NCBI GenBank assembly: GCA_018340805.1
Contig: JACMZG010001913.1
Span: 8,096,866 to 8,160,865 of the forward strand
Source of the DNA: Microvelia longipes
Taxonomy: Eukaryota; Arthropoda; Insecta; Hemiptera; Veliidae
Direction: 5' to 3'
Length of the DNA stretch: 64,000 bases
Shown: positions 1 through 64,000 of the stretch, in pieces
Numbering within the stretch: position 1 is the first letter of the stretch
How the letters are laid out: each line of letters begins with the position of its first letter
The notes under the pieces: model-generated
What the model saw: only the letters and a program-made list of their open reading frames with translations
Told to the model about the DNA's origin: nothing
The model's database searches: none
Program-made: the position numbers and the translations under genes

Positions 1-530
1 TTTTGCTCAAAACCCGTTTCTTACCTAATTTTGTCTCGTTTATAATTTATCGCATTGGCTTAAATAGTACCATTACAACTAGTTACTCATTGGCTTCTGG
101 GTTATTTAAGGGAAGGTGCTTGATTTCGTATGATTAAGAATAAACTGAGATTAAAATGACAACAAAAGATTTTGTGAAGAGCTGATTTTGAAAGCATATT
201 AAGTTTTGAGTGAGAGTATAATTTTTAACAGCCTATAGGAAATTTATACCTATTTGTGCTTAAGTTATAATGAATACACCGAAAACTTAGATTTTAAATG
301 GATTGTGAAGCCAGAAACCAAACATTTCAATTATAATTCGGCCTTGCGGATCTGCACGCTAGATTTTTTGTTACTGTCACATTTTATGTTAATGCTACAG
401 GCTAAAGCAGCGAACCTTACTTGGATTAAATAAAATTTGTTACGAAAATAATTTATTTAATTAAGAAATTAATTTAATATATTATTTTAACTTTCACTAT
501 TAAGTGACAATTAACTTTAAAACAAAAAAG
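1..530. other. Unassigned AT-rich sequence
   Basis: No exon, ORF or repeat recognised. If the receptor gene extends leftward, this belongs to the intron preceding 4917. Confidence 0.5.
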
Positions 531-800
531 GTTGTATTTACCGCAAGTTGTAGAAGCAGTCGAAGAATCAGCTACCGTCGATACTTGCTGTTGGATATAA
601 ATATCCCTGGAGCCCTCTGAAGATGAAATCTTCAGAGGACTCGTCGTGCTCATTGAGACTAGAAATTAATCACTGATATAACTTTATTAGTTGAGAGCTC
701 GAGTGTTGCCCCGCCGGCTGATGATGGCGTTATGCCGAAACCGGTCCAGGGATATTTATATCAAACAGCAAGTATCGACGGTAGCTGATTCTTCAATTAA
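531..800. mobile_element. Foldback element A1 with hammerhead-like motif
   Basis: Left arm (531..610) is the reverse complement of the right arm end (747..800), reading CCGCAAGTTG then AATCAGCTACCGTCGATAC on one side and GTATCGACGGTAGCTGATT on the other. A small palindrome (614..638) sits inside. Two related elements occur at 3893..4176 and 43421..44102. Only the right arm keeps the hammerhead-like motif here (713..750). Confidence 0.75.
713..750 (+). ncRNA. Hammerhead-ribozyme-like motif A1
   Basis: CTGATGA at 718..724, one extra T, stem II GGC/GCC with 5-base loop, GAAA at 737..740, palindromic ACCGGT (740..745), then C746 as the predicted cleavage position followed by CAGG. The stem-I partner reads CCGG instead of the CCTG of the sister copies, so one of four stem-I pairs is lost. 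Confidence 0.6.
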
Positions 801-959
801 CTTTCAATTTATTAGATTTGAGAATAAACTCATAACTGGTGACTGAAACTGCGACCCTTTAATTATAAAATAAGTTTTTTTTCTTGGAGAACTTGATTTT
901 TTGAATTGAAAGTTAGAGTGAGTTCAAGATCTCTCGGCGCCCTGATGAGTTAGACGTAG

Positions 960-1145
960 TGAAAGAGAGTGGGGCTAATGGCATACCATAACCCCCATGA
1001 TGACGAATGTCGATTGATGGAACAGTTCCCAGATGTAGAATTGCGTTTTAAATTTTGTCACATTTTTTAAGTGTCTCTCGCTCAATTATATTGTTTCAAA
1101 TATTTTTTTTGCAAAACTCGGTAGTATCAAATGATATAACTTGAA
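960..1145. mobile_element. Half copy of the 63.3-kb foldback MITE
   Basis: Shares CATGATGACGAATGTCGA, GATGGAACAGTTCCCAGAT, the GTGTCTCTCGC block and GCAAAACTCGGTAGTATCAA with 63379..63525. The matching left arm was not found, so it is truncated or diverged. Confidence 0.6.
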
Positions 1146-2659
<1,514 letters not shown>

Positions 2660-2910
2660 GGAAAACCTGGTACTTGACTTGGCTTTTGGGAGATAAAATA
2701 TATAATTTTTATTTTGGTAAATATTTCCCAAACATGGAAATTTTGCTGCCTCTGAGCATATCATAAAAAAAGGGGTACGGGAGTATCGGAACTTTTCCTC
2801 ATCACATCGCATTTGGACACCTACTTTTTACTCGCTTCGCTCGTCCTCTGAATATACAACTTGTTAAATTTATACTGCAACACGTACATTTATTTAGTGA
2901 ATATATTAGT

Positions 2911-2960
2911 TTCGTTTCAAGCGGTCACCCATCCAGGCAATGACCACACTTAGTACTGCT
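2911..2960 (-). other. 5S-rRNA-like segment inside the dispersed element
   Basis: The reverse complement contains GTGGTCATTGCCTGGATGG followed by GTGACCGCTTG, very like the part of eukaryotic 5S rRNA that spans the internal promoter box C and its downstream helix (TGGATGGGTGACCGC). The 5S gene itself is not present; the 5' half is missing. Confidence 0.65.
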
Positions 2961-3080
2961 TCACTTTTATGATTCAACAAAAACCTTAGATATACTTGTT
3001 GAATTCAAACAAAACCACTCAGGAGATTATAAAAACACCTGATATAGATTATTCAGTTGACATCCCGGTTTAGGATTTTT

Positions 3081-3250
3081 TTGCAAACACAATAGTTTTC
3101 CTATTTTTTTTTTTTTTTTGCAAACTTTTCCTATTTGTTTCTGCAAACACAATACTTTTCCTATTTGTTTTAAAACACAATACTTTTCCTATTTGTTTTT
3201 AAACACAATACTTTTCCTATTTGTTTCTGCAAACACAATACTTTTCCTAT
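3081..3250. repeat. Tandem repeat, about 28-30-bp unit
   Basis: Five or so copies of a unit containing CAAACACAATACTTTTCCTA and TTTGTTT. The unit equals the terminal bases of the 5S-like element, so the array grew from that element's end. Confidence 0.85.
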
Positions 3251-3259
3251 ACATCTATT

Positions 3260-3892
3260 ATACCTACAGTATAAATAAGGAATGTAAAAGCTAGTATCAA
3301 TTCTAAAAAAATTGATAAACAAATTTTATTTCGATAATTTTTTTATTAAACTATTGTTCGAATTATGCGGTGTGCTGCTACTTACAGTCTCTAGAGAGGG
3401 AAATTACATTTACAGTCCGAGTTAACCTGTCTGTGTATGAAACTTACTACACAAGGAATATAAAAATATTTTTCCTTCTTCTCACATTTCTTTTTATTAT
3501 ACCTATTCGAACTTTTAATGTTTTTACCTCCCTAAAACTTTGTGGCACTGTGTGTAAATTTTCTTAAATTTTCACTCCTGAAGTAATTCAAGGCTTTGTC
3601 ATGGTAAATTTGGTTTTAAAGTTAACGTTGAGAAACGGTTCTTTTCCTAGAACATTTGGTTAAGAAAAGATGGAGAAGTTTGAGAGAATATTACACTCAG
3701 TTTTTTTATCTATATACCTTTACTACCTATGCCGGTTTTATCTTTTGCCTTTTTTCCTTTTAGCGCTTGTGAGTTTTCTTTGAAAGGATTCGATACTGAG
3801 ATGAGTGACATAGCGAGAGTCGAAGTAAGAGGTGTGTCAAAATCCGTTTAAGAGATCACTCTTCAATTTTAGACAATTCTTGTAAAAATTGA
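3260..3892. other. Unassigned sequence
   Basis: Nothing recognised. Confidence 0.5.
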
Positions 3893-3971
3893 AAAGGTTG
3901 TTGGTACCGCAAGTTGAAGAAGCAATCAAAGAATCAGCTACCGTCGATACTTGCTGTTGGATATGAATATC

Positions 3972-4008
3972 CCTGGACCGGTTTCGGCATAACGCCATCA
4001 TCAGCAGG
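3972..4008 (-). ncRNA. Hammerhead-ribozyme-like motif A2 (minus)
   Basis: On the minus strand: CCTG, CTGATGA, T, GGC-GTTAT-GCC, GAAA, palindrome ACCGGT, C, CAGG. All four stem-I pairs (CCTG/CAGG), three stem-II pairs and all core residues are present. Stem III can pair only between two molecules or copies (ACCGGT is self-complementary). Confidence 0.7.
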
Positions 4009-4088
4009 CGGGGCAACACTCGAGCTCTCAACTAATAAAGTTATATTAGTGATTAACTTTATTAGTTGAGAGCTCGAGTGTTGCCTCG

Positions 4089-4125
4089 CCTGCTGATAAT
4101 GACGTTTTGCCGAAACCGGTCCAGG
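4089..4125 (+). ncRNA. Hammerhead-ribozyme-like motif A2 (plus), core mutated
   Basis: Same layout as its mirror copy, but the core reads CTGATAA instead of CTGATGA and stem II reads GAC..TGCC. Stem I and III are intact. Probably inactive. Confidence 0.55.
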
Positions 4126-4176
4126 GATATTCATATCCAACAGCAAGTATTGACGGTAGCTGATTCTTCGATTAAT

Positions 4177-4916
4177 ATTTGTAAACATGCAATCTTTTGA
4201 ACGGATTCATGTTTTCAAAGAAACTTGATACAAAAATCAATCTTGGGGTGGACTGTAACCCTTTATGAATAACTAGGTATTTATCACGCCATTAACCCAG
4301 TTTGCTGAGTAAAAAATGTTTAATAAATCTGTCAAATAAAGGATACAAATGTTCTGCCGGGGTAAAAATAAAGTATACGCATGTGGTTCTCAACCACACG
4401 TTTAATCATCTAGCAATTATGCCTCAGATGCTTTTTACTAACTCTCTATGGATGTAAAGACGCTGTACTCAGTCGAGCGCTAACGCCAGTGGCCGTACAA
4501 TCAAAGATAGACTCTTGGACCATTACTGGCTGGTCATTACGGTTACCTTACTCCTGTCAAGGTTCACTTGATAGCTCGTATATTGTCTCACTTCTATCTT
4601 TAACTACAGAGTTGACTGAAACTTCTATACGTGTTTGTCCACTTATTATCTTCATCTTATAAGTTCACTTATAAAATATTTTATTAAAAACTTAAGAGGT
4701 ATAAATGACTTAAAAGGCAATTTCGTATAAGCAAAAACGGAATTCAGGTACTAATTAATAGGTTATTTAGTAAAATAAAGGTTAATAATTTCGATTTCAA
4801 GACAATATGGTTTAGCACATTAGAGCAATAATTAAAATATAATACCCCTGTTACTATGCCTAAACTCTAAATATTAAAAAGCTAAGGCTTAAATAGTTTT
4901 TTGTTTTTTTTTTCAG
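4177..4916. other. Unassigned sequence before the receptor exon
   Basis: Nothing recognised apart from the polypyrimidine acceptor at its end; presumably intron. Confidence 0.5.
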
Positions 4917-5111
4917 GAGTAAAGTAGCGACAGCATTGCTCAACAAGCATTTACAAATCAACGGCATAGCAGCCGGTGTTGAAGTTGGTGCCGAGCAGCT
5001 TCAACCGCTTTCATCGGCTTCATCGAAGATGAAAAGAGAGAGAAAAGCGGCTAGAACGCTGGGCATCATCATGTCTGCTTTTATGGCTTGTTGGCTACCA
5101 TTCTTTTTATG
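4917..5111 (+). CDS. OctbetaR: Beta-adrenergic-like octopamine receptor, penultimate coding exon (third intracellular loop end and TM6)
   Basis: Seen: a polypyrimidine tract ending in CAG at 4914..4916, an open frame starting at 4918 (one base completes the previous codon), and a GTGAGT donor at 5112. The frame gives 64 codons plus two bases of a Trp codon. The protein begins in the third intracellular loop, continues through the basic segment [12 protein letters not shown] and enters TM6 with [12 protein letters not shown], which holds the CWxP switch. Known: this loop/TM6 signature is typical of arthropod beta-adrenergic-like octopamine receptors, Gs-coupled receptors that raise cAMP in response to octopamine at the plasma membrane. 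Phase: TG of the Trp codon joins G at 15534 to give FFLWYIITTLC. The exons for the N-terminus and TM1-5 were not found and probably lie upstream of this window. The subtype (beta-1 looks closest by recollection) is inference; another amine receptor is less likely. Confidence 0.88.
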
Positions 5112-5141
5112 GTGAGTAAATATCAATCAGTTTTTGACTTA

Positions 5142-5330
5142 TGACCAAGATCGTATGAATACTCGATTTTGGCACCAGAGGTCTGTGGTTTGCTGCACAG
5201 ACTATATTTTTATGTGAATTTAAGTTAGCATGAATATTTCGCCACATTTAATTCATACTTAGAGAATAGTGGATGTAACCCACTAGAGAGGACCCCTGTG
5301 GAAAGCCCTGTAGATTTAGGTTCGTGATTA
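5142..5330 (+). mobile_element. Degenerate SINE-like copy
   Basis: GGCACCAGAGGTCTGTGGTT, TATTTCGCCA and the later ATAGTGGATGTAACCCAC follow the same order as the better SINE at 20201..20423. The promoter boxes are eroded. Confidence 0.4.
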
Positions 5331-6330
5331 AATACCCTGTGGTAAGCATCCTAGAGGATTTGGGTTCGTGGGTCAAGTATGAAGATCGCAAAGAGGGTGT
5401 CCTGCCCAGTTAATATGTTGAATAATGGTATTTTATTTGTGTTCGGGTAAGCGTGTGAGTATGAGTCTACCCGTCTCTCTTCGATGTATAGTGTACAACA
5501 CCCGCAAGGGATCTTATATTTTACTAACATTGATGACGATTATCAGTCCGAGGTCGCAGAATTTCCACAAGATACTAATTATCTTATTAATATTGTCAAA
5601 TTCCATAAAACCGAGGTACTAGTGAATGTTTCTCGATATCGAGACAGACTCGTCTGGGAAGCTATAGAGATTACTAAGCACAGAAATAACATCAACAGAA
5701 AAATTGGGTTGAAGATCTCCAACACATGGAAATTTAGTGAATTCCACTATACAATCTAAGCCTACAATTACGTCACGCAATCATCAGCGACCAATTACTT
5801 CATTTAACAGAAACAATTCATTGGTGAGTACATTAACTGGACAGCACGGCCCTTAGACAGGTATAAATCGGCAACCCTTCATAGCACATCGTGTACCCAT
5901 CCATGATGCCCTAAATCCTTAAAGATGCCTCTCACAGTGGAAGCCAAACAATGGATCATCATCTGCAATGACCCGGTCAGCACTAGAATACCTAAATCTT
6001 CAATAAAAACATTAATTTCCGTTTAAAGCCTTGCGCCTTTTCAGGTCTAACATCTGCAGGAACCCCTTCATGTGGTAGTAGCAAATGCCTCGCGAAAAGT
6101 GTAATTTAAAGTTGGGGCTAATCCTAAATAAGCTGAAAGCGCAAATAAACCTCCGTGGATTCTAACTAATATTAACGCTCGAACGACCACGACTGAGAGT
6201 ACAACTATTATCAGTAGCCGTCAGAAGCCGTTTTGCCGGTACATCATCAGTCAGACTTAATAGAAAGTACGATGAAACTTAGATCATCTTAAAGGTCAAA
6301 ACAGGCATTTACTTTTCAAGTAAAAGGCAT
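5331..6330. other. Unassigned intron sequence
   Basis: Nothing recognised; two overlapping short open frames near 5425..5759 have no family features. Confidence 0.5.
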
Positions 6331-7072
6331 TTTTACTTTTCCTCATTTATACCGTAGGTAAAGTAATGCGAAAAAATTCGAAACCAGGATGTTTTGTTTC
6401 AAGTGTTTTTAAGGCCTTCTAAGTGGTTTTTACTAAGTTGTATGTCTGTATGTATGTGTGTCTGTGTCTGTTATCATCGTAGCTTCCAGTGTATTTGTGC
6501 TAGAGTTGAAACTTTGTACAAAAAAATTAGTCTACCGCTGTAGTTGTGCTGGTTTGAAAATATTTGTATGACGTTGTTAATCCGCAATAATGACTCGGCA
6601 AAAATTTCGAAAAATCATAATACGCGAAAAAAATGCTATCGGATTGAGATTTTTATCATATGACTTGTGTTCGTTTTTTAAAAAAATAGAAAAATTCAAT
6701 TGAATTTGAAAGTAAAATTCAAGTTTAGTAATGTATGTATGTATGTACATACATTACGTAAACATATACGTAATAAATAAGGACATCAAGTTTCGTTTTA
6801 ATACGACAAGTATATCCATGATTTTTGCTGGATCAAAAAATTTGACTCGTATCGAGCGTGTTCACTTTCTGCATGGGTGACTGCTGGGAATAAAACTGAA
6901 ATATTTACCATCTGATGATGAGCGAAGCGAGTCCGAAGACATTTTTCACAATAAATTTAAAGAGTTGTATATTCTGAGGACGAGCGAAGCGAGGTCGAAA
7001 TAGGGAGGAAAAAGGTAGCGAATCCAATGTGATGAGGAAAAGTACTGAGGTACCCCGTACCTGAATTTTTAC
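6331..7072 (+). mobile_element. Dispersed element with 5S-rRNA-like segment, plus copy
   Basis: Starts with TTCCTCATTTATACCGTAGG and ends at TACCCCGTACCTGAATTTTT. Includes GTCTGTGTCTGTTATCAT, CGCAATAATGACTCGGCAAA, a 5S-like stretch (6840..6895, GAGCGTGTTCACTTTCTGCA then TGGGTGACTGCTGGGAATA) and two GACGAGCGAAGCGAG blocks. No coding capacity seen. Confidence 0.75.
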
Positions 7073-7375
7073 AAATTATTTAAGCTCAATAATATACTGT
7101 ATATATAATATACAAGTATAAAATTTCTTTTCTAATAACACAAGTATAACACTTTCTATTTCAATAATCAATTTTAATAAATCAATTTAAATTTTAATTT
7201 TATTAATTTAATAATACATAAGGGTACCGTACCTGACTTTTACAAATTATTTAAGCTCAATAATATACTGTATATATAACATACAAGTATAAAATTTCGG
7301 TTCTAATAACACAAGTAATAACATTTTCTATTTCAATAATCAATTTTAATAAATCAATTTCAATTTTAAAATAAG
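7057..7375. repeat. 170-bp tandem duplication
   Basis: The stretch from ACAAATTATTTAAGCTCAAT through ATTTCAATAATCAATTTTAA occurs twice in a row with small differences. Confidence 0.85.
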
Positions 7376-7499
7376 TGGCTTTTTTTTAGGTTAGCTGCTA
7401 ATAATAATTAAGGATGTAATGGTAACGAGAAAGAGATCTCATCTCTATTTGTATTATTTCAATATATATACATATTTAATATCAATTTAAATGTATTAT

Positions 7500-8335
7500 T
7501 TCAATATATACACAATGTATTTATGTATTATTTATTATACATAATTTCATTTTATTAATGTATTATTTCAATATATACATAAATTTCATTTTATTTAATG
7601 TATTATTTCAAATATATACATAAATTTCATTTTATTTAATGTATTATTTCAAATATATACATAAATTTCATTTTATTTAATGTATTATTTCAAATATATA
7701 CATAAATTTCATTTTATTTAATGTATTATTTCAAATATATACACGTATATATCATTTTATTTAATGTATTATTTCAAATATATACACGTATATATCATTT
7801 TATTTAATGTATTATTCAAATATACACGTATATATCATTTTATTTAATGTATTTTTCAAATATATACATATATTTCATTTATTTAATGTATTATTCAAAT
7901 ATACACGTATATTCATTTATTTAATGTATTTTTCAAATATATACATATATTTCATTTTATTTATGTATTATTTCAAATGTATATTTCATTTTATTAATGT
8001 ATTTTTCAAATATACAACGTATATTTCGTATATTTCATTTTATTAATGTATTATTCAAATATACACATATATTTCATTTTATTTAATGTATTATTTCAAA
8101 TATACACGTATATTTCATTTTATTTAATGTATTATTCAAATATACACGTATATATCATTTTATTTAATGTATTTTTCAAATATATAAATATATTTCATTT
8201 TATTTAATGTATTATTCAAATATACACGTATATTTCATTTTATTTAATGTATTATTCAAATATATACGTATATTTCATTTTATTTAATGTATTTTTCAAA
8301 TATACACATATATTTCATTTTATTTAATGTATTAG
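7500..8335. repeat. 41-bp minisatellite
   Basis: About 20 copies of a unit of roughly 41 bases (TTTCATTTTATTTAATGTAT then TATTTCAAATATATACATAAA), with single-base indels between units. Confidence 0.93.
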
Positions 8336-8359
8336 ACCAAGTAATAATATATTCACTAC

Positions 8360-9130
8360 TCGGGTTATGCATTACTTTATTGCAAATACAATACTTGTTC
8401 TATATACCTACGGTATAAATAAGGGAAAGCAAAAAACTATTTCTGTTTTTAGCTTGTTTAAAAAGGATAACGTTTCATACGAGGCTGAAGAAAAACTTAA
8501 AAGAGAAACAAATGTTTGTAGTACACTTTGTGTTTTGAAAGTTTTGTTTACATTAAGTTTTTTCTTAGTTTAAAGGTTGGCAATATTGACTCCGGTTTAC
8601 CAACTTGCCTGGTTTTGTTTGTTTAATGTTTTTACCCTATTATCCCATTTCCTTAGCATCCTTTCAACAAGGTATAATAGGTATGTTTATGAATTGTTGC
8701 TAAAATGTTTAACTTTAAAAAAAATGTTTATTTATCCTTTCAAACACTTGTCAATGCGGAATTCATTTTTTTCTTCCTACTTTATAAAACAGTAAAAAAT
8801 ATTAGCATTTTGAATTAGAAACATGACATTTTTCAAATTCATTCCTTTCTGTTTTATTGCGAAAATAATAATATTTGTTCCTTGTCTTCAACATGGAAAA
8901 TAAAAAAGTATTATTTTACTTTCTCTCAGGATGTAAGATGGAAAGGAGTAATGGAATTTTGGTTATGACGTAAAAAATGAAGTAAGAATTCATTAATAAT
9001 AAAAATGTCATGAAATTATGAGTTTAAAATTTAACAATTAAAACTATAAAATTAACTTTTTTTTTAATTTTTGTTAAATATTTGTAAACTTTGTCTTTGG
9101 TGTCTGCAAATAATTAATTACTACTTCGCC
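8360..9130. other. Mostly unassigned; short fragment of the 5S-like element's end at 8380..8425
   Basis: TTGCAAATACAATACTTGTT and CTACGGTATAAATAAGG match the terminal part of the dispersed element. The rest shows nothing recognisable. Confidence 0.5.
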
Positions 9131-9139
9131 CTGTTTAAA

Positions 9140-9693
9140 AGAAAGCAATGTAAGACGTCGGATAAAGCTTTTCGCTTATAAGTCCAAAATTATAAAACAA
9201 GATAAAACGCAGGACGTTTTCCGCTTGTAATTCCAAAAGTATGAAACAAGATAAAACGCAGGACGTTTTCCTCTTGTAATTCCAAAAGTAACAAGATAAA
9301 CGCAGGACGTTTTCCTCTTGTAATTCCAAAAGTATGGAACAAGATAAAACGCAGGACGTTTTCCGCTTGTAATCCAGATAAAACGCAGGTTTTCCTCTTG
9401 TAATTCCAAAAGTATGAAACAAGATAAAACGCAGGACGGTTTCCTCTTGTAAGTTCAAAAGTATGAAACAAGATAAACGCAGGACGTTTCCGCTTGTAAG
9501 TTCAAAAGTATGAAAGAAGATAAAACGCAGGAGTAAGTTCAAAAGTATGAAACAAGATAAAACGCAGGACGTTTTCCGCTTGTAAGTTCAAAAGTATGAA
9601 ACAAGATAAAACGCAGGACGGTTTCCGCTTGTAAGTTCAAAAGTATGAAACAAGATAAAACGCAGGACGGTTTCCGCTTGTAAGTTCAAAAGT
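9140..9693. repeat. 49-bp satellite array, left part
   Basis: Units of about 49 bases (GTAAGTTCAAAAGTATGAAA then CAAGATAAAACGCAGGACG and TTTTCCGCTT), some internally deleted. It resumes at 11651 after a LINE, so this is one array split by an insertion. The minus-strand open frames here are by-products of the repeat. Confidence 0.93.
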
Positions 9694-11650
9694 ATATTAA
9701 AGAGAAATGTAAATATAGGAAAACTCTAAAAGAAGCAAAACTGAAGTACAATGGAATTATTATAGATTCGGCTGTAAATAATCAAAAATAGCTTGGGAAA
9801 TGGTTAATACGGAAGCAGGAAAATATAACAAAATAGAAACAAAAGGTAAAATTAATGTAAATATATTTAATGAATATTTTGTTGATGTATCTAAGAAGAA
9901 GGATATTAATCAGCAAGGAGCAAAGAATATCATCAGTGGTTGTAAGAATAAACCAAATTCTATTTTCTTCCTTTCCCCTGTTCCTGAAACAGAAATACTA
10001 GACATTATATTACAATTAAAGAGTTCAGGTACAAAAGATTATTATGGTTTGTCAAATAATTTAGTTAAATATATTGCCCTAATAGTAATTACTCCTTTGG
10101 CAAAACTATTAAATGAAGCTATAATGCATGGACACTTTCCGAGTGTGCTCAAATAGCAAAAGTAGTTCCAATATATAAAAAAGGAGACAAAGAATGTCCT
10201 TCAAGCTATAGGCCTATATCAATTACACCTATTTTCTCTAAAATCCTAGAGAAAATAATAAAAAAGCAATTAGTTAAATACTTAGAAGAGCATAATCTGT
10301 TAAGCAATAGTCAGTATGGCTACAGAACAGGAAGGTCAACTATCCAAGCTGTCTCTAGAGTGGTCAACAAAATAATCTATAGTATGGAGAAGGGCGAATA
10401 TTGCGAAATGACGTGTGTAGATGTCAGCAAGGCGTTTGATACTCTCCCTCATGAAATATTTTATTTTAAACTTAAATTTTTGGGGATCCAAGGAAATGCA
10501 GAGAGTATGTTAAAATCATATTATACAAAGAGACCACAGTGTGTGGAGTATGAGGGAGAGAGATCTGATATGAAATTGCTCGAATCTGGAGCCGGACAGG
10601 GTTCGGTGATCGGACCGTTTGCTTTTATTCTGGATGCGAATGACCTTGAAGGATACATGAATGTAGCTGGACCAGAGGATCCGATAGATCTTATAGACTT
10701 CCAGGAAGATCTAATCACCTTTGTCGACGATAATACCATTGTACACTCTCACAAGAATATAGTCGCACTTAAGAAAATTTCCAAGTTCAGAACCAAGAAA
10801 GTAGAACACTGGTTCAAAGAAAATCATTTTAAAATTAATGAAGAAAAGACCCAAAGATTAACTTTTACCACTAAAAATCACTCTTCATTAAATAATGAAC
10901 CAGTAAAGTTATTGGGACTCATACTGGATTCTAAACTATCATGGACTCCTCACGTTGAAGACTTGCATAGTAAAGTGTCAACTTATATTTTTGCATTAAG
11001 AAAATTAAAAAATTCATTACCTGAAGTATTTTGAGACAGGTGTATCTATCAATGATACAAAGCAGACTGGCATATGGCATAATATTGTGGGGTCATGTCA
11101 ACCTAAATTCTCTTCTTCTTCTGCAAAAGAAAGCCTTAAGAATTATTACCAAGTCAGGACACAGAGACAAGTGTAAACCTATCTTTAAAAAAACTGAAAT
11201 TATTAACAATTGTAAATTTATATGTATATACCGTGCTAATATTCATAAAGCAAAATGTAAATAGTTATAAAACTCAAGGAAGTAATCACAATTATAGCAC
11301 TAGACATAGAAGAGTACTTACCATTCCTGAGCACAGGTTAAGCAAGTCGAGAGTTGGTCAACAGATACTCGGCATTAAAATATTCAATAAATTGCCTCGC
11401 AGGATTGTTGCTCTTGAAATAAATGAGTACAAGAAAGAAATCAAAGAAATGTTATTAAAAGAGCCTTTTTATAGCTTAGAAGAATATTTTAATTTTAATA
11501 TAATTTGACCTGTAATTTTTAATCTTATTTGTATTTATGTGTTAAAATGTTTGTTTAGTTTTGTTATTTCACTCTTTTTTTGGACGCAACCTATTGTTAT
11601 CTTGGTAATTTAATGGAATAAAGAATTTATTTATTTATTTATTTATTTAT
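9694..11650 (+). mobile_element. 5'-truncated CR1/Jockey-like LINE inserted in the satellite
   Basis: Reverse transcriptase remnant in the sense of the host gene. Order: pre-RT segment (9694..9790), SYRPISITP and ILEKII (about 10200), QYGYRTGRST (10315), DVSKAFDTLPHEIF (10425), GAGQGSVIGPFAF (10590), catalytic FVDD (10720), LLGLILDSKLSW (10910), and the C-terminal SRLAYGIILWG (11060). Frameshifts near 10140, 11030 and 11260 and a stop near 9790 make it inactive. It ends with AATAAA (11617) and a (TTTA)n tail (11625..11650). The target repeat seems to show AGTAT on both sides, a possible 5-bp duplication. Confidence 0.9.
10142..11034 (+). pseudogene. LINE reverse transcriptase fragment, longest open part
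   Basis: About 297 codons without a stop, starting in the residues before VVPIYKKGD and covering fingers and palm. The catalytic box is FVDD where most relatives have F/YADD. Function in the intact element: RNA-dependent DNA synthesis for target-primed reverse transcription. The endonuclease domain is absent. Confidence 0.88.
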
Positions 11651-11905
11651 TAGTATAAAACAAGATAAAACGCAGGACGTTTTCCGCGTATAAGTCCAAA
11701 AGTATGAAACAAGATAAAACGCAGGACGTTTTTCGCTTGTAAGTTCAAAAGTATGAAACTAGATAAAACGCAGGATGTTTTCCGCGTATAAGTCCAAAAG
11801 TATGAAACAAGATAAAACGCAGGACATTTTCCGCTTGTAAGTTCAAAAGTATGAAACAATATAAAACGCAGGACGTTTTCCGCGTATAAGTCCAAAAGTA
11901 GCTAA
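11651..11905. repeat. 49-bp satellite array, right part
   Basis: Five further units continuing the array interrupted at 9693. Several carry CGCGTATAAGTCC in place of CGCTTGTAAGTTC, a variant also seen at the extreme left of the array (9165..9185). Confidence 0.92.
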
Positions 11906-14660
11906 AAAGATATTATATTTTGCTAGTTTGAACTATTGATTTTACAATGACCCTTATAAGAGCTCAGACAGGACCCTATATTGCACAACAGTGTCAAAGG
12001 GTCAAATAGAAATATCAAGTTTTGAAGAGGGTTAGCACAGGGATGTATAATAGGGCTTATATTCTTTTACTTATACCTAGTAACTTGAAAAAACTGGGTC
12101 TAAAGTACTTATTACTTTAATAGTACTTTAAAGTAGTTAGTTAATAGTCCAAGAACGGTATAATAAGATATGTATTATTATAATAAGATATGTATTATTA
12201 GATATGTATTATTATTAGATATGTATTGTAAGATATGTTGTGCCCCCCTCCCCTGGCTACGCCCATGACCCTATTACTTGTAACAATAATTGTTGTTGTA
12301 AAAAAATGCAAATAAAAACTACAATCGGACCTTATCTCTGAAACGGGTAATGCATTGGCGTATCAGGAATAATATTTGACCCAGCACATATTTTATGGAC
12401 TAATAAGGATATTTTAATCTTGAGAAAAAAAGTACTAACTTAAATACAGTAGCTTAAAGATACTTAGCTCTTATTAATAAGAACATGTTTCGGGTCATTG
12501 GTTATCAAAAATAAATAAACCAATAAATAAGTTAAATAAAAATACATCATCAAAATTCTTTAGATTTTTCTGTAGAGAAATATTAGAGATATATAAAAAC
12601 AAGGTAGGCAGCCCGGATGAGTTTACTTCATCTCAATTCAAACAAATAATAAAAACCACACTAACCAAACAACATCCAACCACAATCAAATATTTAACGA
12701 TAGACACACACCAATAAACGACCACACTGACACATACAACGACATACACACACCAACGAACACCCACACCCACAAATTCAACGACATACACACACAAACG
12801 ACTCAAATATCACACACCAACTCGAAAAAGCTAATATAAATAAAACTTTCTACAAAATCACACAAGTAAACAAGTAACTATATAACGCACAAACAAACAC
12901 AAATACTCAAACAGATCCGCACATATAATATAAACGAGTGTGTTTATGTGTGTGATTCGAACTCACTCTATAATGACCAGTTTTCCCACCACTGGCTTCT
13001 ACCATTTATTTTGTTTATCCAAAAGAAAATTGTTTTGTTAACATATTATGTATGACCTTTTCATTTATACAGCAGTGTTTATTTTCCATTTAATAAAAAA
13101 TACATCAGCAATCAAATATTTAGACTTAAAAACCAGGTTGTGACAAAAGTTCAGAAACGGTCAATTATTCCGTTAATATTTGAGATATTTAATTGCGGTC
13201 TGCTTCTATATTACAATGTAAAGTTTAATGACTAGTTTATAGGGAGTCGCACTTTTCACTCCCTTGGGAATGAAATGTAATATTTATTCTTGAAACTAAA
13301 AAGTAACTGCTCCTCCATTTTACTCCCATAGTAGTAAAATAATGTAATTAATTGTATTACCTCAGTAATTAATTAATTTGCAATATCCCTTAAATTTATA
13401 ACGGAGAAAGAACAATGTTTTTGGGAGCGCCCGTACCAAAAAGCCAAAAAAGGTTTTTTGGAATTGTAAATTTGTTTTATTCTTTTTGGGTAATAAAGCA
13501 TAAACTGTAACCTTAAGCAAGAAATATATTGTAGCAACAAGAATTCCGTGGGAAATTCCACCCGGCAAGCGGACCAACGCGCCAGAATTTTTTCTTTATT
13601 AGATTTAATATTGTGATTCAAATTTAGACTCAAACTATTTAATTTTAAAATTATTAATAAGGACTATACTATTGTGATTCATCTTTAGATTAAACTTTAA
13701 AATTTTAAAGTAAAACTATAATATTCTGATTTTTATTTCAGTTTAGATTTAAAATTTGGAGTAGAGCTATAATATTGTTCCTGTTATTTTGATTAAACTA
13801 AAAAAAATATTAAATAAAACTATAAAATTATACTTCATATTTGGACTTTGCAGTCGCATTGTACAGTTCCTGCCTCGGCTTTGCCTCTGCAGATAACTTT
13901 TATAGCATTTTAAAATTAGTCAGTAATATTGCATTAACTTTTTGTTAACTATGTGGGTCTCCACACTTACTTCTTTGTGAAATACACATGCTCTTTTTTC
14001 CTTGCAAAATTCTAAATTCTGAGCATTCGCATAACAAGAAAAATCTTCTGGATGAGGATGACAATGCAGAACTGCTTTTCCTTTTCTAATCACATTCACA
14101 ATTTTAGATCATCACTAATACTAATATAAAATATTTAATAAAACGATCTATGATTGCAGGTTGTGTTCAACCAATGAACGAATTATTTTAACTTGATCTC
14201 TAAACACAATGTTTTGATGTGGAAAAATAAAAATAAAATATTACACACGCGTTTACCTTAAAAAATACATTCGGTTGGAGTCGGATATTTCTTTTTATAT
14301 TCAACTACTCCTCCCTTCTTGTACGAGTATAATAGGAAAAGAGAATTTTCTCTGAGATTTTTAAGACCGAAGGAAATAACCTTCTCAAGCAATTTTTGAA
14401 TAAAAACATTTTTTGTAAAGAAGACATCTGGATTTTTTTTTGTTAATGTATCGAATTATATATAATAAGACCTTTTTTACTTTATTTGAAGCAGATGTTT
14501 GGAAAGTATTGTTGTAGAAGTATTTAAAAGAAGAAAAAAAAAACAAATGTTTCAATGAGGCTGGTGTATGTGTTTCAAACTTAGAAATCATCAGAGTTTT
14601 GGGTAACAGATGTTTTGTACTATCCCTAATCTATTGAGAGAAAGAAAAGTTTTATTTATA
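11906..14660. other. Unassigned intron sequence
   Basis: Contains a small ATATGTATTATTA repeat (12165..12240) and a CACACAA-rich stretch (12640..12900). No exon or transposon recognised. Confidence 0.5.
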
Positions 14661-14665
14661 TTTTA

Positions 14666-14668
14666 TTA

Positions 14669-14735
<67 letters not shown>

Positions 14736-14755
14736 TATGATTATTGATTAGTTAG
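14666..14755. repeat. (TA)n microsatellite
   Basis: Alternating TA with few interruptions; the right flank (14732..14822) reappears at 21430..21520. Confidence 0.93.
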
Positions 14756-14821
14756 TAAATTTATTTAAATATAATATTGAAACAATATTAACAAACTTGT
14801 AGCATGCTTGATTCCTTGTTG

Positions 14822-14822
<1 letters not shown>
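14732..14822. repeat. 90-bp sequence repeated at 21430..21520, both next to (TA)n
   Basis: Shared text includes GATTATTGATTAGTTAGTAA, ATATTGAAACAATATT and CTTGTAGCATGCTTGATTCC. Probably one end of a transposon that carries or targets TA repeats. Confidence 0.8.
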
Positions 14823-14823
<1 letters not shown>

Positions 14824-14863
<40 letters not shown>

Positions 14864-14900
14864 TATATATATTATATATATTATATTTATTTATTTATTT
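14824..14900. repeat. (TA)n and TTTA-rich microsatellite
   Basis: TA run followed by (ATTT)n. Confidence 0.9.
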
Positions 14901-15533
14901 ATTTATATATTTTATTAAGTTAACAGTTTTGTTGACATGTCTTCCATAGAAAAAGAAAAACAAATTGGGTCATTTTAAGGGTTCAGAGACGTTAGTGAAA
15001 TATTTAAAACGACCGGAGAGGACAGAAAGGGGCGGCAAGCTGAGACCAGGACAACAATCCTGGAATTATTTATTATTATTTTTTTTGTTCCATTTCAAAA
15101 CTCTAATTTAATTTGTTTATGATTTAGGTGAGGGTTATTTTTATAGACATTTTATTCTTTCATTTTTATTTTATATGCATTGTTTTTGGGAAATTTGAAT
15201 TTAATAGGCATATATTCTTGTATTATTTTTAATAATATTTTATGTATAGCACTTATATAGGTATATTCTTACCTTTTATTTCTTCAGGTATTTGTTTTTA
15301 TTAATAATATAATGAATGCATTTATTTTTATTATAATAAAATATTTCAATATTAAAATGAAAAAAAAAAAACAATACATTAATCTTTTTAACTCTAATGA
15401 AAATAGGGATCAGTCTTCTTGGGGCAATTAGCAGAGATAGATGGTTGAATTATAATTTTAGGTGTATTTTCATGTAAAATTCATCACCTGTTTGACTGAA
15501 CTGAATTTTTAAATCAGAAATTTGATGTTTTAG
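14901..15533. other. Unassigned intron sequence up to the last receptor exon
   Basis: Nothing recognised. Confidence 0.5.
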
Positions 15534-15891
15534 GTATATTATAACAACGCTGTGTGGAGAAGAAGTGTGTTACTGTCCACAAGTAGTAGTAGCAAGTGTA
15601 TTTTGGATTGGTTATTTCAACTCAGCCCTCAACCCAATCATATACGCGTACTTCAACCGCGAGTTCAGATTTGCATTTAGGAAAACACTAGAGTCGTGTT
15701 TCACTTGCGGCACAAGTCCGGACTTCTACAGGACGCGACCAGCTCATCCCATCGCCTCATCCAACGTTTCATCGGCTGCTGAGATTCATTTTTTGAATAA
15801 CTCAGTTGTCAAGACGTCAACAGGTGATGATTTGTCAAAGCATTTATCTAGGAATCAATCACCTAATTTCTTCAGAGATGATGCCATCTGA
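15534..15891 (+). CDS. OctbetaR: Beta-adrenergic-like octopamine receptor, last coding exon (ECL3, TM7, helix 8, C-tail)
   Basis: Seen: acceptor TTTTAG before 15534 and a stop at 15889..15891; 118 residues follow the split Trp codon. Residues 1-14 are the third extracellular loop with several Cys (TTLCGEEVCYCP). TM7 reads VFWIGYFNSALNPIIYAYFN with the NPxxY motif. Helix 8 follows (NREFRFAFRKTL), then ESCFTC, whose cysteines are plausible palmitoylation sites. About 65 further residues form a Ser/Thr-rich cytoplasmic tail ending FFRDDAI. Known: FWIGYFNSxLNPxIYAYFN is diagnostic of the octopamine-beta group. The joined residue 3.5 kb... to 10.4 kb upstream is the 4917..5111 exon; the phase match across the 10.4-kb intron is the main proof of the link. 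A GTG-initiated reading inside this exon is a shadow, not a start. No frameshift is visible. Confidence 0.9.
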
Positions 15892-16900
15892 ATTTTCTAG
15901 GTGTATTATATTTTAAATCGATATTCCGCTGTTCCAGCTTCCCTATGAAAAACCTAATATTAACTCAATTGTTAAACATTTAACATTTGTAAAATTAACC
16001 ATCAGTTACTGACTTAGGATCAACCATTCAATATCTCTTTAGATGTGATTACTTCTAAGTATACTTAATTAAATTTTTATTTACTTAGATACTGATTCAT
16101 TTACGAGTATAAACTTGACAGGAATTTCCTTTAATAAACCTAATATTTATTCCTTGGTACTTATTCCTGATAAGAATACTAAATATTGAATTCTCTTTAA
16201 TTGATTCCGTAGAGTATTGCCAAGAAATAACAGTGCTGTCATTCATTCTTTAAAAAAACACTTATAAATTAGCGCTCTACTGATTCCCAATGCGGATTCA
16301 TAATATTTGCATTGTAATGCTGATGTTCTACAACATCAGTAACATATCACACGGTAACATATCGCTGTTACCGTCTCGTGATTTTGCACAAGTTATCGTC
16401 AAAACTCTTGTACAGAACAGAAGACAAACCTAACCTTACCTGTATTCTAAGTCAACCTATACGCTAACCAATAGCAGTTAGTTGTCTGCTAATTAATAGA
16501 GCATCCGTCAAACTTAACCGAGCCTGTTTTGGCTTAGACTCCAGTTACCTATTGATTGTTGAAAAGACCTTTCGTTGTTTTATTATTATTTGAAAATAAT
16601 AATTACTTGGTATTTTTAGGTGAACTAGTTTCTCCTGGCCAAACTACAACCTAAAGCCTATATTTTGTCAGTTACATGTATAAGTAGCTAAAACTAGAAA
16701 AACTTAATCTCTGCCTAGGTTTACTTAGGCATTACTTGTAATTACTAAGTATTTTAGGTTAACTAGTTTATCATAGGCCAAAATAGAAGCTCTAGGACAG
16801 ATCAATATCATTTATAAGTTGCTCAAACCATATACACTTTATCTCTGCCTAGGTTTGCCAATTTAAGTTAAGTTTGTTTTAAAAATATAGTGCTCTTGAA
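15892..16900 (+). other. Receptor 3' UTR and downstream unassigned sequence
   Basis: The first part is presumably 3' UTR. A diverged pair of about 120-bp segments (16610..16730 and 16750..16870, both with CTGCCTAGGTTTACTTAGG-like text) is a likely local duplication. Confidence 0.5.
16133..16138 (+). terminator. Candidate polyadenylation signal AATAAA for the receptor gene
   Basis: AATAAA lies about 240 bases after the receptor stop codon. In so AT-rich a region the hexamer is common by chance, so assignment is tentative. Confidence 0.3.
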
Positions 16901-16942
16901 AGGTTATAGGTGCTGTGATATATCACAGCCGTGATATATCAC

Positions 16943-16983
16943 AGCTGAGCCGGCTTTCGGCAATAATGCCATCATCAGTGCCT
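16943..16983 (-). ncRNA. Hammerhead-ribozyme-like motif B (minus)
   Basis: Minus strand: GGCA, CTGATGA, T, GGC-ATTATT-GCC, GAAA, 8-base palindrome AGCCGGCT, C, AGCTG. Core intact; stem I has an A-A mismatch at its first position and then G-C, C-G, U-G. Confidence 0.55.
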
Positions 16984-17158
16984 AAAAACAAGTAAACAAA
17001 GGACAAATAACAATACATACAACCTAATAGAGCAATGAAAGTCAAAGGATAAAAAAAGGTATGTCGACGAAATTTTTATAATTTGGCGTGGATCCATGCA
17101 GCAGCTGCACTCTTTTCTTACATATCCCAATGAATGTTCCCAAGGCATCTAGTTTACC

Positions 17159-17461
17159 ATGGAAACAGAAAATAATAAAGAAGCTCTCAACTATCTCGAC
17201 CTCACTTTAACTAAGATCGAATTTTCGATCTATCGTTAGCCTACGTGTGCTGATACTGTTCTCCATGCTGAGTCCAGACACTCATGGTTGCAAAAATTAG
17301 GAGCGTTTCACAGCTGCACGTATCCCTTAGTCAATACGCCACTTAGTAATGAGAATTTTGAGAAGGAGAAGAGTATTATCTACCATATTGCCAAGAAGAA
17401 CGGTTACAATACTTCAATCGTGGATAAATTAGTTCAGAAAAAATTGGAGAAAAAGCCATGA
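17159..17461 (+). pseudogene. PLE reverse transcriptase, C-terminal fragment with one in-frame stop
   Basis: One frame of 100 codons, interrupted by TAG at 17237..17239. It reads ALNYLDLTLTKIEFSIYR, stop, PTCADTVLHAESRHSWLQKL, then FHSCTYPLVNTPLS and IIYHIAKKNGYNTS followed by VDKLVQKKL. In PLE proteins these correspond to the FLDL..I, YRKPT.TD, FxSLIxRL..PLS and I..IA..NGY motifs behind the catalytic palm. Upstream catalytic motifs are missing. The stop falls where the family usually has Lys. Not a functional gene. Confidence 0.82.
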
Positions 17462-17941
17462 AATATATTTACTCTGACGGCAAAGATTTGAACAAGACTA
17501 ATGAGCCTTGTTAGGGCTTAGAAGGGCCCACACATATTTTTACCCATGTAACTAACGAACGATATGGCACTTAAGGGCATTAAGTTGCATTTATGCATTT
17601 GAGGATAAGGGGTGTAGGTTAAATTCGCTTTAAAAATTTGGAGATTAAAATAGGTTTTGATAAGGACGCGGTGAATTGCCTGAAATATTAGTGTGACGGA
17701 GGGGATCAGTGATCATTAAAGAACTAGCTTATTATACCCTTCAGCCAGACTTCAGTCTTTGGATAGTCTGTTGATGCCTACACTCAAGTCACCGGTAATT
17801 TATTTATATATTTATTTATTCTATTATTTATTCTATTATTTATTTATTTTTTTCTGGTTTTTATCCCGTTTTTTCCTTTGACTTTTATTAATTCTATTGG
17901 GTTATATATATTGTTATTAGTTCTTTGTTTACTTCTTTTTA

Positions 17942-17983
17942 GGCACTGATGATGGCATTATTGCCGAAAGCCGGCTCAGCTTA
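17942..17983 (+). ncRNA. Hammerhead-ribozyme-like motif B (plus)
   Basis: CTGATGA 17946..17952, stem II GGC/GCC, GAAA 17966..17969, palindrome AGCCGGCT, C17977. Stem I: A-A mismatch, then five pairs (one G-U) between 17979..17983 and 17940..17944. Confidence 0.55.
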
Positions 17984-17999
17984 TTTTATATAATAAATT

Positions 18000-18640
18000 C
18001 TTTTATGAAGAGATGGGTTTATATTTGTATATTGAGTACTCCACTGCGCTTTACGAAGTCAAATATTCCATTATTCTCATATGTGATACATAAGTCAATA
18101 AACTTAGTACTGATTGGTTTAACAAATAGGTTTTGTAAGATGCGTATATAATTCAACCAATAGGCTTGTTTTACCTAAAAGAACCCTTGGACATTACATC
18201 TCACTGTCATTTTACAAGCATACTATCTTATCTACGATAGCATTTGGTGCATTCCTGTTTATTGGGAAATTAAACAATGTTAGGGCAGCACAATCATTAC
18301 AACATCGGCTAACGTGGTAGTGGTACTAAAATGTACCTCCACGAATATGATCTTTAAACCGCTTTGTCATCCTGAACACTTATTATACAAGATTAACATT
18401 GTCTGAATAGTTCTTATTGTTACTATTTGTCCTTTTAATTCATACTATTCATTTAAATACATGCTTTATTACTGTATGTAGCATTAGGGAACATTTTAAG
18501 AATAATTTACGTTTCTAGGTCATAAGATTTATATATCCTTGCTGAAATTTAATCGTACCATAATATATTTGTTTTACATTACAGTTTACTTCTAATATAT
18601 TTAAGTTAATGAGATTTCATAAAGAATGTTTCCTAGCATT
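18000..18640. other. Unassigned intergenic sequence
   Basis: Nothing recognised. Confidence 0.5.
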
Positions 18641-18647
18641 ATGCGAC

Positions 18648-18651
<4 letters not shown>

Positions 18652-18695
<44 letters not shown>

Positions 18696-18698
18696 GTG

Positions 18699-18762
<64 letters not shown>
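18652..18762. repeat. (TA)n(TG)n(TA)n compound microsatellite
   Basis: TA run, then TG run, then TA run. Confidence 0.95.
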
Positions 18763-18764
<2 letters not shown>

Positions 18765-18939
18765 AAGAAAGTTAGCAACATAGTATATCACTTTTTTTAT
18801 AGAGCCAGCTGGTGAGAAAGCTGCGTTAAGAAGAGTATGGTTCTGTGAAAAAGAATGATGATCCATAGAGTTTCTGCTCTTCTCTCCGCTTTGATTCAAA
18901 ATTTAGAACTAGAATAATTTAGCAATAGAAACGACTATG

Positions 18940-19052
18940 TATTTAAAGCTGAGTACTTGACTTGGTCAAGTACTCAGCTTTAAATCACTGGTTGACTTCT
19001 ATCCTCACTTTACCGGCACTGATGATGACCACATTTGAAACCCGGTTCTGTT
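18940..19052 (+). mobile_element. Short foldback with degenerate hammerhead-like motif C
   Basis: AAAGCTGAGTACTTGACTT faces its complement (palindrome at 18945..18985). It is followed by CTGATGA (19019..19025), GAAA (19037..19040) and near-palindrome ACCCGGT. Stem I can form TGTTG with CGGCA using wobbles, but stem II does not pair. Confidence 0.4.
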
Positions 19053-19059
19053 GTATAAA

Positions 19060-19370
19060 TATAATAATGTGTGGAGAGAAAACAAATATTCTGTTTATAT
19101 TCATTATTACGGCACACCACGGCTCAATTCACCACCTAAAAATTAATTTCGTTCATCCAAACCAATATTGAAGATAAAGTCATAAGATAAATTTAAATGT
19201 TACCTATTATAATAATGGGTTCACAAGTGCGGCACTGGAACGGATTCAATTCCATGATTCACCAATTCCTCAATAAGTGGTTTTACTCCCGGTATCAGAA
19301 AAATCACCTTCACACTAAATGCAAATTTCTTATTCAGTTTTAGGGGAGGGTGATGTTTGAAATGTGTTAT
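19060..19370. other. Unassigned intergenic sequence
   Basis: Nothing recognised. Confidence 0.5.
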
Positions 19371-19373
19371 TTG

Positions 19374-20520
19374 GTATTATTTTTACTATTCCTCATTTTT
19401 ACCTAGGTATATAGGAAAAGTATTGTGTTTGCAAAAAAAAGCCGAAACGGGATGAAAACGGAATAATGCGTTTTAGGCGTTTTTAAAGCCTCCTGAGTGG
19501 TTTTGCAAAGTTGTCTATCTGTTTATGTATGTGTATGTTATCATTTTAGCGCCCAGTGTATTTATGCTAGAGAGTTGAAATTTTGTACAAAAATCAGTCT
19601 ACTGTTGTAGTTGTGCTATTTAGAAAATAATGTTTTTATAGTGTCATTATCCCGCAATAATGACTCAGCGAAAATTTCGAAAAATCATAAAACGCGAAAA
19701 AATGATGCGATCTGATTGGAATTGAGCACACAGGTAGCCATGTATAGTACATGTGTAACATATGTGTCTAAGTTTCATCTTATTATCAGCATTAGTTTAA
19801 TTTTTATAGAATGATTTGTATACGTTTTTTGAAAAATTGTAAAAATCGGAAAATATTTTTAATTGAGTTAAAATTTGGTACAAGTGAGCCCTTTGACGTA
19901 TTAAATAAGTGGTCTAAGTTTCGTTAAAATACAACTAGTTTATCCATGAATTTATCATCCACCATAAATCTTAGATAGACTTGTTGTAATATAACTAAAC
20001 TTAGTACACTTATAGTAACTTATTTAATATGTCAAAGGGGGCGCTTGTACCAAATTTAAACTCACTTGAGATATTTTTAGATTTTTACAATTGTATAAAT
20101 TACTACTGGGAATGAAACGATGTATTTACTATCTGAGAACAAGCGAAGCGAGTCCGAAGACGTTTTGATGTATAAATTTAACCACTTGTATATCTGAGGA
20201 TCTACCTCCGTAGCCGTGGTCGTATAGTAATGGACTTCAGCACCGGAGGTCCGGGGTTCACAGCCTGAGCTATGCTCTCAGGTTTTATTAATAGAAGTTG
20301 TTGTAAAAAGATTTCGCCAACTTTACCTTTACTTTGAGCATAGTAGATGTGACCCAACCGAGGTGGATCCCGCAGGGCGAATACTCTGAAGGGCCGAAAG
20401 GCCCTAAAACGGGGATTATTATATATATCTGAGGACGAGCGAAGCGACTCCGAAGCTGGGAGGATAAGCGTAGCGACTCCTATGTAATGAGAAAAAGATC
20501 CGAGGTACCCCGTACCCGAT
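19374..20520 (+). mobile_element. Dispersed element with GAGCGAAGCGAG blocks, longest copy, split by a SINE
   Basis: Runs from TTCCTCATTTTTACCTAGGT to TACCCCGTACCCGATTTTTT, with internal blocks shared with 6331..7072 and 59800..60345 (CGCAATAATGACTC, AAACGCGAAAAAATGATGCG, CATCTTATTATCAGCATTAG). A tRNA-type SINE at 20201..20423 interrupts it. No protein-coding potential recognised. Confidence 0.8.
20201..20423 (+). mobile_element. tRNA-derived SINE with 12-bp target-site duplication
   Basis: Head region: TAGCCGTGGTCGTATAGTAA TGG resembles a pol III A box, and GGGGTTCACAGCC a B box, spaced as in tRNA; a tRNA-like anticodon-arm region (GGACTTCAGCACCGGAGGTCC in part) lies between. The body continues through GAGCATAGTAGATGTGACCC to a short AT tail. 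TATATCTGAGGA is present on both sides (20189..20200 and 20424..20435). Other copies: 52132..52314 (minus), a fragment at 28395..28500 and a poor copy at 5142..5330. Confidence 0.85.
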
Positions 20521-20564
20521 TTTTTTTTAAATTGACTTTTGATCGTCAAGTTCATTATCATACC

Positions 20565-20645
20565 TTGCTTTTACTTGATAATGTTCACCGATTGACCTTG
20601 AGCATCCTCGGAGGTCAGTTTCTGGATTGGTGACTGCTGGAAATA
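20565..20645 (+). other. 5S-rRNA-like segment, fragment of a second dispersed element
   Basis: GGAGGTCAGTTTCTGGATTG GTGACTGCTGG, a diverged form of the 5S-like block. It directly follows the 3' end of the 19374..20520 element. Confidence 0.5.
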
Positions 20646-20709
20646 AAATATAGGAAAAATATATTATTACTGTCAGAGGACGAAGTGATGAGACAGGAGT
20701 AGCGAATTT

Positions 20710-21105
20710 CATGCGATAGAGAAAAAATATTAGTTAAGCAGTACGTAACAGTTAAGCAGTAAATAAACTATTTGCATATGTTTTGTTTAAAACAATCGAT
20801 CGAAAGTCAAAACTTTAAATCGATTTGATTTTTCCTACCCTATCCATATTTCCGATCCTTTAAGTCCTATATCATTTGGTCTCGGTTATGTTCAGAATAT
20901 ACATTTTGTCAAGAAACTTGTGAACCCATAATAATTTATTTTAACAGCCAGAGCTTAGTACCTGCTGTAGTTTTAAGGTTTGAATAGTTATTAAACCTTC
21001 AAATATTTTATTGTTAAGTGCCTTTGTTCCTTAGTCATTATAAATTATAATTTCCTCCATTTTTTGAATTTATTTATAGGGTAAAATTATTTCAACTCCA
21101 TAGGA
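20710..21105. other. Unassigned intergenic sequence
   Basis: Nothing recognised. Confidence 0.5.
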
Positions 21106-21106
21106 C

Positions 21107-21205
<99 letters not shown>

Positions 21206-21231
21206 ATATATATTTATTTATTTATATATAT

Positions 21232-21286
<55 letters not shown>

Positions 21287-21315
21287 TATCACACCACACA
21301 CACACATAATATATA

Positions 21316-21355
<40 letters not shown>
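21107..21355. repeat. Long (TA)n tract with internal interruptions
   Basis: About 250 bases of TA with ATTTATTT and CACACA interruptions. GGACCCATATATAT at the left and ATATATATGGGTCC at the right are inverse, so the tract may be the core of a foldback. Confidence 0.93.
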
Positions 21356-21357
<2 letters not shown>

Positions 21358-21429
21358 GTCCTTTTAAAATAATAATACAACAATATATTATTGTTATAAT
21401 TATTTAACTTTAGCAACATTTTATTCATT

Positions 21430-21520
21430 AATTATAATTATTGATTAGTTAGTAATATTTATTTAAATATAATATTGAAACAATATTTACAAACTTGTAG
21501 CATGCTTGATTCCTTGTTGC
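21430..21520. repeat. Second copy of the 14732..14822 sequence
   Basis: See the 14732 entry; identity is high across about 90 bases and the (TA)n lies on the same side. Confidence 0.8.
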
Positions 21521-22690
21521 ATCAATTTAAGTGAAATTCCTTCCTAAATTGTTATTTAAATCAAAGGCTGCAATAATTTTATACCAAAAACTCCAAACTA
21601 GTCTACTTTACGAATTTGACTGGACTAACCAGTCGTTAATTGGTTTAGTTTATGATATATTTAAATTGATGGTATTGATATAATTTTAAAATAAAAAAAA
21701 ACAAAAAATTCATGCAATGAAATATAAGGATTACGAGAATACAGTATAATATTTCGATACGATAATTATTTCCTGGAAGATATATGCATGGGATTGACAG
21801 TTATTTCCCTAAAAATTATATTTTATTAAGGAGAAGCTTTGCGGATAAAGAAGCAGGTTGCGCTAATTAATTACTTTGGCCAATCGTTTTAGTCTTTATG
21901 TATAATGAAGAGAAATATATACTCATTATAATACTTAATATCCAATATATCACAACGGCTGTAGCATATATAAGTATACTATACATTCTAAGTAAGTACA
22001 CTCTAATTTTTAACATATATAAGTATACTATACATATACATTCTAAGTAAGTATACTATATATTCTAAGTGAGTATACTATACATTCTAACATATATAAG
22101 TATACTATACATTCTAAGTAAGTATACTATAACATACATAAGTATACTTAATATACAGTACAGTATATACATTCTTGATATACTTTACGTACATAGTATA
22201 TATATATACTCCTTGGAACTACCCTTTAACAAGTAACATTAATTATCGAATAAAGATCCTCACAGTGTCCCATACTGATCTAAAGATCCTCACAGTGTCC
22301 CACACTGATCTAAAGATCCTATATCATCTTGAAGGATATTTAGAGTAGGAGGTTATAGTTTCATACATTTTTTAAAAAAATGCATCTAAAACATATTAGG
22401 GTTTAAATTAGGTATACTTGCCTCAATATAACTTGAATTCCCAAATTTTGATTTTATGTATTTCTTATAACTTTCAAGAGCACAAAATTAACAATTCTAA
22501 TCAATCTATTTTAAGTTGTCAGTATTATTAAATTATTGTTGTATGAATTTGTTTATTGTAGTTTAATCATTAAGTATAAATCTTTACTTGTTAAAAAATA
22601 AAAATACAATTTGGGATCCAAGTGAACATTGAAAATTGTTGTGGAGTGGATAAATTGAGAAAAGAATATCGTCTTAAGCTGATATGCCTC
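21521..22690. repeat. Mostly unassigned, with small tandem repeats
   Basis: AAGTATACTATACATTCTAA-type repeats occupy 21960..22200. A 27-bp unit (CTCACAGTGTCCCA-ACTGATCTAAAGATC) is repeated at 22257..22320. The rest is unassigned. Confidence 0.7.
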
Positions 22691-22900
22691 TGTCAAATAG
22701 ACATTAACTAAACATCTATTCCTTTGTCAAATAAACATTAACTGAACATAATATTTCTTTGTCAAATTGACTTTCTGACGAAGAAACATCAACTTAACAT
22801 ATATTCCTTTGTCAAATATACATTAACTAAACATTTATTCCTTTGTCAAGTGTACATTAACTTAACATATATTTCTTTGTCAAATTTACATTAACTATAA
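22690..22900. repeat. Degenerate tandem array TTTGTCAAA...CATTAACTAAACAT, left part
   Basis: Units of about 35-50 bases containing CCTTTGTCAAATAGACATTA. It continues at 23808..24250 beyond the TIR element. Confidence 0.85.
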
Positions 22901-23801
22901 TACGACACACGGCTAAAATCAATTGACAGCCCGCCAAATCTCAATGCTTTCAACCCTCTTTTTTTAATAAAAAAATCCTTCTTTTATGTAACAAAAAAAA
23001 TCCCTACTCTGGCAACACTGAAAGTCAGATTATGTTTTGAATTTTATTATTTGTTTTTATTTGATATCGTATTTTTTTATTTTTAAAAATTATTTATTTA
23101 CTTTTTAAGAAGGAATATTGTTGTATCTTATAAATTTACCAACTAAGTGTTGCTTTAAATTTGTTCGGAAGTATGAATTAAGTGGAGTTAAAGTTGTTAA
23201 TTACGTAATGCAATGGATCATAATAGTTCTTTGATAAAAGTTTGACGATTTAAATAAATTGTCAGCTATAATTACTTTTTTCCAAAACAAACTGCTTTTT
23301 TGTGTCAAGTTTGTATAATTGAATGCGTATTGTTTCATATTATAAAAATAATATGACACAATATGCATTCAAGACTGTCATCTATTAAAAGACATGGCAT
23401 TTTTTAAAAAAAATGCTGTCTTTTGGTTGACAGAGCACAGAACCTGCGCTGTACTCAAATAGCAAGAAATGCTTGAAGAATACGTCAATGTCCAAGTGTC
23501 AAATATAGGCAATCAGATTTTATTACAACTTCGCAATAATTGGATGAATTGAACAGATTGGAATGAAACGAAACGAACTCGAACAGATCAATATGCACAA
23601 TGAGGGAAATAAAAGCGACGCGAGGTTACAAATATTTACAACCAGTGTTGCCTTTTTATGATTTTATTTACGAAAAAGGTATTTTTTTATACCGAGGTTG
23701 GCATGAGGTGGAGGGGAAAAGCAGGGTCGGTCTGAACCAATAGAATTCTTTCCCTCACAGATTTTTGGCGCGCTGTCAATTTATTTTAGCCGTGTGTCGT
23801 A
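22901..23801. mobile_element. TIR DNA transposon or large MITE inserted in the tandem array
   Basis: Ends read TACGACACACGGCTAAAATC and, inverted, GATTT...AGCCGTGTGTCGTA, followed inward by AATTGACAGC / GCTGTCAATT. CTATAA (22895..22900 and 23802..23807) is a likely 6-7-bp target duplication. No ORF longer than chance. Related ends occur at 27119..27263, 31540..31560, 32005..32050, 40725..40740 and 52685..52855. Confidence 0.85.
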
Positions 23802-23807
23802 CTATAA

Positions 23808-24250
23808 ACATCTATTCCTTTGTCAAATAGACATAAACTGAACATAATATTCCTTTGTCAAATTGACGTTATGACGAAAAAACATCAAATAATCAAATAT
23901 TTCTTTGTCAAATAGACGTTCTGGTGAATAAACATCAATTGAGGATGGTGTTTCTTTGTCAAATGGATTTTCTGACTAAAGAACATCAACTGAATATTAT
24001 GATATTTTTTTGTCAAATAGACTTTCTGACGAAGAAACATTAACTAAACATATATTTCTTTACAAATAAACTTTCTGACGAAAAAACATCAACAAAACTT
24101 GATATTCTTTTGTGTAATAGACTTTCTGACGAAGGAACATCAACTATACTTGATATTTTTTGTCAAATACACTGTCTGACATAGAAACATCAGCTAAACT
24201 TCATATTCTTTTGTCAAATAAACTTGTTTTGACAAATAAAATATCAACTA
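23808..24250. repeat. Degenerate tandem array, right part
   Basis: About eight units near 50 bases with TTTGTCAAATAGACTTTCTG ACGAAGAAACATCAACT. Confidence 0.88.
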
Positions 24251-24284
24251 AACTGAACACTGTCGGACTGTGCTGGTAAACTTT

Positions 24285-24690
24285 TTATAATTTTTTATTC
24301 AGTTTTGTTGTTTTTTGATTGCTTTGTTAATTTATTTATAGTTTTTGTTTTGTTTTTGATTGCTTTGTTATTTATTATATAGTTTTGTTGTTGTTGCTTT
24401 GAGTTTTGTTGTTTTTGATTGCTTTGTTAATTTATTATATAGTTTTGTTGTTTTTTGATTGCTTTGTTAATTTATTATATAGTTTTGTTGTTTATTGATT
24501 GCTTTGTTAATTTATTATATAGTTTTGTTGTTTTTTTGATTGCTTTGTTAATTTATTATATAGTTTTGTTGTTTTTATTGCTTTGTTATATAGTTGTGTT
24601 TTTGATTGCTTGTTAATTTATTATATAGTTTGTTGTTTATTGATTGCTTTGTTAATTTATTATATAGGTTTTGTTGTTTATTGATTGATT
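24285..24690. repeat. 40-bp minisatellite
   Basis: Unit AGTTTTGTTGTTTTTTGATT GCTTTGTTAATTTATTATAT, about nine copies with indels, directly abutting the preceding array. Confidence 0.93.
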
Positions 24691-24699
24691 TATTGATAC

Positions 24700-26330
24700 A
24701 TATTTACGTTATTGTTCTTTTTGTTATTTTCTATCCAACATTTGCTTAATTTAAGTCAAGTAATTTAAAATTAATTAATCTCTAATTATATAAACTTTTA
24801 GTACAATTGTATTCCGTCATTTTGTATATTATATACTTTTTATTTTCCTATTGTATTCTTAGATTTTTGCTTATTTATTTTTTATAGTTAAATTTAAATG
24901 AGTAAAATGATCTCGAATGAAAGTTTCAACGTAGTATAGTAATTTGAAGCTTATAGCTTAAGTTATGTAAACTATGCTTAGTATTATAGTTTGAGCTTCA
25001 GCTATAAGCTTATTCTTATAGCTTAAGCTTTAGCAGTAAGCTTTGCTTACTGCAGGGTTCGTGTTTTTCCGTCAGTACTCGGGAGAATGACGTAACCTGG
25101 AGACCCTGTGGAACTGGATCTCCATATATACATTGTAATGTAAAGATTTCAGAATTTCAGACTTCCTGGCTACGTCGCAACTGCTATAGGGCATACGAGA
25201 ATGGAGCGGTGAACCTATTCACTGGGTTCTGTTTCAACTTTTCATATATAAACCACCTTGATCTCTAAAAGCCTATGCTAGTATTCTTATCACTTTTTTC
25301 TTATCACTAATTTTAACACCCTATCTAGTTTTATCACATAACAGACTAAAAACTAAAGAATTTAAGTTTATCTATATATACAACGCATACGACTGATTAT
25401 TTTATTGGCGAGATAATAAAAGAACAAGCACTGTTATTGGTCAATGTCATAGTGCATGCTGATACGTAAGTCATCGTCCAATCCCAATGCTATAATATCT
25501 ATTTCTACTTCAATCAATATATTCATTCGCACCTGCTCTATTAGGTATAACTTCAACTACTGGCTAAAACCTATAAAGCCAATAAAAAGAATTTAAACAA
25601 ATTTTAACTCTTATTAATGACAATCTTAAATCAAATTTTTAAAATACTTTCTTCTTAATGTAATAATGTAATTAAATAATATATTAATGAATTTATATGT
25701 GTGTATAGTTTATTTTCTATTTTTAGGATGTAAATCTTAGACTAATACTAGTAATACAGGACTATGGAACCGTAAAAACAGCCAATTTACTGCTGGTTTC
25801 AAGTAAGGGTACCACTGTAACAACAACAAAACATATTATAAACTCATTAATGAACTTTGATGAAGTCCATTAATGAGAGAGTTCGTAAAAACGAATATAA
25901 GAACATATAATGGACTCATGAATGAACTTTTATGACGTCTATTAATGCGAGAGTTCATAAACACAAATATAAAAACATATAAAGACATTAAAATTAAATT
26001 AAATTTGTCTTGGATAGCATATAGGTTAACAGAGCAAGAAAATCTTCTTAGATGAATCTTTTTAGAAAATTTTCAAAATATTCTTAAAAGAATTTTCTTA
26101 GAAGAATCTTTTTCTTTACGAGAATCTTTAGTCGACGAGGACTACTTTTAAATATTTTATAGACGTTAAAAACAATTGAATCCGCTTAATTAATACCATT
26201 TGATCAATAATATAATCATAATTAAGTTAATATTCCACTTACCGGAAGTTTTGCTAATTTTGTTAAATGGAAGTTGTATGCTGTTAGAGTGGCAGCTTTA
26301 GTTAGGACCGCCAGACAACTTGCTTTGCTG
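24700..26330. other. Mostly unassigned; 66-bp duplication at 25840..25985
   Basis: Two copies of a segment with ACTCATTAATGAACTTTGATG and GAGAGTTCGTAAA. A cluster of AAGCTTATAGCTTAAG-type inverted words lies at 24940..25045. Nothing else recognised. Confidence 0.55.
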
Positions 26331-26339
26331 TTATCTGTT

Positions 26340-26650
26340 ATAGTCCTTCTATATACAACATAGAGATATATTACTAGATGCTGCATAGCCTATCATAATA
26401 CATTGAAACGCTTGAAATATCTCTTTAAGGATCTCAAGGGTTCTGTGTAACCTCATTAAAACCCCCTATAAGAGAGAGTTAAGGTTATAATAAATCACTT
26501 GTTGTCTCCTTTTCACACTTTGTGTTTTGTTATGTACTTCAAACTTTCCATTTTATAAGTCACTGTAATTTTGTTTTCAGGCTACTTTTCTATGTTACAA
26601 AATTAAATCAATAGAGCCTCTCTAGTGATAATATCTCTATGGTATACAGT
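26340..26650. mobile_element. Copy of the CATAGAGATATATTACTAGAGG repeat family
   Basis: ACATAGAGATATATTACTAG at 26358 opens a block with AATACATTGAAACG, CAAGGGTTCTGTGTAACCTC and GGTTATAATAAATCA. A block with GGCTACTTTTCTATGTTACA and GCCTCTCTAGTGATAATATC follows (26579..26640). Both recur at 33225..33365 and 44640..47940. Confidence 0.65.
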
Positions 26651-26879
26651 ATTATTCTAAGACATATAGTTGTAAGAGATAAAAATGACATTAGACAAAT
26701 GCTCACGATATGTAGATGATTTTAAAGAGCTGAAATAAATATTATTTCATTTGATACTATCGAGTTTACACAATTATGTTGTGTTACAATATAATTGCTT
26801 GTTTATTTACAAAGAGATAATTGTATAATTTATTGTTTTTGAGTTTTAATTATTAATTAAATTAACTCAAACATTCTTA

Positions 26880-27050
26880 GCATTTTTTTACTTTTCTTCA
26901 TTCATACCGCAAGTATTATAATTGCACTAAAAATTATAATTCAAGATTCATATATTCTGAGGACGAGCTAAGCGAGTCCAATGGACAAGCGTAGCGAATC
27001 CATTGTTATGAAGAATAGTTCCAAAGTATCTGGTACCCAATAAGAAAAAA
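26880..27050 (+). mobile_element. Fragment of the GAGCGAAGCGAG dispersed element
   Basis: CTTTTCTTCATTCATACCGC, then TCTGAGGACGAGCTAAGCGA GTC, AAGCGTAGCGAATCC and GTACCCAAT: the two ends of the element with the middle deleted. Confidence 0.65.
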
Positions 27051-27118
27051 TTTAAGAAATAAATTTAAAGAAAAAAGTTGAGGTATTTAAATAATGAACA
27101 GTTCTTTATACCTTATTA

Positions 27119-27263
27119 TACGACTCACGGCTAAAATCAGTTGACAGCGTAGGAAAATGATGCGAGGGAGCCAATGAGGTTAGTCATGGATGTTTAACCA
27201 CGCCCTCAATTTCAAATCAGGCCAACCTTATTAGTTCCTTAATGATTTTAGCCGTGTGTCCTA
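27119..27263. mobile_element. Small MITE with ACGACACACGG-type ends
   Basis: TACGACTCACGGCTAAAATC AGTTGACAGC at left and ATGATTTTAGCCGTGTGTCC TA at right. Only 145 bases; an internal deletion form of the 22901..23801 element. Confidence 0.75.
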
Positions 27264-27504
27264 CTATAATTATGTTTTTATGAGGGCTAATTAAAAAGTC
27301 TAATTTTTTCCTTTTTTAAAAAAAAAATCAGCTCAAAAGTATAAAAAAATGATGACTTAAATATTTAAGGTAGAATAATTAAACTTTAAGAAAAAAATTA
27401 AGTGTCTTTTTTAATTTTTGTTTTACTGGTACTAATTTATTAATTAGTACTATAATATTTTATTTAAGGTCTGCTTAATTAATCCTAAATTAAAACTGAA
27501 TTTG

Positions 27505-27506
27505 TA

Positions 27507-27581
<75 letters not shown>

Positions 27582-27590
27582 ATATATATA
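27505..27590. repeat. (TA)n microsatellite
   Basis: About 85 bases of TA. Confidence 0.95.
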
Positions 27591-27599
27591 ATTTTTACT

Positions 27600-27865
27600 T
27601 GAGTTATTTTTTTCATTTGAAAGTCAAGATTTATTAACAGATATCAATGTAAAAGCATAAAAACGTTCTATAGGAAATGTAACTAAATTAAAAAAAAATA
27701 TTCAAAACTTTTCCCTTTTTGTTTTTTTTTTTCATTGATATATTTACATTTTAATCTTAAGATTTATTAACTGATATTATCAGTGTAAAAGCATAAATAC
27801 TTTCTATAGAAAATGTAACTAAAACTTAAAAAAAAATATGCATAACTTTTCCTTTTTTATTATTT
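27600..27865. repeat. Tandem duplication of about 125 bases
   Basis: Both copies contain GATTTATTAAC, GTAAAAGCATAAA and TCTATAGGAAATGTAACTAA. Confidence 0.8.
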
Positions 27866-28390
27866 TGTTATTTTTTTTTTGTAAAAAAAACGTATAAAGC
27901 AGACCGGAAAGATAATGTTATGACAATGTGCTACAAGAGTACCATTCTTAAAAAAAGAATAAATAAAATGACAGCTGCATTTGATAAAATGTACAGTATT
28001 AAGAATATATTAATTAGTATTAATAATAATAAAAAAAAATTGTGTAACTCTATAAATTAATTATGTTGTATAAATTTTTACATAATAAAATCAAAATGCT
28101 CGAAGCAGAGATTTTTCGAATGTATAATAAAATTTAAGTTTAATTTTGTTATCAAATGCATCGGCACGTCGTTTATGTGATAAATAAACAATATAATATA
28201 AATGTTTTTAGTAATATGAAATATTGTAACAGATAATGTAACTTTTTTAGGTAATGTTAATTTCAATTGAATAATTTTACAATGTTAATTTTGGTTATTA
28301 ATTAAAAATATTCATGTTACCGAGGGTGTATTGAGTGGGTGTGAAGGGTATGGAGAGTGGACAACATTATATGGAAATTTGTACTTGATT
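27866..28390. other. Unassigned sequence
   Basis: Nothing recognised. Confidence 0.5.
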
Positions 28391-28394
28391 TTGA

Positions 28395-28500
28395 CGGTTG
28401 TATCCATGGTCTAGGTAGTTAAAGTACATTTTATATAACTTTTGACTCCTTAGAGATTTGGGGTTCGCATCCCAGGATACGCTCTCAGTTTTATATAAGA
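28395..28500 (+). mobile_element. SINE fragment (B-box part)
   Basis: GGGGTTCGCATCCCAGGATA CGCTCTCAGTTTTAT follows the SINE consensus and has a better B box (GGTTCGCATCC) than the 20201 copy. Confidence 0.55.
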
Positions 28501-28671
28501 TTATTTATTCTTGGACTTTTAATTATTTGACAGATACAGATTATATTTAATAAATTTATAAATAAAATAATAATTTATAATTTATAAATATAAATAAATA
28601 AAAATTTATTTATAAAAATAATTTTATAAATAATTAATAAAGGTTAACTATCACCTAAGGTGTTTCCTGCA

Positions 28672-29745
28672 CAAAGAGACTTATACTTAGAGGGTGTACA
28701 TTGGCAGAATAACACAGTGATAATGGTTTTGGAAGTGAGCCAGCCAAAGAGACTAATACTATTAGAGGGAGGATACAACAGTTCTTATCATTCCTTGGAT
28801 AGCTAGGTGCCGTAACTGTACATTGGTGACGTCATGTTTTTATTTTTCCTAATAATTACAATTTTATGTCAATATTACATTATTTTTCGACTATTTTGTT
28901 TTAAATCAAGTAAAATGAATTTAAAATCAGTTTGAATTATTATCTATTGCAAGTATTCTTTAATTGTCTGTGTTGAATAAAGTGGTTTAATGTGGCAACA
29001 CTGAAAAATGTCCGCCGTTTGTAGAGTGTGTGCCAAAATAAGGGTTGTAGAGGGGTGGAGGAGTATCTAGTCTCTCTCTAGGGAGACTATAGTAGGGTTA
29101 AGTACAGTTACGGCACCTATGAAAACTGCAAGGATCTTGAATAAAGGGGAATACGCACTAAATCGATTTGCCATACAAACAAGTGACCCCATCGAAAACC
29201 AAAAAATAGAGAAAATTCAACACGAAACACACGTCAAAAACCAACTGCGCATGCTTACAATTCTTAAAACAGCGCAGGTCTTAAAATTTAAAGGCAAACT
29301 TACGTCACAATGGTTTCCATTGTTTATTGCTTGAGAAGGTTATAACAAAACACGCTTAAATTATCACTCACTGAAGCGGCAAAGTATATTCCAAAATTTA
29401 AAATTATATAAGCACAAATGACTTAACATGCACCACAAATGTAACATTCACAAGAAGCACAGAAGAAAGTTGAGAAGCAAACTCGACAACCTTGCTACAT
29501 AACCTGCGTTTGGCGCTTTTTTCATTATAATCAAGGGGAAGGGGTAAGTTTGCTCCTAATTCTCTATCTCATACAACTTCCATGGGGTCAGAAAAGTTCC
29601 TTAATGCGTCATCCCCTTTATTCAAGATCCTTGGGAAACTGTCTCACTTCCAGACCCCTTATCACTGTGTTAATCAGGTTCTGTACTCCCTCTAATAGTA
29701 TTAGTCTCTTTGGAGCCAGCTTCCACTAGGTGCCATATCTGTACT
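28672..29745. mobile_element. Foldback element, host of a nested hAT-like MITE
   Basis: AAAGAGACTAATACTATTAG AGGGAGGA near 28747 is inverted at 29686..29713; CACAGTGATAA...GGAAGTGAG (28709..28740) is inverted at 29640..29670; TAGGTGCCGTAACTGTAC (28804..28821) is inverted at 29101..29118. A second copy is at 50690..51110. The nested insert at 29129..29633 breaks the right arm. Confidence 0.75.
29129..29633. mobile_element. hAT-like MITE, copy 1 (nested)
   Basis: TIRs CAAGGATCTTGAATAAAGGG and CCCTTTATTCAAGATCCTTG. They fit the hAT end pattern CARNG. Flanks GAAAACTG and GGAAACTG look like an 8-bp target duplication with one change. A 71-codon frame here is chance. Confidence 0.82.
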
Positions 29746-29759
29746 TACCCCTACTACTT

Positions 29760-30580
29760 ACTAACCATTACACCATCACGATTCACCACACTGACGATGC
29801 ACTTCTAAGCTCATAGCCACTTTTTTATGAAATATTAACATCAGTGGAGAGACTTGTTTCTTATATATTTGAACTGGAGAGATCTATTTCAATCCTAATT
29901 ACGTTACTTAAGTTACTAAATAAATGTATTATTTCACAATAGTAATGTCTAGTTTGTTATCAAATCTAAATTAAATTTTTAAAAATATTATTTAATTTTA
30001 ATAGTTAATATTAATTATAAATATTTGTAAAAAAAAGACATACCTAAATGTTAAGTAAGATAAAGTATTCATATTTAAGTACGTAAATTTAAGATAAAAC
30101 TTATTGTTAAAAAGATATCATATAATTTTTGTTTTTAAATTAAAACTTGTAAAGAAATTTAAAAATGTATACTGGGTGTCTCGATTAGACAATTTATTTT
30201 GGGTCGCCTAATAATATTGTTGTTCTTGGTGTTTAATATCTTTTAGGAATGCCCCCTCCCCTAATCCTCTTCCAGTAAAAAATATAATAAATTGAAAAAA
30301 CCCACTCTTTGCCATGGCAACTCACAAACTTTGTAAAAAAAATTATATCATAAATTAATTTGTAATTTTAGTGAGATTTAGATTGTAATGTGTGATTAGA
30401 AAATACCCTTTTAAAATAATTATGAAAAAATAATGAGTAAGGATAATTATAGATCAAATGAATCCTAATTGTAAATACGAAACTTATTATTAGTTCTTGT
30501 TTCTCTTGTAAAATTCATTGTGGATTCTTGAATAAATAGATGAATAAAGACGTAACATGATGTTTGAAACAAATTCTAGT
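29760..30580. other. Unassigned sequence
   Basis: Nothing recognised. Confidence 0.5.
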
Positions 30581-30585
30581 AATAT

Positions 30586-31270
30586 ATAGAGCCGGACCTG
30601 AAAAAATGTGACTCATTTTGCATTACTTCAAGCCACATTTTGATGAAAACATACTTTAAAATATGAAGAAAAAACCTAGTCTGTCCATCCAGAGTGGAGC
30701 CCTTCATATGATTGTGCATGCTCAAAATTTTATAAAATCGCACAAATTTCTGTTTTCTTGAAAAAAGTGGTTCCCTTATAAAGAGAACCATTCTTAAAGC
30801 TGATAAAATGTTCCATAAAACGAGTTTTTAATCATCAAATTCGGATGACTATCACCAAAGTTATGGCTCTTCAAAAAACATATAAGAAATGATCCATTTA
30901 TGCTAAGTCACCGAATTTCTTTGAAAAATTATTGTCTTTTTGTGCATTTTTTTTGGCAATTTCACATATGTCATAACTTTAGTTGTAGTTATCTGATTTT
31001 GACGAAATAACACTCGTCTAATAGTAAATTTTATCAGCTTTAAAAAATGTTCTCTTCATGTTTTGCACACGACCTACAGGGAACCACTTGTTGCAAGATA
31101 ACTGAACTTTGTGCGATTTTCTAATATATTGAGCGAGCACATTATGAAGGGCTCTCTACTCTGGATAGAGAGACTTTTCCTTCATAATTTAAGGTATATT
31201 TTCAGAAAAAAATTGGTTTGAAGTAGTACAAAATGAGTCACATTTTTTCTTGTCTGGCTCTTGGACTATA
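30586..31270. mobile_element. 0.69-kb foldback element, copy 1
   Basis: Left arm TATAGAGCCGGACCTGAAAA AATGTGACTCATTTTG is inverted at the right end (AAAATGAGTCACATTTTTTC ... GGCTCTTGGACTATA). Arms extend inward through CCAGAGTGGAGCCCTTCATA. A second copy at 52892..53592 has the better end TATAGTCCAAGAGCCAGGC. Confidence 0.82.
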
Positions 31271-31299
31271 AGTACGAATAGAGTACTTGCACAATTTTT

Positions 31300-31500
31300 T
31301 AATTTTCCTCATTTATACGTTGGATGAATAGGAAAAGTGTTCCAAAACCAGGATTTCTCTTGACTTATCCGCTTCATGTGTTTTTAAGACCTCCTGGGAA
31401 ATTTTTACAAAATTTTCCGTCTGTATGTGTGCAACCTATCATCGAACCCCCCCCCCCCCCTGGTAAGCACTCTTCTAATTTAATATTTAAAAAAACCATA
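31300..31500 (+). mobile_element. Left-end fragment of the GAGCGAAGCGAG dispersed element, with poly-C
   Basis: TTCCTCATTTATACGTTGGA, GGAAAAGTGTTCCAAAACCA GGATT and CCTCCTGGG match the element's left portion. It stops at a run of 12 C (31449..31460). Confidence 0.65.
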
Positions 31501-31660
31501 GATCTTAATATACAGATCTTAACCACAGATAAAATCCTTAATGATTTTAGCTGTGTGTACTACTATAATTATTAAAAAGTTTCTTTTTTGTGGACTTATA
31601 AAAATATATAAATAAAAACAGGTTAATTACACAAAAGTCCTTTATTGTTTAATATATAAT

Positions 31661-31697
31661 CACTAAGCTTCGACTAAAAATTAGTCATCATCAGAGT
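31661..31697 (-). ncRNA. Hammerhead-like motif D (minus), core damaged
   Basis: As the plus copy, but GAAA has lost one A (reads GAAGCTTAG). Probably inactive. Confidence 0.5.
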
Positions 31698-31831
31698 TTA
31701 AAAAATATAAAATAAAAATACAATTTTACAAACTACTTCATATTAGTAGTAACACTGATTTTTTTTAAATTCTTCAATGTAACAGTTTTTAACGGTTTTT
31801 TAAACATAGCTTACCAAACATATTTTTTTAA

Positions 31832-31868
31832 ACTCTGATGATGACTAATTTTTAGTCGAAAGCTTAGT
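31832..31868 (+). ncRNA. Hammerhead-ribozyme-like motif D (plus)
   Basis: ACT, CTGATGA (31835..31841), T, stem II GACTAA/TTAGTC with a TTT loop, GAAA (31858..31861), palindrome AGCT, T, AGT. Core intact. Stem II is six pairs, different in sequence from families A, B and F. Confidence 0.65.
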
Positions 31869-31979
31869 GATTATATATTAAACAATAAAGGACTTTTGTG
31901 TAATTAAACTGTTTTTTATTTACTATAATTATGTTTTTATGAGGGGCAATTTAAAAGTCTATTTTTTTCCTTACTAACA

Positions 31980-32340
31980 ATATTAGACTTAAAAGTTTAA
32001 CACTATTTTTTCGCGCTGTCAACTGATTTTAGCCGTGTGTCGTGCTATAGTTGTGCGATACGGAAAATATTGTTTTTATAACGTTATTAAATACAAATAA
32101 TGACTCTAGGCTAAAGTTTCAAAAATACATAAAACGCGAAAATATTTGTCGATCAGTTTGAGATTTGGCACGCTAATGTATAAAGACGAACATATGTACC
32201 AAGTTTTATTTCATTATCAGCATTAGTTAAAATTTGATTAACTGCCTTTTATATTTTTTTTTGTAAATGTAAAAAATCAAAAATGAATCCAGAGTTGAAA
32301 TTTAGTATTTTTTAGACAAGAAGGTCAAAAAAATGAAAAA
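31980..32340 (+). mobile_element. End of an ACGACACACGG element followed by an internal piece of the dispersed element
   Basis: CGCGCTGTCAACTGATTTTA GCCGTGTGTCGTGCTAT at 31993..32050, then TTGTGCGATACGGAAAATAT and TAAAACGCGAAAATA, internal blocks of the GAGCGAAGCGAG element, whose left end is at 31300..31440. The dispersed element was probably split by the insertions between. Confidence 0.6.
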
Positions 32341-33220
32341 AGCTGATGCCGCCGGAGTTTGAGGACTGACAGGCAATTCCACTACTGCTATTTAGTACAA
32401 GAGTTTTTAATATTGCAAGTAGATCTATGGTTTTTTAAAATATTAAATTAGAAGAGTGCTGACCAGGGGGGGTTAACTTAAATGAGGAAAAGTTAGGATA
32501 CGATTATCGCAAGCTGCTAGAAATCAGCGCTGCGGCGGACCTGTGTGGACTACTCATGTACTAACTCCGACAGCTTTCCAAAAATTACTGATTACATTTT
32601 GAACTTCAAATTTATGTAAACCATGGCAACTATTGGTTATGACAGCTGCATTTATTGTAATAATAATAGTTATTTATGCCATGGCCAAGGCTGAGAAGTG
32701 TCTTATTTTATGTCACGGCAATTAGATTTACCGACGAGCGAAGCGAGTCGGGAAAAATTGCCAAGACATAAAGACATTCTCAGCCGGATGGCATACACTT
32801 TTTTTTTTTGAGGTAGCACTCATTAAATAAACTGCGCTATATACTTAATTGAAAAAAACAAACGTCCAATTAACTCCATATTATCGTCGTCATTGAATTC
32901 ATCCATAGCTTCACACTTTTACTCAAAAATGTAAACGCTTTACAAATAAACACACAAAAATTGTCAATTAGAACACCTTTTCCAATAAATGAGGAAAATA
33001 CAAATAAAAAGGCAAATACTCTGTCTCTTAGTAACAGAACTTAATAAAATCCAGTACCTTATTTGATTTCGATCGATACCTTATTGAACATTTCTTATTT
33101 GGAGCTCGTTATGAATTATTTATCTTGTATATGTATGAATTCCTAAATGTTATGATAAATTATGCTTTTATCCTAAAAACTATCATAGGTTACACTATCA
33201 CCAAAAATGAAATTCAAGAG
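32341..33220. other. Unassigned sequence
   Basis: Nothing recognised apart from CGACGAGCGAAGCGAGTCGG at 32731, a single block of the dispersed family. Confidence 0.5.
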
Positions 33221-33224
33221 AAGT

Positions 33225-33365
33225 CTTGGAGCATAGAGTTTTATTACTAGAGGAGCCAGATACATAGGCATGCTTGAAATGTTGTAAGGGTTCTCAGGGC
33301 TCTGTAAAACCTAATTTTAACCTCCTCCAAGAATGTATTAAAAGGTTATAATGAATCATTCGTTG
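33225..33365. mobile_element. Copy of the CATAGAG...TTACTAGAGG repeat family
   Basis: CATAGAGTTTTATTACTAGA GG, GGTTCTCAGGGCTCTGTAAA ACCT and GGTTATAATGAATCATTCG match the 26.4-kb and 47-kb copies. Confidence 0.65.
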
Positions 33366-33416
33366 TAGAGTTTTTCCAAATGATTTTGTTTTGTTTGTAC
33401 TACGAACATTAGTGAA

Positions 33417-33775
33417 CATAGTGATATATTTCAAATACATCACCCGATATTCATGGTGATACATTTCAAACACATCCCTCGATATACATGGTGATACATT
33501 TCAAATGCATCACCTGATATACATGGTGATACATTTGAAATACATCCTTCGATATACATGGTGACATTTCAAATGCATCACCCGATATACAAGGTGATAC
33601 ATTTCAAATGCATCACCCGATATACATGGTGATACATTTCAAATACCTCACCCGATAAACATGATGATACATTTCAAATATCTCATCCGACATACATAGT
33701 GATACATTTCAAATACATCATCCGATATACATGGTGATATATGTATCACCATGTATATCGGGTGATACATATTCG
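33417..33775. repeat. 35-bp minisatellite ending in an inverted unit
   Basis: Unit GGTGATACATTTCAAATACA TCACCCGATATACAT, about ten copies. The last part (33737..33775) runs GGTGATATATGTATCACC and then the complement of the unit. Confidence 0.92.
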
Positions 33776-33779
33776 ACGT

Positions 33780-34430
33780 TTTAATTCATTCAACTCATAG
33801 TGCCACTCTAGTAATAACAATTTTTATGTCTGAGGTAACTTATTTGTAATATATAATTATAAATCATAAATTCCTGTTGTGTCAATCATTAAAAAAATAT
33901 ATTAAGTAATTTTATAATTTATTATTATAAGTGTTGAATATATAAAAAAAATATATAATTCAGTGAAAGAATCGATGTAATAAAATATTTTAACAGGGTC
34001 TTTAAAGAGTTAAATAAAGTTTAGTCAGTAATTTTATTTATTTGATATTTTATTCTTTTTAAATTCCAGTCAATGACAAATTTTCATTGATATTTATTTC
34101 TTAATATATTATAGACAAATCATATCTTTCATTCCTTTTTATTAATTAAACAGTCTAGTCAAATCATAAATTAATTAAAGTTATTTATTTATAAACCATT
34201 TTAGTTATTTACTATTATATCTTTCATCCGTTTACATTAATTAAACACTCAAGTCGAATCATACATTAAATAAATTTATTTATTTGTATATTATAAATTT
34301 AATCATTTGGAATTTTATAATTTTGTAATGATGTTAGTAGCAGTTTTAATACGTTTTATGTTACCCATGGTGCACTGTTTCGATTTAATTCCCTAAATTT
34401 AAAAATACATTTATTGATTTTCATGAATGT
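33780..34430. other. Unassigned AT-rich sequence
   Basis: Nothing recognised. Confidence 0.5.
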
Positions 34431-34433
34431 ATA

Positions 34434-34483
<50 letters not shown>
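34434..34483. repeat. (TA)n microsatellite
   Basis: About 50 bases of TA, next to the LINE tail. Confidence 0.93.
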
Positions 34484-34488
<5 letters not shown>

Positions 34489-34502
34489 TTTAAAAATGAT
34501 AT

Positions 34503-35850
34503 TTTAATATAAATAATAAATAAATAATAAATAAATAATAAATAATCCTTTATTTCACATAATATACATTTCTGTAAATTGTAAAAAGTCAAAACAAAAA
34601 AATTATTTGTTACAATTAAAATTTTATTGATTGAAATTCTTCCACACTGTACAAGGGATTTTTTAAAAGATTAATTTTTACTAATTTGTCAAAACTATTC
34701 TCTTCAAGGGCTCTTATATTTTCAGGTAATAAGTTATACAGCTTTAGCCCTGCTTGAATTGAATTATATTTAGCTGTTCTTGTCAGTCTGTATTTGTTAA
34801 GTACTATATGATTTTGTCTGCCTTGTATAGTGAGAATGAAGTTCTCAACTTTAGTTAGACTTGATCTAATACTAAATGTAATTAAAAGCTGATAGCAGTA
34901 TAAAGAAAAAAAGTAAGGATTTCATGAGTTTGAAAAAATTTTTTACAAGATGTTTTGTTGGGTAGATTTAAGATAACCCGTAGTGCTTTTTTTTGTAGAA
35001 TGAATAGTCTGCTCGCATGAGGAGAAGCTCCCCAAATCATTGTGCCGTAAGACATTAAACTAAAAAAATGAGCAAAATAAACTATTTTAAGAGAATTTTG
35101 GGAGAGGGAGCTTGAAACTTTCTTGAGCATATAAATGCTTGTACTTAATCTTTTAGCTAATAGTCAATATGAGGTTCCCATGATAATTTTGTTGTCAATA
35201 TAGATGCCTAAAAATTTAAATGAGTTTACGCTGTTGTCCATAAAATTAAATCTAATATTTACAGTTTTATTATTATTAAGTTTTACCTTATTGGCTTTAC
35301 ACCAGTCATTTAAAATATTAAGTGCTATTGACTGTAGCTCAAGCAAGTCGGATTGAGTTTTGGACGAAAAAATTACCCCATAATCATCAGCGAAAAGAAA
35401 AGCTCCAGCTACTAATAAACGCATGACGTAGGGCAAGTCGTTAATATATATAAGAAATAGTATAGGACCTAATATAGATCCTTGTCTAACACCATGTATT
35501 ATGCTTTGTAAGGCTGAACAGGAGCCACCTATGTCTATGTATTGTTGCCACCCTTGTAAATATGATATCAAGAAATTTATTAATGTCTCGTCTAATCCGT
35601 AGTAAGCTAATTTCACCCTTAATATCTCAATCTGCACTCCATCAAATGCTTTGGAAAAGTCAAAAAATAAGCTGAAACTATTTGTTGAAGATCATAATTT
35701 TCCATACATATGTTTATAAACCTAGTGACAGCTTGTGTAGTGTTCCTTCCCTTTCTATAGCCGTACTGATGTTCGTAAAGAAGTTGATTTGTTTCAAAGT
35801 ACTCTACAATTTTTATAAGAATTTTCTATACTATTTATAGTTAAGGGGTT
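34503..35850 (-). mobile_element. 5'-truncated CR1/Jockey-like LINE, minus strand
   Basis: On the minus strand: GYRKGRNTTQAVT (about 35740), a frame with LAYYGLDETLINFLISYLQ, HGVRQGSILGPILFLIYIND, catalytic FADD (about 35385), KANKVKLNNNKT, FKFLGIYIDNK (about 35190), then SYGTMIWGASPHASRLFILQ KKALR (about 35010). The C-terminal region ends near 34620, followed by AATAAA (34549..34554 in plus coordinates) and a TTTA/TTATT-type tail. Breaks near 35150 and 35660 and the missing 5' half show it is dead. Related to, but not the same family as, the 9.7-kb LINE. Confidence 0.88.
35164..35637 (-). pseudogene. LINE reverse transcriptase fragment with FADD
   Basis: 157 codons covering palm motifs B to D: GVRQGSILGPILF, FADDYG, and LNNNKTVNIRF, then FLGIYID. 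In the intact element it copies RNA into DNA. The open frame ends abruptly before the thumb. Confidence 0.9.
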
Positions 35851-35859
35851 AAATAAAAA

Positions 35860-36330
35860 AAAGCAGAATAAGTAACATAAAAATTTATAAAAACTGCTAT
35901 GATATCAATTTAAAAAGAAATATATTTTTTCCGAAATTTAAAAAACAAAATTGACCATATCTAGAGAGCTACTAGAGAGCTTACTACGATGTCTCTTGCC
36001 GTTGTACATTATATAATTTTTGTATGGTTTATTTTTGTTCTCTAAAAAATTATGAATTTTGTTGTTAACCTGAGTAGATTTTGAATAAACACTTCTTTTA
36101 TTATATGAATTTACAATTTATAAGGTAGGTGTTTGTGAAATAATGAAAAGAATTAAATAAACCAAAAATTATACTTACACATAAACAGACAAAAAAAAAA
36201 TAAAAACTGTTTTCACAATATTTAAATTTGTATATTTATTTCTACCCTATTCTGCAAACCTGGACTATTATTGAAAGAAAATACAGTCAGGTACTATAAT
36301 AGGCTTAAGTTAAGGCATAATACGCGCCTT
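35860..36330. other. Unassigned sequence
   Basis: Nothing recognised. Confidence 0.5.
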
Positions 36331-36333
36331 ATT

Positions 36334-36782
36334 AAGGCGCGGTCGAATATCTAGTACGTTGGATCACCAACAAACTTTTTTTATAATTTTTTTTTCAAAA
36401 TTTTCAGTAATTAGCCGAATTTGTGATAAATGAAGCCTATTTTCGTAATCTGCACGCTCTTTTGGTTAATCTCAAAGAGTATTTACATTCACTTAACGAT
36501 TTATTTTTAATCTAACTTGGTACATACATAACTACTGTTAGACGTCAATGTTAACAAACACAAAATATTGACGTCTAACAGTAGTTATGTATGTACCAAG
36601 TTAGATTAAAAATAAATCGTTAAGTGAATGTAAATACTCTTTGAGATTAACCAAAAGAGCGTGCAGATTACGGAAATAGGCTTCATTTATCACAAATCCG
36701 GCTAATTACTGAAAATTTTGAAAAAAATATTATAAAAAAAGTTTGTTGGTGATCCAACGTTCTAGATATTCGACCGCGCCTT
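36334..36782. mobile_element. 0.45-kb foldback MITE (short form of the 60.4-62.9-kb palindrome)
   Basis: Arms of about 210 bases from AAGGCGCGGTCGAATATCTA inward to TAACAGTAGTTATG; loop GTTAACAAACACAAAAT near 36550. TA on both outer sides suits a TA-targeting (Tc1/mariner-type) transposon. The arms match 60384..60616 and 62662..62881. Confidence 0.9.
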
Positions 36783-37610
36783 ATACAAAAACAGTCAGAT
36801 ACTGTCATGTATGTTTAGGATTTTTTTGTAAAATATGTCCCACGGAAGAAATGCCTCCAAAAAGAGAAAGAAATGTATGGACGTACGAAGACACCGGTCT
36901 CTCAACAGTGTTGACCTCAGGGTTTGCCTAATACCTACGAACAGTGCTGAACTGAGCCATAAAAAAGCCCGAGGGGAGTTCGGCCTGAAAGAGTCCAAAC
37001 CTACATCTCAAGGAGCCCATTGAGAGGGCGGGAGTTCCTATATTGCATCTTAGAGGGGTCTACTTTTTACTAGAGTAATATTAATGATTATGGCAAGCTT
37101 AATTTTATTTATTTAACTTTAATGTCATACTTAATAAAATTAAATCAAATATTATTTTATTTAAATAAATTAAAATAAACTTAAGTAAATACTTAAAGTA
37201 AATAAAATAAATAGGTAAGAATAAAATAAACTTAAGTAAAACTTAAGTTTATTCATTTAAATAAAAATTTTAACTAAACTATTTTATGTTTAATCTTAAG
37301 GGCCCTTTCGTACTGCTCTAGGGCCCTGATCAAGTATGTTAAGGGCCTCTTGAGGCCTTAGTCTTCCGTTTGGGACTTAGTCTCCGTTAAGGGCCAAATA
37401 TAAAGACTGGGGGCCCTAAAGGACCTTAATTTAAGTAACGAATTGAGAATATTTTTAAATACATTTGTCTCTAGGAGCTTTTTAGGCCCTAACTTAGAGT
37501 ATTGGGCTACTGTGTCTCTGGTATTATGAATATATCAAAAATTAATTATGATGATAATTTTTTTTTATTATTTGTTGTTTTTAAGTTTATTTTTGGCTGA
37601 GGAAGGTTGA
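36783..37610. other. Unassigned; GGGCCC-rich patch at 37290..37500
   Basis: TAAGGGCC and GGGCCCT recur about seven times in 200 bases. No gene supported. Confidence 0.5.
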
Positions 37611-37617
37611 CAATTAG

Positions 37618-38109
37618 TACGTTCACACACACTCTAGATCCGCGGATCGTATAGAATACGTATACAATACGGTCAACTAACTTCACGGTTCTTGCAGCGT
37701 ATTTGTTTAGTCGATCGAGTGATAACTGATCCCGCCAAAACATGGCGTCTTGTATAGTGAACCTTCACTTTTGGTTATAAGGAATTTAATTAAAATTTAA
37801 TTAAATTGTGATTTCTTTGCGTAATAATAAAGTTGCATTAAAAAAAATAATATTCCAAAAGTTATTTGATCAAAAACGGTTATATAGAAGTGAAATAAAA
37901 GTTCGACGAGAAGGTTATCCGTTAAATACGATCGTCTCTTAAGGTACACACACAAAAAGACAGCGTATCGGGGGATCCATTTAGATTCCATCTCCCTAGT
38001 TCTAGCGTATGCGATCGGATCCCCTCCGCATGGTTCATACAGCTTAAATTACCGTATTGAGAGATCGTACTCTATACGATACGCGGATCTAAAGTGTGTG
38101 AGAACGTAC
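37618..38109. mobile_element. TIR element, copy 1
   Basis: GTACGTTCACACACACTCTA GATCCGCGGATCGTATAG... at left and CTATACGATACGCGGATCTA AA GTGTGTGAGAACGTAC at right, flanked by TA. Second copy at 48369..48844, opposite internal orientation. No coding potential. Confidence 0.85.
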
Positions 38110-38450
38110 TAAATGAGGGTTGCCGCCCTCGCCCCCAATGGCTAGTTCGCCCCTACCAACACATACTCCCTCCACGAGACTTCTACCCTCCGCGAGACTT
38201 CTAAATCCATACTGGAACCGATATTCAAACTACTTTAGGATAAATATTATCTTGAGCCACTGGGCTACCCCGTCTTACCTCCCTCTGATCTATTATGTCA
38301 CGGTATTCAAAACACTATTAACCACACCACTAACATCGCCTTTCCACCAATAAGCTATAATCACTCTAAGCCGAGCACGGCTTTCGCCTATAATGCCATC
38401 TACAGTGCTGGTGACATAATGAGTTTTAACAAATTTTCAAAGAAATATTC
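38110..38450 (-). mobile_element. Remnant with degenerate hammerhead-like motif G
   Basis: Motif on the minus strand (38365..38412): AGCA CTGTAGA T GGC-ATTATA-GGC GAAA GCCGTGCTC. It resembles family B but has a damaged core, unpaired stem II and an insertion in the stem-III palindrome. Confidence 0.4.
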
Positions 38451-38572
38451 TGGCGCGGTGGTCCGCATGTCGGGCAAATTTCCTTTAGATTACGTTTTTC
38501 CGTGCTTAAAATTTCATTTCTTGCTTAAGGGTCCGATTTATGCTTTATAAAAAAAAATAAAAAAGGAGCTTA

Positions 38573-38911
38573 GTCCAGCATAAAAAGTTGTGAGATCACT
38601 GGATAAGCCAAGTCAAAAGTTTTAAATTGAGCTTGTAAATATACGCTATCTTGGTGGTTTCACTCTGTGACTTGGCCATTACGCAGCACACACAGAAGTG
38701 TATAGTGCGCTTATTAAATAGGCTAAATGTATATTCTTATAATGCATGTCTACTGTCTACACTCTAAACTAGACCTTTAGTACCACACTACCTCAAGCTG
38801 CGTAATGGCCAAGCCACAAAGCGAAACCGCCAAGACCTCGTATATTTACAAGCATAATAAGGAACTTCTGAATTGACTTATCCAATGATCTCAAAACTTT
38901 TTACGCTAGAC
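38573..38911. mobile_element. Foldback element, about 0.34 kb
   Basis: GCATAAAAAGTTGTGAGATC ACTGGATAAG at left versus CTTATCCAATGATCTCAAAA CTTTTTACGC at right; arms also pair through CTTGGCCATTACGCAGC / GCTGCGTAATGGCCAAG. Confidence 0.82.
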
Positions 38912-39430
38912 TTGACTAATGTTTTTACACGAATGTGTTTTTGTTGGAATCCTCGTTTACAAACCAAAACTGACATTTAAATTAACTTTAGTTAGAGGGA
39001 AGAGAAGTTGGCTGCATAGGATTTTATATGATTCTAAAAAGTAAGTTTTTTTTATAAATGTAGAAGGTAGGAATAGAAGGGATTTTCGTGAAATATATCT
39101 AATATTGGTCTGTAAAGGGATTATATCGATATAAAGGACTACGAGAAAGGATTCAACTCAATATTAAGCCCGCAGCTAGAACTTATATAACAAAATATCT
39201 CACAAATACCTCAAGGTATAGGAAACAAATCAAACTTCAGGACTTGAAAGATCCAGGGCTTAAATAAGTTTGAAAATATTGTCTGTCAAGTATGGTGAGT
39301 AAAGAATTCTTAGATTCTTATAATTAAAATAGGCTAATTTTAAAAATATTTAAAACAATAATTCTATGCCGTTATGTAATTATGAACTAAAGTGCTTCTA
39401 GTTTATCCAAAATTCCTTTTTAATACTAAT
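38912..39430. other. Unassigned sequence
   Basis: Nothing recognised. Confidence 0.5.
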
Positions 39431-39434
39431 CATT

Positions 39435-40680
39435 ATCTAAACACTTACTAGCTATTATCTAAACTCTATCAAGAATAATAACTGGATGCATCAAACACTA
39501 TTCAGAACATACTGGTTGCTAATCTAAACTCTTCAAGAATATTCTATTGCAATAAACTCTATCAAGATATACTGGTGCTATCTAAACTCTATCAAGAATA
39601 TACTTGGTTGCTATCTAAACTCTATCAAGAATTACTAGTTGCTATCTAAACTCTATCAAGAATATACTGGTTGCTATCTAAACTCTATCTAGAATATACT
39701 GGTGCTATATAAACCTATCAAGAATATACTGTTGCTATCTAAACTCTATCAAGAATATACTAGTTGCTATCTAAACTCTATCAAGAATATACTGGATGCT
39801 ATCTAAACACTATCAAGAATATACTGGTTGCTATCTAAACTCTATCAAGAATATACTGGTTGCTATCTAAACTCTATCTAGAATATACTGGTTGCTATAT
39901 AAACTCTATCAAGAATATACTGGTTGCTATCTAAACTCTATCAAGAATATACTGGTTGCTATCTAAACTCTATCAAGAATATACTGGTTGCTATCTAAAC
40001 CTATCAAGAATATACTGGTTTGCTATCTAAACTCTTTCCAAGAATATACTGGTTGCTATCTAAACTCTATCAAGAATATACTGGTTGCTATCTGCTATGC
40101 AAACTTATCAAGAATAACTGGTTCTATCTAAACACTATCAAGAATATACTGGTTGCTATCTAAACACTATCAAGAATATACTGGTTGCTATCTAAACTCT
40201 TTCAAGAATATACTGGTTGCTATCTAAACCTATCAAGAACATACTGGTTGCTACTAAACACTATCAAGAATATATATCTAAACCTTTCAAGAATATACTG
40301 GTTGCTATCTAAACCTTTCAAGAATATACTGGTTCTATCTAAACTCTATCTAACTGGTTGCTATCTAAACTCTTTCAAGATTACTGGTTGCTATCTAAAT
40401 CTTCAAGAATAACTGGTTGCTATCTAAACTCTATCAAGAATATACTGGATGCTATCTAAACACTATCAAGAACATACTGGTTGCTATCTAAACTCTTTCA
40501 AGAATAACTGGTTGCTATCTAAACACTATCAGGTTGCTATCTAAACTCTTCAAGAATATACGGTGCTATCTCTATCATGAATATACTGGTTGATATCTAA
40601 ACTCTATCAAGAATATTTTAGTTATTATTTAAACTTTACCAAGAATATACTAAATATTATTTAAAGTCCATCAAAAATAT
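39435..40680. repeat. 32-bp minisatellite, about 1.2 kb
   Basis: Unit ACTCTATCAAGAATATACTG GTTGCTATCTAA, close to 38 copies with frequent one- or two-base deletions. A short Leu-rich frame in it is a by-product. Confidence 0.97.
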
Positions 40681-42420
40681 AGTAGTCACGCATAACTACT
40701 TTTTTTGGTACGCACCTTTGCCCTATTAGCCGTGTGACTTTATGATTTAAATTTATATTATCTATGCTCGTGTATCTTGATACCCCCCCCTCTTCGAGAG
40801 TTTAGTTAGTATCTAATCTTCGTGTTGTGTACACTAGTCCTTCCCGATATACCAATTTATGATTTATGATTTTCGAAATACATATTTTATTACCACGTAA
40901 AATAATGCCGTTTCTGGCCATAAATGTTTATGGCCAGACATGTTTATACATTTATTGCCATAGACATGTTTGCACCAAAATCGGTACCAAACGGCCAATT
41001 ACAACACACAATTAATGGTGAGTGAATTTTGCCTTATTATTACATTATTTTTATCGATTAGTTTTGTCTCGTGTACCTAACACAGACTACAATAGCCTAT
41101 TTTGCAGAGTCCTCAAAAATTTAAATAATTCGTTAAAAGTTGACATGGTACAAATGAAAAATAGCGACTCCGAAGTTATAACACTCTCTAGACTTTGGAT
41201 AACCGAAAACATTTATTCTGAAATCGAGCACACTGAGACTGAAATAATATTACCTTAGGCTTAAGATAAACAGTAGTTTTTGAGGACGAGCGAAGCGAAT
41301 CTAAAGTCATACCACCCTAGACTTTAGATAACTATTTTATTCTGATGTCAAGAGCAGCGAGAAGTCAAGAGCAGAGAGAATATGTCTTGAGATATTCTTA
41401 TGTCAAGACAGATTCTTATCTGTCTGTATTACTACAGATAAGTAATACTATCTTAAGATTTAGATAGACATGATAGTATTATGATATGATCGATCATATA
41501 CACGCATAGACTGAGGACCAAAGATCACATAGACTCCATAATAAATAGAGTCTAATACCAATAATTACATATGTATTTAGTGTTGTTGTGGGTAATAGAG
41601 TATTTGATAATTTTTTTATTGTATTATCTTTAAGTACGTCATATAAAAGAACACCCTGTAAAATATTAGAATGAAAAAAAAACTTATACTTTCGATGATA
41701 CAGCAAAAAAACTAAAAATATATTTAATGTTCTTTTGGCGGGAAAACGGCGTCGGCGCTTGTGTGACGTCAGACGTAAGAATACTGCGTGTAGTACATAT
41801 TCTAAGCAACACTCATAAGATTTATTCTATACTGTCAACAAGATGATACTGATAGCTGTAGTCATCACGTTCCTTAGGCATTGTATTACTGGACACGGCA
41901 TTTTTGTTTTAGTCTTCTTACATTCTATGAACTGTAAGCAACTGTTGACCTTGCGATATTTCTAACTAAAACTCCCATCTGTATGTTAAACGACCCAACC
42001 TTTAGAACGTTCCGTTTTCACCCCACTCTCTCACCCATTCCCCCTCTCCTCTTTTTTAAATGATTATTTCGACTACTCAAAACTAAATTAAATATTTTTT
42101 TACAGCTTAATATATTTTTTTAACACATTTAATCATTTATGACAAAACATCGAAAAAATGCAAATACTCTATTAGTTAAAGATTTTAAATTAAGCAATAC
42201 TTTATTTTATAATGAGATGGGTGACTAGCTGTTTCGAGTTACTCGAGCTAAACCAAAATGGATCTATATAATGCTTTTATTATTTCTCAGTTACCGCAGG
42301 CCTACTAACCCAACTCAGAGAGGTTCCTAAGTGTTCTCGTATCTAAACCCCTTTAGATACGGGTTTAGTATACCTCCTACATACCTATAAACATTCCATT
42401 CTATTTAACCATCTTTTAAC
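40681..42420. other. Mostly unassigned
   Basis: Contains a lone ACGACACACGG-type end fragment (40725..40740), a GACGAGCGAAGCGAA block (41284) and a small hairpin AGATTCTTATCTGTCTG...ACAGATAAG (41410..41440). No gene supported. Confidence 0.5.
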
Positions 42421-42429
42421 TAAATTATT

Positions 42430-43420
42430 ATATTTTTTCTCATTTATACCGTAAGTAAAAACACCAGTACACGGCATCCTTAAGGAGAGTTTTTTGTTCT
42501 TTTAGCTCTTCTTACTCAGCTTGTGATGAGCTATTAGCTATTAGCTATTAAGTTCAAAAAAATATTTTTGCTATCAGTACTAAACAGGTTTTAAAGTAGT
42601 GTGATTGTTTTTTATTCAAACATAACTATATTCTTTAAAAAAAATGGTAAATTACAAACATATGTCTACCCAGTAACTGGCACCCCTTTCTCCAATACCG
42701 GGCATGGGTTTGGACCCAGTACCCTGCATCTCTCCACTCTTCTAAAAGAGTATCTCCACTTAATTATTTTATTAAAAACAAAACCGGCATTCACCCATAT
42801 TTTATCTAGCAAACGAAGGGATATATCATTTTATTTGATGTATTCTTCTAATGTAAGATACTGATGCAACGCATTACTAGTTTAAGTATATTTAAAGCTT
42901 AATTTATAGTACATTGCCTAGGTAACGAAAGTGAATTATGAAACAATCAATTGCCTATGAATAATTTGATGTTTAGAAGCTGTCGCACTTAATAATTTTT
43001 ATTACAAATTATTTTTGTAAGAATTATTATCAATACTTCAATGTTTTATTATAATAAGTTATTGTTGATTTTGCTCCTTTTCTTTCTTTTGTTTTGTTTT
43101 TATACTCTTTAAGTCCATCTTTCAGGTTATTCTCTCTATTATATTTTCAAGTGCAAGGATACTCTCGAATCCTCTCTCAATAGAAAACAATGGAATCGAG
43201 GAAAAACAATAGAGAATTGAAAATAAACGAACGACGTCTCGAGATTAGATGGGAAAACTTCGTGTGGGCCAAAAATAAAATAATAAAAGACAAAAATTAA
43301 TTAAAGATATTCGTTAACTATAACTATTTTTAATATTGTATTTTACATATTTATTTTTTTGTATAGTATATTATTAATTCTTATACATACTACTATAAAG
43401 TTAATATTTTTAAAATTAAA
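42430..43420. other. Mostly unassigned
   Basis: TCTCATTTATACCGTAAGTA at 42437 is a short end fragment of the dispersed element. No gene supported. Confidence 0.5.
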
Positions 43421-43495
43421 AGGTTGTATTTACCGCAAGTTGAAGAAGCAATCGAAGAATCAGCTACGTCGATACTTGCTGTTGGATATAAATAT

Positions 43496-43530
43496 CCTGG
43501 ACCGGTTCGGCATAACGCCATCATAGCAGG
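43496..43530 (-). ncRNA. Hammerhead-like motif A3 (minus), damaged
   Basis: On the minus strand the core reads CTATGATGG, with bases missing from CTGATGATGG, and GAAA is shortened to GAA. Stem I and the ACCGGT palindrome remain. Confidence 0.5.
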
Positions 43531-44016
43531 CGGGGCAACACTCGAGTCTCAACTAATAAAGTTAAATCAGTGATTAACTTCTAGTCTCAATGAGCACGAC
43601 GACCCTCTGAAGATAAGGGAGGAAGTAGGACCTAAACTGACGTACTTGAAAGACTAGAAAATATACAAACACAGAATTACTGACAAGACAATTATTAACG
43701 AACAACTTACTTTCAATTCGGACATTACTTTTTTCGGTACTCAAACCAACACTTGACAAAAAACGAAAACGGGAAAAACCATGACACCGGTACACATCAT
43801 AATAAAAAGACACAAAGCATCATAACGCCAGATGGCTCACCCGCACACCTGACTCACACACCTGACTACTCAGGTCACGACCTTGACTCAGTACACATTC
43901 CCTTTATAAAACCCTTTCTACTTCCTCCTTATCTTCAGAGGGCTCGTCGTGCTCATTGAGACTAGAAGTTAATCACTGATTTAACTTTATTAGTTGAGAG
44001 CTCGAGTTTTGCCCCG

Positions 44017-44053
44017 CCTGCTGATGATGGCGTTATGCCGAAACCGGTCCAGG
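44017..44053 (+). ncRNA. Hammerhead-ribozyme-like motif A3 (plus), intact
   Basis: CCTG (44017..44020), CTGATGA (44021..44027), T, GGC-GTTAT-GCC, GAAA (44040..44043), palindrome ACCGGT (44043..44048), C44049, CAGG (44050..44053). Identical to the best A2 motif. Confidence 0.7.
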
Positions 44054-44124
44054 GATATTTATATCCAACAGCAAGTATCGACGGTAGCTGATTCTTCGAT
44101 TAATATTTTTGTATGACATTATTT

Positions 44125-44470
44125 TATTTTTAAAAAAAACGGGTACGGGGTACCTCGGAACTTTCCTTATTGCTTTGGATTCGCTACGCTCATCTCCCTA
44201 CTTCAGACTCGCTTCGCTCGTTCAGAATAAACAACTCGCCAAATTTATACTGCAACACGTCGAAAAAAAAATTTATACTGGTACGTCTTCGTACCAGCTT
44301 TGCTCATCCTTAGATAGTAAATACATCCTTACATCCTCCATAGTAAATACTTTATTTTCTTAGCAGTCATCCATCCAGTCACTGACCACGCACAATGTTG
44401 CGTGGTCCAACAAAAACCATAGATATACTTGTTGTGTTAAAACGAAACTTAATGTACTTATTTATTACGT
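44125..44470 (-). mobile_element. GAGCGAAGCGAG dispersed element, minus copy
   Basis: GGTACGGGGTACCTCGGAAC, GATTCGCTACGCTC and CTCGCTTCGCTCGTTC, then a 5S-like block (44363..44395: GTCATCCATCCAGTCACTGA CCACG). The left part of the element is missing. Confidence 0.75.
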
Positions 44471-44643
44471 ATACCTTTACGTACATCAAAATAGTAACCT
44501 GACTTCCTTCTATTATAATTAAATAATTAAATATTATATTATATAGATAGGCCTATTATTACTATACTATTGTACTTTTAACTTTTTACTATATAAATTA
44601 TTATAATATTGTACTGATTATTCGATTGTATTTATAAGCAAAG

Positions 44644-44808
44644 GTGGTCAGGTTACTTTTTCGATGTTTCAAAATTTAACCTATAGGGCCCCTCTAGTGT
44701 TAATATCTATATGCCCTTTAGCACATAGAGATATATTACTAGAGGGGGCGCTAGTAATATAATGTTTATTGGTTGAATTTTGAAACGTCGAAAAAGTAAC
44801 CTGACCAC
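44644..44808. mobile_element. 165-bp foldback MITE with GTGGTCAGGTTAC ends
   Basis: GTGGTCAGGTTACTTTTTCG ATGTTTCAAAATT is inverted at the right end with one change (GACG for GATG). The core carries CATAGAGATATATTACTAGA GGGGG. It is the clearest unit of a family scattered at 26.3, 33.2, 47.0, 47.4 and 47.9 kb. Confidence 0.85.
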
Positions 44809-45068
44809 ATTCGATTATCATTTTCATCAAATAAACAGAACAAAAAAAGCAGTAAATTATATAGTAGATGTTTAAAATACAAATTACAACACAAACAATT
44901 GCGGGAAGCCGAAAAAATTGATTAATTATAACCTTAACTCCTCTTGGAGGAGGTTTCAATGAGGTTCACAGAGCCCCTGAGAGCCCACTAAAAAATGTTT
45001 CAGGCCTCTCAATGTATTAAGATAGGCTACTATGCCCTCTAGTATATATCTCTATGAGGCATAGCTCT
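44809..45068. mobile_element. Partial copy of the same family, interrupted by a LINE
   Basis: GGAGGTTTCAATGAGGTTCA CAGAGCCCCTGAGAGCCC, CTCTCAATGTATTAAGATAG and CTCTAGTATATATCTCTATG. The partner half starts at 46974 beyond the LINE (GAGCATAGAGATATTATTAC TAGAGG). Confidence 0.65.
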
Positions 45069-46945
45069 TTTAAATGCTGTCAAAAAAATATTTTCTTCTA
45101 TTTTATTGAATAGAATATGTAATTGGGCTGATGCAAACAACATTATTCCTGAGGAACAATCTGGGTTTCGAGTAGGTCGCGGCTGTATCGATAACATATT
45201 TGTATTGAATGCTGTAACTTCATTGAACTTGATTAATAGAGTGGCCTATCTAATAATTATATTTATTGATTTCTCCCGAGCCTTCGACTCGGTTTTTCAC
45301 CATCTACTTTGGGGAAAAATTGCTTAAACTTGGGTTAAGTTCTAAAATTATAAAAATACTTAAATCAATTTATGATCAAGCTGCTTTTACATCAAAGATA
45401 AAAATAGTTTTTCAGAAAAAATAGAAATTACTCGTGGGCTTTTACAAGGCGAGCCGTTATCTGCCACCCTTTTTAGCTTATTTATTTCTGATCTCGTTAC
45501 ATTTTTTAAGGCCAGAGGCTTTACGGGAGTCAAGCTTAGTAACGCAATACGAATTTTAATTTTACTTTATGCTGATGCACTTTTCTTATCAAGCTGCTGG
45601 TCCGAAGCACAAGAACTATTAGATACTCTATTATTGTACTGCTTGGAAAATGGTCTTGAGGTTAACACGTTGAAATCCAAAGCCATTATCTTCTCACGTT
45701 CAACAAAACCAAAAAAACTCAGCCTCTAATGTACAACGGTAACCAAGTTGAATATGTAAAAAATTATACTTACCTAGGTGTTCCATTTGCATCCTCTGGC
45801 AAGTTTCTTCAAGCCAGCAAGTACTTTATATCCAAGGGTAATATTGCCTCAGCCCAAGTCCGAAGAAACTTATTAATTCCAAGTCAGATTCATGGCAACT
45901 AAACTCACTCTCTTTAACTCTCTTGCACTATCAACCCTATTGTATAGCTCCGAAGTCTGGGCCCCTAGATACTTAGACGAACTTGATACTTTCCAATCTA
46001 AGTTTTTTAAACATCTACTTTATCTTCCTTCCTGTACTCCGCATTACATGTTACGCTTAGAACTTGGCCTCTTATCTCTTAAATCCAAAATTTTTAAAGC
46101 TATGGCTAATCTTTGGCTTAAATGATTATATATGGACTCAAACCGTCTCCCTCGCAAGTGTTTGATGGCTTTATTAGAAGTGGATGGTAACAAAAATATT
46201 TAGAGGATTTGAACTGGGTCTTTCAATTTAAATCTTCTTATCAACTATTGGCAGATCTGATCTGATAAATACTGATGTAGACCAATTTAAATCAAGCTTA
46301 AAAGACTTGTGTTTAGCTTTGATAACCATCTCTTTTCTTTAGATATAGAAAAAGCCATCAACTCAGGTTACTCACCCTCATTTCGACATATCTCGTTATT
46401 CTGTTCAAAGGTGAACCATACTTACAGAGCAGGTGTGCATCAATATATAAGATTTGCTACTCAGATCCGTCTTGCAAACTCTAATGTAACAAACTGTACT
46501 TACATAACAACGCATTAGTTCTCAATAACTCTGAGACATGCCCGCTCTGTAACATTGGTTCAGACAATCTAGAACATTTCTTCCTACATTGTGCTAGCAC
46601 GAGAGATCTTCGCCTGAAATTCATGGACATTACTCTGATTCAAAACTTGCAGACTTGTTTGTAAGAAATCGATATTAACATACTGCAGAAATTGCACTTG
46701 TTTTTTGTAGAATCCTTAAAAATAAGACAGGATCAACGAAATTAGCTTATTTTGTTTTTATATTATTATAATTTTTCTTTTTAAATTAATTTACACTGCT
46801 CGTGAACATAACGACGCAGAAAGAAGTAAGTTTTCTTTTGTTTTATAATTATAAGAAAACTTTTTTTTATTTTTTTTTTATTTAGCTATAAGACTTATTT
46901 TTGTAGAAAACTTTTATGTTTTATGCAAATAAAGATATTATATAT
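45069..46945 (+). mobile_element. Non-LTR retrotransposon (LINE), decayed, 5'-truncated
   Basis: Order: IIPEEQSGFRVGRGCIDNIF (45145), DFSRAFDSVFHHLLWGK (45270), GLLQGEPLSATLFSLFISDL (45430), catalytic-box remnant YADA (45570), GLEVNTLKSKAIIF (45655), YLGVPFASSGKF (45770), SLALSTLLYSSEVWAPRYL (45910), LRLELGLLSLKSKIF (46055) and a C-terminal CPLCNIGSDNLEHFFLHC zinc-knuckle-like motif (46535). Stops or frameshifts occur near 45325, 45420, 45725, 45900, 46125 and 46515. AATAAA at 46927 precedes the end. A different LINE clade from the other two in this window. Confidence 0.88.
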
Positions 46946-47500
46946 CTCTATGCTCTAGCATAATATCGTTTCGAGCATAGAGATATTATTACTAGAGGAG
47001 CCCTATTGGTTGAATTTTGAAACTTCGTAAAAAACCTGACTACCTTTGACTTTAATATAATCAAATAAACAAAAAAAAATAGTAACATATATTACAGAAC
47101 GTTTAAAATTCACATTAAAACGCAGATAATGCCCGGGAAGCCAAAAACAAATGATTTATTATAATCTCAACTTAGTCTTGCAGGATGTTTCAATTATGTT
47201 ACACAGAGCCCTTGAGAGCCCCAAAAAGATGTTTCAGGCCTCTCAATGTATTAAGATATGCTATGCCCCCTCTAGTAAATCTCTATGTAGAGGAGGTAAA
47301 TGTAACCTTTCGTTGCTGTTTGTTACATAGAAATACATTACTAGAGGGGCATACCCTATCTAAGTACATTGAAAGGGATGGAACTTTTCAGGGATCTCAG
47401 GGGCTCTGTATAACCTCGTAACCTACTCCAAGCATAGACATATTATTACTAGAGGGGCCTTATAGGTTAAATATTGAAACATCGACAAAGTAACCTGATC
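46946..47500. mobile_element. Two inverted copies of the CATAGAG...TTACTAGAGG family
   Basis: The left half (47170..47290: GAGAGCCCC, CTCTCAATGTATTAAGATAT, CCTCTAGTAAATCTCTATGT) is inverted in the right half (47328..47440: ACATAGAAATACATTACTAG AGG, GGGCTCTGTATAACCTC). The outer end reads ATCGACAAAGTAACCTGATC at 47480. Confidence 0.72.
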
Positions 47501-47850
47501 ACCTATCACCTGTCACTAATCAGTACAAATTACAGTAACTTATTTAGGAGAACGTTATGAATACAATAAAAATACAAACAATGTGCGGAAGACGAAAATA
47601 ATTGATTTATAATAACCTTTGTGTTAATTGTGTTACGAAAAAAGTGTTACGTTTTAATATTTTTATGATTTTGCGTGCGCCTGCAGGTTTTTGGGTAGAC
47701 TAACTACGCAATACAGTCGTGTATTGCCTATATTGACGCTGGACCACGGAGCCTAACACCAACCGTGCTTTGTTTCGTATTATAAATCCTATTATATAAG
47801 TTACTGTGAGTTGTGCTTTAAATTTTATGAAAATAATCGAAGATGATCAG
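47501..47850. other. Unassigned sequence
   Basis: Nothing recognised. Confidence 0.5.
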
Positions 47851-47854
47851 GCTA

Positions 47855-47940
47855 CTTTTTCGATGTTATAAAGTTTAACTGTTAGGGCCTCTCTCTATGG
47901 CCTCTCTAGTGACAATATATCTATGGTTTGTAACCATTGG
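47855..47940. mobile_element. MITE end fragment just upstream of EBP2
   Basis: GGCTACTTTTTCGATGTTAT, TTAGGGCCTCTCTC and GTGACAATATATCTATGG match the family at 26579..26640 and 44644..44740. It ends about 75 bases before the EBP2 start codon, so it may lie in the promoter or 5' UTR. Confidence 0.65.
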
Positions 47941-48016
47941 TGTTGTAACCTTCCCTTTATTTCACGTGTGAGCAGTTGAGCGTTGTTATTTAGTTAATCG
48001 TCGTATAATTTTAAAA

Positions 48017-48151
48017 ATGAAGCCTAAAAAATTAGATAAAAGTGTTATGGAGGAGTACGGGATCGAATCTGAGGACGACGAACCTGTAAAGAAACCTAGA
48101 CTTATTGAGTTAGATCGATATTCGGACGAGGAAACAGATTCTGAGACTGAG
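48017..48151 (+). CDS. EBP2: EBP2 exon 1
   Basis: 45 codons, acidic and Lys-rich (starts MKPKKLDKSV, ends EETDSETE). Donor GTATGC at 48152, phase 0. The open frame runs on into the intron to 48331, but the residues after TETE stop resembling the family, so the donor is preferred. Confidence 0.85.
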
Positions 48152-51100
48152 GTATGCTTGTTTTTAGGTTTAGTGTACAGTGAAATAGAATCAACGAGTG
48201 ATTACTCCCGTATTTCGGGCTGTCAATTTTGGCCGCTAGTGCTTTTCAGCTACTATTGTAGAGAAGGTTATGCCAATGCCATGTTGCCTGTCATTGATGA
48301 AGGTTGTATGTCAGAAATTCGTACAAAATGAAGTGATGTAAATATTAGGTCGGCAGTAGAGACAGTTAGTACGTTCACACACACTGTAGATCCTCGGATC
48401 GTATAGAATACGATCTCTCAATACGGTAATTTGCGGAGGGGATCCGATCGCATACGCTAGAACTAGGGAGATGGAATCTAAATGGATCCCCCGATACACT
48501 GTATGTACCTTTAGAGACGATCATATTTAACGGATAACCTTCTCGTCGAACTTTTATTTCACTTCTATATTACTGTTTTTGATCAAATAACTTTTGGAAT
48601 ATTATTTTTTTAGTGTAACTGTATTATTATGCAAAGAAATCACAATTTAATTTAATATATTTTTGGTTTTAAACTTCCTTATAACCAAAAGTGAAGCTTC
48701 ACTATACAAGACGCCATATATTGGCAGGATCAGTTATCATGTAATCTCACTCGATCCACTAAACAAATATACGCTGTAAGAACCGTGAAGTTAGGTGACC
48801 ATATGCAATATGATCGCCTGTGAAATACGCTGTGTGTACGTTGTAAATCAAAGGGGGAAACTAGTTTAACTTCAATGAGGCAAGTCAGCGCTAGTTTTTC
48901 CTTAATCAGTTTTTCATAAATCCTTCTGTTGATTTATATCCGTTGCTAAGCAAGGATCTTGAATAAAGGGGATGACGCATTTAGGAACATTTCTGACCCC
49001 ATGACAGTTGTTTGACATAGAGAAATAGGAGCAAACTTACCTTCCCCATAGTTATAATGAAAAAAGGTGCCAAACGCAGGTTATTTAGCAAGGTTGTCGA
49101 GTTTGCTTCTCAACTTTTTTCTGTGCTTCTCGTGATTATTACATTTTTGGTGCTTGTTAAGACATTTGTGCTTACTTAATTTTAAATTTTAGACTATATT
49201 TAGTTCTTAAGAGAGACTATACTTAGTCACTTTAGTGAGCGATAATTTAAGCGTGTTTTGTTATGACCTTCTCAAGTAATGAACAATGGGAAACCATTGA
49301 GCGGTAAGTTTGCCTCTAAAATTTAAGACTTGCGCTGTTATAAGAATTGTAAGCATGCGCAGTTGGTTTTTGACGTGTGTTTCGTGTTGAATTCTCTCTA
49401 CATTTTGGTTTATCAATTGGGTCACTTTATTGTATGGCAAATCAACTTAGTGCATCATCCCCTTTATTCCAGATCCTTGTTACTAAGCAACAGTTTACAA
49501 AGAGCGTCATTTTTGACATATAAACTAAATTTAATAAAGCCGGTTGAACAGGTTGTTATAGTTTGTGATTTTGACAATTTTTTAAAAAATGCTGTAAGGA
49601 TAACTAGCGCTGCAATACAGATATTCAGAGGAACTAAAAGTGACAGAATTTGCTCAGGGCCGTGTGAAGGGTGGGAGTCGGAACACTGTCTCCACGCTGA
49701 ACCCTCATTTTCATACCACTCAGGACCTAAAACACCTAATCAGGCCTCAAATCACCTAAACGGATAATTCAGGTGATATCCCAGTTCTGGATTTTTTTGC
49801 AAATGCAATACTATTCCAATATACTTACGGTATAAATGAGGAAAAATAAAATCTACTCTAGGCACACAGTCTTTAAATTTCACTATGGCATATACCAAAT
49901 TTAGTTTTATCCTGCTGAAAAATTTAACCTTAGCTTGAGAAATAAAATTAAAACTTGGTCTCATATAAATAAGGCATTGTAACTTCATAAAGGTCTTTTG
50001 GTTTATTATGAAGTAAAAGAAAAATAAAATAAAGAAATTAAAGATCTAAGGTCAACTTAAAAAGTAAACAATTATTATAGGTAGAAATTTTTGATTTTGT
50101 TTTACTGGGCTTTATTCATGATCCTTGAATGGTAGACATCTTAATCTTAAAGAGTGGTGGCCATTGCATTGACCCCTTGCCTATAAGATAAACTTTGTTT
50201 GGTTGCAGGCACTGCAAGAAGCTTTTGCCCGAGGAGACTTAAAACCTGGATTAAACATACTTGAAAAAGAAAAGAAGAAATATGCTAATAATGTTGTAAG
50301 TATCTAGGGTCAGGAATATTTTTCAGAAATGTTTTCAGGGATACGCAAACTTTGGAGCCTCGCAAAGGCAAACTTAAGACCTTTGCAGAGGCAAACTTTA
50401 GAGTCTTGCTGAGGCCATTTTTAAAGCCAAACAGAAATAAAATTTAAAGTCTTGATGAGGCAAACTTAAGAGTTTTGGTGTGGTAAACTTTAAAGCCTTG
50501 CAGAGGCAAACTTTAGAGTCTTGCTGAGGCAAACTTTAGAGCCTAACAGAAATAAAATTTAAAGTCTTGCTGAGGCAAACTTAGGAATTTTGGTGAGGAA
50601 AACTTTAAAGCCTTTGCGAGGCAAACCCCAGAGCCTTGCACAGCCTCATTTGGGTTAGGCCGTACTTAGCAGACTCTCTATTTCTCTCTTAAAACTTAGA
50701 GGAAGGATACAACAGTTCTTATCATTCCTTGGCTAGCTAGGTGCCGTAACTGTACATTGGTGATGTAATTTTTCATAATAATTACAATTCAATATAAATA
50801 TTAGATTATTTTTCCACTAATTTAAGAATTTAAAATAAGTTAAAAGAATTATTTATCACATAAAGTCTTTAATTATCTGTGTTGTATAAAGTGATTTAAT
50901 ATGACGTCTCGTTTGTTGAGTGGGTGATACGATAAGAGTTGTAGAGGGGTGGGGAGTATCTAGTCTCTCTCTAGGGAGACTCTAGTAGGAGTAAGTCCTG
51001 TTATAGCACCTAGTAGAAGCTGTCTCACTTCCAGACCCCTTATCACTGTGTGATATTCTGCTGATGTACACCCTCCAGGTATTAGTCTCTTTGATTTCTC

Positions 51101-54100
51101 TGCTTTCTGCTTTCACCTGGATAGTTTTAAAACTTAAACTCATAATTGACTTTCTTTATCTTTATCAGTTTAAGAAGCATCTTAAGAACTTGCAAGATGA
51201 GAAAGCTTAAGCATTTTATGAGGTTCTTATGGCGTTGAGGTCATAGGAGGGGGGAGGAGGTTTCCATAAAAAGGGTGGACATACTGATTAACAACACAAA
51301 TAATATAATTTATATTTTAACACAACATTCACTAACTTAAGCTGACAAGATTAGTAGAATGATCGTGAATGGAGTCCATAATAAATAAAGAAAGAAAAGA
51401 AGTCTCTCCACAAAACAAAACTTTATTTGCAAAGCGCTTTCAGCCTAACTAAAGGCCATCACCAGTGCAAAACCATTTAGATGTTAAAAGATGTTAAAGA
51501 AGAGAAGTGAGTCTATTTTTTCCTACTAGATATTAGAATCAGACTCTAATACTCGTCTGATTCTAATACCTAGTAAGAAAACATAGACTCACTTCTCTTT
51601 TTTTAACATCTCAACAGTTTTGCACTGACGATGGCCTCTTAGGCTAAAAGCGCTTAGCCAATAAAGTTTTGTTTTGTGGAGAATCTTCTTTTCTTTCATT
51701 ATTCAGTGGACAAGACGGATAATACCAACTAGAAAATAAAGAATAGTCTCTCCACAAAAACAATAGTTTATGGGCAAAGCGCTTTCAACCTAACATGAGG
51801 TCATCATCAGTGCCATGAAGATAAAGATGAATGTTATAAATACATAAAACTATTTTCTTTTCCGAGATGGTAACAGCTCGGTGAGTCGAGTAAGACACAA
51901 CTTGTAGTGACCAAAACTCGAGTATGTAGTACATATCTTAACTCATTTGCGTCATTTTTGGAGATACCCCAATGTGACAGATTTATACTACCGTCCGAGG
52001 TGGTTCCCATAGGGGTTATACCTTGAGCCAAAAGACTAAATGGGCATCATAGATTTCAATGATGCACTGAAATATAATGACTGAGTATAGTTTACTTTAA
52101 GATGGACCCCTTTCATTTTTTAATATTAATAACAATAATGCCCGTTTTAGGACCTTTTGACCTGCGAGAACAACCTTGGGTGAGTCACATCTACTATGCT
52201 CAAAGTAAAGCTAAAGTTGGCGGAATCTTTTATCTTTTTACAACAAATTCTATTCATAAAAAACTGAGAGCATAGCCCAGGCTGAGAATCCACCTCTGGT
52301 GCCACGGAGGCAGATTTTTTAATATTTATTATTTAATAATAAAAAAATTTCAAACATTAGATGTACTGAAATAGTTTGTGTATTTTTTTCAAGGGAAAAA
52401 TGAAGAAGAGGTTAGAAGAAATAACTTTAGATTTGCCATGGATCGAGAAGTTAGATGTTATTTGTAAACCAGCTTCTATTGCTCCTGAATTAGCAAAGCA
52501 GGTAACTTAACACTGTTCAATTTGGTTTATATACTTTCTATGAAAACAAGTCTTCTTTATTTAATCAACTAACCCCTTTCCCTCTGAGAAGGGGGGATGA
52601 TGTAATTAGGAAGATGTGATAGATTATTGAGCAAATTATAGTTGGTTTTTAGTTCTACAAATTAAATACTAACACATGATAGAGTGTAACTAACAATTAT
52701 AATCAGTTGACAGTGTGGGGAAATAGTGTGAGGGAGCCAATGAGGTTAGTCCTGGTTGTTAAACCATGCCCACAATAAACCTCATTGGTTTCTCAACATT
52801 TTCCCACACTGTCAATTGATTATAACCATGTGCTATACTTTATTATATATATTTCACCTATGTCTGTATTTTTCATGTTTGTGCGGTATGTTATAGTCCA
52901 AGAGCCAGGCTTAAAAAATGTGACTTATTTTTTACTATGTCTAATCAAGTTTTTCTGAAAATATACCTTAAATTATAAAGGAAAAGCATTGTCTGCCTAT
53001 CCAGAGTGGAGCCCTTCATGTGAGTGAGCTCGCACAAAATATTAGAACATCGCTCAAATTTCAGTTTTCTTGCAATAAGTTGTTCCTTGTATGTCGTGTG
53101 CAAAACATAAAGAGAACATTTTTTAAAGCTGATTCAATTTTCTATAAAATGAGTGTTTTTTGTCCAAATTGGATAACTACAACTGAAGTTGTTGTTGTTT
53201 GTTTAATGTCCAGAAAAATGCACAAAAAGCCAATATTTTTTCAAAGAAATTTGCTAACTTTGCATAAATAAATAATTTTTTAGTATTTTAAAAGAGCCAT
53301 AATTTTGGTTGTAGTCATCCAATTTTGATGATTAAACACTCGTTTTAAAGAAAATTTTATCAGCTTAAAAAATGTTTTCTTTATGTTTTACACACAACCC
53401 ACAGGGAACCACTTATTTCAGGAAAACTGAAATTAGTGCGATTTTATAAAATTTTGAGCATGCACAATAATATGATGAGCTTCACTCTGGATAGGCAGGC
53501 TAGGTTTTTTCTTCATAATTTAAGGTATATTTTTAGAAAAAAATTGGTTTGAAATAGTTTAACATTTTTTCAGGTGTGGCTGTGGGACTATTAGGTCAGA
53601 CATTTAGTTAGGTATGCTATTTCAGTGAGCAACTAAAGTATGAACTGCATTCGGAGACGTCCAAAGTCGTAGTCTAAACCAGAGATACACAAACTTTAGT
53701 GCCCTGCGCTAATGGTACTTGGCGTACCCCTATCTTTTTGTTTATACCACATCCCTCGCCCTTCTGTTTATATCCTTATATATTAAGGCTTGCGAAGCCA
53801 GTCTATCATTTGCAACACGAAAGAGCTTAAAAATGATGGTACATTTTGTTAGTTTGATTTAATGAACCTTAATCAGATTCAACAGTTTATAATAGAAAAC
53901 TATTATATTTATTGTCAACTGTAAACAGTTGACAATAAATTCATTTAAATTTTATAGTTCCCTGTTCAATCTCAATCACTTGAACAAAAATCAATTTCTT
54001 TTAGAACCTTCATTTCTGATTCCATAAAATGTGCATGGAAAACACCGTAAATTGTATTTCCAATGAGTAGAATCTCTGTTATTAATATTTGGACACTCAT

Positions 54101-57100
54101 TATTTGGCCATCGCTATTTATGTTTACCAATAAAAGCTCGGTTGATAAATTCTTGATTCATGGACTCATCTAATACATTTACCTTTTTGCAAAATATCTT
54201 ATAAGATCATTTTCCTTTATAAATTCAGTAAAAGGATATTGGAATTTATTACTGCTTTTATAATTATTAATGATAATATTATTAGCATCGAAGTTAATTA
54301 ATTAGTGTTTACAGTCTATCGTTTAGTTTAAAAATCTGATTGACCAATCAGAGAAGCTGCTGCCAACCTCTCACTTAAAAAGAGAAAAAAAATCCCTACC
54401 ACAATAACCGCTGTAGGGAAAAAACCTTCTTCAACAATCGTTCACTTTGTTTGTGGTTCTTCTTTTGATTACATTGTTTTGAAAACTACTTTAAAATCAA
54501 TCTTAAAATAAAACTACACAAAATAAATGTAAAAAAACATCGCCAAGAAAATACGGGTAAAATAACCTGATTTGTTTACGTAGTTTTTCCCGCTCCCTTC
54601 TTGCAGGGATTTTTTTCTTAAAAATCAGGGCTGCCTAAACTGACCTGTCAAGATTTTTAAACTAAATGATCTGTAGAGTAGAATTCCCTATTTCTGTTTT
54701 CAACATGATTTACCATGTTGCGTAGACCTGGAATAAATCACCGGATTGGTGAATTTCCTACTCGTCTCAGTGACCTTACTTTTTAGGGTTCCATCTCATT
54801 TCCATGTCTATTAGCATGCAAGAATTTTGTCAAGTCATCATCGCATAGATGTCCTGTACGTTTTCATTTTGATTTCAGTTAGAAGAAACCAATTTGGACT
54901 CCATTGTTAGGGATGATTTCAAGAGAGAGAGCTTATTCTACAGGCAAGCCCAGGCTGCAGTCATGAACGTCATACCCCGTCTTCATTTACTCGGAATACC
55001 AACTAAGAGACCGGAGGATTATTTCGCTGAAATGGCCAAATCCGATAGTCACATGCAAAAGGTTTAAAAAGTTTGTTATTTATTTAAAGGGTTGGGTCTT
55101 TCTTTTGGGACCCCACTTCTTTCATGATATATGGTATTTCTAGTATTTATCATCTCACCGATTGTGGGAGATCTCTGGACTTTGATTGGTTCCCTGCTAA
55201 TAATTTGTGGAGGGAGGATGCACTGCTACCAACTATGACAAAATTAATTTCCCTTGTTGAGGTGATATTATAGAAGTACATATTATGTGTTGGCTCTTAC
55301 TAATAAAGTTAAGCATGAATTATAATTAAAAGAAAATGAAATGATTGAAGAAATAGCACTAAAAAGTTGCATAAACTGAGCTTCAAATAAGTCCAAATTA
55401 TGCTATGCTGTATAATGTATAATCTATGAGATAAATATGCTCATTATCAGCAAAAAATTTAATAACAAGTTATGACACTACTAGGTTATTAAATATATAT
55501 TGAAAATTTAAGCGAAAATGGATTGATAAGAAAGAAAGCTCTCATTTCAAAGAAAATTTGCCTGGCTTGATGAACTGTGTTGGCAATCCTGCCATTTCTT
55601 TGACTCCGCGGATATTCTTTTTCAACATAGTTTGTACCCAGATTTTTTTTTTTAATTGGATCTCCCATGATAAACCACAACAGACCAAAGGCTTAATATG
55701 GGCAGAATTAAAATTTAGTGAATGGTTTAAATTAAACAAAATTAAGGTAACTTTAAAATTAATGTTTAATTAAACTACATCGTAATACTTTAAATTTCAA
55801 TACGTGTGAATTAACTTTAGGTCTAGTGGTGCTTTCTGAAAAACCATAGTACATCCCTCCGTGGGCATGGTCCAAACACGTGTGTCTTGATATATTTAAA
55901 ATATTTTAACTTGCGCTTTGAACTTCGTTAAGTTTTCCATAATTTTGTGTTCCCCTACAATTTTAAGGTTTTTATCTGTTTTGGGGTGTAAATTATAGAT
56001 TTGAACAGTAATTTCTCTGGTTCTATTGCATAAAATCATTTATTGTCGGCCAATAAATTTCGTCTTGGACCCATCAGGATTTTGAGATTAGCAAAGAAAT
56101 GATATCACCCTTTTTCACCTGCCTCTACGTCATTTAATTGATTTTTAATAATTATTATTAATTTTAGATAGTCATTGGCAGATGTTAAATAAACAATAAT
56201 GTAAATCTGATTGAGTTTGCAAGAATTTTATAAAATAACAATATTAAAAGGGACACCGTTTAAAGTTAAAAGAAATGATAAAAATCTAGTTAATGTTCGT
56301 TTTGAATAGAAGAGATAAGATAAGGAGAGTTTGAAATCGTAAGTGCCGCAGGGTTGGTAAAATAACCTGACTTACCCCCACCTACACTTTGCCAGTCTTG
56401 CAGCTTTAGAGACTTTTTTCTTCCCTTTTAGTGTGTTACAAGCGTTGCATTTTCTCCCATCCAGCTGATTTTTAGTCACGTAACCATGTATAAAGATATA
56501 GCTGTGAAGAGTATATTACTCTATGTTAACATTTCATGTATGTTTTATTTCAGATAAAATCTCGTCTGATAGAAAAGAAAGCAGCTATGGAAAGAATAGA
56601 GAAAGTTAGACAGATAAGGAAACAAAAGAAGATGCAGAAAGCCATACAGGCAGAAAGTAAATTGAAGAAACAGAATGCCAAGAAGGAATTGGACAGGGAA
56701 GTGAAGAAGTTCAGGAAGGGAGAGAGGAAAGATCTCAGCTTTTTAGAAGACAAACCTACGGCTCCCCTCAAGAGAAAGTATGTGTAGTCTTAAATCTACG
56801 GGGTATCCTGTAGCGGGTGAAGGATGCTTGCAGGTTGAGATTGACAATTTTTTTCAGTCAAATTTCTGGAAATTTTAACTGTTCTATTTCTTGCACAGCT
56901 GATTTATTATGATTACATTAGTTATCATAATACATTACATTATGATTATTATCATGATTAAATTAAGTTAATAGTGAGGGGGAGGGGTTAAAATCTTGAG
57001 TACAATGTCAATACTACATTGGTTTATTTTAATCTTGAAATGAAAAGTGTTCTGTAATAGTGATTATCTTCATTTTGTTCTCCCATTAGGGATTATAGGT

Positions 57101-58285
57101 GATGATAAGTAATTATTATCAATACAGATGTCAGTTCACAAGGAAATAACTGTCAGTGCAAAAGCAGATATCAGTTCACCAGCAGATAACTGTCGGTGCA
57201 AAAGCAGATGTCAGTTCACTAGCAGATAACTGTCTGTGCAAAAGCAGATGTCAGTTCACATGCAGATAACTGTCGGTGCAGAAGCAGATGTCAGTTCACT
57301 AGCAGATAACTGTCGGTGCAAAAGCAGATGTCAGTTCACAAGCAGATAACTGTCAGTTCACAAGCAGATAACTGTCCGTGCACAAGTAGATAACTGTCAG
57401 TTCACAAGCAGATAACTGTCAGTGCACAAGTAGATAGCTGTCAGTGCAAAAGCAGATGTCAGTTCACAAGCAGATAACTGTCGGTGCAAAAGCAGATGTC
57501 AGTTCACAAGCAGATAACTGTCAGTTCACAAGCAGATAACTGTCAGTGCACAAGTGGTCAGCACAAGTAGATAGCTGTCAGTGCAAAAGCTCAGTTCAAA
57601 GCAGATAACTGTCGTGCAAAAGCAATGTCAGTTCACAAGCAGATAACTGTCAGTTCACAAGCAGATAACTGTCCGTGCACAGTAGATACTGTCAGTTCAC
57701 AAGCAGATAACTGTCAGTGCACAGTAGATAGCTGTCAGTGCAAAAGCAGATGTCAGTTCACAAGCTGATTACTGTCAATGCAAAAGCAGATGTCAGTTCA
57801 CAAGCAGATAACTGTCAGTGCACAAGTAGATAGCTGCCAGTGCACAAGTAGATAGCTGCCAGTGGATAAGCAGATAATATATCTACAACCAATTGACTCC
57901 TTCTTGGTGGGCAAAGGACCCTGTTTTTGTATTTTACAAAGGAAATGACACAATTTAGATTTGATAAGTGATCAGGGATTTGCTTGGTGCAGACTAATCT
58001 CTTTTACTGTAAATGTTATATATTCTTTCATGTGTTTATTTATTTTATTTTATTTACTTAATTGTTGATTACTTTTTTCATAGGGTTAACAAGAAGAGAC
58101 AAAGGAAAGACCAAAAGTATGGTCATGGTGGGCGCAAGCGAAATCAAAAATGGAACACCAAAGAAAGCTTGGATGGCGGAGTCAAGAAAAAGGGCGGACC
58201 CAAAAAACTTGGTGCTAAAAAACCAACAAAAATGAATCGACCCGGCAAAGAGAAACGTAAAAATATGAGGAATAAGAAACGGTGA
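48017..58285 (+). CDS. EBP2: EBP2 / EBNA1BP2 rRNA-processing protein, complete six-exon gene
   Basis: Join 48017..48151, 50209..50295, 52394..52501, 54879..55061, 56554..56777 and 58084..58285: 312 residues, close to the family length (about 300). Known: EBP2 is a conserved nucleolar factor for 27S/32S pre-rRNA processing and assembly of the 60S ribosomal subunit. Seen: an acidic N-terminus (residues about 18-45); a short helical segment and DLPWIEKLDVI (about 90-100); the conserved core DDFKRESLFYRQAQAAV then PTKRPEDYFAEMAKSD (about 120-170); a long Lys/Glu-rich coiled-coil-like segment (about 172-235); and a very basic C-terminus with QKYGHGGRKRNQKWNTKES and a run of KKPxK motifs, expected for nucleolar targeting. 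All introns are GT-AG and join in frame (phases 0,0,0,0,2). Start: first ATG of the acidic N-terminus in context AAAAATGA. No damage seen. Intron 1 readthrough from exon 1 is open for 59 codons but is not part of the protein. Confidence 0.95.
48369..48844. mobile_element. TIR element, copy 2 (EBP2 intron 1)
   Basis: GTACGTTCACACACACTGTA GATCC at left; the inside is the reverse of copy 1 (GGGGATCCGATCGCATACGC, GTTCGACGAGAAGG inverse). The right end (GTGTGTACGTTGTAAATC) is eroded. Confidence 0.8.
48951..49479. mobile_element. hAT-like MITE, copy 2 (EBP2 intron 1)
   Basis: CAAGGATCTTGAATAAAGGG GATGACGC at left, CCCCTTTATTCCAGATCCTTG at right; flanks TTGCTAAG (48943..48950) and TTACTAAG (49480..49487) are an 8-bp target duplication with one change. 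Inverted relative to copy 1. A 145-codon open frame overlapping it is not coding. Confidence 0.85.
50209..50295 (+). CDS. EBP2: EBP2 exon 2
   Basis: 29 codons between TTGCAG and GTAAGT, phase 0 at both ends. The product (ALQEAFARGDLKPGLNIL then EKEKKKYANNV) matches the region before the PWIE motif in EBP2 proteins, including the NNV just before the exon junction. Confidence 0.9.
50330..50650. repeat. 23-25-bp minisatellite in EBP2 intron 2
   Basis: Unit close to AGGCAAACTTTAGAGTCTTG CTG, about 13 copies, with a larger repeat of about 115 bases (AGAAATAAAATTTAAAGTCTT occurs twice). Confidence 0.9.
50690..51110. mobile_element. Second copy of the 28.7-kb foldback element
   Basis: GGATACAACAGTTCTTATCA, TAGGTGCCGTAACTGTACAT TGGTGA, GTATCTAGTCTCTCTCTAGG GAGACT and CTTCCAGACCCCTTATCACT occur in the same order as in 28780..29680, but without the nested hAT-like MITE. 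This empty site confirms the nesting. Confidence 0.85.
51426..51471 (-). ncRNA. Hammerhead-ribozyme-like motif E (minus)
   Basis: Minus strand: TTTGCA, CTGGTGA, T, stem II GGCCT/AGGCT, GAAA, palindrome AGCGCT, T, TGCAAA. Stem I is six perfect pairs and stem II five (one G-U). The core has one change (A6 to G), which should hurt catalysis. Confidence 0.65.
51622..51660 (+). ncRNA. Hammerhead-like motif E (plus), damaged
   Basis: CTGACGA core is allowed (position 7 is free), but GAAA reads AAAA and stem I is mismatched (AGCC against TGCA). Probably inactive. Confidence 0.5.
51735..51820 (-). mobile_element. Single-arm element with hammerhead motif F
   Basis: Shares AGTCTCTCCACAAAA and CAAAGCGCTTTCA with element E but is otherwise distinct; no matching second arm was found within a few hundred bases. 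Confidence 0.7.
51773..51814 (-). ncRNA. Hammerhead-ribozyme-like motif F, intact
   Basis: Minus strand: GGCA, CTGATGA, T, stem II GACCT/AGGTT with CATGTT loop, GAAA, palindrome AGCGCT, T, TGCC. Four stem-I pairs, five stem-II pairs, intact core. Compared with E, changes in stem I (TGCAAA to TGCC) are matched on the other strand. Confidence 0.7.
52132..52314 (-). mobile_element. tRNA-derived SINE, minus copy (EBP2 intron 2)
   Basis: Reverse complement runs from CTCCGTGGCACCAGAGGTGG through GCCTGGGCTATGCTCTCAG and GAGCATAGTAGATGTGACTC to AGGTCCTAAAACGGGCATTA. The 5' head with the A box is shortened. Confidence 0.8.
52394..52501 (+). CDS. EBP2: EBP2 exon 3
   Basis: 36 codons after TTTCAAG, donor GGTAAC at 52502, phase 0 at both ends. 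Encodes GKMKKRLEEITLDLPWIEKL and then DVICKPASIAPELAKQ; LDLPWIEKLD is a family hallmark. Confidence 0.92.
52685..52855. mobile_element. Small MITE, diverged ACGACACACGG family
   Basis: ATAATCAGTTGACAGTGTGG GG at left, CACACTGTCAATTGATTATA ACCATGTG at right; inside GAGGGAGCCAATGAGGTTAG, shared with 27119..27263. Confidence 0.75.
52892..53592. mobile_element. 0.7-kb foldback element, copy 2 (EBP2 intron 3)
   Basis: TATAGTCCAAGAGCCAGGC end, AATGTGACTTATTTT, CCAGAGTGGAGCCCTTCATG and the inverse at the right (GGTGTGGCTGTGGGACTA). Same family as 30586..31270. Confidence 0.82.
54879..55061 (+). CDS. EBP2: EBP2 exon 4 (conserved core)
   Basis: 61 codons between TTTCAG and a GTTTAA donor (weak after position +2), phase 0 at both ends. 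Contains DDFKRESLFYRQAQAAVMNV and PTKRPEDYFAEMAKSD, the most conserved stretch of the EBP2 family. Confidence 0.96.
55062..56553 (+). other. EBP2: EBP2 intron 4
   Basis: No repeat or gene recognised in this 1.5-kb intron. Short open frames near 55489..55773 on both strands look like chance. Confidence 0.7.
56554..56777 (+). CDS. EBP2: EBP2 exon 5 (coiled-coil-like segment)
   Basis: 74 codons plus two bases between TTTCAG and GTATGT. Starts IKSRLIEKKAAMERIEKV. The segment is Lys/Glu/Gln-rich and helical, then reaches FRKGERKDLSFLEDKPTAPL. The last two bases (AA) join G at 58084 to give Lys. An upstream in-frame ATG at 56536 lies in the intron. Confidence 0.95.
56778..58083 (+). other. EBP2: EBP2 intron 5
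   Basis: Phase-2 intron; more than half is a minisatellite (57120..57870). The rest is unassigned. Confidence 0.8.
57120..57870. repeat. Minisatellite in EBP2 intron 5
   Basis: Composite of two related units, AGCAGATAACTGTCAGTGCA AA and AGCAGATGTCAGTTCACA, in changing order over 750 bases. Confidence 0.95.
58084..58285 (+). CDS. EBP2: EBP2 exon 6 (basic C-terminus)
   Basis: Acceptor CATAG at 58079..58083, stop at 58283..58285. Encodes VNKKRQRKDQKYGHGG, RKRNQKWNTKES and a Lys/Gly-rich tail ending NMRNKKR, matching the family's conserved KYGxGGxKxxxKWNTxES block. Confidence 0.95.
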
Positions 58286-58760
58286 TTTGTAAATCTTTCA
58301 ACATCTGAGTATCCCTCCGGGGTTATTGTCATGAAAAATTAGAGTGGTGACTGTTTTGTGTAGATGATGAATCCGACATTTCGCTTCCACTGTGGGAGGC
58401 ATCTTCAGGGGTGTAGAACATAATGGATTTATAGTCTAGTTCAGTTTCAAAGAGGCAATGATACATCCCTGAAATTGCCTCCAACATTGGAACCAAAACA
58501 TCGCATTCATCTTTATTGAGGCGGTCACCACTTGAAGACCTAAATCTGCATCTAATCTCTGGTCGACCTTAAAATAAAGTTTACTTGTGTTATGTTTGCA
58601 CCCTGTAAAAAAAGATTGTTTTGTTGTGCTTAAGGAATAATATCACAACCACGATATTAAGGAATCATGTTTAATAATAGGTATAACATTATTTTACCTA
58701 AATTTTTAATGTCCCAAATTTTGTTTTCATTAATCTTACATAGTAATGTAAAAAAATGAG
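58286..58760 (+). other. EBP2 3' UTR and downstream unassigned sequence
   Basis: Carries the candidate poly(A) signal at 58573; otherwise nothing recognised. Confidence 0.6.
58573..58578 (+). terminator. EBP2: Candidate polyadenylation signal AATAAA for EBP2
   Basis: AATAAA about 290 bases after the EBP2 stop, the first good hexamer downstream. Chance occurrence cannot be excluded. Confidence 0.4.
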
Positions 58761-58777
58761 TCCAAAGTGGATAATGA

Positions 58778-59265
58778 TACAAAAAATCGGGTACAGGGTA
58801 CTTCGGAGCTTTTCCTCATTACATTGGATTCGCTAAGATCATTCTCTCTACTTCGGACTCGTCAAATGTATACTGTAAAACCTCTTTGGACTCGCTTAAC
58901 TCATCCTCTGATAGTAAATGCATCCGTATCATTCTCAGAGGTCACCCATACAGCACTGACCACGCTCAATGCTCCCTAATTTTTTTGATCCAAGAAAAAT
59001 CATGGATATACTTGTCGTATTGAAACGAAACTTAGTGTACTTATTTATTAACTAAATATATGCACTTGTATTTTATGATTTTCCTTAAAATAAGGAACAT
59101 TTTTGATGATAACAGACACACACACTTACAGTCAAACAACTTTGAAAACCACTCAGGAGGTTTTAAAACACCTAAAATGGATAAATCTGATGACATCGCG
59201 GTTTCAGATTTTATTGCTAACACAATAATTTTCCTATATTTTCCTATGGTATAAATGAGGAAAAG
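58778..59265 (-). mobile_element. GAGCGAAGCGAG dispersed element, minus copy
   Basis: GGGTACAGGGTACTTCGGAG at left, a 5S-like block at 58935..58975 (GAGGTCACCCATACAGCACT GACCACGC), ATGGATATACTTGTCGTATT and the outer end TTTCCTATGGTATAAATGAG GAAAAG. Confidence 0.75.
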
Positions 59266-59297
59266 TAAAAATTATATGTATACTATTTATATTATAT

Positions 59298-59299
<2 letters not shown>

Positions 59300-59356
<57 letters not shown>

Positions 59357-59395
59357 ATATATATATATATATATATATTTATTTAGTATACTATA
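59300..59395. repeat. (TA)n microsatellite
   Basis: Alternating TA with two short breaks. Confidence 0.95.
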
Positions 59396-59399
59396 TTAT

Positions 59400-59800
59400 A
59401 ATGTATTAAATTTCTGACTATATTAGATTAATTCTTAAGAAAAAGATACTTCAACTAAAGTATGAGATGATAGAGGTTTAAAATATTTAATAAATTATAA
59501 TTAGCTGAGATCAGAGGTTATATTGTTATTGCTTTATTATTGTTTGATTAGTTAAATAACTTGACATGTGTTTAACCTTGAGTTGTGTCCACATTCACCA
59601 GTTTTTGCAACACTGACTAATAGTGCATTTGCAACTATTATGTGAAAGAGTGTTTTCTGCGACATAGATCAGAGGGTATGGCATAGGGCGGAGAGGCTGA
59701 TCAAAAGTAACCTGATCAAAGTCTTTTATTAATTTATTCTATTTTTCACCCCCCCCCCCCCTCCATTGATAATGGAACCTTCCTGGCAAAAAAATCAAAA
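59400..59800. other. Unassigned; poly-C run at 59750..59761
   Basis: Nothing recognised apart from CAAAAGTAACCTGATCAAAG at 59702, a short match to the GTGGTCAGGTTAC MITE end. Confidence 0.5.
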
Positions 59801-60345
59801 ATAGAAAAATGCTTTCATGGCGTTATTACCCTGCAATAATGACTCGGTGAAATTTCTAGAAATCATAAACGTAGAAAAATATTGTGATCTGATTCAGATT
59901 TAGCACGCATGTAGCCATGTATAGACTTATATATTATGTTTCATCAGCATTAGTTCAATTTTTATTAAATGACTTGTGTACGTTTTTTAAAGAATTTTAC
60001 AAAATCGGAAAATAATTCAAATGAGTTAAAAATTGGTACAATTGTATTACGTAATAAATGAGCGCACCACATTTTGTTTTTACATGACAAGTAAATCCAT
60101 TTTTGTTGGATCATAAAAGTTAAGCATCATCGAGCTTGGTCAATGCCTGGATGTGTGATTGCTGTGAATGAAACGGATGTATTTCATATCTGAGGACGAG
60201 GGAAGTGAGTTAGAAGAGGTGTTGTAGTATAAATTCAATGACTTGCATATTCTGAGGACGAGCGAAGTGAGACTGAAGCGTTAGCAAATTCGCGTAGCGA
60301 ATCCGAATTGATAAGGAAAAGTTATGAAGTTCCCCGTACCAATTT
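59800..60345 (+). mobile_element. GAGCGAAGCGAG dispersed element, plus copy, with the clearest 5S-like block
   Basis: Starts inside the family at GGCGTTATTACCCTGCAATA ATGACTC, ends TTCCCCGTACCAATTTGTAC. At 60115..60172 it reads AGTTAAGCATCATCGAGCTT GGTCAATGCCTGGATG then TGTGATTGCTGTGAATG, which follows the 3' half of 5S rRNA from box A onward. Confidence 0.78.
60115..60172 (+). other. 5S-rRNA-like segment, best copy
   Basis: AGTTAAGCA..TCGAGC..GGTCA..CCTGGATG.GTGA..GCTG.GAA keeps spacing with eukaryotic 5S rRNA (AGTTAAGCAACGTCGGGC..GGTTAGTACTTGGATGGG TGACCGC, recalled). Suggests a 5S-derived pol III element (SINE3-like) or a captured 5S piece. Confidence 0.65.
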
Positions 60346-60383
60346 GTACATATACTTTCCAACTTATATTTTGAGGAAGTATA

Positions 60384-61577
60384 AGGCGCGGTAAAATATC
60401 CACGGACTTCTAGAACATTGGATCACCAACAAACTTTTTTTGTAACTTTTTTATTCAAAATTTTCAGTAATTAGCCGGATTTGTGATAAATGAAGCCTAT
60501 TTCCGTAATCTGCACGCTCTTTTGGTTAATCTCAAAGAGGATTTACATTCACTCAACGATTTATTTTTAATCTAACTTGGTACATACATAACTACTGTTA
60601 GACGTCAATATTTTGTGTTAGAGTCATTCCATGTCAAATCATCCCACTAAAAAATAAAATTCACATGCATGGTGACCGATTTTGATAAAATTTGGTGGAG
60701 GTGTAGGGTCTATGCCTAAAAGAAAAAATACAAATTTTCAGCTTAAAATATGCAGCCGCTTCCGCGCACTGATGGGCCAAAGTTGTGGAAAATAGCTGAT
60801 TTTCAGTGTTTTGGCTCTTAGATTATCATTTGTATCTCTAAAAGTCGCAAATATAAAAATTTCATTCTGCTTGCAATTTTCAGCTAAACCCTAATGCTTT
60901 CAATATTATTTAATGTCATTTTGGCCCCAGCCATTTTTTGCCCTTTGACGAGCCCCTTTTTTACAAAATTTTAAATATCTCAAAATGCGTATTTTTTAAA
61001 ATTTTGAAAAAAACCCCAAATATAGCCCATAGTTATAGGAAAGTGTCCACAAAGTTTCATGATGGGACCTCCATGGGCTTGGGCCCAATAATTTTTTAAG
61101 TGGCAGAGGGTATAGGGATTATCAGGAAAATATGACTTTTTGTTAGAAACTATTGAGATATTCAAATATTTATATTATTTTATCTTTATGAAATTAATAT
61201 ATTTATATTTTTATTATAGTTTTGATAAGTATATGATATATACATGCTTATTTGCATACAGGGTGGCCCAAAAGTCACCAACCCCTACTATATTTTGAAC
61301 AGTTTTGTATAAAATATCGAAACATGGGATACTTCCCTTGTGTAGAGGGAACTCGTTTTAATGGTTTACACTTCCCCCACCCCACAAGTATGGGCTAAGC
61401 TAAGAACAAAACATTAATTGAAAAATGTACTGTACATATTATTGATGTTAGAGTGAAGAGAGATGGTAATTGTGTTACCCTAAATGAAAAGTCTTAAGTT
61501 ACCTTTGAAATTTTGGTTTGCACTATCGACCCACCTTAGTGGTTTACGGTTTTGGTATATAAAACGTATATATATAT

Positions 61578-61634
<57 letters not shown>

Positions 61635-62881
61635 CATATAATACAAATTATTAGGAAAATGGCAACGTACTCGAAATGCCAAAGAGTATCATGATCATGG
61701 TAGCCAAAACTTTTTATCGTAATTCTTCGGTCTTAATGCACTTAACCTTAAGTGTATAGTTAGATTAAAATGTGAAGTCGCTTGGCTTAATATCTAGGGC
61801 AATGGCAATTTGGTCCCGCTTGTCTCATTCTCAGAGTTTATGTACAGTACATTTTTCAATTAATGTTTTGTTCTTAGCTTAGCCCATACTTGTGGGGTGG
61901 GGGAAGTGTAAACCATTAAAACGAGTTAATGGTTACACAAGGGAAGTATCCCATGTTTCGATATTTTATACAAAACTGTTCAAAATATAGTAGGGGTTGG
62001 TGACTTTTGGGCCACCCTGTATGCAAATAAGCATGTATATATCATATACTTATCAAAACTATAATAAAAATATAAATATATTAATTTCATAAAGATAAAA
62101 TAATATAAATATTTGAATATCTCAATAGTTTCTAACAAAAAGTCATATTTTCCTGATAATCCCTATACCCTCTGCCACTTAAAAAATTATTGGGCCCAAG
62201 CCCATGGAGGTCCCATCATGAAACTTTGTGGACACTTTCCTATAACTATGGGCTATATTTGGGGTTTTTTTCAAAATTTTAAAAAATACGCATTTTGAGA
62301 TATTTAAAATTTTGTAAAAAAGGGGCTCGTCAAAGGGCAAAAAATGGCTGGGGCCAAAATGACATTAAATAATATTGAAAGCATTAGGGTTTAGCTGCAA
62401 ATTGCAAGCAGAATGAAATTTTTATATTTGCGACTTTTAGAGATACAAATGATAATCTAAGAGCCAAAACACTGAAAATCAGCTATTTTCCACAACTTTG
62501 GCCCATCAGTGCGCGGAAGCGGCTGCATATTTTAAGCTGAAAATTTGTATTTTTTCTTTTAGGCATAGACCCTACACCTCCACCAAATTTTATCAAAATC
62601 GGTCACCATGCATGTGAATTTTATTTTTTAGTGGGATGATTTGACATGGAATGACTCTAACACAAAATATTGACGTCTAACAGTAGTTATGTATGTACCA
62701 AGTTAGATTAAAAATAAATCGTTGAGTGAATGTAAATACTCTTTGAGATCAACCAAAAGAGCGTGCAGATTACGAAAATAGGCTTCATTTATCACAAATC
62801 CGGCTAATTACTGAAAATTTTGAAAAAAAAGTTAGTTGGTGATCCAATGTTCTAGAAGGCCGTGGATATTTGACCGCGCCT
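60384..62881. mobile_element. 2.5-kb near-perfect palindromic foldback element
   Basis: Arms of about 1.07 kb (60384..61460 and 61835..62881), differing at only a handful of positions in the outer 0.9 kb, centred near 61639. Outer 230 bases match the 36.3-kb MITE; TA flanks the ends. The same 61-codon frame appears on minus 60980..61165 and plus 62113..62298, a direct result of the mirror symmetry. No transposase seen. Confidence 0.92.
61257..62021. mobile_element. Possible mariner-like non-autonomous insert at the centre of the palindrome
   Basis: TACAGGGTGGCCCAAAAGTC ACC at left and its inverse GGTGACTTTTGGGCCACCCT GTA at right; such CAGGGTG ends with TA flanks are typical of Tc1/mariner relatives. 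Because the flanks outside are also mirror images, the boundary is uncertain. The core (61465..61835) includes a (TA)n run (61568..61630). Confidence 0.5.
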
Positions 62882-63278
62882 TATTGATTTTATCCTAATA
62901 ATATGACATTTTTTACAAGGAACATTTTTTATGACCCTACAATATGACAATTGTTATTTTATGATACTTATTTTTATTTATTGATAGATTTAAACTTTTT
63001 ATTGTATTACGACATTATAACTAATCCATTTCAATCTTTTTTTCTGTTGGGTGAAATTTACCACGAACTTAGTTTTTATCTGTTACTTTTGTTTAAAGAC
63101 TGTAAATATTATTTTATAATTATATTTTTATTAATATACAATTATGAAATTAAGTTGTTTTTTATCTTAAATGTTTATTGTGGTATTCAGAATGAACGGG
63201 TTAATTAATAGGGTATGAAATAGTTTATTCTGTTACAGGACTGTGAGAATATTTTTTTTGCTGTGTTGACTATATTTA
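62882..63278. other. Unassigned AT-rich sequence
   Basis: An 85-codon hydrophobic frame at 62951..63208 is low-complexity and unsupported. Confidence 0.5.
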
Positions 63279-63481
63279 TTGACACAATATAATTGTGCGA
63301 GAGACACCTAGGAAATGTAACAAGCAAAATGCAATGCTAGTAACGAAACAGAGTGGGACATGACATAATGTCGAGTCATCAATGATGACGAATGTCGAAT
63401 GATGGAACAGTTCCCAGATATAGCATTGCATTTTGCTTGTTACATTTCCTAGGTGTCTCTCGCACAATTATATTGTGTCAA
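63279..63481. mobile_element. 203-bp foldback MITE
   Basis: TTGACACAATATAATTGTGC GAGAGACACCTAGG... inward to GCAATGCTA, and its near-perfect inverse at the right; arms about 60 bases. Centre contains GATGACGAATGTCGAATGAT GGAACAGTTCCCAG. The right half recurs at 960..1145. Confidence 0.88.
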
Positions 63482-64000
63482 CTATTCATGTTTTGCAAAA
63501 CTCGGTAGTATCAAATGATATAGAATTTTATTGCTGAAGTTTTTTATTTAAAAGTAAACAGCATATAATTTAAAATACATATCCAGCTTTAGACCTTAAC
63601 GATCATCATTAGTGGCTATACACTCAAACAAAGCAAATAATAAGAAATTACGCATACCGGAGCCATATTATGAAAGATGTCAAAAAAGTAAAAATACATA
63701 TGCATACTTAAACTAAGTAACTAAATAATCAAAAACAAAGTAAATAAAAAAGGATTTACTAAAGACATAAAAAAGTATCCTCTAAGTATCTTCAATACTT
63801 GGATACTCTGATCTCCAATACTCCTGCATGTTTTAACACATTTTTGGACTGTAGAATGACTCAAAATCTGCAATTTTGAAAAGTAAACAAAGAGTAAAGT
63901 AGGCTTAATTTTGATTTTTCAAAAAAAGTGTTCTTCGTAAAATTGTTTAATTGTCCCTCTGACAATTTTTCCACAAACAAATTTTAAAAGTTAAAAATAA
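63482..64000. other. Unassigned sequence
   Basis: GCAAAACTCGGTAGTATCAA at 63495 continues the similarity with 1112..1140, so the repeat reaches beyond the inverted arms. Nothing else recognised. Confidence 0.5.

What the first reader, a model, noticed from the sequence alone, without database searches (positions are those of the whole stretch)
3972..51814. A dozen hammerhead-ribozyme-like motifs in at least five families within one 64-kb window
Seen: CTGATGA + T + short stem II + GAAA + palindromic stem III + (C/T) + stem I at 713, 3972(-), 4089, 16943(-), 17942, 31661(-), 31832, 43496(-), 44017, 51426(-), 51622, 51773(-), with degenerate relatives at 19019 and 38365(-). Stem I is CCTG/CAGG in A, ACT/AGT in D, TTTGCA/TGCAAA in E, GGCA/TGCC in F. 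Stem II is GGC/GCC, GACTAA/TTAGTC, GGCCT/AGGCT, GACCT/AGGTT. Stem III is ACCGGT, AGCCGGCT, AGCT or AGCGCT, always self-complementary. Compensating changes across families argue for selection on RNA structure. Known: type-I hammerheads with minimal stem III that work as dimers occur in Penelope-like elements and metazoan retrozymes. Inference: active or recently active self-cleaving RNAs.
Basis: partly seen in the sequence, partly recalled or inferred. Interest (0 to 1): 0.88.

Follow-up and report, generated by a model that had tools for sequence, protein, structure and literature searches.

The report
Penelope retrotransposon scars carrying hammerhead motifs
This stretch of (probably animal) DNA carries several short, mostly decayed copies of a known kind of jumping element (Penelope-like), whose ends contain a small self-cutting RNA motif; the motif's one odd extra base also turns up in a number of viral sequences.

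Summary
The motifs are real: 14 copies at the stated places. A strict hammerhead descriptor finds 4 in the window, against 5 in 3709 shuffled windows. They are not a dozen independent ribozymes: 10 of 14 form five head-to-head inverted pairs. Three family A insertions and the family E one have target-site duplications (11, 7, 11, 12 bp; 82-100% A+T; the 7-bp one weak). In three of these four, tailed ends lie 110-116 nt after the ATG inside the motif; untailed ends of all four lie at 70-80 nt. A published Penelope-like element (PAc, Anolis) starts reverse transcription 111-118 nt into its ORF, which begins at stem II of its hammerhead (PMC11167929). So A and E are pLTR-only footprints of Penelope-like elements, a known kind; D and F probably. 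Only 4 of 14 copies are intact. Rfam finds none, but it also fails to report most complete phage hammerheads tested. The inserted U is the unexpected part: in viral contigs 73 of 251 U-insert matches have a complete three-stem fold, against 1 of 71 with A or C inserted. I saw no description of it in the papers I could search.

The parts
508..804 (+). A element 1 (body 519-793) with 11-bp target-site duplication CAATTAACTTT at 508-518 and 794-804; left arm lacks the hammerhead (deletion)
   Evidence: (0.2% of 2000 random draws share as long a word)
714..750 (+). hammerhead copy A1; stem I has one G.A mismatch
3880..4185 (.). A element 2 (body 3887-4178), inverted arms 3924-4043 / 4054-4173 (114 of 120 identical), possible 7-bp duplication TTGTAAA (weak: 12.75% of random draws)
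3972..4008 (-). hammerhead copy A2, intact by strict descriptor
4089..4125 (+). hammerhead copy A3; core G8 changed to A
43401..44110 (.). A element 3 (body 43412-44099), arms 43452-43628 / 43918-44099 (175 of 176 aligned bases identical, 7 gap bases), duplication TTAATATTTTT at 43401-43411 and 44100-44110
   Evidence: (0.1% of random draws)
43496..43530 (-). hammerhead copy A4, core deletions
44017..44053 (+). hammerhead copy A5, intact by strict descriptor
31561..31932 (.). E element (body 31573-31920), arms 31611-31709 / 31821-31920 (97 of 98 aligned bases identical, 3 gap bases), 12-bp duplication TACTATAATTAT
   Evidence: (0 of 2000 random draws)
31662..31697 (-). hammerhead copy E1, one A of GAAA missing
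31832..31868 (+). hammerhead copy E2, intact by strict descriptor
16943..17981 (.). D pair: arms 16943-17054 / 17869-17981 (102 of 112 identical) around about 0.8 kb; no target-site duplication found
16943..16983 (-). hammerhead copy D1, A.A mismatch at the first stem I pair
17941..17982 (+). hammerhead copy D2, same mismatch
51384..51703 (.). F pair: arms 51384-51544 / 51555-51703 (134 of 149 aligned bases identical, 12 gap bases) meeting near a palindrome; no tail seen, duplication inconclusive
51426..51471 (-). hammerhead copy F1 (CTGGTGA core, one substitution)
51621..51659 (+). hammerhead copy F2, G12 lost
51773..51814 (-). hammerhead copy F3, intact by strict descriptor; single, not paired
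19015..19052 (+). degenerate copy G
   Evidence: one search gives 15.6 bits, E 0.2, in the range of chance hits
38365..38409 (-). degenerate copy H, core indel
   Evidence: one search gives 13.6 bits, E 0.6, in the range of chance hits

Best explanation
The motifs are the minimal type I hammerheads of Penelope-like elements (PLEs), left behind by short insertions that copied only the terminal pLTR region of PLE RNAs. Shown here: inverted arms (five pairs) and, for families A and E, a one-sided tail, AT-rich duplications and ends at two fixed distances from the hammerhead. Inferred: a PLE protein encoded elsewhere cut AT-rich DNA on both strands and started reverse transcription internally on the RNA, about 110-116 nt after the hammerhead ATG on one strand and about 70-80 nt on the other. 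It copied back through the hammerhead, and the two truncated cDNAs were joined head to head, in some cases at a palindrome. The hammerhead's role is inferred to be in RNA processing or folding near the start site, probably with protein help. The inserted U creates the element's ATG in family A, but it stays in families with no reading frame, so it is also tolerated or used at RNA level.
For: Chance unlikely. Covariation of stems. Inverted arms 89.9-99.4% identical over aligned bases in five pairs. Duplications of 11, 11 and 12 bp, matched by 0.2%, 0.1% and 0% of 2000 random draws. Tailed ends at +112, +110, +116 and untailed ends at +70, +80, +73, +80 from the ATG (the tailed arm of A element 1 has no ATG to measure from). 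The Anolis PLE PAc has internal RT starts at 111-118 nt in an AC-rich stem loop, an optional 30-40 bp tail, both strands cut and extended, AT-rich targets, and its ORF starting at stem II of its hammerhead (PMC11167929 main text). In family A the tail ends in an AC-rich stretch (GGTAAATACAACC or GGTACCAACAACC) before T runs. Rotifer Penelope elements have inverted pLTRs, a 31-bp tail, duplications of 8-10 bp, a pLTR that includes the first 12 codons, palindromic junctions and pLTR insertions around unrelated DNA (PMC3846280 passages). Families A and E, with no similarity seen by eye outside the motif, obey the same spacing.
Against: No PLE reverse transcriptase or GIY-YIG domain was seen, but only 30 of 104 ORFs of 65 aa or more were scanned. 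Pairs D and F show no convincing duplication or tail, so their assignment rests on motif and inversion. A element 2's duplication is weak (12.75% of random draws reach it). Element ends were set by eye before the duplication search, so those fractions are somewhat optimistic. The arm carrying A4 has small deletions, so its +110 is approximate. The organism is unknown and its genome could not be searched.
Confidence: 0.85

Rival explanations
1. Foldback or MITE-like DNA transposons whose terminal inverted repeats happen to hold a hammerhead-like motif; moved by a transposase.
For: Long, nearly perfect inverted arms and target-site duplications; no internal genes noticed; pairs D and F show no tail.
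Against: In A and E the ends are asymmetric (tail on one side only), duplication length varies (7, 11, 11, 12), and the outer ends of families A and E lie at the same two distances from the motif. No convincing transposase domain in the 30 of 104 ORFs scanned (one sub-threshold transposase-associated match, E 0.084, at 46291-46515).
Confidence: 0.08
2. Metazoan retrozymes: small direct tandem repeats with type I hammerheads, transcribed and circularised.
For: Short non-coding units with type I hammerheads, as described for coral, mussel and axolotl (PMC7229834 passages).
Against: The copies are inverted pairs or singles, none in direct tandem (positions and strands); in families A, D, E and F stem III is a bare palindrome without a loop; [quoted passage not shown]
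Confidence: 0.04
3. Chance resemblance plus one repeated family inflating the count.
For: Rfam finds no hammerhead even at E 10, in the whole window or in two short stretches; copies within a family are not independent; my covariance model recovers F only weakly.
Against: Three families (A, E, F) pass a strict descriptor at an expected 0.0013 hits per window.
Confidence: 0.02

Closest known systems
Poseidon element PAc of Anolis carolinensis (PMC11167929)
   Same: Hammerhead at the pLTR-ORF junction with the start codon at stem II, internal reverse-transcription start 111-118 nt into the ORF, 30-40 bp tail, AT-rich targets, both strands cut and extended.
   Different: Here no ORF for a PLE reverse transcriptase was seen (30 of 104 ORFs scanned); insertions hold only the pLTR region; the frame after the ATG closes after 3-22 residues in families D, E and F.
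Penelope families Pen2/Pen3 of Adineta vaga (PMC3846280)
   Same: Inverted pLTRs head to head, 31-bp optional tail, 8-10 bp duplications, pLTR includes the first codons, palindromic junctions, some pLTR-framed insertions without the ORF.
   Different: The word hammerhead does not occur in that paper's text; the elements in the passages I saw mostly carry the ORF.
Minimal type I hammerheads of animal genomes (PMC7229834, PMC7761336)
   Same: Thousands of dispersed minimal motifs lacking the unpaired part of helix III; some map to PLE pLTRs (passages).
   Different: Here 10 of 14 dispersed copies resolve into inverted insertion footprints, with defined ends for families A and E.

Membership tests
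Penelope-like element | telomerase-like reverse transcriptase with GIY-YIG endonuclease in one ORF | tested here: inconclusive
   Not seen among 30 of 104 ORFs scanned; the four RVT_1 matches there look to me like LINE reverse transcriptases (own reading). Expected to be absent from pLTR-only insertions.
Penelope-like element | pLTRs, including inverted head-to-head arrangement | tested here: met
   Five inverted pairs
Penelope-like element | optional 30-40 bp tail on one pLTR, ends at internal RT start sites | tested here: met
   A elements 2 and 3 and E: +110 to +116 against +73 to +80, a difference of 32-37 nt; 37-40 nt of the left arm unmatched in the arm alignment. Not seen in F and D
Penelope-like element | short variable target-site duplications in AT-rich DNA | tested here: met
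   11, 7 (weak), 11, 12 bp, 82-100% A+T, in A and E; not found for D and F
Hammerhead ribozyme, type I | conserved core CUGANGA ... GAAA, three stems, H at the cleavage site | tested here: met
   4 of 14 copies intact, each with one inserted U
Hammerhead ribozyme, type I | covariance-model match (Rfam) | tested here: not met
   but U-insert phage hammerheads are not reported in 8 of 8 loci tested, and canonical ones not in 5 of 7
Hammerhead ribozyme, type I | self-cleavage | not testable with these tools
   needs transcription in vitro
[quoted passage not shown]
   Positions and strands of the 14 copies show inverted pairs and singles, no direct tandem

The most novel reading that the evidence does not exclude
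A hammerhead with one extra U between A9 and stem II is a separate, structurally maintained variant shared by Penelope-like elements of animals and by many phages. Rfam's models overlook it, and it works without the U serving as a start codon. In PLEs it sits at a fixed distance from the reverse-transcription start, acting as a folding landmark for the PLE protein rather than mainly as a self-cleaver.
Probability: 0.35. Interest if true: 0.65.

Novelty: new member of a known kind. Interest (0 to 1): 0.42.

Why it matters
A 2020 review (PMC7761336, passages) says that most minimal type I hammerheads of animals are dispersed in non-coding DNA, and that their activity and role in PLEs and Terminons are still a mystery. 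Here 10 of 14 dispersed copies resolve into inverted insertion scars. In families A and E the two ends of a scar match the internal reverse-transcription starts measured for a PLE protein in vitro. That is in-genome support for two-strand, internally started insertion. The U-insert variant, found complete in 60 distinct forms in viral contigs and not reported by Rfam in the loci tested, means hammerhead surveys that rely on those models may undercount.

Tried and rejected
Rfam at gathering and at E 10 on the whole window, and at E 10 on two short stretches: no hammerhead; judged uninformative. Own covariance model R1 from 8 copies of A, D and E (stem II pairs only): with default filters it listed none of the three F copies at E 10; with filters off on 1.2 kb they rank first to third, but at only 5.5-7.4 bits, E 0.099-0.27. 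R1 gives 20-25 bits to matches without a hammerhead fold in bacterial contigs L011-L015, as much as to complete phage copies (23-27 bits), and places G and H among chance hits; it is driven by core sequence and is weak evidence. A second alignment was misaligned in stem II by MAFFT and not used. Target-site duplications for D and F: none convincing; for G only a 6-base match (no control run). Homologues of the LINE reverse transcriptase at 10117-11031 (best 39% identical) gave no clear host. GTDB genome scan for the U-insert motif: 5 matches, none with a complete fold. A blastn of one phage U-insert copy against GenBank phages matched only 23 bases of one record.

Considered and rejected: that the inserted T is only the ATG start codon. 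It persists in families whose frame closes after a few residues (MTNF, MAS, MAFS, MTSC) and in phages.
Full report
Observation. All 14 motif sites exist on the stated strands. A strict descriptor, written after seeing the finding, gives 4 hits in the window and 5 with one core mismatch; 3709 shuffled windows give 5 and 143 in total. Every window hit needs one inserted base after CTGANGA; that base is T in 13 of 13 tabulated copies (A4 not tabulated). Among five motif types the true strand pairing is the only one of 120 permutations to reach its total (stem I alone 2 of 120, stem II alone 12 of 120; F2, G and H left out; F1 and F3 are related, so not fully independent). Four of 14 copies are intact. 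The rest carry damage, including loss of G8 (4093+) or G12 (51625+), the residues described as general acid and base (PMC6155905 passages).

Setting. The window is AT-rich and probably animal DNA: pieces resembling rhodopsin-type receptor exons (4897-5112, 15526-15888; both below Pfam's own cut-off) and reverse transcriptases that look LINE-type to me. ARAGORN finds no tRNA. The organism could not be named, and the search of its genome did not complete (eight calls).

Anatomy. Ten of the 14 copies form five inverted pairs. Arms are 95.0% (A element 2), 99.4% (A element 3), 99.0% (E), 89.9% (F) and 91.1% (D) identical over aligned bases. A element 1 lacks the hammerhead in its left arm. F3, G and H are single. 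Flanking duplications: CAATTAACTTT, TTGTAAA, TTAATATTTTT and TACTATAATTAT; equal or longer shared words occur in 0.2%, 12.75%, 0.1% and 0% of 2000 random draws. In A and E the left arm runs further than the right. Measured from the ATG inside the motif, left ends lie at +112 (A2), +110 (A4) and +116 (E1), right ends at +70 (A1), +80 (A3), +73 (A5) and +80 (E2). D and F show no clear duplication or tail.

Identity. For the Anolis PLE PAc, reverse transcription starts internally 111-118 nt into the ORF, the optional 30-40 bp tail is the stretch between two start sites, both DNA strands are cut and extended, AT-rich sites are preferred, and the ORF starts at stem II of the hammerhead (PMC11167929, main text read). 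That paper saw no difference in start site between the two strands, so one-sided tails here are not directly predicted by it. Rotifer Penelope elements show inverted pLTRs, a 31-bp tail optionally on one of the inverted pLTRs, 8-10 bp duplications, palindromic junctions and pLTR-framed inserts without the ORF (PMC3846280, passages). The window's A and E elements match these features. Family A also opens a frame from that ATG (MALCRNRSRDIYIQQQVSTVADSS...). So these are pLTR-only PLE insertions. Head-to-head arms ending at two start sites are what two-strand extension from one RNA region would leave; this last step is inference. The rotifer paper proposes self-priming on an antisense template instead for such inverted structures.

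The hammerhead itself. PAc's hammerhead cleaved only when protein was added, and cleavage was not needed for insertion in vitro. The same may hold here; activity was not tested.

The inserted U. Rfam does not report the window motifs. The same U-insert core occurs in viral contigs with complete stems. One criterion (stem III of at least 3 pairs with loop, H, stem I of at least 4 pairs) was applied to all matches in the 489 loci held: canonical 85 of 144 complete (81 distinct), U-insert 73 of 251 (60 distinct), A-insert 1 of 49, C-insert 0 of 22; U-insert cores with shuffled flanks 26 of 5020. Stem I pair types vary widely among the complete copies, but these were selected for pairing, so the shuffled control is the evidence. 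Eight loci hold both canonical and U-insert copies. At E 1 Rfam reports no U-insert copy in 8 of 8 loci tested (L001, L002, L003, L021, L062, L069, L083, L187) and a canonical copy only in L001 and L003, at 23.7 bits against a cut-off of 48.5. I saw no mention of an insert at this place in passages of PMC3088659. One search found no paper; searches (20 of 32 listed; 18 of 19 listed) showed no title or abstract start that I could recognise as describing it. The primary PLE hammerhead paper (Cervera and De la Pena 2014) is not held, and its figures may well show it. PAc's published start codon position suggests the same U there.

Verdict. Real, well-explained, known kind; mostly decayed copies. 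The U-insert variant and the fixed spacing to the two cDNA starts are the parts worth following.

Noticed in passing
L001:10000, L002:78(-), L021:11802(-), L042:8758(-), L062:1434, L083:7897(-) and others: Complete type I hammerheads with one inserted U after CUGAUGA recur in IMG/VR viral contigs (73 of 251 matches, 60 distinct); eight loci hold a canonical copy as well; Rfam reports none of the U-insert copies in the eight loci tested.
   Followed up: partly
window 60448-62830: Inverted repeat with arms of 897 nt, 99% complementary, 589 nt apart, with a second 89-nt inverted pair inside; no hammerhead copy lies there.
   Followed up: no
window 36333-36783: Foldback of 220-nt arms (98%) with 11 nt between, sharing sequence with 60436-60619 and 62659-62834: another short repeat family.
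   Followed up: no
window 10117-11031, 35167-35691(-), 45058-45726: Pieces of reverse transcriptases (RVT_1), LINE-type by my own reading.
   Followed up: partly
window 43903-43911: TTTATAAAA box upstream of the A5 arm, a possible pLTR promoter (seen by eye).
   Followed up: no
window 942: A canonical CTGATGA ... GAAA string that the descriptor does not accept, apparently chance.
   Followed up: no
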